Source: Clostridia bacterium (GTDB lineage: Bacteria > Bacillota > Clostridia > Christensenellales > Aristaeellaceae). From it: DNA of 49,535 nucleotides. This document shows positions 1 to 49,535 of the stretch, piece by piece. The notes beneath the pieces were generated by a model. It did not search any database, was not told the origin of the DNA, and saw nothing but the letters and a program-made list of their open reading frames with translations. How positions within the stretch are numbered: the stretch's first letter is position 1; every line of letters begins with the position of its first letter. Where the stretch lies: assembly GCA_017429265.1 (NCBI GenBank), contig JAFRPG010000053.1, positions 1 to 49,535 of the forward strand. Reading direction: 5' to 3'. The position numbers and the translations under genes were made by a program.

Positions 1-142
1 GACCCATGGCGATACCACCCACGAGTTTGAACGGACCGAAAGTGTCGAAACCTAGGCAGTGGTATGCCCCCAGTTCCCGGCAATGCTTCTTTTCCGCGAT
101 CTCACGGATGCCTTTCAGGAAGCCGCCGACCGGTGCACCGTA
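1..142 (-). pseudogene. Flavodoxin-family C-terminal fragment without a start
   Basis: The minus strand reads in frame, right after the stop of the beta-CASP gene, through a peptide containing GAYHCLGFDTFGPFK and then LVGGIAMG. This resembles the C-terminal part of small FMN-binding flavodoxin-family proteins (a Cys-x-Gly-Phe-Asp-Thr-Tyr/Phe-Gly-Pro segment followed by GGIAxGHP). No ATG, GTG or TTG with a ribosome site precedes it, and the N-terminal FMN phosphate loop is missing. The frame runs off the window at base 1. I read it as a 5'-truncated gene remnant. A read-through fusion or an assembly join with the upstream gene is also possible. Family assignment is from pattern recall only. 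Confidence 0.55.
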
Positions 143-1756
143 TTATTTCATAAGTGCTTTGATCTGCTGCGTCAGTCTCCGGATATCACGATTCGCACAA
201 CCTGCCATGTTTTCCGCATACCGCAGCAGGGCCTGGCAGGCATCGATCAGGAGACGATAGTCTTGGTTCTTCGATTGACGCCGTTTCTTTTCCTGCCCGG
301 AAAGCTTCTTCTTTTCTTTTATCACCGGCTCTGTCAGACGGACCCATTCTCCCCGCAGCAGGTCGAAGCATGCTCCGGACCATGGCACGTCGACAGGGAG
401 ACCGAACTGCTCCGCGATTTTTGCCGCCAGCATCTGGCTGTTTTCATCGTCCCCGTGGTTGACGAACACACGCGCAGGCTTTTGCTCCATGCTGTCAAGC
501 CACCGCAGGAGGCCCGCCTGATCCGCGTGTCCCGAGACGCCGTTCAGCAGGGCGACTTCTGCCTTTACCTGGATCTCCTCACCAAGGATCTTGACGGTTT
601 CTGCGCCATCATAGATGATGCGGCCAAGAGTGCCGTTAGCCTGATAGCCTACAAACAGGACGGTGTTTGCCGCATCCCACAGATTGTGCTTCAGGTGGTG
701 ACAGATTCGGCCGCCTTCACACATGCCACTGGATGCAATGATGACCTTAGGCTCCCGGTTTGCGTTCAACGCTTTGGATTCATCCGCAGTCTCCGTGATA
801 TTCAATCCATCAAACCAAATTGGGTTTTCTCCCGCCCTCATGATCGAACGAGCTTCATCATCCAGGCAATCCGTATCGCATTGCAGAAAGACACCGGTGG
901 CCTGTGTGGCCAGGGGACTGTCCAGATAAACCTGAAAGTCCGGCCGTTCCGGTAGCAGATTCCGCATTTTGATTTCTCTGAAGAAATAGAGCATCTCCTG
1001 TGCACGACCTACCGCAAAAGATGGTATGATGACCGTGCCATTTCTGGCAAAGGTCTTTCGCAGGATCTGCACCAGGAAAGGGATTGGATCCATCGCACGA
1101 TCATGGAGACGAGCCCCGTAAGTAGACTCGATCATCACATAATCAGCGGACTTCACAGGATGGGGATTGTTGATAATCGGCTGATTCGTATTGCCGACAT
1201 CTCCGCTGAACACCATGGTGACCTGTTTTTCATCTTCGCTCAGGAAACACTCAACAGACGAAGAACCCAAAAGATGCCCGGCGTCCACAAAACGAACGGA
1301 GAGACCCTCGTCAACATCAACCACCAGGCCGTAGGGACAAGGGCGGAAAAGCCTCATCGTCTTTTCCACATCTTCTGTCGTATAGAGAGGTTCTACCGGC
1401 TCTTTCCCGGCACGCAGATTCTTTTTTGTCCGATCCTCGGCGTCCTTTTCTTGAATCGATGCGCTGTCGGCCAGCATAATGGCACACAGATTCATAGTTT
1501 CCGCCGTGGCATAGATTCTCCCGTGAAAGCCTTCTTTCACTAGCAGAGGCAGCATGCCGGAATGGTCGATGTGCGCATGCGTGAGCAGAACATATTCGAT
1601 CTGGTCCGGAGAGACAGGCAAGGGTACTGGTTCATAATCATTGTCACCCTGGATCATGCCATTGTCCACCAGCAGGAAACGTCCGCTGTTCCATTCCAGC
1701 AGTGTTTGGCTTCCGGTTACCTGATGGTTTGCGCCGATGAATGTAAGCTTCATCAT
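143..1756 (-). CDS. Beta-CASP metallo-beta-lactamase fold RNase-like protein
   Basis: This is a 537-residue MBL-fold hydrolase of the beta-CASP/RNA-specificity group, a family of zinc-dependent nucleases acting on RNA. The metal motif HxHxDH is at H60-A-H62-I-D64-H65. A GDVGN segment supplies a further ligand near residue 186, and FVNHGDDEN near the C-terminus fits the RMBL domain. The protein is cytoplasmic, with no signal peptide. Length is normal for the group (about 530-550). Two ATG codons lie in tandem at 1756 and 1753 behind GAGGG, so either may start. The gene is poorer in GC than the chromosomal genes right of 5 kb, as is the whole left end. Substrate cannot be told from sequence. 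Confidence 0.9.
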   Translation of the reverse strand: MMKLTFIGANHQVTGSQTLLEWNSGRFLLVDNGMIQGDNDYEPVPLPVSPDQIEYVLLTHAHIDHSGMLPLLVKEGFHGRIYATAETMNLCAIMLADSASIQEKDAEDRTKKNLRAGKEPVEPLYTTEDVEKTMRLFRPCPYGLVVDVDEGLSVRFVDAGHLLGSSSVECFLSEDEKQVTMVFSGDVGNTNQPIINNPHPVKSADYVMIESTYGARLHDRAMDPIPFLVQILRKTFARNGTVIIPSFAVGRAQEMLYFFREIKMRNLLPERPDFQVYLDSPLATQATGVFLQCDTDCLDDEARSIMRAGENPIWFDGLNITETADESKALNANREPKVIIASSGMCEGGRICHHLKHNLWDAANTVLFVGYQANGTLGRIIYDGAETVKILGEEIQVKAEVALLNGVSGHADQAGLLRWLDSMEQKPARVFVNHGDDENSQMLAAKIAEQFGLPVDVPWSGACFDLLRGEWVRLTEPVIKEKKKLSGQEKKRRQSKNQDYRLLIDACQALLRYAENMAGCANRDIRRLTQQIKALMK

Positions 1757-2012
1757 ATTCCCTCATTTCAGTTCATCGTCGTCGGACACTCTACCGGCGG
1801 CACGTTGTACAGAGAACGAAAATCCGCATAAAACCTGGGGTTTAGCCACTGTTGTTTGCCAACCGTGGTAATGCGTCTTACTGACCATAGAGGATAAACA
1901 TTTCCTCAAGCCGTTCTGCTGAGATTGCCCAATTATCCGGTATGCGATCGGTCGCGCCTCTCCCCACAGCGCGTGGTCCCCATGTATGATTCTCGTAGAG
2001 GATTGTTGACCG
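1757..2012 (-). other. Decayed coding remnants, unidentified
   Basis: Two adjacent minus-strand frames look coding but have no start. The first, from about 2012 to 1873, contains YENHTWGP and later IPDNWAISAERLEEMF before a TAA. The second ends at 1769 with YADFRSLYNVPPVE, just upstream of the beta-CASP ribosome site. Their residue make-up is protein-like, yet they are in different frames and broken. I cannot name the parent genes. The YENxTWGP segment is faintly like the C-terminus of glucose-6-phosphate dehydrogenase, but the rest does not follow. No promoter or RNA gene is evident. Confidence 0.3.
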
Positions 2013-2558
2013 TCATATGTTCGCGCCAATCAGGTTCTTGTAGAAATCCACAGCCCCGGGCAGACAGTTGTACTCAATACTTTCGTTCAGGCCATGCATT
2101 CCCTTCATCTGCTCCGGGCCATAGACCACCGGTGCGAAACGTACGACATGCTCAGCGATCCGCTCATAGTTGCGGGCGTCCGTGGCTCCGGTCATTACAT
2201 AGGGGCAAGCCTCCAGCCCCGGGAAGGTCTTGTCGATGGTTTCGCGAACCAGCATGAACCCCGGTCCGTGAATGTCCACGCTCCTGGATGCATCGACCGC
2301 GTGGTACACCTCCATGTCGAGATGGTACATGGATGCAATCTTTTTTACCTTGTTAAGGCTGGCATTCATTCCCTCATGTGGGATAAACCGCATATTGGCC
2401 CCAAGGATTGCCTCCTGCGGCAGCACATTGTATGCGTTGGAGCCTTTCAGCATAGTAAAGGCAATGGTCGTTTGCAGCATCGCCCCTGCCTGGGCGCTGA
2501 TCATCGGGAGGACCTTGATCAGCAGCGGTTTGAACAGCCACATGTTCCGGAAGAGCAT
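2013..2558 (-). pseudogene. M20-family metallopeptidase, C-terminal remnant
   Basis: The 181-residue frame matches the C-terminal third of long M20 carboxypeptidase/aminoacylase-like proteins (PM20D1-like, normally about 450-500 residues). It has part of the lid/dimerisation domain (MLKGSNAYNVLPQEAILGANMRF) and then the distal catalytic end with GATDARNY and HGLNES, where the His is a metal ligand. The N-terminal catalytic half, including the HxD motif, is absent. Upstream sequence in the same frame meets a TAA within about 15 codons, and other frames upstream look degraded. The annotated Met is internal to the domain, so no functional product is expected. It sits between the integrase side and the beta-CASP gene, consistent with decay in an island. 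Confidence 0.75.
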
Positions 2559-2720
2559 CCCTCCGGTTCTGGTGTTTGTTGCTCTGGAAATGTTTTATTT
2601 TCCTCCTCCAGAGAGAGCCTGCGCGTGTACTTCTGCACTTGTCTGCAATGGTGTTTCCCGTAGCAGTCTGTAAAGGCGCAGATCAAAGTTTATTATACAT
2701 GATAATCACGGTCAGCGCAA

Positions 2721-2751
2721 ACAAAAAGGCGACGGTCAGCCGACCGCCGTC
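2721..2751 (-). terminator. Intrinsic terminator, minus strand
   Basis: The minus strand forms a hairpin with arms GACGGCGGTC and GACCGTCGCC (nine of ten positions pair, one being G-U), loop GGCT, followed by TTTTTGTTT. It would stop leftward transcripts from the xis/int side before the M20 remnant. Confidence 0.55.
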
Positions 2752-2918
2752 ATCGAACTTCATTCCGTTATCCGGTCTATCTCCTGAAGATTTGATGTAT
2801 ATGCACTTCGTTGTGTGCATTTACTCTGGTAAATGAGTGGAGTGTGTGAACTCTGGCAAAGATACGCAACAAAAGGGAAAGCAGCTGTTTCATGACGAAT
2901 TCATAACAAGCAAGTTCC

Positions 2919-2954
2919 AAAGATGGCGAGTATTACGCGCTCTCCATCTTTTTT
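2919..2954 (+). terminator. Terminator-like hairpin in the xis leader
   Basis: Arms AAAGATGGCGAG (2919-2930) and CTCTCCATCTTT (2940-2951) pair with one mismatch around a nine-base loop, and the T-tract runs to 2954. It faces right, about 80 bases before the excisionase start. It may end transcripts from the left or attenuate the xis-int unit. Confidence 0.5.
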
Positions 2955-3030
2955 CGTTCCTTTCGTCCAAACCGCATGCTTTTTTCCAGTGAGTATCGAG
3001 GAGAGGTCCTCAGATTGGAGGAAAGACGCG

Positions 3031-3312
3031 ATGAAACAAGACGAAAGAGCAAAACAGACAAAAAGCAACTTGACTAATCTGGAGAACAGAGTGAGTAATG
3101 TCACGCCGCCAATCCTGATCACTCCGTTGGAACTGGCAAGCCGCCTAAACGTGTCTGAAAAAACGGCAATCCGGGTAATGAAAGAATTACCCCACGTAAA
3201 TGTCAGCATGGACATGTATAGCGGAAAGCAGCGTATCAGGATCACGGAGAAAACCTACGCCGATTTCGCAAACGGACTCATCACGCGAAAGAGACTGAGG
3301 AGAGGAGGATAA
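3031..3312 (+). CDS. Excisionase-like small DNA-binding protein
   Basis: This 93-residue basic protein has a helix-turn-helix near residues 30-55 (ITPLELASRLNVSEKTAIRVM), as in excisionases and MerR/Xis-type winged-helix proteins. Such proteins bend DNA at attachment sites and set the direction of recombination. I chose ATG 3031 because GGAGGAAAG lies just upstream; a longer frame from 2923 reads through the terminator hairpin and is less likely. The gene ends three bases before the integrase GTG, so the two are surely co-expressed. The role as Xis is inferred from size, fold and position; a plain repressor is possible. Confidence 0.72.
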   Translation: MKQDERAKQTKSNLTNLENRVSNVTPPILITPLELASRLNVSEKTAIRVMKELPHVNVSMDMYSGKQRIRITEKTYADFANGLITRKRLRRGG

Positions 3313-3315
3313 CGC

Positions 3316-4446
3316 GTGCCAGCAGAGAGCTTCAAACCAAGGAAGGACGGGCGATACCTGGTCCGTTACAAAGGTAAGCCATTCTATGGCTATTCCCAGA
3401 AAGAGGCCATTGCAAAGCGGGAAGAGTACAAGCGCTTGGAAGCGCTTGGCATGGTCAGCACGAAGACAAACCCACTGTTCCGCGATTATGCTCAGCAGTG
3501 GCTGGAGACTTACAAATGCAACGTTTCTCCTTCTGTGAAACGCAACTATACGTCTTATGTCAAGCGTGCTAATGAGCTTCTGGGGAAAAAGACGCTGAAG
3601 GAAATCACAAGAACAGATATTGTGAAAGCACACAATTCAGTTGTGGGGATGTCCGGTAGCACATGCAGAAAGTTCGCAATGACCATAAACGCGATCATGG
3701 AAGCAGCGTGTGCTGACGGATTGATCATGAGAAATCCTTGCAAGGGTGTCAAAGCACCCAAAGGACCGGAAGGCTCGCACCGCTGCCTGGACGCTTGGGA
3801 GAAGGACCTCGTCATCCAGGCAGTGAACACCGGTCATAGGTTTGCCCTGGCTGCCGTCATCATGCTATATACAGGAATGCGCCGGGGAGAGGTTTTGGCC
3901 CTGGATATTGATGAGGATGTAGACTTTGACGAAGACATCATCCACGTCCGTCGAGGAATCCAGTTTGACGGATCGGTACCAAAGGTGAGTGATACAAAGA
4001 CAGAGGCCGGTGTCCGAGACATTCCGCTCCTGCCGCAGTTGAAAACCATCCTGACTGGCCGTCACGGATTGGTTGTTCCAGGTAACCGAGAAGGCGGGTA
4101 CATCAGCGAGACACAGTTGAAGGAACTGGTGACCAGCTACAATAACCTACTTTCCAGCATGGCGAACGGCGGCATTCAGCGTCGTTGGTGGGGCAGAACG
4201 AAGGAACACAAGGCAATCCTTGCAAGCGGTGGAACACTACCGCCATATAGAGAGGTCAACATTCGCTGCCATGATTTCCGGCACACATTCTGCACGATGC
4301 TCTACGAGGCAGATATCGACTTGAAAACAGCTCAGCGCTGGATGGGCCATGCAGACGAGAAAATGATCCTCCACGTTTACGCACACCTGACAGACAAGCA
4401 GGAAAAAAAGAGCGTGGAGAAACTCATGGCCTTTGCCACCGGTTGA
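3316..4446 (+). CDS. Tyrosine recombinase (site-specific integrase)
   Basis: This is a 376-residue phage/ICE-type tyrosine integrase. An N-terminal AP2-like arm-binding segment (DGRYLVRYKGKPFYGYS) leads to a SAM-like core-binding domain (about 52-145). The catalytic domain follows, with R189 (TGMRR), K228, H319-x-x-R322 (HDFRH), H345 (GHAD) and nucleophile Y355 (VYAHL). All catalytic residues are present, so it is likely active. The start is GTG behind AGGAGG, and the preceding xis stop overlaps that ribosome site. The gene points at tRNA-Arg 285 bases downstream, the usual arrangement for elements integrated in a tRNA 3' end. It is a moderately low-GC gene in a GC-rich chromosome. Confidence 0.94.
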   Translation: MPAESFKPRKDGRYLVRYKGKPFYGYSQKEAIAKREEYKRLEALGMVSTKTNPLFRDYAQQWLETYKCNVSPSVKRNYTSYVKRANELLGKKTLKEITRTDIVKAHNSVVGMSGSTCRKFAMTINAIMEAACADGLIMRNPCKGVKAPKGPEGSHRCLDAWEKDLVIQAVNTGHRFALAAVIMLYTGMRRGEVLALDIDEDVDFDEDIIHVRRGIQFDGSVPKVSDTKTEAGVRDIPLLPQLKTILTGRHGLVVPGNREGGYISETQLKELVTSYNNLLSSMANGGIQRRWWGRTKEHKAILASGGTLPPYREVNIRCHDFRHTFCTMLYEADIDLKTAQRWMGHADEKMILHVYAHLTDKQEKKSVEKLMAFATG

Positions 4447-4456
4447 TATATTTTTC

Positions 4457-4490
4457 GGCTCAGCACATCGCTGGGCCATTTTTCTTTTCC
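4457..4490 (+). terminator. Intrinsic terminator of the integrase
   Basis: Arms GGCTCAGC and GCTGGGCC (one G-U) pair fully around ACATC, followed by ATTTTTCTTTT, ten bases after the integrase stop. Confidence 0.85.
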
Positions 4491-4502
4491 GATTTTGTGC
4501 CT

Positions 4503-4515
4503 CGACCTTTTGATT
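4503..4515 (+). repeat. 13-bp direct repeat of the tRNA-Arg anticodon arm
   Basis: CGACCTTTTGATT here is repeated exactly at 4756-4768, inside the anticodon arm of tRNA-Arg. Anticodon-loop sequence is a common crossover core for tyrosine integrases. The copy lies between integrase and tRNA, so it may be a scar or a recombinase-binding site rather than a true att end. Chance cannot be excluded. Confidence 0.4.
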
Positions 4516-4685
4516 TTTGCAACATACGGCCGCTGAAAACCCCGCGATTTTGAATCACTTTTTGAATCTCAGGAGATTCAACTGACTCTCTGACTTTGTC
4601 CTTTTGTTCCATTTCTTCCGATTTACACCCTTTTCTGCCGGGAAAATGGCAGAATATGGGGCTAGAAGCAGGAGTATTGAGACAA

Positions 4686-4729
4686 AAAGAAATCCCGCGA
4701 GCCCTTATTCCATAAGGGTTTGCGGGATT
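4686..4729 (-). terminator. Terminator of tRNA-Arg
   Basis: A long inverted repeat (4691-4708 with 4712-4729, two A-C mismatches on the minus strand, three-base loop) directly follows the tRNA 3' end and runs into TTTCTTTTTG on the minus strand. Confidence 0.85.
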
Positions 4730-4731
4730 GA

Positions 4732-4805
4732 TGAGCCCGGCGGGATTCGAACCCACGACCTTTTGATTCGTAGTCAAACACTCTATCCAGCTGAGCTACG
4801 GGCCC
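4732..4805 (-). tRNA. tRNA-Arg (ACG anticodon)
   Basis: The 74-base minus-strand gene folds as a full cloverleaf. Acceptor GGGCCCG pairs with CGGGCTC (one G-U), the D arm starts GCTCAG, the anticodon stem TTTGA/TCAAA encloses CTACGAA giving anticodon ACG, and the T arm holds GGTTCGAATCC. The 3' CCA is not encoded (discriminator A, then TCA). It is the only tRNA next to the integrase and so the likely attachment site; because the gene is intact, the element must have restored its 3' half or the recombination left it whole. Confidence 0.97.
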
Positions 4806-4832
4806 GAGGTACGTTTTTACCGTACGGACGGT

Positions 4833-4861
4833 ATAATAGCATAAATAGGTCGGCTTGTCAA
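4833..4861 (-). promoter_or_regulatory. Sigma-A promoter of tRNA-Arg
   Basis: On the minus strand TTGACA (4861-4856) and TATTAT (4838-4833) are 17 bases apart, ending about 28 bases before the mature tRNA. It is close to consensus, as expected for a stable RNA. Confidence 0.87.
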
Positions 4862-4906
4862 GCACGCACGGGCGAGTTTTTCTGTCTGCGGTGAACGCGG
4901 TGAACG

Positions 4907-5245
4907 GTGCGGAATCTCATGCCTCTCCGGCCGGGTTGCATTCACGGACGAAAACGATATACTGTGAAGAGAGACGTGAACGGAAAGAAGGAAAGCCGGT
5001 ATGAGCGGAAAACGGCATATTGGGAAGGCACACATCGGGAAGGCGTGTGGCAGCTCATCTATGCCTTTTTCGCTGAGGATAAGATGCACATCAACATTGA
5101 TGCGGATACCCTCACGCTGCGGACAGCGGACGATCAGGGGCAGACGGTTGTCGAGACGTTCCGGGCCGCCGTGGAGCGCGATCTGCGGCGGTTCGATATC
5201 GACGGGCTTTGGGAGACGCTGCGGAAAATGCGGGAGGATCGGTAA
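4907..5245 (+). CDS. Hypothetical protein
   Basis: This frame of up to 112 residues is not recognised. Its second half (WQLIYAFFAEDKMHINID onward, with DLRRFDIDGLWETLRKM) has the mix of charged and hydrophobic residues of a real alpha/beta protein, while the first 25 residues are less convincing. No clear ribosome site precedes ATG 4907. A GTG at 4964 is an alternative start and also lacks one. The opposite-strand frame over the same bases looks non-biological. The gene is isolated between tRNA-Arg and the glycosidase operon, facing the latter, and shares a terminator with it. Confidence 0.5.
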   Translation: MRNLMPLRPGCIHGRKRYTVKRDVNGKKESRYERKTAYWEGTHREGVWQLIYAFFAEDKMHINIDADTLTLRTADDQGQTVVETFRAAVERDLRRFDIDGLWETLRKMREDR

Positions 5246-5271
5246 CAGCCCCATATTTTCATGCACGGAAA

Positions 5272-5296
5272 AGCGGAGCGTATTGCGCGCCCCGCT
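5272..5296. terminator. Shared terminator between convergent genes
   Basis: AGCGGAGCG and CGCCCCGCT pair (one G-U) around a seven-base loop. The minus strand continues into TTTTCC and the plus strand into CTTTCTG, so it can serve both the GH3 gene and the ORF on the left. Confidence 0.6.
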
Positions 5297-5314
5297 CTTT
5301 CTGTATACCTATGT

Positions 5315-8215
5315 TTATGCCTCGACGCGGATCGTTCCGGTCAGGCGGATGTCCCTGCTGGACGCACCGATCAGGACGGCACGCTCGCCTTCCGCGAGGA
5401 TCCACTTGTCCTTTGTGCCGTCGGGGCGCGTCTGAAGAAGCATCGCGGGATCCCAGTAGCACAGCATCTTCGGGTCGATCTCCATCACGGCCTCGCGCGT
5501 CTCGCCCGGCCGGAGATCCTTCAGCCGGACATAGCCGACCAGCTGCTTTTCGGCCATCTGGATGTAACCGGGGACTTCCGCCTTGCCGAGGTAGAGCTGC
5601 ACGATCTCGTCGCCGGTCCGGCTGCCCGTGTTGGTGACCCGGCAGGAGACGGTGAAGCGGTTCTTTTCCTCCGGATCGGTGCGCACCTGCAGATCGGAAT
5701 ATGCATAGGTCGTGTAGCTCAGTCCGTGGCCGAAGGGGAAGAGCGGCTCCATGCCCGTCCGGTCATACCAGCGGTAGCCCGTGAAGATGCCCTCCGTCAT
5801 GCGGATCAGCGTATCATCCTCACCCCAGGGGATGCCCCGGCCGCGCTCGGCACGGTGGGCCGGCGTGTCTGTCAGGGGCGTGTCCTCTGCGCGCGCGGGC
5901 CAGGTCTGGTTGAGCTTGCCGGACGGGTTGATCTCGCCCGTCATGATCCGCGCGAGCACCCGCGCCCCCTCCTGACCGGGCATGTAGGCCGTGAGGATGG
6001 CGTCCGCCGAACCGGCCCAGTCGCCGATCGCACGGGCGTTGGAGGTCTGCATCACAACGATCAGCCGCGCGTCGGGGCGTTTTGCCGCGATCACGTCGGC
6101 CAGGAGCCGGGACTGATCCTCGCCGAGGGTGATGCGGCTCTCGCCGGAGCGGAACCCCATCACGCGGTCGACGTTCACTACCGCGTCGCAGGCAAAGAAG
6201 ACGACGGTGTCCGCCTCGCGGGCCGCTGCGAGCGCGTCCGCGTAATTCCGCTTTCTCCATGAGGGCGGCGCCCAGGCCAGGCGCAGCTGCAGGTCCTTGT
6301 TCCGGACGCACTGGCGGGCATGGACCAGCACCCGGTAGGCCTTCCCGGCCTCCAGCGTGATCTTTTCGGCGGTGATGCCCATGCCCTCGGGGCTGCAGAT
6401 CAGGGACTCCCAGGGCCACTGGGCCCACTCGCGCATCCGGCTCTTGCCGGGCATCTTCCAGCCGTCATCGGTCTCGATGAAGAAGCTGGCTTCGCCGCCG
6501 ACGCACTGCAGGATCAGGCTGTACTCGCCGGTCTCGGGCGCGCGCAGCCAACCCTTCCAGGTGTAGGTCTCATCCTCTCCGAAGGCGGTGCCGTTCGGGG
6601 CGTTGCGGTAGTGCTTGACGGGATTCCCCTGCGCGTCGGTGCCGCAGGTGAAGTCGATCTGCGCGTCCACGCAGCAGAACTCCCCGGCTGTATGTCCGTC
6701 CCGGCTGTCCGCGGCGCGGCTGGTGTAGGAGCTCAGACCGGTATCGACCGGCTCTCCCTCCTCATCGATCAGGATGGCGCCGAGGAAGGCCTCGCCGCCA
6801 CCGCCCGGGCCGGCGTTGTCATGCGTCATGTCGCGATCCTCGTCCAGGATGCCGTAGGTCCGCGTCAGGCCCGGCTGCTCACAGGCTTCGTCCCGGAAGA
6901 AGGCTCCGGCCGGGATGGTCACGCCGGCCTCGTCGATTCCGGCGTAAGCGGGACAGGTCCGGCCCGTCGCCTCCCGCAGAGCCTCCTGACCGGAGACCAT
7001 GCGCTCGAGCTGTCCGAAGGAGCGCTCCTGAGCCTGGCCGCAAACCGGGTACACAGCTCCGGTCCCGATCAGCGCGATCCGGGCGTCGGGATCGAGCGGC
7101 AGCGCGTTGTGCTCGTTCTTCAGCAAGACAGCGCCCTCCCGCACGATCTGCGCGGCCATTTCCGCATGCCGCTCGAGCATGCCGGCCCCGACCTCCCGGT
7201 CATAGCGCCACTCCATCTGGATCGGATGCGTGCGCCCGGGCTCCGGGATCACCTCGCCGGCTTCGTCCAGCTTCACCAGGCTCAGCAGGCCGACCGTGGA
7301 CATGCCCCACAGCACGCGGCGGACCGCCTCGTCGATGCGCGAAGCGTCCAGCCGCCCGCTCCGCAGATAACGCTCGATATGCTTCCGGTCGTTGAATGCG
7401 GGGTAGGGCATCTCGATGTCCATGCCGGCATCGAGCGTGAAGCGGTGCACGCTGCCCCAGTCGGACATCACGCTGCCGCGGAAGTCCCACTGATCGCGCA
7501 GGATGTCCTTCAGCAGAGCGGGGTTTGCGGAGCAGTAGTCGCCGTTGACATCGTTGTAGGAGTTCATCACGCTGCCCGCGCCGCCCTCATGGATGGCTGC
7601 GTCGAACGGCCTGCAGTAGGTCTCGTGCAGGGTCTGCTCGTCCACCGTCTGCTTCGGGAAGGTGAAGAAGCGTGTCCCGAAGAGATTGGCGGCGGCGAAG
7701 TGCTTGATCGTCGCCACGGCCTTGTGCTCCTGTACGCCGACCGTCTCCCGCACACCCATCCGGGCCGCCATGTAGCTGTCCTCGGACTTCATGTCCTTGT
7801 TGCGGAAGAAGTGGGGCGAGCGGATCACGTCCACCTGGGGCGCGAGCAGGAAATTGCCCGAGCAGGCGGCACACTCCTCGGCGGCCACCTGGCCGAAGGC
7901 ATAGGCCATCTCATCGTCCCAGGTGCAGCCCAGCAGGCTCGGCTGCGGCAGGCCCGTGGTTTCCACGATGCCGGTGATCCCCGCGGGGCCGTCGTACATG
8001 ACGACCTCCGGGACGCCCAGGCGCGGCACGCCCCACTGATAGCCGGCGTTGCCGATCTTGCCCTTGTCCTCCGGCTCCTTCGATCCGCCCAGCAGGCTCA
8101 GCTTCTCCTCCCAGGTCATCGCGCGGACCAGCGCGTCGATCTTCCGGTCCCGCAGGCCGGGCTCGTCGGTCACATAGTCCTGCTCCGTAAAGAGATCCGG
8201 GTATCTGGTTTCCAT
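5315..8215 (-). CDS. GH3 beta-glucosidase with PA14 insert
   Basis: This is a 966-residue family 3 glycoside hydrolase that cleaves beta-linked glucosides or related sugars by a retaining mechanism. The N-terminal TIM barrel has KHFAAAN (171-177) and the nucleophile D252 in VMSDWG. The (alpha/beta)6 domain is split by a PA14 carbohydrate-binding domain at about 510-660 (TWKGWLRAPETGEYSLIL), and the C-terminus is fibronectin III-like (VTNTGSRTGDEIVQLYL). No signal peptide is seen, so it acts inside the cell on imported oligosaccharides. I chose ATG 8215 behind AAGGAGGAG; the longer frame upstream has no ribosome site. It follows an oxidoreductase gene by 25 bases, probably one operon. Exact substrate is unknown. 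Confidence 0.95.
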   Translation of the reverse strand: METRYPDLFTEQDYVTDEPGLRDRKIDALVRAMTWEEKLSLLGGSKEPEDKGKIGNAGYQWGVPRLGVPEVVMYDGPAGITGIVETTGLPQPSLLGCTWDDEMAYAFGQVAAEECAACSGNFLLAPQVDVIRSPHFFRNKDMKSEDSYMAARMGVRETVGVQEHKAVATIKHFAAANLFGTRFFTFPKQTVDEQTLHETYCRPFDAAIHEGGAGSVMNSYNDVNGDYCSANPALLKDILRDQWDFRGSVMSDWGSVHRFTLDAGMDIEMPYPAFNDRKHIERYLRSGRLDASRIDEAVRRVLWGMSTVGLLSLVKLDEAGEVIPEPGRTHPIQMEWRYDREVGAGMLERHAEMAAQIVREGAVLLKNEHNALPLDPDARIALIGTGAVYPVCGQAQERSFGQLERMVSGQEALREATGRTCPAYAGIDEAGVTIPAGAFFRDEACEQPGLTRTYGILDEDRDMTHDNAGPGGGGEAFLGAILIDEEGEPVDTGLSSYTSRAADSRDGHTAGEFCCVDAQIDFTCGTDAQGNPVKHYRNAPNGTAFGEDETYTWKGWLRAPETGEYSLILQCVGGEASFFIETDDGWKMPGKSRMREWAQWPWESLICSPEGMGITAEKITLEAGKAYRVLVHARQCVRNKDLQLRLAWAPPSWRKRNYADALAAAREADTVVFFACDAVVNVDRVMGFRSGESRITLGEDQSRLLADVIAAKRPDARLIVVMQTSNARAIGDWAGSADAILTAYMPGQEGARVLARIMTGEINPSGKLNQTWPARAEDTPLTDTPAHRAERGRGIPWGEDDTLIRMTEGIFTGYRWYDRTGMEPLFPFGHGLSYTTYAYSDLQVRTDPEEKNRFTVSCRVTNTGSRTGDEIVQLYLGKAEVPGYIQMAEKQLVGYVRLKDLRPGETREAVMEIDPKMLCYWDPAMLLQTRPDGTKDKWILAEGERAVLIGASSRDIRLTGTIRVEA

Positions 8216-8240
8216 CTGGTCTCCTCCTTGCTGTCGTGGG

Positions 8241-9269
8241 TCATTCCATGCCGGACAGGCGCAGCCAGAACTCGGCGTCCGCGATCGCCTCGTCCAGAGG
8301 GTAAGGGCTCGGTCCGCCTCGCAGGTACTCGCCCATGTCGAGGAGGAGGCTTGCGATGGCAAACTCGTCCTGGACCGTGTCGGGCGCGAGTTCGGCGGAC
8401 CAGTTCCGCCGCCTGTCCCGCAGGGCCTGGGTGTCCAGGCAGCGGTACTTTTCCGGGATCTCCGCCGTCAGGGCGATTCGCTGCGGCCGGTTGTCGCGGT
8501 CGAGGTACAGGATCTGTGTGTCGCTCCACTCGCCGCGGTCGCCGCGCACGGTCAGGTGCCGTGAGCGGACATAGGAGCGGTACTGGATGGGGGAGAAGTC
8601 GTAGACGGCCTGCTTCCCGGAGGCGAAGGAGATCAGCGCCGTGCATCGCTCCGCCTGCGTACGGCGGCCGTCGAGGATCGCTCCGCCGCGGGAGTCGGTC
8701 TCGGCCACGGGCTCGGGCTGCGTCAGGGCGCGGATCGTGTACGGCTCCTCCGGCGGGATCCGCAGCGCCTGCCGGATCAGGCCGGCCGCGTGGTAATCAT
8801 GCAGGAGCGAGATGTACACGGAGGTCGGCTTGCCGATGGTGCCCAGCGCGAGCTGCCGGAGACCGGCGGCCAGGATGGGCTGGCGCGGATACTGCTCGCA
8901 GCAGACGATCCGGGCCCCTCGCTCCCCCCAGGCGCGGATCCGCTCCAGCTGTTCGCTGCTCGCACCGACCGGCGTCTCCGTCACGACCGGGTATCCGCGC
9001 AGGACCCATTCCTCCGCCACATCGGCGACATGCCCGCGGTCGACCGCGATGACGGCGAAGTCCGGGCCGAAGCGCAGGCAGTCCTCCACGCTGACCGTGG
9101 CCGGGATCCCGGTCTGTGCCGCGATCAGGTCAGCCTTGCTCTGCGTGCGGCAGAGGAAGATCGCGAGGAAGCGGTCGGGATAGGTCTTCGCGACCCGTGC
9201 GAAATACTGCGAGCGGTAGCCGGAGCCGACGATGACGTAAGAGAGGACCGTGTCCGCCGGCTGAATCAT
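8241..9269 (-). CDS. Gfo/Idh/MocA-family NAD(P)-dependent oxidoreductase
   Basis: The 342-residue protein has an N-terminal Rossmann fold with VGSGYR at 14-19 and a C-terminal alpha/beta domain, as in sugar dehydrogenases and related enzymes of this family. The usual catalytic E-K-P motif reads E98-T99-P100, so the key lysine is replaced by threonine; function may differ from a plain sugar dehydrogenase. ATG 9269 lies behind AAGGAGG and follows the conserved hydrophobic first strand; the longer frame upstream covers the promoter. It is first in an operon with the GH3 glucosidase, which suggests work on the same glycoside or its product. No membrane segment is seen. Confidence 0.88.
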   Translation of the reverse strand: MIQPADTVLSYVIVGSGYRSQYFARVAKTYPDRFLAIFLCRTQSKADLIAAQTGIPATVSVEDCLRFGPDFAVIAVDRGHVADVAEEWVLRGYPVVTETPVGASSEQLERIRAWGERGARIVCCEQYPRQPILAAGLRQLALGTIGKPTSVYISLLHDYHAAGLIRQALRIPPEEPYTIRALTQPEPVAETDSRGGAILDGRRTQAERCTALISFASGKQAVYDFSPIQYRSYVRSRHLTVRGDRGEWSDTQILYLDRDNRPQRIALTAEIPEKYRCLDTQALRDRRRNWSAELAPDTVQDEFAIASLLLDMGEYLRGGPSPYPLDEAIADAEFWLRLSGME

Positions 9270-9345
9270 GGGAACACCCGCCTCCTTCTTCCCGCCCGCG
9301 TCCGTCGGGACCGCGGACAGGATTCCATATTGTGCTCTGCGATTC

Positions 9346-9374
9346 AGTATACCATGTCTTCCGGCCCTTCTCAA
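9346..9374 (-). promoter_or_regulatory. Promoter of the oxidoreductase-GH3 operon
   Basis: Minus-strand TTGAGA (9374-9369) and TATACT (9351-9346) are 17 bases apart, about 75 bases upstream of the oxidoreductase start. Confidence 0.82.
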
Positions 9375-9529
9375 GGGGACAGATGTGTCTTTTCTTCCGG
9401 TAAAGACCGCTGAATTTGTCGCTTTGCGGGCGACCACGGTTTTTCTCCGCGCGCTATGATGAGGATGCGGAAGGGAAGACCGCAGAACTACGGACTGCCG
9501 CATCAGCGACACAGAAGGGGGATATGAAA

Positions 9530-10183
9530 ATGAAAAAGAATCTGACGGAACTGGTCCTGATCCTCGATCAGAGCGGATCCATGCACGGGCTGGAAAAGGA
9601 TACCATCGGCGGCTTCAACAGCATGATCGACAAGCAGCGGGACGAGGCGGGCGAGGCCCTGGTCTCCACCGTACTCTTCTCGGGGGACAGCGTCGTGCTG
9701 CATGACCGCATCCCGCTGGAGAAGGTGCCGGAGATGACCGCCCGCGATTACCGGCCCGGCGGCTGCACGGCCCTGATCGACGCGATCGGCGGGGCGATCC
9801 ATCACATCGGGAACGTCCATAAGTACGCCCGGGCCGAGGACGTGCCGGAACACACCGTCTTCGTGATCATCACCGACGGCATGGAGAACGCCAGCCGCCG
9901 CTATACCGCCGACCGCGTCCGGGAAATGATCCGGCGCCAGAAGGAAAAGTACGGCTGGGAGTTCCTCTTCCTCGCGGCGAACATCGACGCCGTGCAGACC
10001 GCGGCCCGCTACGGTATCGACGAGGACCGGGCCGTGGAGTTCCGCAACGACAGCGACGGCCAGGCGCTCAACTACCGTGTGGTCAGCGAGGCGGTGGCCT
10101 GCGTGCGCGCCTCGGCACCCATGAGCGCGGACTGGAAGGATGCCATCGAGCAGGATTTCAGGCGCCGCGGCGGACGCAAGTGA
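9530..10183 (+). CDS. vWA-domain protein
   Basis: This 217-residue protein is almost wholly a von Willebrand factor A domain. The MIDAS metal site is complete: D13-Q-S15-G-S17, T80 in GGCTALIDAIG and D116 in IITDGME. It has no signal peptide or membrane segment, so it is cytosolic and probably a metal-dependent protein-binding module. ATG 9530 has the better spacing to AGGGGG; ATG 9524 is the alternative. A terminator follows, so it is transcribed apart from the zinc-ribbon gene. The neighbourhood of a zinc-ribbon protein and a kinase-like protein recalls vWA/kinase partnerships such as TerY-type triads, but no PP2C gene is present. The partner is inference only. Confidence 0.9.
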   Translation: MKKNLTELVLILDQSGSMHGLEKDTIGGFNSMIDKQRDEAGEALVSTVLFSGDSVVLHDRIPLEKVPEMTARDYRPGGCTALIDAIGGAIHHIGNVHKYARAEDVPEHTVFVIITDGMENASRRYTADRVREMIRRQKEKYGWEFLFLAANIDAVQTAARYGIDEDRAVEFRNDSDGQALNYRVVSEAVACVRASAPMSADWKDAIEQDFRRRGGRK

Positions 10184-10228
10184 TCACTCGGTGTTCTGTC
10201 TTATCTTCCCATCGCTGCGCAGGCAGCG

Positions 10229-10263
10229 CATGCGTGTGCCCGACCGGTGCGCGCATGTTTTTT
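10229..10263 (+). terminator. Terminator after the vWA gene
   Basis: CATGCGTGTGCC and GGTGCGCGCATG pair over twelve positions with three G-U pairs, loop CGACC, followed by TTTTTT. Confidence 0.85.
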
Positions 10264-10295
10264 CGGTGCTTTTTCCCGGCTGCGGCGCATATGGC

Positions 10296-10324
10296 TTGCA
10301 AATCATCGGCGAAACCGATATAAT
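10296..10324 (+). promoter_or_regulatory. Promoter of the zinc-ribbon gene
   Basis: TTGCAA (10296-10301) and a perfect TATAAT (10319-10324) are 17 bases apart, 29 bases before the start codon and just before AAAGGAG. Confidence 0.87.
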
Positions 10325-10353
10325 GGGATATCCCGATAAAGGAGTGAAGTGCA

Positions 10354-11376
10354 ATGAAGTGTCCGTTCTGTCTGAATGATATACTGGCCGGTTACACAAG
10401 CTGTCCCCTCTGCGGCACGGTGATCATGGCTCCGCCTGCCGTGCCGGCCCCCCGGCCTGTGCCTCAGGAAGCATTCCAGCCCGCTCCGCAGTATGCGCCT
10501 CAGTCCGCTCCGCAGTATGCGCCGCAGCCTGCGCCCGTGCCTGCCCCGCAGTATGCGCCGGCACCGGCTCCGCAGCCCGCGCCTGTGCCTGCAGCGCAGC
10601 CCGCACCGACCACGGCGGCACCCGCAGCTGAGGAGACCTGGACCTGCCCGGTCTGCTTCTCCGGAAACCGCATGGACTACATGTACTGCATGATCTGTGG
10701 CGGGCAGCGCCCGGCCCCCGGTCAGGCGCAGCCCGTGATGCCGGGCGGCGGCGAGCAGCACATCACCCTTGCCCCGATGACGGAGCCGAAGCCTGAGGAA
10801 GCCGCACCCGCCTGGACCTGCGCGAAGTGCGGCAAGGAGAATGACGCGGAGTACGCGTTCTGCCTCTACTGCGGTACGCCGAAGCAGGCTGTCCCCGCTG
10901 AGCCGGAGAAGACCGTGGAGCCGGAGACACCGGCCGAGGCGGAGATCCCCGCTGAGCCGGAGAAGACCGTGGAGCCGGAGACACCGGCCGAGGCGGAGAT
11001 CCCCGCTGAGCCGGAGATTCCTGACGAACCCGAGACCCTCGCTGAGGCGGAGATCCCCGCCGAGCCTGAGATTCCCAACGAACCCGAGGCCCTTGCCGAG
11101 CCCGGGACGCCCGCCGGGCCGGAGCCTTCTTCTGAACCGGAGGTTCCTGCCGAGGCCGAAACCGCCGCCGAGCCGGAAGAGCCCGTTGCCGGGGACGCCG
11201 GAACCTGGATCTGCTCCGCATGCGGGCAGGAGAACGACGCATCGTTCGTGTTCTGCTGCGGGTGCGGACGGCCCCGCGGCGCGGAAGAGCCCGACAGATC
11301 CGGACAGGACGCGACAGCCGAACAGCCGACGCTGCCGGAGGACCCGGACGCCCCGTCCGACGAGCGGCCGGTCTGA
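10354..11376 (+). CDS. Protein with four zinc ribbons and low-complexity linkers
   Basis: This 340-residue protein carries four CxxC...CxxC zinc ribbons: C3/C6/C17/C20, C98/C101/C112/C115, C156/C159/C170/C173 and C287/C290/C301/C304. The linkers are a Pro-Ala-Gln segment (about 27-90) and an acidic Glu-Pro-Ala segment (about 180-280) made of four 18-residue repeats. The last three ribbons share W-T/I-C-x-x-C-G-x-E/N. Such ribbons usually bind protein or nucleic acid; none has an enzyme domain. No membrane segment is seen, and the long linkers suggest a flexible scaffold. The next gene, a kinase-like membrane protein, follows after 58 bases in the same direction, so a shared pathway is likely. 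Function is unknown. Confidence 0.85.
   Translation: MKCPFCLNDILAGYTSCPLCGTVIMAPPAVPAPRPVPQEAFQPAPQYAPQSAPQYAPQPAPVPAPQYAPAPAPQPAPVPAAQPAPTTAAPAAEETWTCPVCFSGNRMDYMYCMICGGQRPAPGQAQPVMPGGGEQHITLAPMTEPKPEEAAPAWTCAKCGKENDAEYAFCLYCGTPKQAVPAEPEKTVEPETPAEAEIPAEPEKTVEPETPAEAEIPAEPEIPDEPETLAEAEIPAEPEIPNEPEALAEPGTPAGPEPSSEPEVPAEAETAAEPEEPVAGDAGTWICSACGQENDASFVFCCGCGRPRGAEEPDRSGQDATAEQPTLPEDPDAPSDERPV
10897..11112 (+). repeat. Four 54-bp tandem repeats inside the zinc-ribbon gene
   Basis: Units at 10897-10950 and 10951-11004 are identical; units at 11005-11058 and 11059-11112 have diverged. They encode the 18-residue Glu-Pro-rich repeats. Exact identity of the first two units points to a recent duplication, so copy number may vary between strains. 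Confidence 0.9.
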
Positions 11377-11434
11377 CCGACGCGATCTGCCGTGCCGGAC
11401 GCGACGGTCGACAGTGTGTGAGGAGAAGCGCCTG

Positions 11435-13072
11435 ATGAACAGCATCGGACCCTACCGCCAGGTGACGGAATTCACGGCGCGCGGCGCCGGAGATCCGGAA
11501 TGGTGCCGGGCGGAGCGCGACGGGCAGGCTTTCATTGTCAAAAAGCTGGCCGGCCCGGTGTTCCCGCTGCCTGAGACGGCCCTGCCGCAGGAGGAGCGGG
11601 AAGCCCGGGCCCGCCGCTTTATCGGGCGCGAGGAGAACCTGAAGAAGATCTGCGCGTCTCTCCGGCAGAACGATCCGTACGGCCTGCTGCTGACGCCCGT
11701 CGACGTGCTGCGCTTTGACTGCCGCATCTGCACCGTGACCCCCTGCGTGACGGGGGAGATCCGCGCGGAGGAGACCGCGGCCCTTCCGGAGCGGCACCGG
11801 CTCGCGTTGCTGCGCCAGCTCACCGAAGCCCTGCGCTGCGTGCACCGGGCCGGGCTGGTCCACGGCGATCTGCGGCCGGACTGCCTGATCATCACCCGCA
11901 CACGGGAGGGTAGCTTCCGCCTGTGGCTCACCGGCTTTGAGAACAGCCGGTGGCAGGCCGATCCGCCGCAGCCGGCGGACGAATTCCGCGGCGATCCGGC
12001 CTATGCCGCGCCGGAGACCGGCCGATTCCCGGGGTATGCGCCCGAAAAACCCGGCCCCGCCGCCGATGTGTTTTCGCTGGGGCTGCTGCTGCACCTGATG
12101 TGGGCGGGCGCACTGCCCGAATGCGGCGGAGAGACAGCGGGCGAGCTGATCGCAAGGGGCGGGACGCCGGGGCTCAGCCCGATCCTGCCGCCTGTCATGG
12201 GATCCCTGATCGCGCGCATGCTCGCGCCGTCCCCGCAGGACCGCCCGACGGCGGATGCCGCCGTTTCCGCTCTGGCCGGGATGGCGGAGATGCCCGCACC
12301 GGGACCGTCGCCGAAGACGGCGGACGTGCGGATCGAGTGCATGACCAGATCGGGGCGCGTCCTGCACGCCTGGACCGAGAAGATCCCGTGGGGCAGCGCG
12401 AAAACCATCCGTCCCCCGGAGATCGACGGGATGAAGCCCGAGAGCTGGAGCCGGAAGGTGACCGTGCAGGTGGGGGAGGACGGACGCTGCAAGAGCCCGG
12501 TCGTCCTCGAGTACCGCAAGGCTCGCCGGGCAGGCTCCGGCACGGTCCTCGCGGGAGGCATCGCGGCGCTGGCCGTGATCGCGATGCTCGCGGGCTTTGC
12601 GCTGTGGGTGTGGCCGTCGATGTCCGCCTCCTGCGCGGCCTCGGTGACGCCGACACCGGTGCCTGTTCCCACGCGGACGGTGCGGGTGACCGCCGCGCCG
12701 ACAGCCCGGCCGACGCCCGCGCCGACCGCCTCCCCGCGCGAGATCGCGGAGCGGGCCGGCATCCTGGAGATCCCCGAAGGCCGGTCCCTGCGTCTGACCC
12801 TGAGCAAGGACACCCCCGTGTATCTGCGCTTCACGCCGGCCATGGACGGCGTGTACGAGACAACGGTCACGGGAACGTGGCGGGACGCGCGCGTGGAGCT
12901 GATCCGATGCGACGCGGACTGGCGGGAAACCGGCAGTGTCGTGCTGGCGCCCGGCGGGAACAGGATCCGACCCGAGACCCTGCGGGCGGGGGAGGCCTAC
13001 TGCCTGATCATCCGCAGCGACGGGCCGGAACCCGCGGAGATCACGCTCAGCGTCGACCTCCCGCCGCTCTGA
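11435..13072 (+). CDS. Receptor-like Hanks-type pseudokinase
   Basis: The 545-residue protein has a Ser/Thr kinase-like fold at about 1-285. The ATP lysine is probably K36 or K37 (FIVKKL) and the catalytic loop reads H143-G-D145-L-R-P-D-C150, with Cys in place of the metal-binding Asn. The DFG motif is replaced by G167-F-E, while A-P-E is kept at 192-194. Loss of both metal-binding positions suggests a pseudokinase. Residues about 297-362 form a small beta domain. A single membrane helix (about 370-393), a Pro/Thr-rich linker and a C-terminal beta domain similar to bacterial pre-peptidase C-terminal domains follow, so the C-terminus is outside the cell. ATG 11435 lies behind GAGGAGAAG. It is probably co-transcribed with the zinc-ribbon gene. 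Confidence 0.85.
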   Translation: MNSIGPYRQVTEFTARGAGDPEWCRAERDGQAFIVKKLAGPVFPLPETALPQEEREARARRFIGREENLKKICASLRQNDPYGLLLTPVDVLRFDCRICTVTPCVTGEIRAEETAALPERHRLALLRQLTEALRCVHRAGLVHGDLRPDCLIITRTREGSFRLWLTGFENSRWQADPPQPADEFRGDPAYAAPETGRFPGYAPEKPGPAADVFSLGLLLHLMWAGALPECGGETAGELIARGGTPGLSPILPPVMGSLIARMLAPSPQDRPTADAAVSALAGMAEMPAPGPSPKTADVRIECMTRSGRVLHAWTEKIPWGSAKTIRPPEIDGMKPESWSRKVTVQVGEDGRCKSPVVLEYRKARRAGSGTVLAGGIAALAVIAMLAGFALWVWPSMSASCAASVTPTPVPVPTRTVRVTAAPTARPTPAPTASPREIAERAGILEIPEGRSLRLTLSKDTPVYLRFTPAMDGVYETTVTGTWRDARVELIRCDADWRETGSVVLAPGGNRIRPETLRAGEAYCLIIRSDGPEPAEITLSVDLPPL

Positions 13073-13111
13073 GCCCCGATATTCACCGAACGGAGAGGAA
13101 CTCTTTATCCT

Positions 13112-14623
13112 ATGTATCAGATTATGTCGGCTGACGACGCCGTCCGCATGATCCCGGACGGCGCGTGCATCTGTGTCAATTCCTTTGTGGGCATCGAGAA
13201 TCCGGTGGAACTGCATGAGGCCATCGGCAGACGGTTTGCGGCCACGGGGTCCCCGGGCCGCCTCACCGTGATCTCCAGCGCCGGCTTCGGCGTATGGGAC
13301 GAGAACCGCAGCGCCGAGGGCTATATCCGCGACGGGGCGGTGGAGCGCCTGATCTGCGGCCACTTCGGCGCGATGCCCAGCACCAAGAAGATCATCCTTG
13401 AGGACCGGTTCGAGGCCTACAACCTGCCGCTGGGCTGTATTTCCCATGCGATCCGCGCACAGGCCGGCGGCCTTCCGGGAGCGCTCTCGAAGGTCGGCCT
13501 GGATATCTTTGTCGATCCGCGGCGCGAGGGACCGGGCATCAACCGCATCAGTCGGGATCCTTCCTTCGTCAAGCTCGTGGAGGTAGACGGGGAGGAGTTC
13601 CTCTACTACAAGCTCCCGAAGATCACCGTCGCCCTGATCAAGGGCACGGCTGCGGATCCGAGGGGCAACGTCTCCTTCGACGACATGTTCATGTCCGGCG
13701 ACGCCCTCTCGATCTGCCAGGCGACGAAGGCCAACGGCGGCATCGTGATCGTGCAGGTGGACCGGCTGGTGGACATGCCCTCCCGCCCGCGCAACGCCAT
13801 CATCCCGGGCTGCCTGGTGGACGCCATCGTGGTGGTGGAGCCCGGCTGGCGGGACGAGGCGCTCACGGCCCTGACCGGTTCGTTCGAGATCCCCTATTCC
13901 GAATGGTCCTCCTGGACCGACCGCATCGAGGCCCTGACCTCGACGAGGCGCCAGGATTCCACCGCCAGCCGCATCATCGGCCGCCGCGCCGCGCGGGAAC
14001 TGAAAAAGGAAGACATTGTGAACGTCGGCATCGGCATTCCCGAGACGGTCTCCCACTACGCCCGCAAGGACGGTATGCTTGACCACATCACGCTGACCGT
14101 GGAGTCGGGCGGTGTGGGCGGCTTCCCGGCCTCGGGCGCCGTATTCGGGGCCATGATCGGCGCGGCGTCGGTCTACGACATGGCGAACCAGTTCGACCTC
14201 TACGACAACGGCGGCCTCGACATCTGCTTCATGGGCGCGCTCGAGGTGGACCGGCACGGGAACGTCAACGCCCACCGCGGCCCGGGCGCCTTCGCGGGGA
14301 TCGGCGGCTTTGCCAACATCACGGCCCGGACGCCGACCGTGGTCTTCTGCCTGACCTTCAACACCAAGGGGCTCGAGGTCACGCGCAAGGGCGGCGTGGT
14401 GTCGGTGGTCAAAAACGGCAGCATCCCGAAGTTTGTCGATGAGGTCCGCACGATCAGCTTCTCCGCGCGCCAGGCGGTGGCGAACGGGCAGCGCGTGCTG
14501 TACATCACCGAGCGCTGCGTGTTGGGCCTGACCCCCAACGGCCTGAAGCTGCTGGAGGTCTATCCCGGGGTGGACGTGGTCCGCGATATCCTCGCGCTGC
14601 TGCCCTTCGCGATCGAGATCTGA
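13112..14623 (+). CDS. Class I acyl-CoA:acetate CoA-transferase (fused subunits)
   Basis: This is a 503-residue enzyme with both halves of a class I CoA-transferase in one chain. It is close in size to propionate CoA-transferase (about 520 residues) and moves CoA between short-chain acids. The N-terminal half has the ADPRGN segment (181-186). The C-terminal half has VGIGIPE (305-311) and the catalytic glutamate E331 in VESGGVGG, which forms the glutamyl-CoA thioester. It would act in the cytosol during fermentation. It starts 39 bases after the pseudokinase stop, and a strong terminator follows its own stop. Propionate, butyrate or ketoacid specificity cannot be set by eye. Confidence 0.92.
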   Translation: MYQIMSADDAVRMIPDGACICVNSFVGIENPVELHEAIGRRFAATGSPGRLTVISSAGFGVWDENRSAEGYIRDGAVERLICGHFGAMPSTKKIILEDRFEAYNLPLGCISHAIRAQAGGLPGALSKVGLDIFVDPRREGPGINRISRDPSFVKLVEVDGEEFLYYKLPKITVALIKGTAADPRGNVSFDDMFMSGDALSICQATKANGGIVIVQVDRLVDMPSRPRNAIIPGCLVDAIVVVEPGWRDEALTALTGSFEIPYSEWSSWTDRIEALTSTRRQDSTASRIIGRRAARELKKEDIVNVGIGIPETVSHYARKDGMLDHITLTVESGGVGGFPASGAVFGAMIGAASVYDMANQFDLYDNGGLDICFMGALEVDRHGNVNAHRGPGAFAGIGGFANITARTPTVVFCLTFNTKGLEVTRKGGVVSVVKNGSIPKFVDEVRTISFSARQAVANGQRVLYITERCVLGLTPNGLKLLEVYPGVDVVRDILALLPFAIEI

Positions 14624-14639
14624 CAACAGAGATTCACCG

Positions 14640-14688
14640 CACGCGAAAAGGAGCCTTGCACGGCTCCTATTCGCGTGGGTTTATTCGG
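14640..14688 (+). terminator. Terminator after the CoA-transferase
   Basis: A 16-position stem (14640-14655 with 14662-14677, one A-A mismatch) is followed by GGGTTTATT. It lies between convergent genes and overlaps the stop of the gene on the other strand. Confidence 0.8.
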
Positions 14689-15508
14689 CCGCCTCGCCGG
14701 TGGCCTCCGCGGTGGCCGCGGGTGCGGGCGTCCGGACCTGGGGAATGTCCTGACCGAGCAGGCCGCGGATCCAGTACATCAGATTGCCGCTGCCGTACTT
14801 CTCCATGGCGGCTTTAAAAGCGGCTTCCTCCGCGTCGGCCTCGCCGCGGAGACGGCCGCGCGGATAGGCCTCCTCGGAACCCGCGGACAGGCCCTCGGCA
14901 TAGCCCTTGGCGTAGCCGTCCTCATAGCCCTTGCTCACGCCGAGCGCGTAGGCCTTCGGATAGGCCTCCTCGGTGCCGGCGGCGAAGCCCTCGGCATAGC
15001 CCTCGGTGCGGCCCTCGCCCTGACCCTCCGCACGGCCGACGGCAAACCCTCTCGGGTAGGCCTCCGCGGAGCCGCTGTCGGTCCCCAGCTTCAGGCCGCG
15101 CGCATAGCCTTCCTCGGAGCCGAGCATTACGCCGGCCTCATAGCTCTTCTCCCGCGCGCTGACGGCCTCCGGGCCGACACGCCCCTTCGCGTAGCCGTCG
15201 TTGTAGCCGATCCGGCAGAACAGGATCGCGCATATTGCCGCCGCGGCGATGGCAACGGCGCTCAGGATGACGGTGCGCTTGCGCAGGAGGGCATGGATGG
15301 CCTTGACGGTCAGATCCTCCGGGATGTGGATCTCGCTCAGATCGCTCTGTTCGGGCACGGGGGTGATCTCCGCGCTTCCCTCCTCGGCGGGCTGTCCGCT
15401 TCCGCCGGACGCTTCCGCGGCAGTCTCCTCCGCCGCGTTCACGGCCTCCTCCGCCTGATCTTCTGCGTTCTCAACGGCTTCTTCGGCTTTCTTTTCGAGT
15501 TCTTCCAC
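14681..15508 (-). CDS. Membrane-anchored protein of G-Y-x-x-G repeats
   Basis: This is a 275-residue single-pass protein. An acidic, Ala/Glu-rich N-terminal part (1-60, likely coiled coil) precedes one membrane helix at about 79-98 (VILSAVAIAAAAICAILFC). A C-terminal domain then has many short repeats of the type GYAKGY, GYAEGF, AYPRGF and GYEDGY, roughly every 8-12 residues. Glycine-tyrosine periodicity of this kind is seen in helical repeat proteins, but I do not recognise the family. GTG 15508 is chosen because AGGAGG lies eight bases upstream; ATG 15556 has no ribosome site. It has its own promoter and stands alone between convergent and tandem neighbours. Confidence 0.78.
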   Translation of the reverse strand: MEELEKKAEEAVENAEDQAEEAVNAAEETAAEASGGSGQPAEEGSAEITPVPEQSDLSEIHIPEDLTVKAIHALLRKRTVILSAVAIAAAAICAILFCRIGYNDGYAKGRVGPEAVSAREKSYEAGVMLGSEEGYARGLKLGTDSGSAEAYPRGFAVGRAEGQGEGRTEGYAEGFAAGTEEAYPKAYALGVSKGYEDGYAKGYAEGLSAGSEEAYPRGRLRGEADAEEAAFKAAMEKYGSGNLMYWIRGLLGQDIPQVRTPAPAATAEATGEAAE

Positions 15509-15571
15509 GGCTTTTACCTCCTGCTGCGGCTGTATTCCTGCGGTAGGACAGAGCACGGCTTCTTTGAGCGT

Positions 15572-15600
15572 ATTTTACCGCATCCGCGCCGATCGCGCAA
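15572..15600 (-). promoter_or_regulatory. Promoter of the G-Y-repeat gene
   Basis: Minus-strand TTGCGC (15600-15595) and TAAAAT (15577-15572) are 17 bases apart, about 64 bases before the GTG start. Confidence 0.7.
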
Positions 15601-15669
15601 GCGTTTCGCCGTGCCGGGCGAAAAAGATACGCCAGCTCACGGCAAACCGGTATGCCGCGGACGGGCGGA

Positions 15670-16122
15670 TCAGTGTCCCTGGCGATGATGCGGCGGCTTG
15701 ACGAGGGTCCGGAAGAGATAGCTTCCGATGCTCTGCCCCAGCACGATCATCGCGATGCTGATCATCGCCTGGATGCCGGCCTGCGCGCCCTGGACGGTCT
15801 CGCCCTCGCCGAGATAGTGCATGCACTGGTAGAGACCGAGGCCCGGGACGAAGGCGACGATCGACATCATCAGGAAGACCGTGCTGATCATCCGCAGCCA
15901 GCGGGCGCAGAACAGGGCCGCCATCGCACCGGTCAATGAGCCGATGAAGATCGCCGCGGCCTCGGGCAGGCCGGCGAGACCCAGCAGCCAGTAAATGAGG
16001 AAGGCGGCCATCCCGATCAGCGCTCCGGGCAGCCAGGACCTGCGCGGCGCGTGCACGAGCATCGCGAAGCCCAGCGTGCCCAGCAGCGATCCGGCCAGCG
16101 CGTGAAACAGATCGATGCTCAT
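15670..16122 (-). CDS. Threonine/serine exporter, small subunit (ThrE_2-like)
   Basis: This 150-residue membrane protein has about four or five hydrophobic helices and the family's FVPGLGLYQCMHY segment. It matches the ThrE C-terminal/DUF3815 half, which in many Firmicutes is a separate gene and pairs with a ThrE N-terminal partner to export threonine and serine. Its ATG overlaps the stop of the upstream partner by four bases (ATGA), so the two are translationally coupled. Substrate is inferred from the family. Confidence 0.86.
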   Translation of the reverse strand: MSIDLFHALAGSLLGTLGFAMLVHAPRRSWLPGALIGMAAFLIYWLLGLAGLPEAAAIFIGSLTGAMAALFCARWLRMISTVFLMMSIVAFVPGLGLYQCMHYLGEGETVQGAQAGIQAMISIAMIVLGQSIGSYLFRTLVKPPHHRQGH

Positions 16123-16901
16123 ACCGCGCCACCTCCCGTCAGCCGGAGAAAGAGCGCCGCGGCCACCAGGGCGCCGCCGGCGGCCAGGCAGGCCGTCAGC
16201 AGAGCCGACATGCCGTGGCTGAGGCCGGCCACCATGTCCCCGCGGACGGTGTCCTGCACGGCGTTGGTCATCGCGAGGCCGGGCAGGAGGGGCATCAGCG
16301 CGCCGGCGATGGTCGGGGCTGTGTTCAGATCCTTCCAGAGGAGGGCGGCGGCCATCGGCACCAGCGCGGACACCAGGCCGCCGATCAGGGTGATGAACAT
16401 GCTCTGGGCGCGCGCCCTGTTCAGCCCTTCGCAGAGCAGCTCCACCAGGGCGGCCACCGCGCCGGAGAGCAGGAACTCCGCGACCCCGCCGCCGAAGAGC
16501 AGGGAGAATCCGCTCGCGCAGATCCAGGCGGCGAGGGGCTGCCAGCGGCGCACGGGTCTCCGATCGTCGCGGATCGCCTCCAGCTCAGCGGAGGCCTGGG
16601 CGAGGGTGAGCGTCCCCTCCTCGATGCGCCGCGACACCGAATTGACGCGGTCGATGCGCTCCAGATCGGTGGCGCCGGGGTGCAGACGGCGGACGGCTGT
16701 CTCCACCGTTCCGTCGCTGAGACGGTAGCTGATGAACACGCCGCTGGGCACGGCAAAGCTGTCCACGTCCCGGAGACCCAGCGCGCGCCCCATGCGCGTG
16801 ATGGTCTCCTCCACGCGGTAGATCTCGCCGCCGCTCTCCACGATCAGCTGACCGGCCAGCTGCAGGGGCGCCATGCAGGCGCGCTCATCTTCAAGCGTCA
16901 T
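16119..16901 (-). CDS. Threonine/serine exporter, large subunit (ThrE/DUF1212)
   Basis: This 260-residue protein has a soluble N-terminal part (about 1-115) with SGGEIYRVEETITRM and FAVPSGVFIS, hallmarks of the DUF1212/ThrE family. Several membrane helices follow, including PLLPGLAMTNAVQDTVRGDM. It would form the exporter with the small subunit encoded by the overlapping gene downstream. The start at 16901 lies behind AGGAAGG. The operon has a near-consensus promoter. An excess-amino-acid export role is known for the family, not shown here. Confidence 0.88.
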   Translation of the reverse strand: MTLEDERACMAPLQLAGQLIVESGGEIYRVEETITRMGRALGLRDVDSFAVPSGVFISYRLSDGTVETAVRRLHPGATDLERIDRVNSVSRRIEEGTLTLAQASAELEAIRDDRRPVRRWQPLAAWICASGFSLLFGGGVAEFLLSGAVAALVELLCEGLNRARAQSMFITLIGGLVSALVPMAAALLWKDLNTAPTIAGALMPLLPGLAMTNAVQDTVRGDMVAGLSHGMSALLTACLAAGGALVAAALFLRLTGGGAV

Positions 16902-16936
16902 TCGTGTCTCATACCTTCCTGATGGATTTCAGCTTC

Positions 16937-16964
16937 ATTATAATCAGGGATCGGGCAGTGTCAA
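16937..16964 (-). promoter_or_regulatory. Promoter of the ThrE operon
   Basis: Minus-strand TTGACA (16964-16959) and TATAAT (16942-16937), both perfect, are 16 bases apart. Confidence 0.88.
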
Positions 16965-16979
16965 GGATGTGCGCGCAAC

Positions 16980-17004
16980 GAAAAATCGCCCCCGGAGGGG
17001 CGAT
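16980..17004 (-). terminator. Terminator of the isomerase gene
   Basis: ATCGCCCC and GGGGCGAT pair perfectly, followed on the minus strand by TTTTTCG, 13 bases past the stop. Confidence 0.85.
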
Positions 17005-17016
17005 GCGGGCCGGAGA

Positions 17017-18504
<1,488 letters not shown>

Positions 18505-18556
18505 GGCAAACTCCTCCTTTTTGTCATCGGTTCGTACGGCAAAATAGCCTGTCTTT

Positions 18557-18585
18557 AGTTTAACACGGGGGCAGGGTTCCGTCAA
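18557..18585 (-). promoter_or_regulatory. Promoter of the isomerase gene
   Basis: Minus-strand TTGACG (18585-18580) and TAAACT (18562-18557) are 17 bases apart, about 53 bases before the ATG. Confidence 0.85.
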
Positions 18586-18758
18586 TTCCTTTTTGCGGCG
18601 GGAACGGCGGTTTCTTTGCTTATTTTTCGCGGCGGCACGGACTCCCCGCCAAATTGCGGCGGGGTGCGGGAAAAGGAAGCAGGAAAGCGGGCCGCGCCGG
18701 CGAATAGGGTATCCCGGCAGGGCAGCCTGCCGGAAAAAGAACCTGGGAGGAAATCGGG

Positions 18759-19319
18759 ATGCTGACACTCGAACGGGCCCGCGAACTGAACGCGCAGGCG
18801 GTGACGGAGGATCACCTGATCCTGCACGAGATGAACGTCTGTTATGCCATGGGCGCCATGGCGCGACATTTCGGCGAGGATGAGGAGCACTGGCAGGCCA
18901 TCGGCATGCTCCACGATTATGACTATGAGAAGTATCCGGAGGAGCATCTGGCGCACACGGCCGAACCGCTGCGGGCGGCGGGCGTCAGCGAGGAGGACAT
19001 CCGGGCGATCCTCAGCCACGGTTACGGGATCTGCACCGACGTGGAGCCGCAGTCGAACCTCGAGAAGAGCCTGTTCACCGTGGACGAGCTGACTGGCATC
19101 ATCCAGGCCTGCGCCCGCATGCGGCCCAACGGGATCACCGACCTGGAGGTCAAGAGCCTGCTGAAGAAGTTCAAGGACAAAAAGTTCGCCGCCAAGTGCA
19201 GCCGGGACACGATCCTGCAGGGCTGCGCGATGCTCGGGATGGAACTGAGCGAGGTGGCGGAGATCTGCATCGAGGGCATGAAGGAGCATGCGGCCGAGCT
19301 GCAGCTGGCCGGCGCGTGA
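18759..19319 (+). CDS. HD-domain hydrolase
   Basis: This 186-residue HD-superfamily protein has a first ligand at H23, the HD pair H52-D53 (MLHDYDYEKYPEEH) and H66 further on. It is a likely metal-dependent phosphohydrolase of the cytosol. Close relatives are often annotated as HDIG or HAD-like hydrolases with no proven substrate. ATG 18759 follows GGGAGG. Its stop is 23 bases before tag, and rdgB follows tag by 22 bases, so the three form a probable operon. Partnership with a base-excision glycosylase and a nucleotide-pool cleaner makes nucleotide chemistry plausible, but that is inference. Confidence 0.86.
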   Translation: MLTLERARELNAQAVTEDHLILHEMNVCYAMGAMARHFGEDEEHWQAIGMLHDYDYEKYPEEHLAHTAEPLRAAGVSEEDIRAILSHGYGICTDVEPQSNLEKSLFTVDELTGIIQACARMRPNGITDLEVKSLLKKFKDKKFAAKCSRDTILQGCAMLGMELSEVAEICIEGMKEHAAELQLAGA

Positions 19320-19342
19320 GCGGACAGGGGGCGCGGGAGACC

Positions 19343-19948
19343 ATGGGAACCTGCCAGTGGGCATACGTCAACGAGGCCAACCGGGTGTACCACGACACGG
19401 AGTGGGGGATCCCGGTGCACGATGACCGCCGGATGTTCGAGCACCTGTGCCTGGAATGCCTGCAGTGCGGGCTCAGCTGGGACCTGATGCTGAAAAAGCG
19501 CGCGGTTTTCCGGCAGTGCCTGGACGGTTTTGACTACGACCGCATCGCCGACTACGGGGAGGACGATGTGGAGCGGATCCTCGGCACGGAGGGCATGCTG
19601 CGCTCGCCGCGCAAGGTGCGCGCCCTGATCGGCAACGCCCGATGCTACCGTCGGATCCGGGAGGAGTTCGGCAGCTTCTGCGGCTATCTCTGGGCTTTCT
19701 CGGGCGGAAAGACGATCCTCTACGAAGGGCACGCGGAGGGCGCGGCCCCGGTCAGCAACGGTCTGTCCGACCGGATCAGCCGGGACCTGAAGAAGCGCGG
19801 CTTCCGGTACGTCGGGCCGATCACGGTCTATTCGCACCTGCAGGCCTGCGGGATCATCAACGACCACGCGGCGGACTGCCCGTGCCGGGAACGGATCAAC
19901 GCCGCCCACCCGACCGTGTGCCTTCCGCCGGACGCGGAGGTCCGCTGA
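19343..19948 (+). CDS. tag: DNA-3-methyladenine glycosylase I
   Basis: This 201-residue enzyme removes 3-methyladenine from alkylated DNA, starting base-excision repair. The Tag zinc site is complete: C4 and H17 near the N-terminus and an H-x3-C pair in NDHAADC near the C-terminus. The aromatic substrate pocket segment YHDTEWG and the LECLQCGLSW helix match the family (usual length about 185-200). ATG 19343 is required for the C4 position. The ribosome site GGGAG is modest, suggesting low expression or coupling to the HD gene before it. Confidence 0.96.
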   Translation: MGTCQWAYVNEANRVYHDTEWGIPVHDDRRMFEHLCLECLQCGLSWDLMLKKRAVFRQCLDGFDYDRIADYGEDDVERILGTEGMLRSPRKVRALIGNARCYRRIREEFGSFCGYLWAFSGGKTILYEGHAEGAAPVSNGLSDRISRDLKKRGFRYVGPITVYSHLQACGIINDHAADCPCRERINAAHPTVCLPPDAEVR

Positions 19949-19970
19949 ACGGAAACCGGAGGGATATTCC

Positions 19971-20570
19971 ATGGACATCGTCATCGCGAGCAACAACCCC
20001 GGCAAGATCCGCGAGTACAGGGATCTGCTGGAGCCGCTGGGCTTCCGCGTCTTCTCCCAGAGCGAGAAGGGCATCGACCTTGAGGTGGAGGAGACTGGAA
20101 CCACGTTTGAGGAGAACGCCCTGCTGAAGGCCGGCGCCGTCCGCGAAAGGGCCGGATGCCCGGTGATCTCCGACGACAGCGGGCTGGAGGTGGAGGCCCT
20201 GGGCGGTGAGCCGGGCATTTACTCCGCACGCTACAGGGGCCTTGCCACCGAGCATGAGCGGCGTACGGCGATCCTGGACGCTCTCCGGGACGCGCCGACG
20301 CGCAAAGCCCGCTTCGTCTGCTGCATCTGCCTGATCGACGCGCGGGGGGAGAGCCGCCTGTTCAAGGGCGTCTGGAACGGGGAGATCGCGCAGCACGAGG
20401 AGGGGACGAACGGCTTCGGCTACGACCCGATCTTCATCGCGGAGGAGGCCGATGGAAGGACCACGGCCAGCCTGCCGATCTCCTTCAAGGAGACCTTTTC
20501 CCACCGAGCGAAAGCCGTGCGGATGCTGACGGAGCATTTGCGGAACGCAGGCCTGACGGACCGATCCTGA
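19971..20570 (+). CDS. rdgB: XTP/dITP pyrophosphatase
   Basis: This 199-residue Ham1/RdgB-family protein hydrolyses XTP, dITP and ITP to monophosphates, keeping deaminated purines out of DNA and RNA. The nucleotide motif SNNPGK is at 7-12, SDDSGLEV at 67-74 holds the metal-binding and catalytic aspartates, and GFGYDPIF and SHRAKA follow. Length is normal. ATG 19971 lies behind CGGAGGG. It ends the HD-tag-rdgB run, and an intergenic hairpin repeat begins 27 bases after its stop. Confidence 0.96.
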   Translation: MDIVIASNNPGKIREYRDLLEPLGFRVFSQSEKGIDLEVEETGTTFEENALLKAGAVRERAGCPVISDDSGLEVEALGGEPGIYSARYRGLATEHERRTAILDALRDAPTRKARFVCCICLIDARGESRLFKGVWNGEIAQHEEGTNGFGYDPIFIAEEADGRTTASLPISFKETFSHRAKAVRMLTEHLRNAGLTDRS

Positions 20571-20596
20571 TCCATGTGCTGTCCTTGCGGAGGGGG

Positions 20597-20653
20597 GTCG
20601 CCTGCGGGCCGACCCGGGGGCTTTGCGATCGCCCCCGGGACCCCTTCGCTGCC
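20597..20653 (+). repeat. Two-hairpin intergenic repeat, copy A
   Basis: The first hairpin has arms GGTCG/CGACC around CCTGCGGGC. The second has arms CCCGGGGGC (20613-20621) and GCCCCCGGG (20631-20639) with loop TTTGCGATC, followed by the tail ACCCCTTCG. It lies between the convergent rdgB and glycerate kinase genes. Copies B, C and D are at 36152, 43473 and 43609; loop and tail are kept while stems change in a compensating way. Confidence 0.85.
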
Positions 20654-20699
20654 TGCGTTCAGGGTATAAGCCTTCTTATCCGAGAAAAGCATGATATCG

Positions 20700-20727
20700 A
20701 AAACCGACGGTGCGAGCCGCCGGTTTT
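20700..20727 (-). terminator. Terminator of the GH43-glycerate kinase operon
   Basis: On the minus strand AAAACCGGCGG and CCGTCGGTTTT pair fully (one G-U) around six bases, ending in TTTTC, 22 bases after the glycerate kinase stop. Confidence 0.7.
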
Positions 20728-20748
20728 CTGATGGGAAGGGGTGCCTTA

Positions 20749-21987
20749 TCATTCCGCCCGAAGCAGGGCCACCGCCACGTCGTTGACGTTGGTGCCCGTC
20801 GGGCCGGTCACGATGAGGCCGCCGACCGCCTGCAGGGCATGATAGGCGTCGTTGTCCCGCAGCACCGCGTCGGCGGACAGGCCGGCGGACGCAAGGGCCG
20901 CGCAGGTATCGCCGTCCGCATAGCCGCCCGCGGCGTCCGTGGGGCCGTCCGTGCCGTCGCTTCCGACCGAGAAGACGGCCGCGTTTTTCATTCCGGCGAT
21001 CCCGGAAGCCGCAGCGAGGGCGATCTCCTGGTTCCGTCCGCCCAGGCCCCTGCCTGTGAGCTTCACGACGGTCTCCCCGCCCGCGATGAAGGCCAGGGAC
21101 TTCCGGCTCTCCGCGTGTGTGCGGAGAATGGAGGCGAGGAAGCTGCCGGCCTCGCGCGCCTGGCAGCAGAGCCGGTCGGTCAGCAGGACGGGTTCGTAGC
21201 CGAGCTGCCTGCAGGACGCGGACGCCGCGGCGCACAGCTCACGGACACTGCCGGTGATCTGCGTGTGCACGTTGTCCAGCGACTTGGGCGTCTCCCGCCG
21301 CAGGAGCGCGAGGGCAGTATCGGACAGGTGCAGGCCGTACTTATCACAGACGCGTAGCGCGTCCTCCGACGTCGAGGAATCGGGGCAGGCCGGGCCGGAG
21401 GCGATCATGTCCAGCGGGTCGCCGAGGATATCGGAGAGCACCACGGCTTCCACCCGGGCCGGGGCTGCGTGCAGGGCGAAGCGCCCGCCCTTCACCGCGC
21501 TCAGGCGCTTGCGGACCGTGTTCATCTCCACGATGTCCGCCCCGCAGGCCAGGAGCCGGGCGGTGATGTCTTTCAGTTCCTCTTCCGGCACAAGGGGATC
21601 CTCGAACAGAGCGCTGCCGCCGCCGGAGAGAAGGAAGAGCACCGTGTCCTCCGCTGCCAGGCCGGCGGTCAGGTCGAGGGCCGCACGCGTGCCGCGGAAG
21701 GAGTTCGCGTCGGGGACCGGATGCCCGGCCTCGAAGCAGGCGCAGTTTTCGATCGGGCCCATGACGTGACCGTACTTCGTTGCCACGACGCCGCGCTCGA
21801 TGCGGCTGCCGAGGCAGTCGGCGGCGGTTTTCGCCATCTGCCAGGCCGCCTTGCCCGCAGCTACCAGCAGGACGCGCCCGGGGAAAGCCATGCCCGTGAG
21901 GGCGCGGCGGACCGCGGCGTCCGGCAGCACAGCCGCGACGGACTCCCGCACGATCCGGTCCGCATGACTTCTCAGCAGCTGATTCAT
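20749..21987 (-). CDS. Glycerate 2-kinase (MOFRL family)
   Basis: This 412-residue protein matches the GckA/TtuD-type glycerate kinase family (DUF4147 plus MOFRL domain), which phosphorylates D-glycerate to 2-phosphoglycerate and feeds glycolysis. Family segments seen are VAAGKAAWQM, the glycine-rich LSGGGSALFE, EMNTVRKRLSAVKGGRFA, ASGPACPD, and in the C-terminal MOFRL domain GRGLGGRNQEIAL and SDGTDGPTDAAGG. It is cytosolic. The start at 21987 lies behind GGGAGGTG. It follows the GH43 gene by 28 bases in the same direction, suggesting one operon, though the metabolic link between them is unclear. Older annotations call this family hydroxypyruvate reductase. Confidence 0.9.
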   Translation of the reverse strand: MNQLLRSHADRIVRESVAAVLPDAAVRRALTGMAFPGRVLLVAAGKAAWQMAKTAADCLGSRIERGVVATKYGHVMGPIENCACFEAGHPVPDANSFRGTRAALDLTAGLAAEDTVLFLLSGGGSALFEDPLVPEEELKDITARLLACGADIVEMNTVRKRLSAVKGGRFALHAAPARVEAVVLSDILGDPLDMIASGPACPDSSTSEDALRVCDKYGLHLSDTALALLRRETPKSLDNVHTQITGSVRELCAAASASCRQLGYEPVLLTDRLCCQAREAGSFLASILRTHAESRKSLAFIAGGETVVKLTGRGLGGRNQEIALAAASGIAGMKNAAVFSVGSDGTDGPTDAAGGYADGDTCAALASAGLSADAVLRDNDAYHALQAVGGLIVTGPTGTNVNDVAVALLRAE

Positions 21988-22015
21988 ATGGGCACCTCCC
22001 GGCTCACACCGGCAT

Positions 22016-23434
22016 TCAGTCGAAGGTGAAGCGATCCATCTTCGTCTCGCCTTTCTCCGGACAGCTGAAGCGGAAGTAGACCGCGTGCCGCCCGGGGAGA
22101 CAGCCGGTCACCGGGGCCGTGAAGCTGTCCGTGCCCGGCATGAGGCGGAGGTGCGCGATCTCCTTTCCGTCCCGGCTGTCCAGGCGGACGCTGACCTCCG
22201 CGGGAACGGAGGATGACGCGCGGAGCGTGACGGCCGTCGGAACGTTGGCGCCGAACTGCAGATAGCGGTATCCGGCCGCCGCGCCGTCCCGGATGCCGGT
22301 GATCGGGGCGGAGACGTCGTCACGCCGCTCGTAGACCGGGCGGATCCACGCGCCGCCCGTCAGATGGCAGGCATAGCCCGCGGAGATCCACTTCCGGGCG
22401 TCCAGACCGTTGACATGCGCGCCCTGGGAGGTCATCTCCACAGGACACGAGGCCACGGGCTCTCCGTCTTGGTAGGTCACCTTGCCCAGATAGATGCGGC
22501 CGTCCCGGCCCTGCGCCGCGTCGATGGGCTCGAGCATGGCCTGGCGGGCGAATTCGTCGGTGCCCGTGTGGCGGTGGTAGAAGATGTACCAGGTGCCGTT
22601 CACGTTCATGACCGAGCCGTGGTTGTTGCCCCAGCGGTAGGTCATGGTGCCGGTGCCGTCCGGGCTGCGGAGGATCTCGCCGCCGTTGAAGCTGATGTCC
22701 CCGCCGTCACGGAAGCCCTCGAGCGGCCGGTCGCTGACACGGTAGGAGAGGAAGCCGTTGCAGTCCTCGAAGACGCCCAGCTCCGGCACGGGCCGGTTGA
22801 CACGCCTGGAGTAGATGTAGACGTATTTCCCGAAGATCTTCCGGGGGCTGGAGGCCTCGAAGAAGGCTGTGTCGAGGTCCTCGTGCTCCGTGTCGTGAGA
22901 CCAGTCCGAGCGGCAGTGGCCCAGCGGATGGTCGTGCAGGGTGCCGGGCTTGATCGTGGCCATGTCGTCGTTGAGTTCCGCGCAGTGGGAGCCGCAGAAG
23001 CCCCAGTAGGCGTACACGCGCCCGTCGTCGTCCACCAGCACGCCCGGGTCAAAGCCGAGGTCCGTCTTCACCGGGTCGGTGAAGGGGCCCCATGGCGTCT
23101 TCGACTTCGCCACGCGGATCACCGAGCCGTGCCGTTCGGCGGCGTAGAGGTAGAAGGTGTCGCCCTTCTGCACCACGTCGGGGGCGAAGAGGATGCTTTT
23201 GTCCTCCGCCTCGTAGCAGGTGCCGTGGCAGATCCAGTCGGTCAGGTCGGTCACCGGCGCGGACCAGACCACATAATCGCGGCCGCAGTACGCGGTTTTT
23301 TCGGTGTCGTGGGAGCCGTAGACATAGACGCGGGTCTCGCCGTTGCAGGTGAAGACGCGCGGTTCGCCGTCGGGCACGTGCTCCCAGAGCGGCATGTAGG
23401 GATTGGCTCCGCGGATATAGGCTTTCTCTGCCAT
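22016..23434 (-). CDS. Family 43 glycoside hydrolase with C-terminal carbohydrate-binding domain
   Basis: The 472-residue protein has a five-bladed beta-propeller GH43 domain (about 1-310). ANPYMPLWEHVPDG leads it, GFDPGVLVDDDGRVYAYWG carries a conserved Asp, and FFEASSPRKI holds the likely general-acid Glu. A C-terminal beta-sandwich (about 335-472) resembles CBM6. GH43 enzymes are inverting arabinofuranosidases, xylosidases or galactosidases acting on plant polysaccharide side chains. No signal peptide is present, so the substrate is probably an imported oligosaccharide. ATG 23434 follows CAGGAGGG. The longer frame upstream covers the promoter. Substrate cannot be chosen by eye. Confidence 0.92.
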   Translation of the reverse strand: MAEKAYIRGANPYMPLWEHVPDGEPRVFTCNGETRVYVYGSHDTEKTAYCGRDYVVWSAPVTDLTDWICHGTCYEAEDKSILFAPDVVQKGDTFYLYAAERHGSVIRVAKSKTPWGPFTDPVKTDLGFDPGVLVDDDGRVYAYWGFCGSHCAELNDDMATIKPGTLHDHPLGHCRSDWSHDTEHEDLDTAFFEASSPRKIFGKYVYIYSRRVNRPVPELGVFEDCNGFLSYRVSDRPLEGFRDGGDISFNGGEILRSPDGTGTMTYRWGNNHGSVMNVNGTWYIFYHRHTGTDEFARQAMLEPIDAAQGRDGRIYLGKVTYQDGEPVASCPVEMTSQGAHVNGLDARKWISAGYACHLTGGAWIRPVYERRDDVSAPITGIRDGAAAGYRYLQFGANVPTAVTLRASSSVPAEVSVRLDSRDGKEIAHLRLMPGTDSFTAPVTGCLPGRHAVYFRFSCPEKGETKMDRFTFD

Positions 23435-23480
23435 CGATTGATCCCTCCTGCAGGAAATGTGATCGGGTATGCTCACTTGT

Positions 23481-23508
23481 ATCATACCATATTCCGCGGC
23501 GCTTTCAA
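23481..23508 (-). promoter_or_regulatory. Promoter of the GH43 operon
   Basis: Minus-strand TTGAAA (23508-23503) and TATGAT (23486-23481) are 16 bases apart, 47 bases before the start. Confidence 0.78.
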
Positions 23509-23568
23509 GCCCCGGCGGAGAGGAACCGCGTCCGGGGTGAAAAACCGCGCGGCACTGTGCGGAAAGCC

Positions 23569-23597
23569 TTGCGTCCCACCGCGTTTTCGTGTAGAAT
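23569..23597 (+). promoter_or_regulatory. Promoter of the esterase gene run
   Basis: TTGCGT (23569-23574) and TAGAAT (23592-23597) are 17 bases apart. It is back to back with the GH43 promoter. Confidence 0.68.
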
Positions 23598-23654
23598 GCG
23601 GGTTGGAAACGACTGACAGTGACAGGACGGATAACCGGGGAGGACGGACAAGCC

Positions 23655-24641
23655 ATGGATATGAATAAAACGCTGGGCGAATGCCTGAGCGATCCGCGCA
23701 TCGCCCCCATCGCGGGGGACGCGATCCGCTGCATGGACCTGAAGAGCGAGCCCATGTGGGACAAGACGCTCCTGCAGCTGCGGGAGGAGCACTTCGGCGG
23801 GGATCTGGCCCGCGGCTTCGACCGCCTGTTTGCGGCGGCGGAGGCAGGCGGCTGGTACTTCCCCCTCTACACGGAGGAAGAATGCGCCGGAAAACCCGAC
23901 CGCAGGGGCGTCAGCGTGGTCTGGCTTCCCTCGGAGGATGAGAAGGCGGGGGAGAGACCGTACATCCTGCTCGTGCCCGGCGGCGGATTCGTCAACGTGT
24001 GGAACCTGACCGAGGGCTGGCCGGTCGCGGCGCAGTTCAACGGCCTCGGCTACGACGTGGCCATCCTGACCTATCAGGTGACCGGGGAGGACGGCCTGCT
24101 CGCAAGGGAGATGGAGGACTTCGCGCGGGGGATCCGCCTGGTGCGGGACAGCCTCCGCAGGGGGTCGGCCAACGCGGACCGGTACATCACCTGCGGCTTC
24201 TCCGCCGGCGGCTATCTGGTGTGCCTGTGGAATGTGACGGACAGAGGATACGCCCTGCACGGCCTCCCCGGACCGCAGGCCTGCTTCCCGATCTACCCCG
24301 TGGTCACCTGGAAGCGGGACATCCGATACGAGCCCGGCTACTCCGAGTGGCTGTTCGACTGCGACATGGACACGGCGGTGAACTCCACCTTTGAGGTGGC
24401 GGCCCACGCGGAGGGTTTCCCGCCCTGCGCCATCTTCCTGGCGGGCGACGACGAGCTGGTGAACCCGGAGAATTCCCGCATGCTGGCGCGCGCCCTGGGG
24501 GCCCTGGGGATCCCGTGCAGGCTGGAGGTCGGCCCGCAGGGCGGCCACGGCTTCGCGGACGGGACCGGCATGTGCATGGCGGGTTGGACGGAGCGCGCTG
24601 TCCGCTGGTACGAGGGACTGACCGCCGCAAAAGAAGACTGA
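23655..24641 (+). CDS. Alpha/beta-hydrolase fold esterase
   Basis: This 328-residue hydrolase has the oxyanion segment PGGGF (108-112), nucleophile S183 in GFSAGG, an acid in AGDDELVN near residue 275 and the histidine in GGHGF near 296. It is similar to acetyl-esterase/BD-FAE-like enzymes that remove acyl groups from carbohydrates, which would suit the nearby GH43. A helical N-terminal cap of about 70 residues precedes the core. No signal peptide is seen. ATG 23655 lies 12 bases after GGGGAGG. It leads a seven-gene rightward run ending at the terminator near 28272. Confidence 0.86.
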   Translation: MDMNKTLGECLSDPRIAPIAGDAIRCMDLKSEPMWDKTLLQLREEHFGGDLARGFDRLFAAAEAGGWYFPLYTEEECAGKPDRRGVSVVWLPSEDEKAGERPYILLVPGGGFVNVWNLTEGWPVAAQFNGLGYDVAILTYQVTGEDGLLAREMEDFARGIRLVRDSLRRGSANADRYITCGFSAGGYLVCLWNVTDRGYALHGLPGPQACFPIYPVVTWKRDIRYEPGYSEWLFDCDMDTAVNSTFEVAAHAEGFPPCAIFLAGDDELVNPENSRMLARALGALGIPCRLEVGPQGGHGFADGTGMCMAGWTERAVRWYEGLTAAKED

Positions 24642-24657
24642 ACGGGGGATGAATACC

Positions 24658-24945
24658 ATGGAACCGATCCTGATCGCGGCTGCGGTGCTGCTGATCCTCA
24701 ACCTGATCTCCTTCGGCCTGATGGCCTATGACAAGCGCTGTGCCAAAGTCGGAAAATGGCGCATCCCGGAGAAGACCCTCTTCCTGGCCACGGCCTGCTT
24801 CGGCGGCCTCGGCGGGGTGCTGGGGATGTTCCTGTGCCGCCACAAGACGAAGCACTGGTATTTCCGGCTCTTCTTCCCCGTGATGCTGGCGGTGCAGATT
24901 GTGCTGCTCTTCCTCGGATACTGGTTCATCTTGCGGAAGGGCTGA
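24658..24945 (+). CDS. DUF1294 small membrane protein
   Basis: This 95-residue integral membrane protein has three helices, with the DUF1294 signature N-x-x-x-F-x-x-M-A-Y-D-K-R (LISFGLMAYDKRCAK) and RIPEKTLFLAT, FGGLGG and FRHKT-like CRHKTKHWYF segments. Its function is unknown in the family. ATG 24658 has nine bases to GGGGG, while ATG 24649 sits directly on that ribosome site and is unlikely. It is 16 bases behind the esterase gene. Confidence 0.87.
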   Translation: MEPILIAAAVLLILNLISFGLMAYDKRCAKVGKWRIPEKTLFLATACFGGLGGVLGMFLCRHKTKHWYFRLFFPVMLAVQIVLLFLGYWFILRKG

Positions 24946-24965
24946 GGGAAACGGGAGGTGATCGC

Positions 24966-25142
24966 ATGTACGGATCGAGGGAGCGCCGGGAGATGGACTG
25001 GGCGGACCGCCGGGAGACCGCGGACGAGGCCGCTGAGCCCACCTACCGCGACGGCAGCGTGCAGAACGAATGCTGGGCGGAGACGGGCTACACCCGCAGC
25101 GCCGGCAAAGAGGACGAAGAGACGGACGGCGGCCGGGACTGA
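24966..25142 (+). CDS. Small acidic hypothetical protein
   Basis: This 58-codon frame starts at an ATG with GGGAGGTG seven bases upstream and is rich in Glu, Asp and Arg, with two Tyr and one Cys. It has no hydrophobic segment and is probably disordered. It is tucked between the DUF1294 gene (20 bases) and the isomerase/epimerase gene (35 bases) in the same direction. The good ribosome site is the main support. I recognise no family. Confidence 0.5.
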   Translation: MYGSRERREMDWADRRETADEAAEPTYRDGSVQNECWAETGYTRSAGKEDEETDGGRD

Positions 25143-25177
25143 CGGACCGCCGGGACAATGAACTGGAGGTGCGGGGA

Positions 25178-26020
25178 ATGCTGCTGGGAGGAACCGTGGC
25201 CGGAGCGTACGGGAACCCCGCGGAGTGGGAGGAACTGCTGGTGCGGACCGGCTTCAGGGCCGTTACGGCGCCCTTCGACTGCCGGACGCCGAAGGACGAT
25301 GTGCGGGCGTATCTGGAGATCGCGAAGAAGCACGGCGTATGCATCGCGGAGGTCGGCGTGTGGCGGAACCTGATGGATCCGGACCCCGAAGCCGCCGCGC
25401 GGAACCTGGCCTATGCCAAGGACCAGCTGCGCCTGGCCGACGAGACGGGCGTGCCCTGCTGCGTCAACATCGTGGGCACCGCGGGCACCGGAGGCTGGGA
25501 CGCGGCCGACCGGAGCAACTTCACGCCCGGGACCTATGAGCGGATCATCGCCGGGATCCGGGAGATCCTCGACGAGGTGGAGCCGCGCAGGGCGTTCTAC
25601 TGCATCGAGCCCATGCCGTGGATGGTGCCGGACAGTCCGGAGGCTTATCTGCAGTTGATCCGCGACGTGGACCGGCCGCAGTTCGGCGCGCACATGGACT
25701 TCGTCAACATGATCAACTGCCCCCGGCGGTACCTGGCGCCGGAGGACTTCATCGAAACCTGTTTCCGACTGCTGGCCCCGTACATCAAAAGCACGCACAT
25801 CAAGGACACCCGGATGCATCCCACGCGCCTGACGGCCATCCTCGAGGAATGCTCCCCCGGGGAGGGCACGCTCGACTATGAGCGGGTCCTGCGGATCATG
25901 GACCGGTACCTCCCGCCGGACGCGCCGGTCCTGCTGGAGCACATGCAGACCGCGGAGGAGTACGATCAGGCCTACCGGTATGTGAAAGCCGCCGCGGACC
26001 GGATCGGCATTCCGGTGTGA
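25178..26020 (+). CDS. Sugar phosphate isomerase/epimerase-like TIM barrel
   Basis: This 280-residue protein of the xylose-isomerase-like (AP-endonuclease 2) superfamily has metal-site acids in FYCIEPMPWM, HMDFVNM, HIKDTR and LLEHMQTAEEY. Members isomerise or epimerise sugars and inositols (IolE/IolH-like) using a divalent metal. ATG 25178 lies behind GGAGG and opens the first beta strand (MLLGGTVAGAYG). The next gene, an FMN enzyme, starts 18 bases later. The substrate is unknown, and no inositol or sugar regulator is adjacent. Confidence 0.86.
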   Translation: MLLGGTVAGAYGNPAEWEELLVRTGFRAVTAPFDCRTPKDDVRAYLEIAKKHGVCIAEVGVWRNLMDPDPEAAARNLAYAKDQLRLADETGVPCCVNIVGTAGTGGWDAADRSNFTPGTYERIIAGIREILDEVEPRRAFYCIEPMPWMVPDSPEAYLQLIRDVDRPQFGAHMDFVNMINCPRRYLAPEDFIETCFRLLAPYIKSTHIKDTRMHPTRLTAILEECSPGEGTLDYERVLRIMDRYLPPDAPVLLEHMQTAEEYDQAYRYVKAAADRIGIPV

Positions 26021-26038
26021 GCGAAGGAGGAAGACAGC

Positions 26039-26926
26039 ATGGGACGCGCACCGTCGGGGGATTCCGTTGCCATCAACCGCCGTTATCTGGATCACCTGCT
26101 GGTCGAGAGCCGGATCGTGGGGGCCGTACGGCCTTCAACCGAAACCGTGCTCTTCGGTCATCGCTTTGAGACCCCGGTCACGACCGGGGCGCTGAGCCAC
26201 CTCAAGCCGGGCATGGCGGCCTTCGCGGCCGGCGCGAAGGAGGCGGGCGCCGCCTGCTTTATCGGCATGGGCAGCTGCCGGGAACTGGAGGACGTCCTGG
26301 CCACCGGGGCCGCGGTCATCAAGATCATCAAGCCTTACGCGGATCCGGACGAGATCCTCAGCCGGCTTGCGTGCGCCGAGCGGAACGGGGCCGTCGCCGT
26401 GGGCATGGACGTGGAGCACGCGGTGAACGTGCAGGACGACAGGGACTCCGTGGTCGTGGGCTGTCAGATGAAGCTTCCCACGAAAGAGGACCTGAAGCGG
26501 TATATCTCCGCCACGCGCCTGCCCTTTGTCATCAAGGGGGCGCTGAGCGTCCGGGATGCCCTGACCTGCGCGGAACTCGGCTGTGCGGGCATCGTGCTCA
26601 GCCATCACAACGGGCTGATGCGCTGGGCAGTGCCGCCGGCCATGCTGCTGAAGGACATCCGGAAGGCCGTCGGGAACAGCCTGACCGTGATCGCGGACGG
26701 GGGCATCGAGGACGGGTTTGACGCCTTCAAGGCGCTGGCTCTCGGCGCGGACGCCGTGTCCGTCGGCCGTCCGCTGATGGCTCCGCTGGAGGAAGGCGGC
26801 CCGTCCGCCATGGCGCGGACGCTGCGCGCCTTCACCGACGAACTGCGGGCGATGATGCTCCGCACCGGGACACCGGATCTTGCGCACATGGATCCCACGG
26901 TGATCCATGAGGCGCCCTGGAACTGA
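26039..26926 (+). CDS. FMN-dependent alpha-hydroxy-acid dehydrogenase-like protein
   Basis: The 295-residue TIM-barrel flavoprotein matches the lactate oxidase/glycolate oxidase family. Lysine K166 in FVIKGAL and the phosphate-binding IADGGIEDGFDAFKALALGADAVSVGRPL segment are clear. The usual S-N-H-G-G-R catalytic motif reads S188-H-H190-N-G-L: a histidine is kept but the substrate arginine is replaced by Leu. It is also shorter than typical oxidases (about 350-380). A hydroxy-acid substrate is therefore uncertain. ATG 26039 follows AAGGAGG. It is placed between an isomerase/epimerase and an EamA transporter. Confidence 0.84.
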   Translation: MGRAPSGDSVAINRRYLDHLLVESRIVGAVRPSTETVLFGHRFETPVTTGALSHLKPGMAAFAAGAKEAGAACFIGMGSCRELEDVLATGAAVIKIIKPYADPDEILSRLACAERNGAVAVGMDVEHAVNVQDDRDSVVVGCQMKLPTKEDLKRYISATRLPFVIKGALSVRDALTCAELGCAGIVLSHHNGLMRWAVPPAMLLKDIRKAVGNSLTVIADGGIEDGFDAFKALALGADAVSVGRPLMAPLEEGGPSAMARTLRAFTDELRAMMLRTGTPDLAHMDPTVIHEAPWN

Positions 26927-26937
26927 AAGGCGAACCG

Positions 26938-27840
26938 ATGAAGACAACCCTGGACAGACCGGCCGCCGGCGTCGAGCGGATGAAGTACATCCTGGCTGTG
27001 GTGCTCTACGGCACGATCGGATATTTCCTCCGCTTCGTCTCCCTGCCGAGCGAGCTGGTGGCCATGTGCCGCGGCCTGATCGGCGGGGCCTTTATCCTGC
27101 TCTTCCAGCTGGCGCGGGGGAAGAAGCCGGATCTGCGGGCCATCCGCGCGAACGCCCGGTGGCTGGTGATCTCCGGCATCTGCCTGGGCCTCAACTGGAT
27201 CTTTCTCTTCGCGGCCTATATGCGCACGACGGTGGCGATCGCGAGCCTGTGCAACTATATGGCGCCGCTGATCGTCGTGCTCGTCGCGCCGCTGGTCCTG
27301 CGCGAGCGGCCGGAGGTGCGGAAGCTGCCGTGCGTGGCCGCGGCCCTGGTCGGGATCGTGCTGGTCTCCGGCGTGCTCGAGGGCGGGGGAGGCAACCCCG
27401 GCGGCGTGGCGCTGGGCCTGGCCGCGGCCGCGAGCTTCGTGTGCATCGTGCTGTGCAACCGGAAGCTGCGGGGCATCAACGCCATGGACCGCTCCCTGGT
27501 GCAGCTGCTGCTCTCGGCGGTGACGATCCTGCCCTATGTGCTGGTGAACAACCGCGGGAACGTGATCACCGTCGACACGCGGTCGGTCCTGATCGTTCTG
27601 ATGCTCGGCGTGGTGCACACGGGCGCGGCCTACTGCCTGTACTTCAGCGGGATGAGCAGCCTGCCGGTGCAGACCGTGGCGATCCTCGGCTACCTTGAGC
27701 CGGTGGTCTCGGTAATCTGCTCCGCCCTGCTGCTGAACGAGACGATGTCCCCGCTGGGCTGGCTCGGCGCCGGGCTGGTGATCGCGGCGGCCGCCGTGAG
27801 CGAGCTGATCCCGGGCCGGGCCGCGGAAGAGAAACAGTAA
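26938..27840 (+). CDS. EamA/DMT-family transporter
   Basis: This 300-residue protein with ten predicted membrane helices is arranged as two EamA repeats (first about 15-140, second about 150-290). The second repeat's GYLEPVVSVICSALLLNETM segment is typical of drug/metabolite transporters that export amino acids or other small metabolites. The start at 26938 has a weak AAAGGCG; a Met at residue 15, just before the first helix, is an alternative. It follows the FMN enzyme by 11 bases. Substrate and direction are not evident. Confidence 0.9.
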   Translation: MKTTLDRPAAGVERMKYILAVVLYGTIGYFLRFVSLPSELVAMCRGLIGGAFILLFQLARGKKPDLRAIRANARWLVISGICLGLNWIFLFAAYMRTTVAIASLCNYMAPLIVVLVAPLVLRERPEVRKLPCVAAALVGIVLVSGVLEGGGGNPGGVALGLAAAASFVCIVLCNRKLRGINAMDRSLVQLLLSAVTILPYVLVNNRGNVITVDTRSVLIVLMLGVVHTGAAYCLYFSGMSSLPVQTVAILGYLEPVVSVICSALLLNETMSPLGWLGAGLVIAAAAVSELIPGRAAEEKQ

Positions 27841-27861
27841 GCGATGACGGGAGGATGCGCC

Positions 27862-28287
27862 ATGAAGCCGTATGAGCGCCGCGTGCAGTACTACGAGACG
27901 GACCGGATGGGGGTCGCCCATCACGCCAACTACATCCACTGGATGGAGGAGGCCCGCATCGACCTGATGGAGCGGATGGGTTTTCCCTATGCCGCCATGG
28001 AGGAGAAGGGAATCGTCTCGCCGGTCAAATCACTCACCTGCGAGTACCTGCGCTCCTGCACCTTCGGCGACACGCTGACGGTCGAGGGCGCGGTGGACAG
28101 CTTCAACGGCGTGGTGATGACGATCCGCTACACCATGCGCAATGCAGGCGGAGACACCGTGTGCAAAGCGCTGTCCGAGCATGTGTTCCTGACAAAGGAC
28201 GGCCGCTTCGCCCGTGTCCGGCGGGAGATGCCGGACTTCTGCGCCGCGGTGGAAGCCATGCTGGCAGATAAAAAAGACAGCCCGTGA
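27862..28287 (+). CDS. Hot-dog fold acyl-CoA thioesterase (YbgC/FadM-like)
   Basis: The 141-residue single hot-dog domain has the 4HBT signature Y-x-E-T-D14-x-M-G-V-A-H-H-A-N-Y (residues 10-24), where D14 is the expected catalytic residue. It cleaves acyl-CoA or acyl-ACP thioesters. ATG 27862 is chosen because GGGAGG lies seven bases upstream; the in-frame ATG at 27844 would place that ribosome site inside the gene. It is last in the run, and its final codons form the left arm of the terminator. Acyl specificity is unknown. Confidence 0.87.
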   Translation: MKPYERRVQYYETDRMGVAHHANYIHWMEEARIDLMERMGFPYAAMEEKGIVSPVKSLTCEYLRSCTFGDTLTVEGAVDSFNGVVMTIRYTMRNAGGDTVCKALSEHVFLTKDGRFARVRREMPDFCAAVEAMLADKKDSP

Positions 28288-28338
28288 GGCTCCGGCCTTC
28301 CCGTACGGAAGACGGTCTGCACATGCGGGCTGTCTTTT
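28272..28338. terminator. Bidirectional terminator between thioesterase and aroQ
   Basis: AAAAGACAGCCCG (28272-28284) and CGGGCTGTCTTTT (28326-28338) pair perfectly, with an inner hairpin CTTCCCGTACGGAAG. T-tracts on both strands allow it to end both the rightward gene run and the aromatic operon. Confidence 0.82.
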
Positions 28339-28345
28339 CGTATAT

Positions 28346-28786
28346 TCAGTTGTGATCCTTCCGCTTCGCGGCGAGGTAGGCCATGGCTTCGCGGTAGCCC
28401 TCGAAGCCGAGACCGATGAAGTGCGCCTCGCAGGCCATGCCCGCGTAACTGATCTGGCGGAAGGGCTCCCGCTTCGTGACGTCGCTCAGATGGACCTCGA
28501 CCGCCGGGAGGCTGACAGCCTTCAAGGCGTCGAGGATCGCCACGGAGGTGTGCGTGTAGGCCGCCGGGTTGATCACGATGCCGTCCGCCGTGCCGTAAGC
28601 CGCCTGGATCCTGTCCACCAGGTCGCCCTCATGGTTGCTCTGAAAAATCTCCGCCTCCATGCCGAGAAGGGCGGCCTGCTCCAGGATATAGGCCTTCAGG
28701 TCCTCATAGGTCTGTGTGCCGTAGATCTGCTTTTCCCGGATGCCCAGCATGTTCAGGTTCGGGCCGTTAATCACCAACAGCTTCAT
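28346..28786 (-). CDS. aroQ: 3-dehydroquinate dehydratase, type II
   Basis: The 146-residue type II enzyme converts 3-dehydroquinate to 3-dehydroshikimate. It has the N-terminal NGPNLNMLG, the catalytic tyrosine loop (EKQIYG), SNHEGDLVDRI, the catalytic histidine in NPAAYTHTS and the EVHLSD segment. It acts as a dodecamer in the cytosol. Its start lies 20 bases inside the end of the upstream aroE-aroK gene, which implies coupled translation. It is the last gene of the aromatic operon, right before the terminator. Confidence 0.96.
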   Translation of the reverse strand: MKLLVINGPNLNMLGIREKQIYGTQTYEDLKAYILEQAALLGMEAEIFQSNHEGDLVDRIQAAYGTADGIVINPAAYTHTSVAILDALKAVSLPAVEVHLSDVTKREPFRQISYAGMACEAHFIGLGFEGYREAMAYLAAKRKDHN

Positions 28787-30005
28787 CGAATGCCTCCACG
28801 ATCCTGCGGGCCGTGTCTTCGACGGCACCGCTGTTCTCCACGCTGCGGTCGGCGCAGGCGGTATAGATGGGGGTGCGGAACGCTTCCATCCGCACCAGCG
28901 CGTCCATGCCCGCGGAGAGCGGGCGGCCGTCGACGGACAGGCGGTCCAGCGCCCGCCGGACCCAGACCAGCACGCCGTTCTGGCGCAGGGCGCGCACATT
29001 GCCGCGGCGCAGGACCGTCCCGCCGCCCGTCGCGATCACGAGGCCGGACTCCTTGCCGTATTTTTCTGCCATGGCGGACTCCATCTCCCGGAACGCCGGT
29101 TCGCCGGCCTCTGCGAAGACCTGCGCCACCGCCTTTCCGGTCTGGCGCTCGATCTCCACGTCGAGGTCGACGAAGGGCCGCTGCAGGAGGGCGGCTGCCT
29201 GTCTCCCGAGGGTCGTCTTGCCGCAGCCGGGCATGCCCACCAGGATGAGGTTCCGGGTCTTCCGCCGGACCAGGGCGCAGGCCTCATCGATGCGGCTCAC
29301 CGGCAGGTCCTCCTTCAGGAAGAGGCGCGCCGCGTGCCAGGCTTGGGCCGCCAGCATCCGGAGGCCGTCGGCGTGGGGGATCCCCAGTTTCTCCGCGTCG
29401 AGGATCAGAGCGGTCTTTGCCGGGTTATAGATGACGTCGGCGACCCCTGTGAGGCGCGGGAAACGGGTCAGGTCCGCGGGGGAGGCCAGGTTGCCCGGAT
29501 ACATCCCCACCGGGGTCGCGTTGATCAGGACCTCCGCGTCGGTGTGATCGCGGTACAGGGCCTCGTAGCCGACCGGCCCGGAGCGCGAGATGACGACGGT
29601 TTCCCGCGCGCCGGAGACGCGGCAGGCGGCCTGCGCCGTCAGCGAGGTGCCGCCGCTGCCGAGGATCACGATCTTCTTTCCGGCGAGGCCGATGCCCGCC
29701 GCGCGAAGCATCTCCAGGAAGCCCGGGAGATCGGTGTTGTCCGCCCGGATCCGTCCATCCTCGCAGACGAGGGTGTTGGCGCTCCCGATCAGGCGGACGG
29801 CCTCGCTGACCTCGTCGCAGAAGGGGAGGACGGTCCGCTTGTAGGGGATCGTGACGTTGAGGCCGCGGAAATCCCGCTTTTGCAGGATCTCCTCCAGCTC
29901 CTCCGGATTCACGGGCAGGAGGCGGTAGTCATAGCTGCCCATCACGCTGTGGATGAGCGGGGAATAGCTGTGCCCGAGCTTTTCGCCCAACAGACCGTAC
30001 TCCAT
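28767..30005 (-). CDS. aroE-aroK: Shikimate dehydrogenase-shikimate kinase fusion
   Basis: This 412-residue protein fuses two consecutive shikimate-pathway enzymes. The AroE half (about 1-250) has substrate residues S13/S15 in GHSYSPLIH, the catalytic K56 in NVTIPYK, D92 in NTD and the NADP loop GSGGTS. The AroK half (about 252-412) has a Walker A at 257-265 (GMPGCGKTT), the shikimate-binding DLDVEIE and TGGGTVLR. The pheA stop and this ATG share one base. Fusion of these two domains is uncommon; separate genes or AroM pentafunctional proteins are more usual. Both active sites look intact. Confidence 0.95.
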   Translation of the reverse strand: MEYGLLGEKLGHSYSPLIHSVMGSYDYRLLPVNPEELEEILQKRDFRGLNVTIPYKRTVLPFCDEVSEAVRLIGSANTLVCEDGRIRADNTDLPGFLEMLRAAGIGLAGKKIVILGSGGTSLTAQAACRVSGARETVVISRSGPVGYEALYRDHTDAEVLINATPVGMYPGNLASPADLTRFPRLTGVADVIYNPAKTALILDAEKLGIPHADGLRMLAAQAWHAARLFLKEDLPVSRIDEACALVRRKTRNLILVGMPGCGKTTLGRQAAALLQRPFVDLDVEIERQTGKAVAQVFAEAGEPAFREMESAMAEKYGKESGLVIATGGGTVLRRGNVRALRQNGVLVWVRRALDRLSVDGRPLSAGMDALVRMEAFRTPIYTACADRSVENSGAVEDTARRIVEAFDEAVGD

Positions 30006-31147
30006 CAGCGGATCTCCTCATAGTTGCCGAGGAAGACGAACTGGTCCGCCTCTTTTTTCAATTGTCCGATCAGCGTGCGGATGCTCTCATGGCGGATCGA
30101 GGCCTCGATGTCGAAGAAGAAGCGGAACTCGAAGTCCTTGCCGGGGATCGGGCGGCTCTCCAGTTTGGTCAGGTTGACCTCCGCCATGGCGATATGGCTC
30201 AGCAGGCGGTAGAGGCTGCCGGGCCGGTGCGCCGCGCTGAGCATCAGGGAGATCTTGTTGGCGCCCTCGTAGAGGGTCAGATCCCGCGCGATGCAGATGA
30301 AGCGGGTGAAGTTGTTGTCGGTGTCGCTGACGGCCTCGGCGAGCGTGTCCAGACCGTAGAGCGCCCCGCTGGCGCGGGAGGCGATGGCGGCCAGGTCGCG
30401 CCGGCCGGAGGAGGCCACGCGGGACGCCGCCACGGCGGTGTTCTCCATGGGTGTCACCTTGATGCCCGGATGGGCGGAGAGGAAGGCACCGCACTGCCGC
30501 AGGGCCTGCTCGTGGGAGACGATCTCGCGGATCTCTTCCAGCTTTACGCCAGGGAGGGCCAGCAGGCGGTGGTCGATCCGCTCGCGCACGGCGCGCACGA
30601 TATGGAAGTGATGCTTCTCCATCAGGTCATACACCTGGGTCACCGAGCCGGCGGTGCTGTTCTCGATCGGGAGCACGCCGTAGGGGCACATGCCCTTCTC
30701 CACGGCGTTGAACACGTCGTTGAAGCTGTTCATGTAGAGGATGTCGGCGTACTCGAACATGCGGACGCAGGCCTGCTGGGAGTAAGCGCCCTCGGTGCCC
30801 TGGCAGGCCACCATGGCGCGGGAGGGCATCTTCGGCTGCACGGCCTCCGCGGCGCGGGCGAGCTCGTCGGTCAGGGCGGAGGCGGGGTGCAGCTGATCCG
30901 CCTGATAGGCCCGGCTGACGCTGAAGAGGGTCTGGTAGAGGAGCTTGGCGTAGTGCTCGAGGTCGTCTCCGGCCTGCAGGGTGACTCGGTTGAGGATCTC
31001 GCGCTCGCGTCCCGTGTCGAGGACGGGCAGGCCGTGTTCCTTCTTGTACGCGGCCACCTCGGCCACGGTGTGCATACGTTCGGCGAACAGCTCGATGAGA
31101 CGGCTGTCGATGCCGTCCAGCCTGCTGCGGATTTCGGACAGATCCAT
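30005..31147 (-). CDS. pheA: Bifunctional chorismate mutase/prephenate dehydratase
   Basis: The 380-residue P-protein makes phenylpyruvate from chorismate by way of prephenate. An AroQ-type chorismate mutase (about 1-85, IRSRLDGIDSRLIELFAERM) is followed by the prephenate dehydratase domain with NSTAGSV and the catalytic NNFTRF. A C-terminal ACT domain carries the LESRP motif that binds phenylalanine for feedback inhibition. ATG 31147 is chosen: AGGAG is ten bases upstream, whereas the GTG at 31156 is too close to it. The aroB stop falls six bases before this start. Confidence 0.95.
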   Translation of the reverse strand: MDLSEIRSRLDGIDSRLIELFAERMHTVAEVAAYKKEHGLPVLDTGREREILNRVTLQAGDDLEHYAKLLYQTLFSVSRAYQADQLHPASALTDELARAAEAVQPKMPSRAMVACQGTEGAYSQQACVRMFEYADILYMNSFNDVFNAVEKGMCPYGVLPIENSTAGSVTQVYDLMEKHHFHIVRAVRERIDHRLLALPGVKLEEIREIVSHEQALRQCGAFLSAHPGIKVTPMENTAVAASRVASSGRRDLAAIASRASGALYGLDTLAEAVSDTDNNFTRFICIARDLTLYEGANKISLMLSAAHRPGSLYRLLSHIAMAEVNLTKLESRPIPGKDFEFRFFFDIEASIRHESIRTLIGQLKKEADQFVFLGNYEEIR

Positions 31148-31152
31148 GATGC

Positions 31153-32214
31153 TCACGCTCCTTTGTCGGAAGGGCAGCCCGCGCCCCTGCGGAACCAGTC
31201 AGGCAGGGCGGACACGTCCACGGTCTCAAGCCGGCACGCGCCGATGCGCTCGGGCAGAACGAGGGTGATGCGGCCGCCCTGACGCTTTTTGTCCGAGAGG
31301 GCGGCGGCCGCCAGTTCCTCCGGGGCGAAGGGTACGTCCGGCTCCAGCCGGCAGGCCTGCAGGGCCCGTCGGACGGGCTCCGTGTCGATCCCGGCAGCCC
31401 GGGAGGCCATCATCAGCCCCATGCCGACCCCCTGGCCGTGCGTCAGGGTGAAGCCGGAGCATTTTTCGGCCGCGTGACCGAAGGTGTGACCGAGGTTGAG
31501 GAATTGCCGCGCCCCGCGGTCGGTCTCGTCCTGCAGGACATAGTCCCGCTTGATCGCCACGCACCGGGCCACGGTACCGCCGATGTCTTCGCGCCATGAG
31601 CCGTCCGCCATCCGGGCGAAGAGCTCCGCGTCGCAGAGCATGCCGTATTTCAGCATCTCTGCGCTCCCGTCGCGCACGAGATCCGCGGGAAGGTCGCGCA
31701 GGACGTCGGTGTCACACAGGACGGCCCGCGGCTGGTGAAAGGCGCCGGCCATGTTCTTACCTGCGGGGAGGTCTACGGCGGTCTTGCCGCCCACGGAGGA
31801 GTCCACGGCCGCCAGCAGGGTTGTCGGGATCTGCACGAAGTCCGTGCCCCGGCAGTAGACCGCCGCCGCGAATCCGGCCAGGTCGCCCGGAACGCCTCCG
31901 CCCAGGGCCACGATCAGGTCGCCCCGGCTCAGTCCGCTGTCGGCCAGCCAATTCAGGGCTTCGGTCAGGGTGGCCATCGTCTTGTGCCGCTCGCCGTGGG
32001 GGAAGGCCCACAGCATGGGTTCGAACCCGGCTGCGGCGAGGCTCTCCGTCACCCGCTTCCCGTAGAGGGCGGCGACGGTGTCGTCGGTGATGACGGCGGT
32101 GCGGCACGGCCTGTGCAGAGCCGACAGCGCTTCGCCCGCCCGGTCCAGCAGACCGGGGCCGATCCGCACGTCATAGGGGACGGCGGTCCCGATCCGAATG
32201 CATTCCTCGCTCAT
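31153..32214 (-). CDS. aroB: 3-dehydroquinate synthase
   Basis: The 353-residue NAD-dependent, metal-containing enzyme cyclises DAHP to 3-dehydroquinate. It has the NAD loop VALGGGVPGDLAGF, the QIPTTLLAAVDSSVGGKTAV signature, the lysine-containing LPAGKNMAGAF segment, and the metal histidines in NLGHTFGHAAE and LTHGQGVGMG. Its ATG overlaps the tyrA stop by four bases (ATGA). It is third in the operon behind aroF and tyrA. Confidence 0.96.
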   Translation of the reverse strand: MSEECIRIGTAVPYDVRIGPGLLDRAGEALSALHRPCRTAVITDDTVAALYGKRVTESLAAAGFEPMLWAFPHGERHKTMATLTEALNWLADSGLSRGDLIVALGGGVPGDLAGFAAAVYCRGTDFVQIPTTLLAAVDSSVGGKTAVDLPAGKNMAGAFHQPRAVLCDTDVLRDLPADLVRDGSAEMLKYGMLCDAELFARMADGSWREDIGGTVARCVAIKRDYVLQDETDRGARQFLNLGHTFGHAAEKCSGFTLTHGQGVGMGLMMASRAAGIDTEPVRRALQACRLEPDVPFAPEELAAAALSDKKRQGGRITLVLPERIGACRLETVDVSALPDWFRRGAGCPSDKGA

Positions 32215-33044
32215 TCCTCCAGCGCCTCCTTGATCTCGCGACCGCGGCGCAGGATGGCCTTCAGCTTCTCCTCGTCCCGATCGCGGAGGGCGTCGCGGTA
32301 AGCGGTCAGGTTTTTGATCAGATGCTCGGTCTGGGCCAGGAGAAGGTCGTCGTTCTCAAGGAACAGCTCCGTCCACATGGTTTCGTTGAGACGCGCCACG
32401 CGGGTCATGTCCCGGAAGGAGCCGGCGGAGAACCCTCTGTGCCGTGCGGCGAGCGGCGAGTCGACATAGGCGCCGGACACGATGTGCGCCAGCTGGGAGG
32501 TGAAGGCGATCATCTCGTCGTGCTCCTCCGGCGTGGTGAAGCGCACGCGCCCGAAGCCGACGGAGAGGAACATTTCCTTGGCCCGGCGGATCGTCTCGAT
32601 GTCCGTGCCCGGAGCCGGGGTCAGGATCATGGACGCGTTCTCGAACAGGTCGTCCTGCGCGTAGGAGAAGCCGCTGCGCTCCCGCCCCGCCATGGGATGG
32701 CCGCCGATAAAGATGCTCTTCCGCCCCCGGAAGGCCGGGAACAGCCGCTCGCACACGAAGCGCTTCACGCCGCAGCAGTCGATCACCAGCGCGCCGGGGC
32801 GGAAGCCGTCCAGATGCGCGAGGATCCAGTCCACCGACGCCTGCGGATAGAGGGCCACCAGGACCGCGTCGCACTCCGCCAGGCGGTCGTCCGTGAGCTC
32901 GCTGTCGATGGCCTGCACCATCCTCGCCTGGAGGAGGGCGGTCTCATTGATGTCCGTGGCCAGCACGGTGTGGTCCGAATGGAACTTGATGCTCCGGGCC
33001 AGGGAGCCGCCGATCAGGCCGAGGCCGACGATGCCGAAGATCAT
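32211..33044 (-). CDS. tyrA: Prephenate dehydrogenase
   Basis: This 277-residue NAD(P)-dependent enzyme makes 4-hydroxyphenylpyruvate, the tyrosine precursor, from prephenate. It has the Rossmann motif GLGLIGGS (7-14), the catalytic histidine in GGHPMAGRERSG, and the all-helical dimerisation domain with SQLAHIVSGAYVDS and SFRDMTRVA. No ACT domain follows, so feedback control may be carried by the leader and by other enzymes. It starts 36 bases after aroF and overlaps aroB. Confidence 0.94.
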   Translation of the reverse strand: MIFGIVGLGLIGGSLARSIKFHSDHTVLATDINETALLQARMVQAIDSELTDDRLAECDAVLVALYPQASVDWILAHLDGFRPGALVIDCCGVKRFVCERLFPAFRGRKSIFIGGHPMAGRERSGFSYAQDDLFENASMILTPAPGTDIETIRRAKEMFLSVGFGRVRFTTPEEHDEMIAFTSQLAHIVSGAYVDSPLAARHRGFSAGSFRDMTRVARLNETMWTELFLENDDLLLAQTEHLIKNLTAYRDALRDRDEEKLKAILRRGREIKEALEE

Positions 33045-33080
33045 ACGCTTCTCTCCCTCTTCTCTGCGATTCCGTCCGGA

Positions 33081-34088
33081 TCAGCGGCAGGCGTAGGGCC
33101 GGACCGCGCCGACGCACCGCATCACATCGTCGAAGGCGTCGGGGGTCAGGGACTGGGCGCCGTCGGAGAGGGCGTGGGGCGGATCGTTGTGCACCTCGAT
33201 CATCAGGCCGTCGGCGCCGGCCACCGTGGCGGCCAGGGCCATGGGCTTGACCAGGTGGGCGTAGCCGGTGGCGTGGCTGGGATCCACCACCACGGGGAGG
33301 TGGGTCAGGCGGCGCAGGACCGGCACGGCGGCCAGGTCGAGGGTGTTGCGCGTGGCGGTCTCGAAGGTGCGGATGCCGCGCTCGCAGAGGATCACGTTCT
33401 CGTTGCCGCCGGCCATGATATACTCCGCGCTCATCAGCCACTCCTGGATCGTGTTGGCCAGGCCGCGCTTGAGCAGGATCGGCTTGCTGGTCTGCCCGAG
33501 CTCCTTGAGCAGCTCGAAATTCTGCATGTTCCGCGCGCCGACCTGGATCACGTCCACGTCCTCGAAGAGGGGCAAGTGGTTGATGTCCATGATCTCGGTG
33601 ACGACGGGGAGGCCCGTCTCCTTCTTGGCCAGGAGGAGCAGGCGGATGCCCTCCTCATGCAGGCCCTGGAAGGCGTAGGGGGAGGTCCGGGGCTTGAAGG
33701 CGCCGCCGCGGAGGAGGCCCGCGCCCGCGGCCTTCACCCGCCGGGCCACGTAGACGATCTGCTCCTCATTCTCCACCGAGCAGGGACCGGCGATCACCTG
33801 GAAGTGCCCGCCGCCGATCAGCTTTCCGCCGCCCACACCGATCACGCTGTCGTCCGCGTGGAACTTGCGGTTGGCGTTCTTGTAGGGCTCCTGGATGCGC
33901 TGGACGTTCTCCACGATCTCCAGGGACTTGATCACGTCGATGTCCAGGCGGGAGGTGTCGCCGATCAGGCCCATGATGGTCTGGCTTTCGCCCACGGACA
34001 TGTGGATCGCGTAGCCCATGGATTTGAGCCAGTTCTGGAGATTGGTGACCTGGGTTTCGTCCGCCTTGTTTTTCAGCAGGATAATCAT
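33081..34088 (-). CDS. aroF: DAHP synthase, type I-beta
   Basis: This 335-residue enzyme commits phosphoenolpyruvate and erythrose-4-phosphate to the shikimate pathway. The N-terminal ferredoxin-like domain (about 1-68) is the regulatory extension of the I-beta class, which in Thermotoga binds Tyr and Phe. The barrel has metal-binding C103 in GPCSVE, RGGAFKPRTSPYAFQG, LLKRG and DPSHATG. ATG 34088 lies behind GGAAGGAG. It is the first enzyme gene behind the leader peptide and terminator, and thus the direct target of the attenuator. Confidence 0.96.
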   Translation of the reverse strand: MIILLKNKADETQVTNLQNWLKSMGYAIHMSVGESQTIMGLIGDTSRLDIDVIKSLEIVENVQRIQEPYKNANRKFHADDSVIGVGGGKLIGGGHFQVIAGPCSVENEEQIVYVARRVKAAGAGLLRGGAFKPRTSPYAFQGLHEEGIRLLLLAKKETGLPVVTEIMDINHLPLFEDVDVIQVGARNMQNFELLKELGQTSKPILLKRGLANTIQEWLMSAEYIMAGGNENVILCERGIRTFETATRNTLDLAAVPVLRRLTHLPVVVDPSHATGYAHLVKPMALAATVAGADGLMIEVHNDPPHALSDGAQSLTPDAFDDVMRCVGAVRPYACR

Positions 34089-34111
34089 CTTGGTCCACTC
34101 CTTCCGGTCGG

Positions 34112-34149
34112 AAACAAAAAGGCTTTGCGGCGACGTGCACCGCAAAGTC
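34112..34149 (-). terminator. Attenuator terminator before aroF
   Basis: On the minus strand CTTTGCGG (34147-34140) pairs with CCGCAAAG (34130-34123) around nine bases, followed by CCTTTTTGTTT. It stands 28 bases after the leader stop and ends about 24 bases before aroF, so it must be bypassed for the operon to be expressed. A competing partner, CCGGCAAGG at 34202-34194 inside the leader gene, can pair with the left arm with one bulge and one G-U. Confidence 0.87.
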
Positions 34150-34176
34150 CTTCAGTTTCGGAGTCTGACGGAATCT

Positions 34177-34263
34177 TTACATGCGGCAGCACGCCTTGCC
34201 GGAAAAGCCGGTAAAGCGGTAATAAAACGCGAAGATGTTCAGCTGCGCACGGTGGTTCCGCAT
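34177..34263 (-). CDS. Phe/Tyr leader peptide of the aromatic operon
   Basis: This 28-residue peptide has a strong ribosome site (GAGGAGG, seven bases from ATG 34263). Residues 11-20 read FAFYYRFTGF, four Phe and two Tyr in ten codons, with no Trp. It is followed by an intrinsic terminator and aroF. The layout is that of ribosome-mediated attenuation: scarce Phe-tRNA or Tyr-tRNA would stall the ribosome and free codons 21-24 to pair with the terminator's left arm, while full translation would cover them. The operon makes exactly Phe and Tyr precursors. The mechanism is inferred; the peptide, terminator and competing pairing are seen directly. Confidence 0.87.
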   Translation of the reverse strand: MRNHRAQLNIFAFYYRFTGFSGKACCRM

Positions 34264-34293
34264 GGATATGTCCTCCTCATCAGGGTCAGCCGT

Positions 34294-34323
34294 AGCGTAG
34301 CATATCCGGCAGGCCCGCGTCAA
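34294..34323 (-). promoter_or_regulatory. Promoter of the aromatic operon
   Basis: Minus-strand TTGACG (34323-34318) and TACGCT (34299-34294) are 18 bases apart, about 30 bases before the leader ATG. Confidence 0.8.
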
Positions 34324-34371
34324 GGCAAAAATTGTATTTCGTGTGTTCTCCTTTGCATTGCCGATTGCCGA

Positions 34372-34400
34372 TTGATAAAGGAGCGGAAACATGGTAGAAT
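34372..34400 (+). promoter_or_regulatory. Promoter of the amidohydrolase gene
   Basis: TTGATA (34372-34377) and TAGAAT (34395-34400) are 17 bases apart. It diverges from the aromatic operon promoter. Confidence 0.77.
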
Positions 34401-34457
34401 CAAGGCGGCGGATGCGGGCATGCCCCGCGGACAGCATACAGAACGGAGGACGGGTCT

Positions 34458-36059
34458 ATGAGACAGCTTTTCCGCAGCGCGAAGGTTTATGACGGCACGG
34501 GGGCGGAAGCCCGCATGGCGGATATTCTCGTGGAGGATGACCGGATCGTCCGGGTCGCGCCGGGGATCGAAGCGGAGGCCGACCGGGTGTTCGATCTGAA
34601 GGGCAGGTCCGTGTCCTCCGGCTTTATCGACGGCCACTCCCACAACGACTGGTTTGCGATCAAGAAGGAGCCGCTGCCCTACTTTGCCCCGTTCATCCGC
34701 CAGGGGATCACGACCTTCGTCACCGGCAACTGCGGCGTGTCCGAGATCGGCTTCGAGGCGGGGAACCCGTATTCCGAAAAGCTCGGCGGCGGGCTCTTCA
34801 GCTTTGAGAACACGACCGGCAAGTACGGGACGCCGGAGGAGTACTTCGCCGCGACGGACCGCCGGATGCCCTGCAACATGGCCGTGCTGGCCGGGCACTG
34901 CACCGCCCGGGCCGCGGCGGGCGGCATCGAGAACCGCAGGCTGACGGCGGAGGAGGAGCGAAAGATGCTGGCCTCCCTCGAGCAGTCGCTGCAGCAGGGC
35001 GCGGCCGGGATCTCCCTCGGCCTGATGTACTTCCCCGGGCTTTACGCCGACGTGGAGGAGCTGAAAAAAGTGGCCGCCCTGTGCGTGAAGTACAACCGGC
35101 CGCTGACCGTGCATCCGCGCGCCGAGTCGAAGGTCTCCATGGCCTATCCGCAGCTCCTCGGCCGCAGCCATTTGCTCCGCGCCGTGGATGAGCTGGTGGA
35201 GATATCGAAGGGGACGAACCTCAAGCTGCACTACTCCCACGCCATCTTCGTCGGCCGCAGCTCCTTCGCCGCGAAAGGCGAGCTGCTGCGGATCTTCGAT
35301 CGGCTGCGCAGCGAAGGCGTGGACGTGATGTACGATATCTACAACGAGTGCCTCGGCGTCTCGGTGATCACGGTGATCCTGCCCGCCTGGTATCAGGGCA
35401 TGACGGAGGCGGAGCGCAGGAAGCCCGTCACCCGGATCAAGCTGGCGGCACTGGTGAAGGCTTCGAGCATCCTGCTCGGCTTCGGCTTCGGCGATATTCA
35501 GGTGGCCTACCTGGGCCCGGGTCTCGAGCGCTATGAGGGGAAGACCGTGCGCGAGATCGCGCGGGAGGAGAAGAGCGGCGAGCTCAAAACCTACCTGAAG
35601 TTGTGCGAGCTGAGCGATTTCCGCGGCCGCGTGAACATGGGTCCGTACTCCACGCCGGAGATCATCTCGGAATTCGAGCACGATCCCCACTGCCTGTACA
35701 TGACAGACGCCTGGGTGGAGGATCACGGGGTGCAGAACCCGGCGATCTACGACTGCTATCCCAAGTTCCTGCGCGACTCCCTGCGCGGCACCGGCGACAC
35801 GATGCCCAACACGGTCCGCCGCATGACGGGCGCGATCGCCGACCGCTTCCAGCTCAGGGACCGCGGCTATCTGAAGGAAGGTTATTACGCGGACCTGACC
35901 GTCTTTGACGAGGAGGCCCTGAAGAACGGCACGCCGGACCGCGGCGAGCCCTTCGGCATCGACATGGTGGTCGTGAACGGACGACCGGTCTGCACGGACG
36001 GCCGCCTCGACGAGGAAGCCCTGCGCACCTCCGGCCGCGCGATCCCCGTGAACGGCTGA
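34458..36059 (+). CDS. Amidohydrolase (N-acyl-D-amino-acid deacylase-like)
   Basis: This 533-residue protein of the amidohydrolase superfamily has an N-terminal beta-sandwich strand (LFRSAKVYDGTG), the metal pair H60-S-H62 in GFIDGHSHND, further ligands in TVHPRAES and LHYSHAI, a late Asp in LYMTDAW, and the returning beta-sandwich (LTVFDEEAL, VVVNGRPV). It resembles D-aminoacylases, which remove acyl groups from N-acyl-D-amino acids. Related hydrolases act on other cyclic amides, so the substrate is open. ATG 34458 lies behind GGAGG. It is a single-gene unit with its own promoter and terminator. Confidence 0.88.
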   Translation: MRQLFRSAKVYDGTGAEARMADILVEDDRIVRVAPGIEAEADRVFDLKGRSVSSGFIDGHSHNDWFAIKKEPLPYFAPFIRQGITTFVTGNCGVSEIGFEAGNPYSEKLGGGLFSFENTTGKYGTPEEYFAATDRRMPCNMAVLAGHCTARAAAGGIENRRLTAEEERKMLASLEQSLQQGAAGISLGLMYFPGLYADVEELKKVAALCVKYNRPLTVHPRAESKVSMAYPQLLGRSHLLRAVDELVEISKGTNLKLHYSHAIFVGRSSFAAKGELLRIFDRLRSEGVDVMYDIYNECLGVSVITVILPAWYQGMTEAERRKPVTRIKLAALVKASSILLGFGFGDIQVAYLGPGLERYEGKTVREIAREEKSGELKTYLKLCELSDFRGRVNMGPYSTPEIISEFEHDPHCLYMTDAWVEDHGVQNPAIYDCYPKFLRDSLRGTGDTMPNTVRRMTGAIADRFQLRDRGYLKEGYYADLTVFDEEALKNGTPDRGEPFGIDMVVVNGRPVCTDGRLDEEALRTSGRAIPVNG

Positions 36060-36072
36060 TCACCGCACAAGC

Positions 36073-36126
36073 AAAGACTCCCTTACCGTCGGAAAGAAGC
36101 CGCTTCTGACGGGAAGGGAGTCTTTT
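36073..36126 (+). terminator. Terminator of the amidohydrolase
   Basis: AAAGACTCCCTT (36073-36084) and AAGGGAGTCTTT (36114-36125) pair perfectly, and further inner pairing (CCGTC/GACGG) extends the stem. Confidence 0.82.
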
Positions 36127-36151
36127 GAGAAGGCCAGACACCGACACAGGC

Positions 36152-36206
36152 TGCGAAGGGACCCCGGGGGCGATCGCAAAGCCCTCGGGTATGCCCGAGG
36201 CAGGCG
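36152..36206 (-). repeat. Two-hairpin intergenic repeat, copy B
   Basis: Read on the minus strand it matches copy A closely, with loop TTTGCGATC (36180-36172), arms CCCGAGGGC/GCCCCCGGG and tail CCCTTCGCAGCC. It lies between the convergent amidohydrolase and TetM-like genes. One A-C mismatch in this stem is a G-U pair on the plus strand, so the other strand folds better. The upstream hairpin is less clear than in the other copies. Confidence 0.82.
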
Positions 36207-36228
36207 TTTCCCCGCATTGGCGAGCCGG

Positions 36229-38154
36229 TCAGATATCGAAGATCCCGCCCTCGAGGGCGCTGCGGGCCGCGAGGATGTAGCGGCTGGTGTCCAGCGGGTC
36301 CACATTGCGGCGCGGGGCCGTGACCGTCATCCCGGGCGGGCATTCCCGGTAGCCGTGGAGGCGGATGCTCATGCCGCCGCGTCCGGCCGTCGCCTGTGCC
36401 AGGCGGATCGGATAGTCCATGCTCTCCGACACCGGGACCAGGGCGCGCAGGGAAGCGAAGTCTTCCGCGCTCTGCACCTCGGTCACCTCGCCCCGCATGG
36501 CGTTCACGTCGCTGATGATCCGCCCGGTGTACTCCGGCGGGACGCGCAGGCGAATCTCGAGGATCGGCTCGAGCAGCACGCTCCCGCCGGCGCGCAGCCC
36601 GTCCTGGATGGCCCAGGGCGTGGCGACGATGAAGTCCAGCGGGTGGGTGTGGAACTGGTGGTGGCTGCCGCCGGTCAGCGTGATGTCGACATCCGTGACC
36701 TGCCAGCCCAGCCGTCCCTGCGCGAGGGCGAGGGGCAGGGCCTGCTCCACCTGGTGCTGGTAGCGGGGGAGAATGTCCCGCACCGGGACCTCCGAGTGAT
36801 ACGTCACGCCGCTGCCCCTCGGCGCGGGCCGGATTTCGAAGCGCAGGATCGCCCAGCAAGGCTTGGGCATCGTATAGGCGCAGAAGCCCTCGGCGGGACG
36901 TGCGACGGTCTCCCGGTAAATGACGGTGGGGCTGGTGAACCGGGCATCCAGGCCAAAACGGTTCTTCAGCGCATCCTGGAGGATCTCCAGCTGGATCGCA
37001 CCCATGGCGTCGAGGCACAGCTCCCCGGTGGCGCGCAGATGGCGCACCGAGAGCAGGGGGTCCTCGCCGGCCAGCGCGCGGCAGGCGTCGGCCAGGTCCT
37101 TCGCACGGGCCGGATCGGCGGGTTCCGCGCGGACGGTGGTCAGCGGGCTGCGCAGGGCACCGGGCTGCACCTTGCGGGGGAGCAGGCCCGGGTCGCCGAG
37201 GATATGGCCGATCTTCATCGCGCCCACGCCGTAGACGATGCCGATGTCCCCGGCGGAGAGGCTTCCGGCGTCCGACCCGTCCACGCCGCGGATCTGCGTG
37301 ATCTTGGCCTGTACGCCCGCGGGCTCTCCGGTCAGCGGATCGATGCGCCCGGGCAGGGTGATCGCCGCGCGGTTCTCCAGCGTCCCGCCGAAGAGCCGGA
37401 TCCACAGGCCACGTCCCAGCAGCCGGTCATAGCCGGCCGAGAAGGCGACGCCGCTGAGCGCTGTCTGCGAGGTGTCCGGCGGCGGGAGGAAGGCGAGGAC
37501 GGCGTCCAGCACTTCCCCGATGCCCTGACCGCGCAGGGCCGAACCGGTCAGCACGGGGAAGACCTCTCCCTGCCGGGCCAGGATTGGGAGCCGCCCGCGG
37601 AGCTCCGCGTCGGGGATCGTCTCCCCGTTCAGGTAGCGCTCCATCAGCGCGTCGTCGGCGTCGCAGAGGGTCTCCAGCAGGCCGTCCGGGTCGTCCGTCC
37701 GGACGGCGCGCTGCGTGAGCCGGCGGCGGATCTGCGCCGTCACGCGCTCCGCGTCCACACCCTCGCGGTCCATCTTGTTGATGAAGAAGAACAGCGGCAG
37801 CCCCTGACTCCGGAGCGCCTCAAAGAGCAGCTCGGTCTGCGGCTGCACGCCCTCCACCCCGCAGACCACGATCACCGCACCGTCCAGCGCCCAGAGGGAG
37901 CGCTCGATCTCGGCGGAAAAGTCGGTGTGGCCGGGGGTGTCGATCAGGCGGATGGACTCGCCGCGCCAGGAGAGCTGCACGCAGCTGGCGCGCACGGAGA
38001 TGCCCCGCTGCCGCTCGACGGCGAGGGTATCGGTGTGGGCGGTGCCGCTGTCCACGCTGCCTGCGGCGCGGATCGCCCCGGCGCAAAGCAGAAGCTGCTC
38101 CGACAGGGTGGTCTTGCCCGCGTCCACGTGGGCAAAGATACCGATGTTGCGCAT
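36229..38154 (-). CDS. TetM/TetO-like ribosomal protection GTPase homologue
   Basis: This 641-residue translation-factor GTPase has the length and domain order of ribosomal protection proteins. The G1 motif is AHVDAGKTT (8-16), with ERQRGIS as switch I, DTPGH at 72-76 and NKMD at 126-129. Domains II-V follow with TGELCLDAMGAIQLEIL and the domain IV segment TDVDITLTGGSHHQFHTHPLDF. Tet proteins use GTP to remove tetracycline from the ribosome. Divergence from TetM is large and codon use looks native, so it may be an old chromosomal paralogue. Resistance cannot be claimed from sequence. Confidence 0.88.
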   Translation of the reverse strand: MRNIGIFAHVDAGKTTLSEQLLLCAGAIRAAGSVDSGTAHTDTLAVERQRGISVRASCVQLSWRGESIRLIDTPGHTDFSAEIERSLWALDGAVIVVCGVEGVQPQTELLFEALRSQGLPLFFFINKMDREGVDAERVTAQIRRRLTQRAVRTDDPDGLLETLCDADDALMERYLNGETIPDAELRGRLPILARQGEVFPVLTGSALRGQGIGEVLDAVLAFLPPPDTSQTALSGVAFSAGYDRLLGRGLWIRLFGGTLENRAAITLPGRIDPLTGEPAGVQAKITQIRGVDGSDAGSLSAGDIGIVYGVGAMKIGHILGDPGLLPRKVQPGALRSPLTTVRAEPADPARAKDLADACRALAGEDPLLSVRHLRATGELCLDAMGAIQLEILQDALKNRFGLDARFTSPTVIYRETVARPAEGFCAYTMPKPCWAILRFEIRPAPRGSGVTYHSEVPVRDILPRYQHQVEQALPLALAQGRLGWQVTDVDITLTGGSHHQFHTHPLDFIVATPWAIQDGLRAGGSVLLEPILEIRLRVPPEYTGRIISDVNAMRGEVTEVQSAEDFASLRALVPVSESMDYPIRLAQATAGRGGMSIRLHGYRECPPGMTVTAPRRNVDPLDTSRYILAARSALEGGIFDI

Positions 38155-38198
38155 GGCGTTCCTCCGTATGCCCGCTCCGGGGCGGGATCGATGAGCAT

Positions 38199-38227
38199 AT
38201 CATCCGGGTTTGCGGCGGCAGTGTCAA
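38199..38227 (-). promoter_or_regulatory. Possible promoter of the TetM-like gene
   Basis: Minus-strand TTGACA (38227-38222) and GATGAT (38204-38199) are 17 bases apart, 45 bases before the start. The -10 is weak. No leader peptide like that of tetM was seen. Confidence 0.5.
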
Positions 38228-38343
38228 GGGGCGGAATGTTCCGGATCTGTTTTTTCCGGTCCGCGAGGACTGCAGGAAAGCGAGAGGACACGGCGAATAC
38301 ACCCTGTGCGGCGGTCCCGGCCGGGGAAGGAGAGCGTGACAGA

Positions 38344-38787
38344 ATGACGATCCGTGTGATGAAGATCTCAGACTATGATGCGGTGTACGCCCTGTGGATG
38401 TCCTGCAGGAACATGGGGTTCAACAATCTCGACGACTCGCGGGAGGGCGTGGCCCGCTTCCTCGCCCGCAATCCGGCGACCTCCTTCGTGGCCGTCTCGG
38501 ACGGCGGTGAACTGGAGGGCATCATCCTGGCCGGACACGACGGGCGCAGGGGCTATATCTACCACATGTCGGTCCGCGAGGACTGCCGCCGCAGGGGCAT
38601 CGGTTCCTCTCTCGTGCAGGCTTCCCTGGAAGCACTGAAGGCCGAGGGCATCAACAAGGCGGCCCTGCTGGTCTTCCGGCGGAACGGGACGGGCAATGCC
38701 TTCTGGGAGCGCCAGGGGTTCACTGTCCGCGAGGACGTGGCTTACCGCAACAGGGAACTGACGAAGCTGGTCCGCATCGACACCTGA
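38344..38787 (+). CDS. GNAT-family N-acetyltransferase
   Basis: The 147-residue single GNAT domain has the acetyl-CoA loop R-R-R-G-I-G-S-S-L (about residues 80-90, DCRRRGIGSSLVQASL) and the C-terminal NAFWERQGFTVRED motif. It transfers an acetyl group to an amine of unknown identity. ATG 38344 follows GGAAGGAGAG. It is a lone gene between the TetM-like GTPase, which diverges from it, and the ABC exporter, which converges on it. A role in drug or metabolite modification is only suggested by that neighbourhood. Confidence 0.89.
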   Translation: MTIRVMKISDYDAVYALWMSCRNMGFNNLDDSREGVARFLARNPATSFVAVSDGGELEGIILAGHDGRRGYIYHMSVREDCRRRGIGSSLVQASLEALKAEGINKAALLVFRRNGTGNAFWERQGFTVREDVAYRNRELTKLVRIDT

Positions 38788-38808
38788 TCCCGATCGGGTC
38801 AACAGAGC

Positions 38809-38849
38809 AGCGGCGGCCGGGCGGGGTGCATGCCCCGACGGCCGCCGCT
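38809..38849. terminator. Hairpin between GNAT and ABC exporter genes
   Basis: AGCGGCGGCCG and CGGCCGCCGCT pair perfectly, with an inner GGGGTGCATGCCCC stem. The T-tract is short (CTTTGCG), so termination is likely but not certain. Confidence 0.6.
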
Positions 38850-38858
38850 TTGCGTGTG

Positions 38859-40670
38859 TCACGCGGCTTCCTCCTTCACCTGGGCGGTGTAGAGCTGATA
38901 ATAGAGTCCGCGCTTTGCCATCAGCTCCTCGTGGCTGCCCATCTCGGCGATCCCCTTGTTGCTGATGTAGAGGATGCGGTCGCAGTTCTTGATCGTGGAC
39001 AGACGGTGCGCCACGATGATGCTGGTGCGGCCGCGGAGCATCTCCCGGATGCCCTCCTGCAGGAGCTTCTCCGTCTGCGTGTCGATGGAGGAGGTGGCCT
39101 CGTCGAGGATCAGGATGGCGGGATCGGACAGGAGGGTCCGCGCGAAGGCGACCAGCTGGCGCTCGCCCTGGCTCAGGTTGCCGCCGCGCTCCTTGACCTC
39201 GGTCTGGTATCCCTGGGGCAGACGGCGGATGAACTCGTCCGCCCGCACGCGGCGCGCGGCTTCGCGCACCTCGCTGTCGGTGGCGTCGAGCCGCCCGTAG
39301 CGGATGTTGTCCATCAGCGTGCCGGAGAAGATGAAGCTGTCCTGCAGCATGATGCCCAGCTGGGAGCGCAGGGAATGCAGGGTGACCCGGCTGATGTCAT
39401 GGGCCTGCCCGTCCTTGCCGTGGAGGAGGATCCGGCCGCCGTTGAGGTTGTAGAAGCGGCTGAGCAGGTTGATGACCGTGCTCTTGCCGGCGCCGGTCGG
39501 GCCCACGAGGGCGATGCTCTCCCCGGCTTTCACGTGCAGGTCCATGTGCTCCAGAACGTTCAGCCCTTCCTCATAGGCGAAGGTCACGTCCTCGTAGTCG
39601 ACCTCGCCGCTGATGGGCGGCAGGTCCTCCGCGCCGGGAACGTCGTCGACGGTCACGGGCTCGTCCATGGTCTCGAAGATGCGCTCGAGGTAGGCGATGT
39701 TGTTGACGAAGGAGTTGTAGATGTTGGCGAGGTTCGTGATGGGCTGCCAGAAGCGGCTGACGTAGGCGGTCATGGCGAGGATGACGCCTGTGGAGGCCAT
39801 CCGCCCGCCGCCGATCCAGTACACGGAGGCGATATAGACGAAGGTCAGCACGAGCTGGGTCATCGTCTCGCTCGAGAGCCACACCGTATTGCTGATGCGC
39901 ACGGCCCGCATCCAGCCCTGCCGGCAGGCGACAGCCAGCCGCTCCATGATGGAGATGTTGACCTCCTGACGGTCAAAGAGCTGGCTGACGCGGACGCCGT
40001 CGATGGACTCCGCGAGGTAGGCGTTGTAGTTGCTGTTCTTGTTGCTCATGTTCTGCCAGGCCCTGCGCTGGCGGGGCTTGATCAGGATGATGATGCCCAC
40101 GAAGACCGGGAGGCCGGAGACGATCACGGCGGCCAGGGTGGGGTCGGTGACGAACATGAACACCACGATGAAGACCAAGGTGATGATCTCGATGATCATG
40201 TTGATGATGCCGTTGGAGAGGATGTCCGACACGGAGTTGACATAGTTGATGACGCGCACCAGGATCTTGCCCGCCGGACGGCTGTCGTAGTAGCTGAACG
40301 GCAGCTTCTGCAGGTGGGCGAAGAGGTCGCTGCGGATGTCGTGGATGATCTCCTGGCTCACGTGCGCCATCATCCGGGAGCGGACGGTGGTGAAGACGAT
40401 GCTCAGGCCGATGATGCCCACGAACAGGGCCGCCATGCCGCCGATGCGCCCCATGTTCTCCGGCGTGTTCCCCGCCGGGATCGCCTCGTCGATGACCCAC
40501 TGGGTGATCTTGGGGATGAAGAGGGTCGCCACGCTGGCCAGGGCGCTCATCAGCAGGGCCAGGACCATCTTGCCCTTGTGCCGGGAGACATACTTCCAGG
40601 CGCGTCGGAGGTGCCGGAACTGAAACGGTGTCTCCAGACGCTCGTCGACGTCAAATTTGTTTCTCGCCAT
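38859..40670 (-). CDS. ABC exporter half-transporter, catalytic NBD
   Basis: The 603-residue protein has six membrane helices (about 35-320) fused to an ATP-binding domain. It has Walker A G390-T398 (GPTGAGKST), a signature LSQGE at 499-503, and Walker B ILILDE ending at E524, the catalytic glutamate. It matches multidrug/lipid exporters of the BmrA/TM288 type. It starts one base after the stop of the partner half-transporter, so the two are made together and should form a heterodimer. Substrate is unknown. The divergent AraC regulator may control it. Confidence 0.94.
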   Translation of the reverse strand: MARNKFDVDERLETPFQFRHLRRAWKYVSRHKGKMVLALLMSALASVATLFIPKITQWVIDEAIPAGNTPENMGRIGGMAALFVGIIGLSIVFTTVRSRMMAHVSQEIIHDIRSDLFAHLQKLPFSYYDSRPAGKILVRVINYVNSVSDILSNGIINMIIEIITLVFIVVFMFVTDPTLAAVIVSGLPVFVGIIILIKPRQRRAWQNMSNKNSNYNAYLAESIDGVRVSQLFDRQEVNISIMERLAVACRQGWMRAVRISNTVWLSSETMTQLVLTFVYIASVYWIGGGRMASTGVILAMTAYVSRFWQPITNLANIYNSFVNNIAYLERIFETMDEPVTVDDVPGAEDLPPISGEVDYEDVTFAYEEGLNVLEHMDLHVKAGESIALVGPTGAGKSTVINLLSRFYNLNGGRILLHGKDGQAHDISRVTLHSLRSQLGIMLQDSFIFSGTLMDNIRYGRLDATDSEVREAARRVRADEFIRRLPQGYQTEVKERGGNLSQGERQLVAFARTLLSDPAILILDEATSSIDTQTEKLLQEGIREMLRGRTSIIVAHRLSTIKNCDRILYISNKGIAEMGSHEELMAKRGLYYQLYTAQVKEEAA

Positions 40671-40671
40671 T

Positions 40672-42417
40672 TCAGACCGCCTCCTGCATCGGGATGCCGT
40701 ACTGCAGGCAGTAGGTCTGCCAGTAGTAGCCCCGCTTTTCGAGCAGTTCCCGGTGGGTGCCCTGCTCCGTGATCCGCCCGTCCTCCAGCACGAGGATCAG
40801 GTCCGCGTCCCGCATGGACGAGATGCGCTGGGCGATGATGAACTTGGTGCATGCGAAGGGCAGCTCCCGCAGCTGGCGCTGGATGTACTGCTCGGTCTCG
40901 CTGTCCACGGCGGAGGTCGTGTCGTCCATGACCAGGATGCTCGGCTTCACGGCCATGGCCCGGGCCAGGGCGACGCGCTGGCGTTGTCCGCCGGAGAGGC
41001 CCACGCCGCGCTCGCCGATGATCGTGTCGTAGCCCTCGGGCAGCTTGTCGATGAACTCGGCGGCGTCCGCCCGGCGGGCAAAGTCCTTCACCCCGTCCAG
41101 GCTCAGGTCCTGCGCGCCGAAGGCGATGTTGCCCTCCACGGTGTCGGAGAAGAGGAAGACGTCCTGGGTGGCGGTGCCGATGCGTGAGCGGAGCTGATGC
41201 AGCTTCCACTGCCGCACGTCGCAGCCGTCCACGCGGATCTCGCCCTCCGTGGCGTCATAGAAGCGGGCCAGCAGGTGGATCAGGGTCGTCTTGCCGCTGC
41301 CGGTGGGGCCCATGACGGCCACGGTCTGCCCGGCCTTCACGGAGAAGGTCACGTCCTTCAGGATCGGCTTGGAGTCGATGGAGAAGGAGACGCGGTCGAA
41401 GTCGATATCACCCCGCATCTCCGGGTGATCCGCGGCGTCGGGTGCGTCCGTGATCTCGGGCTTGGCGTACTGCAGTTCCATCACCTTCGCGGCGGAGGTG
41501 GAGAAGCGCTGGAGGTCGTTGATCAGGTTGCCCAGCTCACGCATGGGGTTCGAGACCGCCCAGCTCAGGCCGGTGAAGATCGCCAGCTGCCCCACCGAGT
41601 CCAGCTCGCCGGTGATGACGAAGATCCCGCCCACGAACACCGTCACCAGCTGGATGGCGTTGACCAGCAGCTCGATCATCGGGAAGAAGGTCAGCCAGCA
41701 CTTGTTGATCTGCAGGTTGGCGTCCCGGAAGGCGATGTTTTTCTGCTCGAAGCGCGCGCGCTCGTGATCCTCGCGGGCGAAGGCCTTCACCACGCGGTTG
41801 CCGGCGATGTTCTCCTGGGCGGCCGTGTTCATGTCCGAGAGCTTCTCGCGCATGGCGACGAAGCGCGGACGCACGCGCTTGGAGAGGAGCTTCGTGATCA
41901 TCATCAGGATCGGCGTGATCACGATCAGCATCAGGGTCAGCTTCAGGTTGACGGTCATCAGATAGACCGTGGAGAACACGAAGGTGCAGACCGCGTCGAT
42001 GATGCGGTAGTTGATGTAGGACAGGAAGTGCCGGCACCAGTCGAGGTCGGCGCTCATGCGGGTCATCAGGTCGCCGGTGCGGTGGCTGTCGAAGAAGCGC
42101 ATGTCGTTGTACTGCATCTTCGAAAACAGGCTGCGGCGCAGGTTGAAGATCACGTTCTGCGAGTCGGTCTCAAGAAACATGATCATCAGGTACCGGAGAC
42201 CCTCACGGCCCAGCTTCACCGTCAGCATGACGGCCAGCAGGGGCAGCAGGGGATCGGGATTGCGCGCGGTGATCACCTCGTCGATGATCCGCTGCGAGAC
42301 AGTGGGGTTCACCAGCAGCAGCATGCAGGTAAAGACGCTGATGCACAGGGCGATGACGTGGCGGCGGCGGTACTTCGGGTCCATGTTGTCCCAGAGCCAC
42401 CGGATTTGCTTGAGCAC
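40672..42417 (-). CDS. ABC exporter half-transporter, degenerate NBD
   Basis: This 581-residue partner has six membrane helices and an ATP-binding domain with GPTGSGKTT, LSGGQ and Walker B LVMDD, where Asp replaces the catalytic Glu. Heterodimeric exporters such as TM287/TM288 and BmrC/BmrD have just this pattern: one consensus and one degenerate ATP site. GTG 42417 is chosen because AAGGAG lies nine bases upstream and the protein then begins with the LKQIRWLW elbow helix; the longer ATG frame has no ribosome site. It is first in the two-gene operon. Confidence 0.93.
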   Translation of the reverse strand: MLKQIRWLWDNMDPKYRRRHVIALCISVFTCMLLLVNPTVSQRIIDEVITARNPDPLLPLLAVMLTVKLGREGLRYLMIMFLETDSQNVIFNLRRSLFSKMQYNDMRFFDSHRTGDLMTRMSADLDWCRHFLSYINYRIIDAVCTFVFSTVYLMTVNLKLTLMLIVITPILMMITKLLSKRVRPRFVAMREKLSDMNTAAQENIAGNRVVKAFAREDHERARFEQKNIAFRDANLQINKCWLTFFPMIELLVNAIQLVTVFVGGIFVITGELDSVGQLAIFTGLSWAVSNPMRELGNLINDLQRFSTSAAKVMELQYAKPEITDAPDAADHPEMRGDIDFDRVSFSIDSKPILKDVTFSVKAGQTVAVMGPTGSGKTTLIHLLARFYDATEGEIRVDGCDVRQWKLHQLRSRIGTATQDVFLFSDTVEGNIAFGAQDLSLDGVKDFARRADAAEFIDKLPEGYDTIIGERGVGLSGGQRQRVALARAMAVKPSILVMDDTTSAVDSETEQYIQRQLRELPFACTKFIIAQRISSMRDADLILVLEDGRITEQGTHRELLEKRGYYWQTYCLQYGIPMQEAV

Positions 42418-42500
42418 GGCGAAAGTCTCCTTGCTGTCGGGATGTGCGGCGCGGCGAAATAAAAACACGTCGGCCGCGCATCATTCTACAACAGAATTAC

Positions 42501-42529
42501 TTGCATTTCCGCTGAAAATGGGGTATGAT
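42501..42529 (+). promoter_or_regulatory. Promoter of the AraC-family gene
   Basis: TTGCAT (42501-42506) and TATGAT (42524-42529) are 17 bases apart. A TAGAAT at 42488-42483 on the other strand may serve the ABC operon, so regulator binding here could affect both. Confidence 0.85.
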
Positions 42530-42571
42530 TTCATAGCAATACGGATTTATCAACAGACAGGGAGAAATACC

Positions 42572-43405
42572 ATGACGAAAGTGACGGCGAACGCCCAGGG
42601 AATCGACGGCGTTCACACCGAGACCAGAGTCCGTGATCCGAATTATGTGATGGCGGGGCACCACTGCCACAGCTGCTACGAGCTGTTTTACGTCTCCGAC
42701 GGCGAATGCCGGTTCCTGATCAACGACCGCTTTCAGGATCTGAAGGCCGGGGACTTCATCCTCATCCCTCCCATGGTCCTGCACTACACGCGCTACGTGT
42801 TCGGTTCCTGCACGCGGACGGTGATCCTGTTCCGCCGCCAGGATATCCCGGAAGACGTGCAGCGCTGCATGCCGGGCATGGAGCGGTTCTTCTCCGAGAC
42901 GAGCGTCTTTCAGGTGCCCGCGGATCACATGCCGGAGGTGCAGGCCTGCCTGGAGAGCCTGGCGGCGGAGGAGCGCATGAGCGACGTCTGCTCCCTGCCG
43001 ATGCGGCGCTGCGACCTGATCCGCCTGTTCCTGATGTGCAGCCGGACCTGCCGCTTCCACCCCGGTTCTTTGAGCGACATCCAGACAACGGATCAGCAGA
43101 TCCTGAACGCCGCCCGCTATATCAGCGAGCACTATACCCAGCCGATCACGACAAAGGACGTGGCCCAGGCCGTGGGGTTCAGCCCCAACTATCTGAGCCG
43201 GAAGTTCCACATGTCCGCCGGCATCGGCCTGCACGAGTACATCGTCTTTGTCCGTCTGCACCACGCGGCGCAGGAACTGATCTCCACCGAAGACTCCATC
43301 ACCGCCATTGCCCTCAGGTGCGGCTTCTCCGACAGCAATTACTTCAAGGACTCGTTCAAGAAGAAATACGGCGTCACGCCCAGACAGTACAGGAAGCTGT
43401 CCTGA
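42572..43405 (+). CDS. AraC-family transcriptional regulator
   Basis: This 277-residue regulator has an N-terminal cupin effector domain (HHCHSCYELFYVSDGECRFLI; LKAGDFILIPPMVLHY) and a C-terminal pair of helix-turn-helix motifs (TTKDVAQAVGFSPNYLSRKFH and ITAIALRCGFSDSNYFKDSFKKKYGVTPRQYR). The cupin usually senses a sugar or small metabolite. ATG 42572 follows CAGGGAG. It is divergent from the ABC exporter operon with about 150 bases between starts, so it is a natural candidate to control it. The ligand is unknown. Confidence 0.93.
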   Translation: MTKVTANAQGIDGVHTETRVRDPNYVMAGHHCHSCYELFYVSDGECRFLINDRFQDLKAGDFILIPPMVLHYTRYVFGSCTRTVILFRRQDIPEDVQRCMPGMERFFSETSVFQVPADHMPEVQACLESLAAEERMSDVCSLPMRRCDLIRLFLMCSRTCRFHPGSLSDIQTTDQQILNAARYISEHYTQPITTKDVAQAVGFSPNYLSRKFHMSAGIGLHEYIVFVRLHHAAQELISTEDSITAIALRCGFSDSNYFKDSFKKKYGVTPRQYRKLS

Positions 43406-43472
43406 CCATACGAACGATATGCAAAAAAGGGTTCTTCACGTTTGGTTAGGGAAACCCCATTGATGAGGGAAT

Positions 43473-43527
43473 GCGCCTGCGGGCGCACCAGAGGGCTTTC
43501 CGATCGCCCTCTGGACTCCTTCGGGGC
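43473..43527 (+). repeat. Two-hairpin intergenic repeat, copy C
   Basis: The first hairpin has arms TGCGC/GCGCA around CTGCGG. The second has arms CCAGAGGGC (43488-43496) and GCCCTCTGG (43506-43514) with loop TTTCCGATC, then the tail ACTCCTTCGGGGCC. Confidence 0.87.
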
Positions 43528-43608
43528 CGTTCCGTTAATGATAGGCTCTGGAATTACAAGGTTTTATCAACATTACTTTGTCCAATACCAAACAAGGAAG
43601 ACGCGAAA

Positions 43609-43659
43609 CCGAAGGGTCCAGGGGCGATCGGAAAGCCCCTGGCGCGTCCATAGGCGCGG
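43609..43659 (-). repeat. Two-hairpin intergenic repeat, copy D
   Basis: Read on the minus strand: GCGC/GCGC around CTATGGAC, then arms CCAGGGGC (43642-43635) and GCCCCTGG (43625-43618) with loop TTTCCGATC and tail ACCCTTCGG. It is inverted relative to copy C. Confidence 0.86.
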
Positions 43660-43701
43660 ACCATCTTCCTTATGCTTTCCCCGGCTTTCCGTGAAGAACC
43701 C

Positions 43702-43741
43702 AAAAAGGACCGCGCGGCTTTGCTTCCGCAGCGGTCCTTTT
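43702..43741 (-). terminator. Terminator of tRNA-Leu
   Basis: On the minus strand AAAAGGACCGC and GCGGTCCTTTTT pair perfectly around a GC-rich loop. It starts within ten bases of the tRNA 3' end. Confidence 0.82.
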
Positions 43742-43745
43742 CGCA

Positions 43746-43828
43746 TGCCGATGGCGGGACTCGAACCCGCACGCCCGGGAGGGCAAGGGATTTTAAGTCC
43801 CTGGTGTCTGCCATTCCACCACATCGGC
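43746..43828 (-). tRNA. tRNA-Leu (TAA anticodon)
   Basis: This 83-base class II tRNA has acceptor GCCGATG paired with CATCGGC, anticodon stem AGGGA/TCCCT around CTTAAAA giving TAA, a long variable arm (TGCCCTCCCGGGCG) and T loop GGTTCGAGTCC. The 3' CCA is not encoded. It has its own promoter and terminator downstream of dnaX. Confidence 0.97.
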
Positions 43829-43837
43829 GCAGGGAGA

Positions 43838-43866
43838 AATGTAGCACAGGCAGCCCGCGGCGTCAA
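43838..43866 (-). promoter_or_regulatory. Promoter of tRNA-Leu
   Basis: Minus-strand TTGACG (43866-43861) and TACATT (43843-43838) are 17 bases apart, in the gap after the dnaX stop. Confidence 0.82.
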
Positions 43867-43881
43867 GGGCGGGACGGGAAA

Positions 43882-45477
43882 TTACTTGTCCTGCACCTGG
43901 ACGTTGGCGGCGCCGAAGGTGGTGAAGAAATCGCTGAGATCGTCGGCCTTTTTGGCCTCCCCGGCCTTCTGCGCGGGACCGGCGGCGCTGAAGGTGCAGG
44001 GCACGCCGGCGGCTGCGGTCAGGGCGTCCGCAATCAGCTGGCGGTTTTTCTCGCCCGTGATGTAGCTGGTGTTGAAGTTTGCGTCCTGGGATTCCCAGCA
44101 GAAGGCGTGGTCGTCGGCGGAGACGATCCGCCCGCGGATCAGCATGCCGGTCAGGCCTGGCGCCTGGACGCGCAGCAGCTTGATCGCGGCATCCCAGACG
44201 CTCTTCGCGTCTCCGGCGATCGAAGGTTTCGGGGCCGCTTCGGCTGCCTTCGGGGCGGGGGCGGCGGGCTTTGCGGCGGGGGCGTCCGCGGCGGGGACGA
44301 AGGCGCCGGAGGCCAGCTTTTCCTGCAGGCCGCGAAGAGCTTTTTCCAGGTCCACGATCCGCTCGCGCAGGGCCGCGGTGTCATCCTCGCCCGTGCGCAG
44401 ACAGGCATGGAGGGCGGCGCTCTCGAGCACGATGCGGGGGGAGGAGGCGTAGCGCAGGCTGCTGTCCACGGCGAGGAAGAGGTCCATCATCGAGATCAGG
44501 CGCGCGCTGCCCACGGTCTCGGACTGTCCGAGATAGGAGGCGGCGATCTCCGGCGTTAGGTCCATCAGGTCTCCGAAGCGGTCCGGGCAGGTCTTGGCGG
44601 CGAGGAGGCTCCGCAGATGGGCGGCCATCTCCCGCGCGAAGACGGCGGGCTCGCGTCCGTCAGTCATCAGGCGGTCGATCAGGGAGAGCACGCCGGCGGC
44701 GTCCTCGTTGATGAGGGCCTCGGCGAACTCGAAGAGGAAGCGGCGGTCGCTGGTGCCGAGCACACGGCGGACGAGCGCCTCATCCACCGTCTGGCCGTAG
44801 CCGATGCACATGTCGAGCAGGGACAGGGCGTCGCGCATGCCGCCCTCGGCCGCGCGTGCGATGTGCATCAGGGCACCTTCGGTAGCTTCCGCACCGGCGC
44901 CCCGCGCGGCCTCGGCGAGGCGGGCGGCGATCTGCGCGGCCGGGATCCTCCCGAAGTCGTACCGCTGGCAGCGGCTGAGGATCGTGGCGGGGACCTTCTG
45001 CGGCTCGGTGGTCGCAAGGACGAAGATCATGTATTCCGGCGGCTCCTCCAGCGTCTTCAGCAGGGCGTTGAAGGCGTTGGCGCTGAGCATGTGCACCTCG
45101 TCGATCACGTAGACCTTGTAGCGCCCGAACTGGGGCGGATACTGGACCGTGTCGAGGATCTCGCGCATGTCCTCCACACGGGAGTTGGAGGCGGCGTCGT
45201 ATTCGAGCATGTCGAAGCTCTGGTCGCCCATCATGCGTTTGCAGCTGGGGCACTCGCCGCAGGCGTCGCCGTCCTGAGGGTTCTCACAGTTGACCGCGCG
45301 GGCGAGGATCTTCGCGGCGGAGGTCTTGCCGGTGCCCCGGCTGCCGCAGAAGAGGTAGGCGTGGGCCAGACGGCCGGACTTCACCTGGGAGCGCAGGGCC
45401 GTGACGATCAGCTCCTGTCCGACCATCTCGGCGAAGCGGGCGGGCCGCCACTGGCGGTAGAGCGCCTGATAGGCCAT
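43882..45477 (-). CDS. dnaX: DNA polymerase III subunit gamma/tau
   Basis: The 531-residue clamp-loader ATPase has Walker A G45-S53 (GSRGTGKTS), the zinc module C64/C73/C76/C79, Walker B VIDEVHML, sensor 1 ATTEPQKVPATILSRCQ, and the domain III LSLLDMC region. A Pro/Ala-rich linker (about 375-410) precedes a C-terminal tau-like domain of about 110 residues. It loads the beta clamp at replication forks. ATG 45477 is chosen because AGGAGG is eight bases upstream; ATG 45483 is too close to it. It ends a housekeeping operon. No obvious slippery A-tract for a gamma frameshift was noticed. Confidence 0.96.
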   Translation of the reverse strand: MAYQALYRQWRPARFAEMVGQELIVTALRSQVKSGRLAHAYLFCGSRGTGKTSAAKILARAVNCENPQDGDACGECPSCKRMMGDQSFDMLEYDAASNSRVEDMREILDTVQYPPQFGRYKVYVIDEVHMLSANAFNALLKTLEEPPEYMIFVLATTEPQKVPATILSRCQRYDFGRIPAAQIAARLAEAARGAGAEATEGALMHIARAAEGGMRDALSLLDMCIGYGQTVDEALVRRVLGTSDRRFLFEFAEALINEDAAGVLSLIDRLMTDGREPAVFAREMAAHLRSLLAAKTCPDRFGDLMDLTPEIAASYLGQSETVGSARLISMMDLFLAVDSSLRYASSPRIVLESAALHACLRTGEDDTAALRERIVDLEKALRGLQEKLASGAFVPAADAPAAKPAAPAPKAAEAAPKPSIAGDAKSVWDAAIKLLRVQAPGLTGMLIRGRIVSADDHAFCWESQDANFNTSYITGEKNRQLIADALTAAAGVPCTFSAAGPAQKAGEAKKADDLSDFFTTFGAANVQVQDK

Positions 45478-45508
45478 CTTCATTCCTCCTTCCGCGATGC
45501 TGCGTTTT

Positions 45509-45868
45509 TCACGGCGCGGGGGTGCTCAGGTCGAGGTCGTCCCGGAAGCCGTCAAGGGTCGCCTGTCCGATGCCGCGCACCACGAGCAGATCCTCCGGAT
45601 AGTGGAAGAAGCCGTGGGCCTCGCGCTCGGCGAGGATCAGCGCGGAGATGGATTCGCCGATGCGGGGGAGCCGCGAGAGCTCCTCCGCGTCTCCGCCGTT
45701 CACGTCCACGCTGCCGGAGGGACGGCTCACGGGGGAGAGATCGAGGGGCGGGCGTGATGCGACCGGATATACGGCCTCAGGCAAGGGCCGCGGGTGTGCC
45801 GCCAGGCTGATCAGCAGCCCCGCGGCGCACAGGACGGCCAGCGCCCACCCGCAGACCCGGCGGATCAT
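45509..45868 (-). CDS. ComEA-like helix-hairpin-helix protein
   Basis: The 119-residue protein has a hydrophobic N-terminal signal/anchor (about 6-26, GWALAVLCAAGLLISLAA) and a C-terminal double helix-hairpin-helix domain (about 55-115, VDVNGGDAEELSRLPRIGESISALI and LLVVRGIGQATLDGF). This is the ComEA pattern of a membrane-held DNA-binding protein used in DNA uptake. Its ATG overlaps the cysS stop (ATGA), and dnaX follows after 31 bases. No comEC is in the window, so competence is not shown; other HhH proteins of this size have unknown roles. Confidence 0.82.
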   Translation of the reverse strand: MIRRVCGWALAVLCAAGLLISLAAHPRPLPEAVYPVASRPPLDLSPVSRPSGSVDVNGGDAEELSRLPRIGESISALILAEREAHGFFHYPEDLLVVRGIGQATLDGFRDDLDLSTPAP

Positions 45869-47271
45869 ACGTTTTTGCGGACCTTCTGGCCCTGGGGGGT
45901 GTCCTCCAGGATGTAGCCGGCGGCCCGGATCGCGTCGCGCAGTTCGTCGGAACGCTTCCAGTCCTTCGCCTTGCGGGCGGCGGCGCGCTCGCCGACCATC
46001 TGCCGGATGTCGTCGGGCAGGGCGTCGGCTTCCTTCTGCACGAGGCCGAGGACGTCGCACAGGGACTTGAGGCTCTTCAGGCTGGCCTCGACGGCACCGC
46101 GGGCCGAGTCGGCGGAGAGGCTGCTGTTGGCGTCGCGCACGAGCTCGAAGATCGCACCGATGGCGTCGGCGGTGTTCAGGTCGTCGTCCATCGCGGCGTC
46201 GAAGCGGGCCTCGTACTCCTTCAGGCGGGCGATGAGGGCCTCCTCCTCCGCGTTCAGGGGACGGTCGGCCGCCTTGCCGAGCAGGAAGCGCATCTGGTCG
46301 CGCGCGGTGTAGAGCCGGGTCAGGCTGGCATGGGCCGCCTCGATCTGCTCGCGGGAGAAGTTGATCGGGCTGCGGTAGTGGCTGGAGAGCATGAACATCC
46401 GCACGGCCTCGAGGTCGAATTCCTTCGAGATATCCCGCACGGTCCAGAAGTTGTGCAGGGATTTGGACATCTTCTGCCCGTCCACGTTGATGAAGCCGTT
46501 GTGCATCCAGTACTTCACGTAGGGCTTGCCCGTGGCACCCTCGGACTGGGCGATCTCATTTTCATGGTGGGGGAAGAGAAGATCCTTGCCGCCGCAGTGG
46601 ATATCGAAGGTGTCGCCCAGATAGGTCATGGACATGGCGGAGCACTCGATGTGCCATCCGGGGCGTCCCATGCCCCAGGGGCTCTCCCAGGCGGGTTCGC
46701 CGGGTTTCTGCGCCTTCCAGAGGACGAAGTCGGCGGGATTCTCCTTGTCCGTCTCCACGTCGAGGCGCTCGCTGGCGCCCATCTCGCGGTCCTCCACGCT
46801 CTGACCGGAGAGCTTTCCGTAGCCGGGGAAGGCCGAGACGCGGTAGTAGACGTCGCCGTTGGAGCCGACGTAGGCGTGACCGTTGTCGACGAGGCGCTGC
46901 ACGAGGTCGATGATCTGGCGGATGTGCTCCGTCGCACGGGGATGCACGGTGGCGGGGCGGATGCCGAGGGCCTTCGCGTCCGTCCAGTACTCCGCGATGA
47001 AGCGGTCGGCCAGCTCGCGGACCGTGATGCCTTCCTCGTTGGCGCGGCGGATCATCTTGTCGTCGATGTCGGTGAAATTCTGCACGAAGGTCACGTCATA
47101 GCCTTCGCGCTCGAGCTGGCGGCGCAGCACGTCGAAGGTGATGAAGGGCCTCGCATTGCCGATGTGGAAATAGTCGTATACGGTGGGGCCGCAGGCGTAG
47201 ATGCCGACCTTGCCCTCACTGAGCGGCTTGAAGGTCTCCTTGCGGCGCGTCATGCTGTTGAAAATCTGCAT
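45865..47271 (-). CDS. cysS: Cysteinyl-tRNA synthetase
   Basis: This 468-residue class I synthetase charges tRNA-Cys. The HIGH-type motif is H36-I-G-N39 and KMSKS is at 267-271. The substrate-selecting zinc ligands are C27, C210, H235 and E239, matching the E. coli enzyme in spacing. The C-terminal helical domain has normal length. ATG 47271 lies behind GGAGGAG. It is in the tcdA-cysS-comEA-dnaX operon. Confidence 0.97.
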   Translation of the reverse strand: MQIFNSMTRRKETFKPLSEGKVGIYACGPTVYDYFHIGNARPFITFDVLRRQLEREGYDVTFVQNFTDIDDKMIRRANEEGITVRELADRFIAEYWTDAKALGIRPATVHPRATEHIRQIIDLVQRLVDNGHAYVGSNGDVYYRVSAFPGYGKLSGQSVEDREMGASERLDVETDKENPADFVLWKAQKPGEPAWESPWGMGRPGWHIECSAMSMTYLGDTFDIHCGGKDLLFPHHENEIAQSEGATGKPYVKYWMHNGFINVDGQKMSKSLHNFWTVRDISKEFDLEAVRMFMLSSHYRSPINFSREQIEAAHASLTRLYTARDQMRFLLGKAADRPLNAEEEALIARLKEYEARFDAAMDDDLNTADAIGAIFELVRDANSSLSADSARGAVEASLKSLKSLCDVLGLVQKEADALPDDIRQMVGERAAARKAKDWKRSDELRDAIRAAGYILEDTPQGQKVRKNV

Positions 47272-47314
47272 GGTGTCTCCTCCAAAATAAATATCAGTCC
47301 GGTACAGTCATGAT

Positions 47315-47710
47315 TTACTTGTCTGCCTGCGCGTCCTTCAGCGCCTCCTCGAGGAAGGCGATCCGCTGCTCGTGGGCGCGGATGGCGTGCTGCATTTCTT
47401 CCTTCAGATCCAGGGACTGGGCCTTCGCCTCGGCCTCGCGGATCCTGGTGAGACGGTCGCGGGTCTGCTCCAGATCGATGGCGAGGGGCTCCGCTTCGCG
47501 CAGGGCCTCGCCGTAGACGGCCTTCAGCGAGCGCTCCACCTGATCGTAAAAGGTGTGGTTGTCGGTCATCAGGCTGATGGCCTCGGCGCACAGCAGGAGC
47601 AGGCGGCAGGGGGATTCCCCGGCCTTGGCGCCCTTGATCACCGCGGCCTGCAGTTCCTCGCTCCGGTGGGTGTTGTCGAGATAGGCTTTCCAGGCGTTGT
47701 TCTCGCTCAT
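47315..47710 (-). CDS. Hypothetical helical protein
   Basis: This 131-residue protein is not recognised. The N-terminal half is helical (WKAYLDNTHRSEELQAAVI; LLLLCAEAISLMTDN) and the C-terminal half is strongly heptad-like and charged (LTRIREAEAKAQ, EEALKDAQADK), so a coiled coil is likely. No membrane segment or metal motif is seen. Its ATG overlaps the tcdA stop by four bases, and cysS follows after 43 bases, which supports real expression in this operon. Confidence 0.78.
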   Translation of the reverse strand: MSENNAWKAYLDNTHRSEELQAAVIKGAKAGESPCRLLLLCAEAISLMTDNHTFYDQVERSLKAVYGEALREAEPLAIDLEQTRDRLTRIREAEAKAQSLDLKEEMQHAIRAHEQRIAFLEEALKDAQADK

Positions 47711-48468
47711 GCGTTCTCCTCCCTCTCTTGCTCCGACCGGAGCGGGCGGCCCAGCCGGTCCTCCGCCAGGTCGCGCACCACCTCCGCGGCCAGGGCCAGG
47801 CCCATGGCCGCCGGGACGAAGACCGCGGACCCGGGGATATCCCGCGTCCGGCGCTCCTGAGGCGCTTCGCCGCGGTTCCCGGGCACCCGGGGCGGCTCGG
47901 TGGAGTAGACCACCTTCAGCGCCTGGATGCCGCGCTTTCTCAGTTCCTTCCGCATGATCCGCGCCAGGGGACAGACCTCGGTGTCCCTGATGTCGGCCAC
48001 CCGCAGGCGGGTCGGGTCCAGCTTGTTGCCCGCGCCCATCGCGCTGATGACCGGCGTTCCGGCCTTTGCGGCCTCCTGGATCAGGGTCAGCTTGGCGGTG
48101 ACCGTGTCCACGGCATCGATGATGTAGTCAAAGCGCCGCAGTTCGATCCGGTCGACGGTGTCGGGCAGGTAGAAGAGGCGACAACATCGCACCTGCGCGT
48201 CGGGATTGATGTCCCGCAGGCGCTCCGCCATCACGTCGACCTTCGGCCTTCCGACGGTGGAGGCGAGGGCGATGATCTGCCGGTTGCGGTTGGAGTCACT
48301 GACGTGGTCGCTGTCCACAAGGTCGACCGACCCGATGCCGGAGCGCACGAGCGCTTCCGCCGCGTAGCCGCCCACGCCGCCGACGCCGAAGACCGCCACC
48401 CGCGCCCGGCTCAGGCGTTCCATGCCCTGCGCGCCGAGCAGCAGCTCCGTCCGCTCAAAGATGGCCAT
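47707..48468 (-). CDS. tcdA: tRNA threonylcarbamoyladenosine dehydratase
   Basis: This 253-residue ThiF/E1-like enzyme (TcdA/CsdL family) uses ATP to cyclise the t6A base at position 37 of ANN-decoding tRNAs. It has the nucleotide loop G28-V-G-G-V-G-G34, the SDSNRNRQI segment with the R-Q pair, DAVDTVTAKLTLI and the SAMGAGNKLDPT motif of the family. ATG 48468 lies behind AAAGGAGGGAG; the longer frame upstream covers the promoter. It leads the leftward housekeeping operon. Confidence 0.94.
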   Translation of the reverse strand: MAIFERTELLLGAQGMERLSRARVAVFGVGGVGGYAAEALVRSGIGSVDLVDSDHVSDSNRNRQIIALASTVGRPKVDVMAERLRDINPDAQVRCCRLFYLPDTVDRIELRRFDYIIDAVDTVTAKLTLIQEAAKAGTPVISAMGAGNKLDPTRLRVADIRDTEVCPLARIMRKELRKRGIQALKVVYSTEPPRVPGNRGEAPQERRTRDIPGSAVFVPAAMGLALAAEVVRDLAEDRLGRPLRSEQEREENA

Positions 48469-48504
48469 GCGTCCGCTCCCTCCTTTCGCTTGTGTGACAG
48501 GGCT

Positions 48505-48533
48505 ATTATAGGCGTTTTTCGCCGATCCTGCAA
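48505..48533 (-). promoter_or_regulatory. Promoter of the tcdA-dnaX operon
   Basis: Minus-strand TTGCAG (48533-48528) and a perfect TATAAT (48510-48505) are 17 bases apart, 37 bases before tcdA. Confidence 0.9.
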
Positions 48534-48551
48534 CCGAAAAAACAGGATATC

Positions 48552-48580
48552 TTGACGAAACCTGTCCCCTGTGATAGACT
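48552..48580 (+). promoter_or_regulatory. Promoter of metK
   Basis: TTGACG (48552-48557) and TAGACT (48575-48580) are 17 bases apart. The transcript would begin about ten bases before the riboswitch. Confidence 0.86.
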
Positions 48581-48598
48581 GGACCCGACAACTGAACT

Positions 48599-48716
48599 GC
48601 CTTATCGCGAGTGACGGAGGGATGGGCCCGATGAAGTCACGGCAACCGGCGCCGGGGGCGCGAGGTGCCAAATCCCACAGCGCGGCACACCCGAGAGGCG
48701 CGCTGACAGATAAGGT
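48599..48716 (+). ncRNA. SAM-I (S-box) riboswitch
   Basis: P1 arms CTTATC (48601-48606) and GATAAG (48709-48714) enclose the S-box core: GACGGAGGGATGGGCCCGAT, then GAAGTCACGGCAACC, a GC-rich P3, GGTGCCAAATCCCACAG and a final P4 stem. The order and conserved bases match the SAM-I aptamer, which binds S-adenosylmethionine. It lies between promoter and terminator of the SAM synthetase gene, so high SAM should favour termination. Confidence 0.93.
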
Positions 48717-48734
48717 CGATCGAAAGATTGAACC

Positions 48735-48762
48735 GCCTGGCCGTGTGCAGCCGGGCTTTTTT
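48735..48762 (+). terminator. Riboswitch expression-platform terminator
   Basis: GCCTGGC (48735-48741) and GCCGGGC (48750-48756) pair (one G-U) around eight bases, followed by TTTTTTC, 30 bases before metK. Confidence 0.87.
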
Positions 48763-48791
48763 CGGCGAAATCGCCGGGAGAGGAGCAAACC

Positions 48792-49535
48792 GTGAGAACC
48801 ATTTTCACCTCGGAGTCGGTGACCGAGGGACATCCCGACAAACTCTGCGACCAGGTCAGCGACGCCATCCTTGACGCGATCCTGGAGCAGGACCCGACGG
48901 CGCGCGTCGCCTGCGAGACCTTCGCCACCACCGGCGTCGTGCAGGTGATGGGCGAGATCACCACCACGGCCTATGTGGAGATCCCCGACATCGTGCGCAG
49001 GACCGTCCTTGAGATCGGCTACGACAGCGCGGACAAGTGCTTTGACGGCGCGACCTGCGCGGTGCTGACCGCGATCCACGCTCAGAGCCCGGACATCGCC
49101 CAGGGCGTCGATCGCGCGCAGGACGGCGACGATACCGGTGCGGGCGACCAGGGCATGATGTTCGGCTTCGCGTGCGACGAGACGCCCGAGCTGATGCCCA
49201 TGCCGATCGCCCTGGCCCAGCGCATGGCCCGCCGCCTCGCCGATGTGCGCAAGGACGGGACCCTGCCCTTCCTCCGCCCGGACGGCAAGACCCAGGTCAC
49301 CGTGGCCTACGAGGACGGGAAGCCCGTCCACGTGGACACCGTGGTCATCTCCGCCCAGCACGACCCGGACGTGGATCAGGAGACCCTGGCCCGCGCGCTG
49401 ACGGAGCAGGTCATCCGCCGTGAGATCCCGGAGGAGCTGCTCGATGCGGACACCCGCATCCTGATCAACCCGACCGGCCGCTTCGTCATCGGCGGCCCCG
49501 CGGGCGACACCGGCCTGACCGGGCGCAAGATCATC
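48792..49535 (+). CDS. metK: S-adenosylmethionine synthetase (partial, cut by window end)
   Basis: The first 248 codons of MetK are present. The enzyme makes SAM from methionine and ATP. The start is GTG 48792 behind GAGAGGAG, giving [16 protein letters not shown] with the ATP-binding H14 and D16. [16 protein letters not shown], the active-site loop, and [21 protein letters not shown] follow before the sequence ends in frame at 49535. It is controlled by the SAM-I riboswitch and terminator upstream. The missing part should be about 150 residues. Confidence 0.97.

Follow-up and report, generated by a model that had tools for sequence, protein, structure and literature searches.

A co-varying repeat of clostridial genomes and phages with a well-supported H-type pseudoknot fold, a predicted third strand and a putative ISL3-type carrier

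The window analysed here is the whole stretch of 49,535 bp from a Clostridia bacterium genome (contig JAFRPG010000053.1, positions 1 to 49,535). It contains four copies (A to D) of an intergenic repeat, all of which were found at the positions reported in the initial annotation of this DNA. Copy A (20598-20649, + strand) consists of a stem P2 with a bulged C (20598-20612), a second stem P3 (20613-20621/20631-20639) around the loop 20622-20630, the linker ACCCC (20640-20644) and the tail TTCGC (20645-20649); the GCGA of its loop (20625-20628) pairs with the TCGC of its tail (20646-20649). Copy C (43472-43524, + strand) has P2 at 43472-43487, P3 at 43488-43496/43506-43514, its loop at 43497-43505, the linker ACTCC (43515-43519) and the tail TTCGG (43520-43524). 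Copy D (43609-43658, - strand) has P2 at 43643-43658, P3 at 43635-43642/43618-43625, its loop at 43626-43634, the linker ACCC (43614-43617) and the tail TTCGG (43609-43613). Copy B (36153-36189, - strand) comprises P3, the loop, the linker GTCCC and the tail TTCGC.

The exact core GGGCTTTSCGATCGCCC occurs at four sites in the window without mismatch; with up to 3 mismatches the chance expectation is 0.98, and 1 of 100 shuffled windows reached four. All positions pair in the second stem of copy A (CCCGGGGGC/GCCCCCGGG), copy C (CCAGAGGGC/GCCCTCTGG) and copy D (CCAGGGGC/GCCCCTGG), confirming the earlier observation that these stems pair despite their sequence changes. Copy B, whose second stem (CCCGAGGGC/GCCCCCGGG) contains a single A-C mismatch and whose first hairpin has been rearranged, is a decayed member of the family. 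The z values of single-sequence folding were modest (A -1.88, B 0.01, C -2.94, D -1.42), so the structure would not be proved by folding alone.

Copies C and D form the two inverted arms of a 271-bp miniature element (MITE; 43430-43700), whose ends are GGTTCTTCACG and CGTGAAGAACC. It is flanked by a target-site duplication, CAAAAAAG on the left (43422-43429) and CAAAAAGG on the right (43701-43708), with agreement at 7 of the 8 positions.

In the genome of the window (G000) the core was found at 439 sites with at most 1 mismatch and at 543 sites with at most 2, evenly divided between both strands, and a reversed-pattern control at 2 mismatches gave 2 sites. The repeat is therefore not confined to the four copies first noticed, nor is it a feature of coding sequence: predicted genes contain only 8 of 146 host copies. 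Within the genus, 11 of 12 genomes (G000 included) contain the core, with 439, 48, 288, 1, 2, 57, 32, 0, 6, 4, 6 and 313 copies in G000 to G011, and G019, from another genus of the same family, contains 41. At least one core match was present in 15 of the 40 genomes searched. A covariance model, applied with stringent filtering and to a small number of candidates in each genome, was positive in 1 of 398 genomes of the phylum (G000 only) and in 2 of 200 genomes of the order (G000 plus one). The exact pattern including the tail was found in at least 103 contig stretches; among the matches listed, all titles were those of clostridial metagenome-assembled genomes (MAGs), many from rumen or gut. 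The same pattern was found in 78 stretches of IMG/VR. Plasmids that were searched for the unit gave no match, and the search for annotated phages with the unit returned 10 virome records only, all unannotated. The MAG sets overlap (G001, G002, G005, G011, G019 and the contig collection), and duplicates were removed via sequence context or flank clusters.

The unit consists of a stem S1 of mostly 7-9 bp, a loop TTT-SCGR-TC, a linker and a tail TTCG-S'. Among 64 distinct 37-nt cores, standard pairs occupy 97.1% of the pair cells, which speaks against the concern, raised with the first description, that further copies might show stem changes that do not pair. The covariation score of these cores was 0.393, against 0.156 in shuffled and at most 0.133 in slid controls, and 5 of the 9 pairs of stem 1 were altered on both sides. 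When P2 was included (39 distinct 55-nt copies), 99.5% of pairs were standard and 12 of 20 were altered on both sides. P2 is optional, being present in 191 of 280 copies, 158 of them with the loop TGCG. The earlier proposal, that this genome contains a dispersed element of structured-RNA or REP-like type, is thus supported by hundreds of copies and by covariation. What that reading omitted are the loop-tail pseudoknot, the linker rule, the MITE formed around C and D, and the copies in phages.

The loop had been described as fixed. Instead it holds one strand of a pseudoknot, in which the loop SCGR is able to pair with the tail TCGS' and the base S varies with S'. Of 383 copies with a stem of at least 7 bp, 380 had complementary S and S' (308 C-G, 72 G-C); most of these copies came from scans that required the tail, in which S and S' were each independently free as C or G. 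With both variable bases free, at least 107 long-stem copies were listed and 107 of 107 fitted, in a set with many loci from tail-constrained scans plus 16 stretches of G000. The cleaner test is a viral scan that did not require the tail and was run to completion. It found TTCG in 97 of 99 long-stem copies and S/S' complementarity in all 97 of these (82 C-G, 15 G-C), whereas 14 of 20 short-stem matches had no tail. The resulting loop-tail helix would have four pairs, one C-G or G-C and changing on both sides, two invariant, and one A-U or G-U. A fold of the unit as an H-type pseudoknot is well supported at the sequence level.

In 248 of the 336 copies whose stem has 7-9 pairs, the linker is shorter than the stem by 4 (a linker of 3 with a stem of 7, 32/46; of 4 with 8, 52/81; of 5 with 9, 164/209). 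In addition, the linker bases match the 5' strand of the stem in parallel register, as shown by 44 distinct stem/linker pairs whose stem length is at least 9. In most scan patterns the linker positions y1 and y2, adjoining TTCG, were preset to C, and only y3-y5 are informative. For these three, the diagonal values of mutual information between linker and stem were 0.764, 0.876 and 0.774; off the diagonal no value exceeded 0.23, and none of 5000 permutations reached any of the three diagonal values. G stands with C in 24/26, 31/31 and 12/13 cases, and A with A or T in 18/18, 13/13 and 23/24. At the first two tracked positions all 44 pairs have a purine in the stem 5' strand, and at the third 37 of 44 do. 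Because the linker tracks the stem base by base, it is predicted to lie as a third strand along stem 1. With the loop-tail knot and the linker rule, decayed copies can be told from intact ones and precise mutants can be designed for testing.

The MITE of the window occurs at 37 other places in G000 (E at most 2e-60); one place in G009 and one in G010 match both of its ends. Of 21 MITE copies examined, 13 had both ends at 8/11 or better, and the flanking 8-mers of these 13 agreed at 6.38 of 8 positions against 4.13 when shuffled (1/2000); 8-bp target duplications flank the MITE copies. In 324 kb with 116 copies there were 34 inward-facing unit pairs, regularly spaced as in REP/BIMEs, 14 of them with both MITE ends at no more than 3 mismatches, so that many inward pairs in G000 belong to a MITE. 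In 16 stretches, 26 of the 62 TIR-like sites were not located near a core. ISL3 elements have terminal ends of this type and make 8-bp target duplications. An ISL3-family frame in G008 terminates inside an inverted GGTTCTTCACGGAAAGTTAGGGAAAG. The MITE copy at L421:1119-1405 has this identical sequence as its 26-nt end, and the right end of the MITE in the window differs from it at 3 of 26 positions. Fragments of this ISL3-type 3' end are present in G002 and G011, three of the four in G011 at contig starts, where assemblies may have broken at multi-copy elements. No ISL3 transposase was found in the 109 contigs of G000, an assembly that is about 7% incomplete, so we infer from the matching ends that the mobiliser of its MITE is probably of ISL3 type. 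The MITE resembles ISL3-family MITEs in having TIRs in common with an ISL3 transposase frame of the genus, 8-bp duplications and no internal gene, but differs in bearing two structured units, and the units occur outside the MITE too. Among the rows listed for G001, G002, G004, G008 and G011, matches were limited to the unit (about 40-70 bases) and the MITE flanks were absent, which points to other carriers or to a unit that moves alone. Solitary units such as copy A have a length of 55-60 nt.

All four copies in the window lie between convergent genes, as the initial annotation stated (for C and D, a gene and a tRNA), but this setting is not general elsewhere. It was found in 25 of 41 sampled copies of G000 with both neighbours called (overlapping loci included), and 73 host flank clusters from other genomes, again with both neighbours called, comprised 14 convergent, 6 divergent and 53 co-directional settings. 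Relative to co-directional neighbours in hosts, the unit was sense in 25 and antisense in 28 flank clusters. The mismatches in P3 of all 280 copies included 8 G-T and 10 A-C (host 8 and 9, viral 0 and 1, respectively), and those in P2 included 1 G-T and 7 A-C. With neither a host strand bias nor a G-U excess, there is no sign of selection at the RNA level in hosts.

Viral contigs gave a different picture from the hosts, with 39 sense and 13 antisense flank clusters (p 0.0004). The start lies between -4 and +5 nt from the upstream stop codon in 18 of 40 viral sense clusters, 7 of which start exactly at it; the host figure is 3 of 44. In 2 of 15 viral antisense clusters the 3' end is no more than 5 nt away from the stop codon that it faces. 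This closeness is partly expected, short gene gaps in phages accounting for part of it. Thirty genes lie near and upstream of phage units, 20 of which were scanned against PHROG: 13 received functional names, 3 fell in families of unknown function and 4 had no match. The names were major head (4), portal (2), terminase, baseplate, head-tail adaptor, tape measure and major tail, the remainder being HNH endonuclease and primase/helicase. Units at the stop codons of structural genes of tailed phages tie a mobile repeat to message ends. When 11 phage sites were aligned with a relative, a unit was kept after the same gene in 5 and absent from the relative in 6; four of the five kept units had a different stem with a matching linker. 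Readthrough of the stop codon was considered and rejected, the next in-frame stop being mostly near and scattered. From these positions and orientations, the unit may act as an RNA element when in phages and be carried as mobile cargo when in hosts.

We propose, with about even confidence, that the repeat family is a co-varying H-type pseudoknot with a predicted third strand that likely serves as an RNA block at message ends, and that C and D are the arms of an ISL3-end MITE. The role of the unit in the cell is suggested by the following steps. In phages the RNA of the unit, following the stop codon, would adopt a compact knotted form, which would resist unwinding from its 3' side, slow 3'-to-5' exonucleases and so bound the cistron. 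In bacterial genomes the unit would be multiplied as the cargo that DNA transposons bring into intergenic places where it does no harm, and two inverted arms would offer a correctly facing knot to transcripts arriving from either side. Against the RNA block stand the lack of a G-U excess and of a host strand bias, and the absence of the unit in six of the 11 phage relatives; the short phage gaps and the failure to find an ISL3 transposase in G000 also count against the explanation as a whole. It is possible, though doubtful, that the unit represents a novel RNA element class, in which a triple-helix pseudoknot at phage stop codons sets the 3' boundary of the cistron and travels in transposons (an ISL3-type MITE in this case) as two-way cargo, populating clostridial genomes with hundreds of copies whose insertion the host can tolerate. 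The fold could alternatively act as single-stranded DNA, recognised by a single-strand transposase or a replication protein with RNA uninvolved, as at IS200/IS605 ends and in REPs. We regard this as unlikely: it would agree with the G-U and host strand counts and with solitary units without common flanks in G002 and G011, but not with the strand bias and the starts at stop codons in phages, and direct repeats around the unit barely exceed shuffled ones (4.07 versus 3.91 outside G000, 3.96 versus 3.83 inside). Nor was a Y1 transposase (Y1/RAYT domain PF01797) found in the six genomes with at least 41 copies, namely G000 (92.8% complete), G001, G002, G005, G011 and G019.

The same search bears on the possibility of a classical REP/BIME family with a RAYT that has been lost or is missing from the assembly. 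A RAYT gene had been suggested as a check at the outset; none is present in G000, and PF01797 was found in G007, which has 0 core copies. Passages of PMC2817692 and PMC3733652 describe REP/BIMEs with RAYT as short palindromic intergenic repeats, often more than 100 per genome, occurring as singles and inverted pairs. The high copy number, intergenic sites, inverted pairs and alternating orientation of the unit are alike, but the GTAG/CGTC tag is missing from all 280 copies at the three positions tested, the REP descriptions in those passages include neither a pseudoknot nor a linker rule, and the unit further differs in its phage copies at stop codons. We consider a REP/BIME origin quite improbable; since it lacks the tag and a RAYT, the repeat is REP/BIME-like in layout yet not classed there. 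The function of REP-like repeats is still debated. Simple hairpins or intrinsic terminators of the ordinary kind, in which CUUCGG would form a UUCG tetraloop, would suit the GC-rich stems, the convergent sites in the window and a tail that is mostly CTTCGG. They are a very unlikely explanation, as no U-run comes after the stem, where instead the linker and TTCG are found (the 97 of 99 viral copies above), linker and stem vary together, and the tail CTTCGC with loop G (72 copies) breaks the UUCG closing pair while keeping the loop-tail pair. Least credible of all is the guide-RNA scaffold (reRNA) of a TnpB-like nuclease. Parts of PMC10711439 and PMC11061315 describe reRNAs as transposon-linked RNAs with a pseudoknot, both of which the unit shares, but it is much shorter and matches no Rfam family at gathering scores, and the TnpB domain PF07282 was detected in 0 of 12 genus genomes while control genomes were positive.

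Most hosts of the repeat are clostridia of rumen and gut that have not been cultured and are represented by MAGs. At gathering scores, Rfam detected only a SAM riboswitch and two tRNAs in the window, leaving the repeat unmatched there, and matched none of 15 related loci; four weak hits lay below gathering. Three core sequences, in both orientations, did not occur in the papers searched, and literature searches on REP with pseudoknot and MITE, and on REP with RAYT and Firmicutes, found nothing. The view that no family with such a loop had been described thus agrees with both kinds of search. Compact H-type pseudoknots with loop-stem triples are known from the frameshift knots of luteoviruses and from the gene 32 knots of phage T4. 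The unit resembles these in its stem, its loop-tail helix and a linker predicted to run along the stem; it differs in its hundreds of copies, in a linker that tracks the stem one to one in both length and bases, and in that no slippery site was seen.

An outer closing stem around P2/P3, convincing on visual inspection, was rejected, as the longest complementary run was 4.09 against 3.88 shuffled (sd 0.08, 110 copies) outside G000 and 3.86 against 3.94 (72 copies) inside it. Rough clustering of the genes adjoining units, with the top groups judged by eye, revealed no recurrent mobility gene. A reverse transcriptase was present in 2 of the 12 genus genomes (G003 and G009), neither of them copy-rich, and none was found in G000. 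Copies on one contig mostly differ from each other. A 50-63-bp core of copy A has an identity of up to 97-98% to sequences in G011 and G005, against 66-78% for the neighbouring genes.

In four of the sequence stretches with unit copies (L075, L085, L112 and L144), a different hairpin (GGGGCTCTGCCCC-like) stood at the position of the optional hairpin P2, and the P3 stem and the tail were unchanged 3' of it. Units without P2 were present in L446-L449 of G019, a genome from another genus of the same family, frequently in inward pairs approximately 127 nt apart. The flanks of these units differed from the ISL3-type MITE, and the units may belong to another carrier.

In L416-L431, the 16 stretches of the window's genome, 26 of the 62 sites resembling GGYTCTTCACG were located more than 160 nt from the nearest core. 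These distant sites are perhaps MITE relatives that lack the unit, or chance occurrences.

The viral contigs L242 (671-697, minus strand) and L226 had flanking genes that were approximately 99% alike. In one contig a unit separated two of the genes; in the other, that place was occupied by a short gap of unlike sequence, indicating replacement rather than clean insertion.

The window also contained a SAM riboswitch (RF00162, 48599-48716, plus strand, 82.2 bits) and two tRNA genes on the minus strand (4732-4805 and 43746-43828), the latter adjoining the MITE that bears copies C and D.
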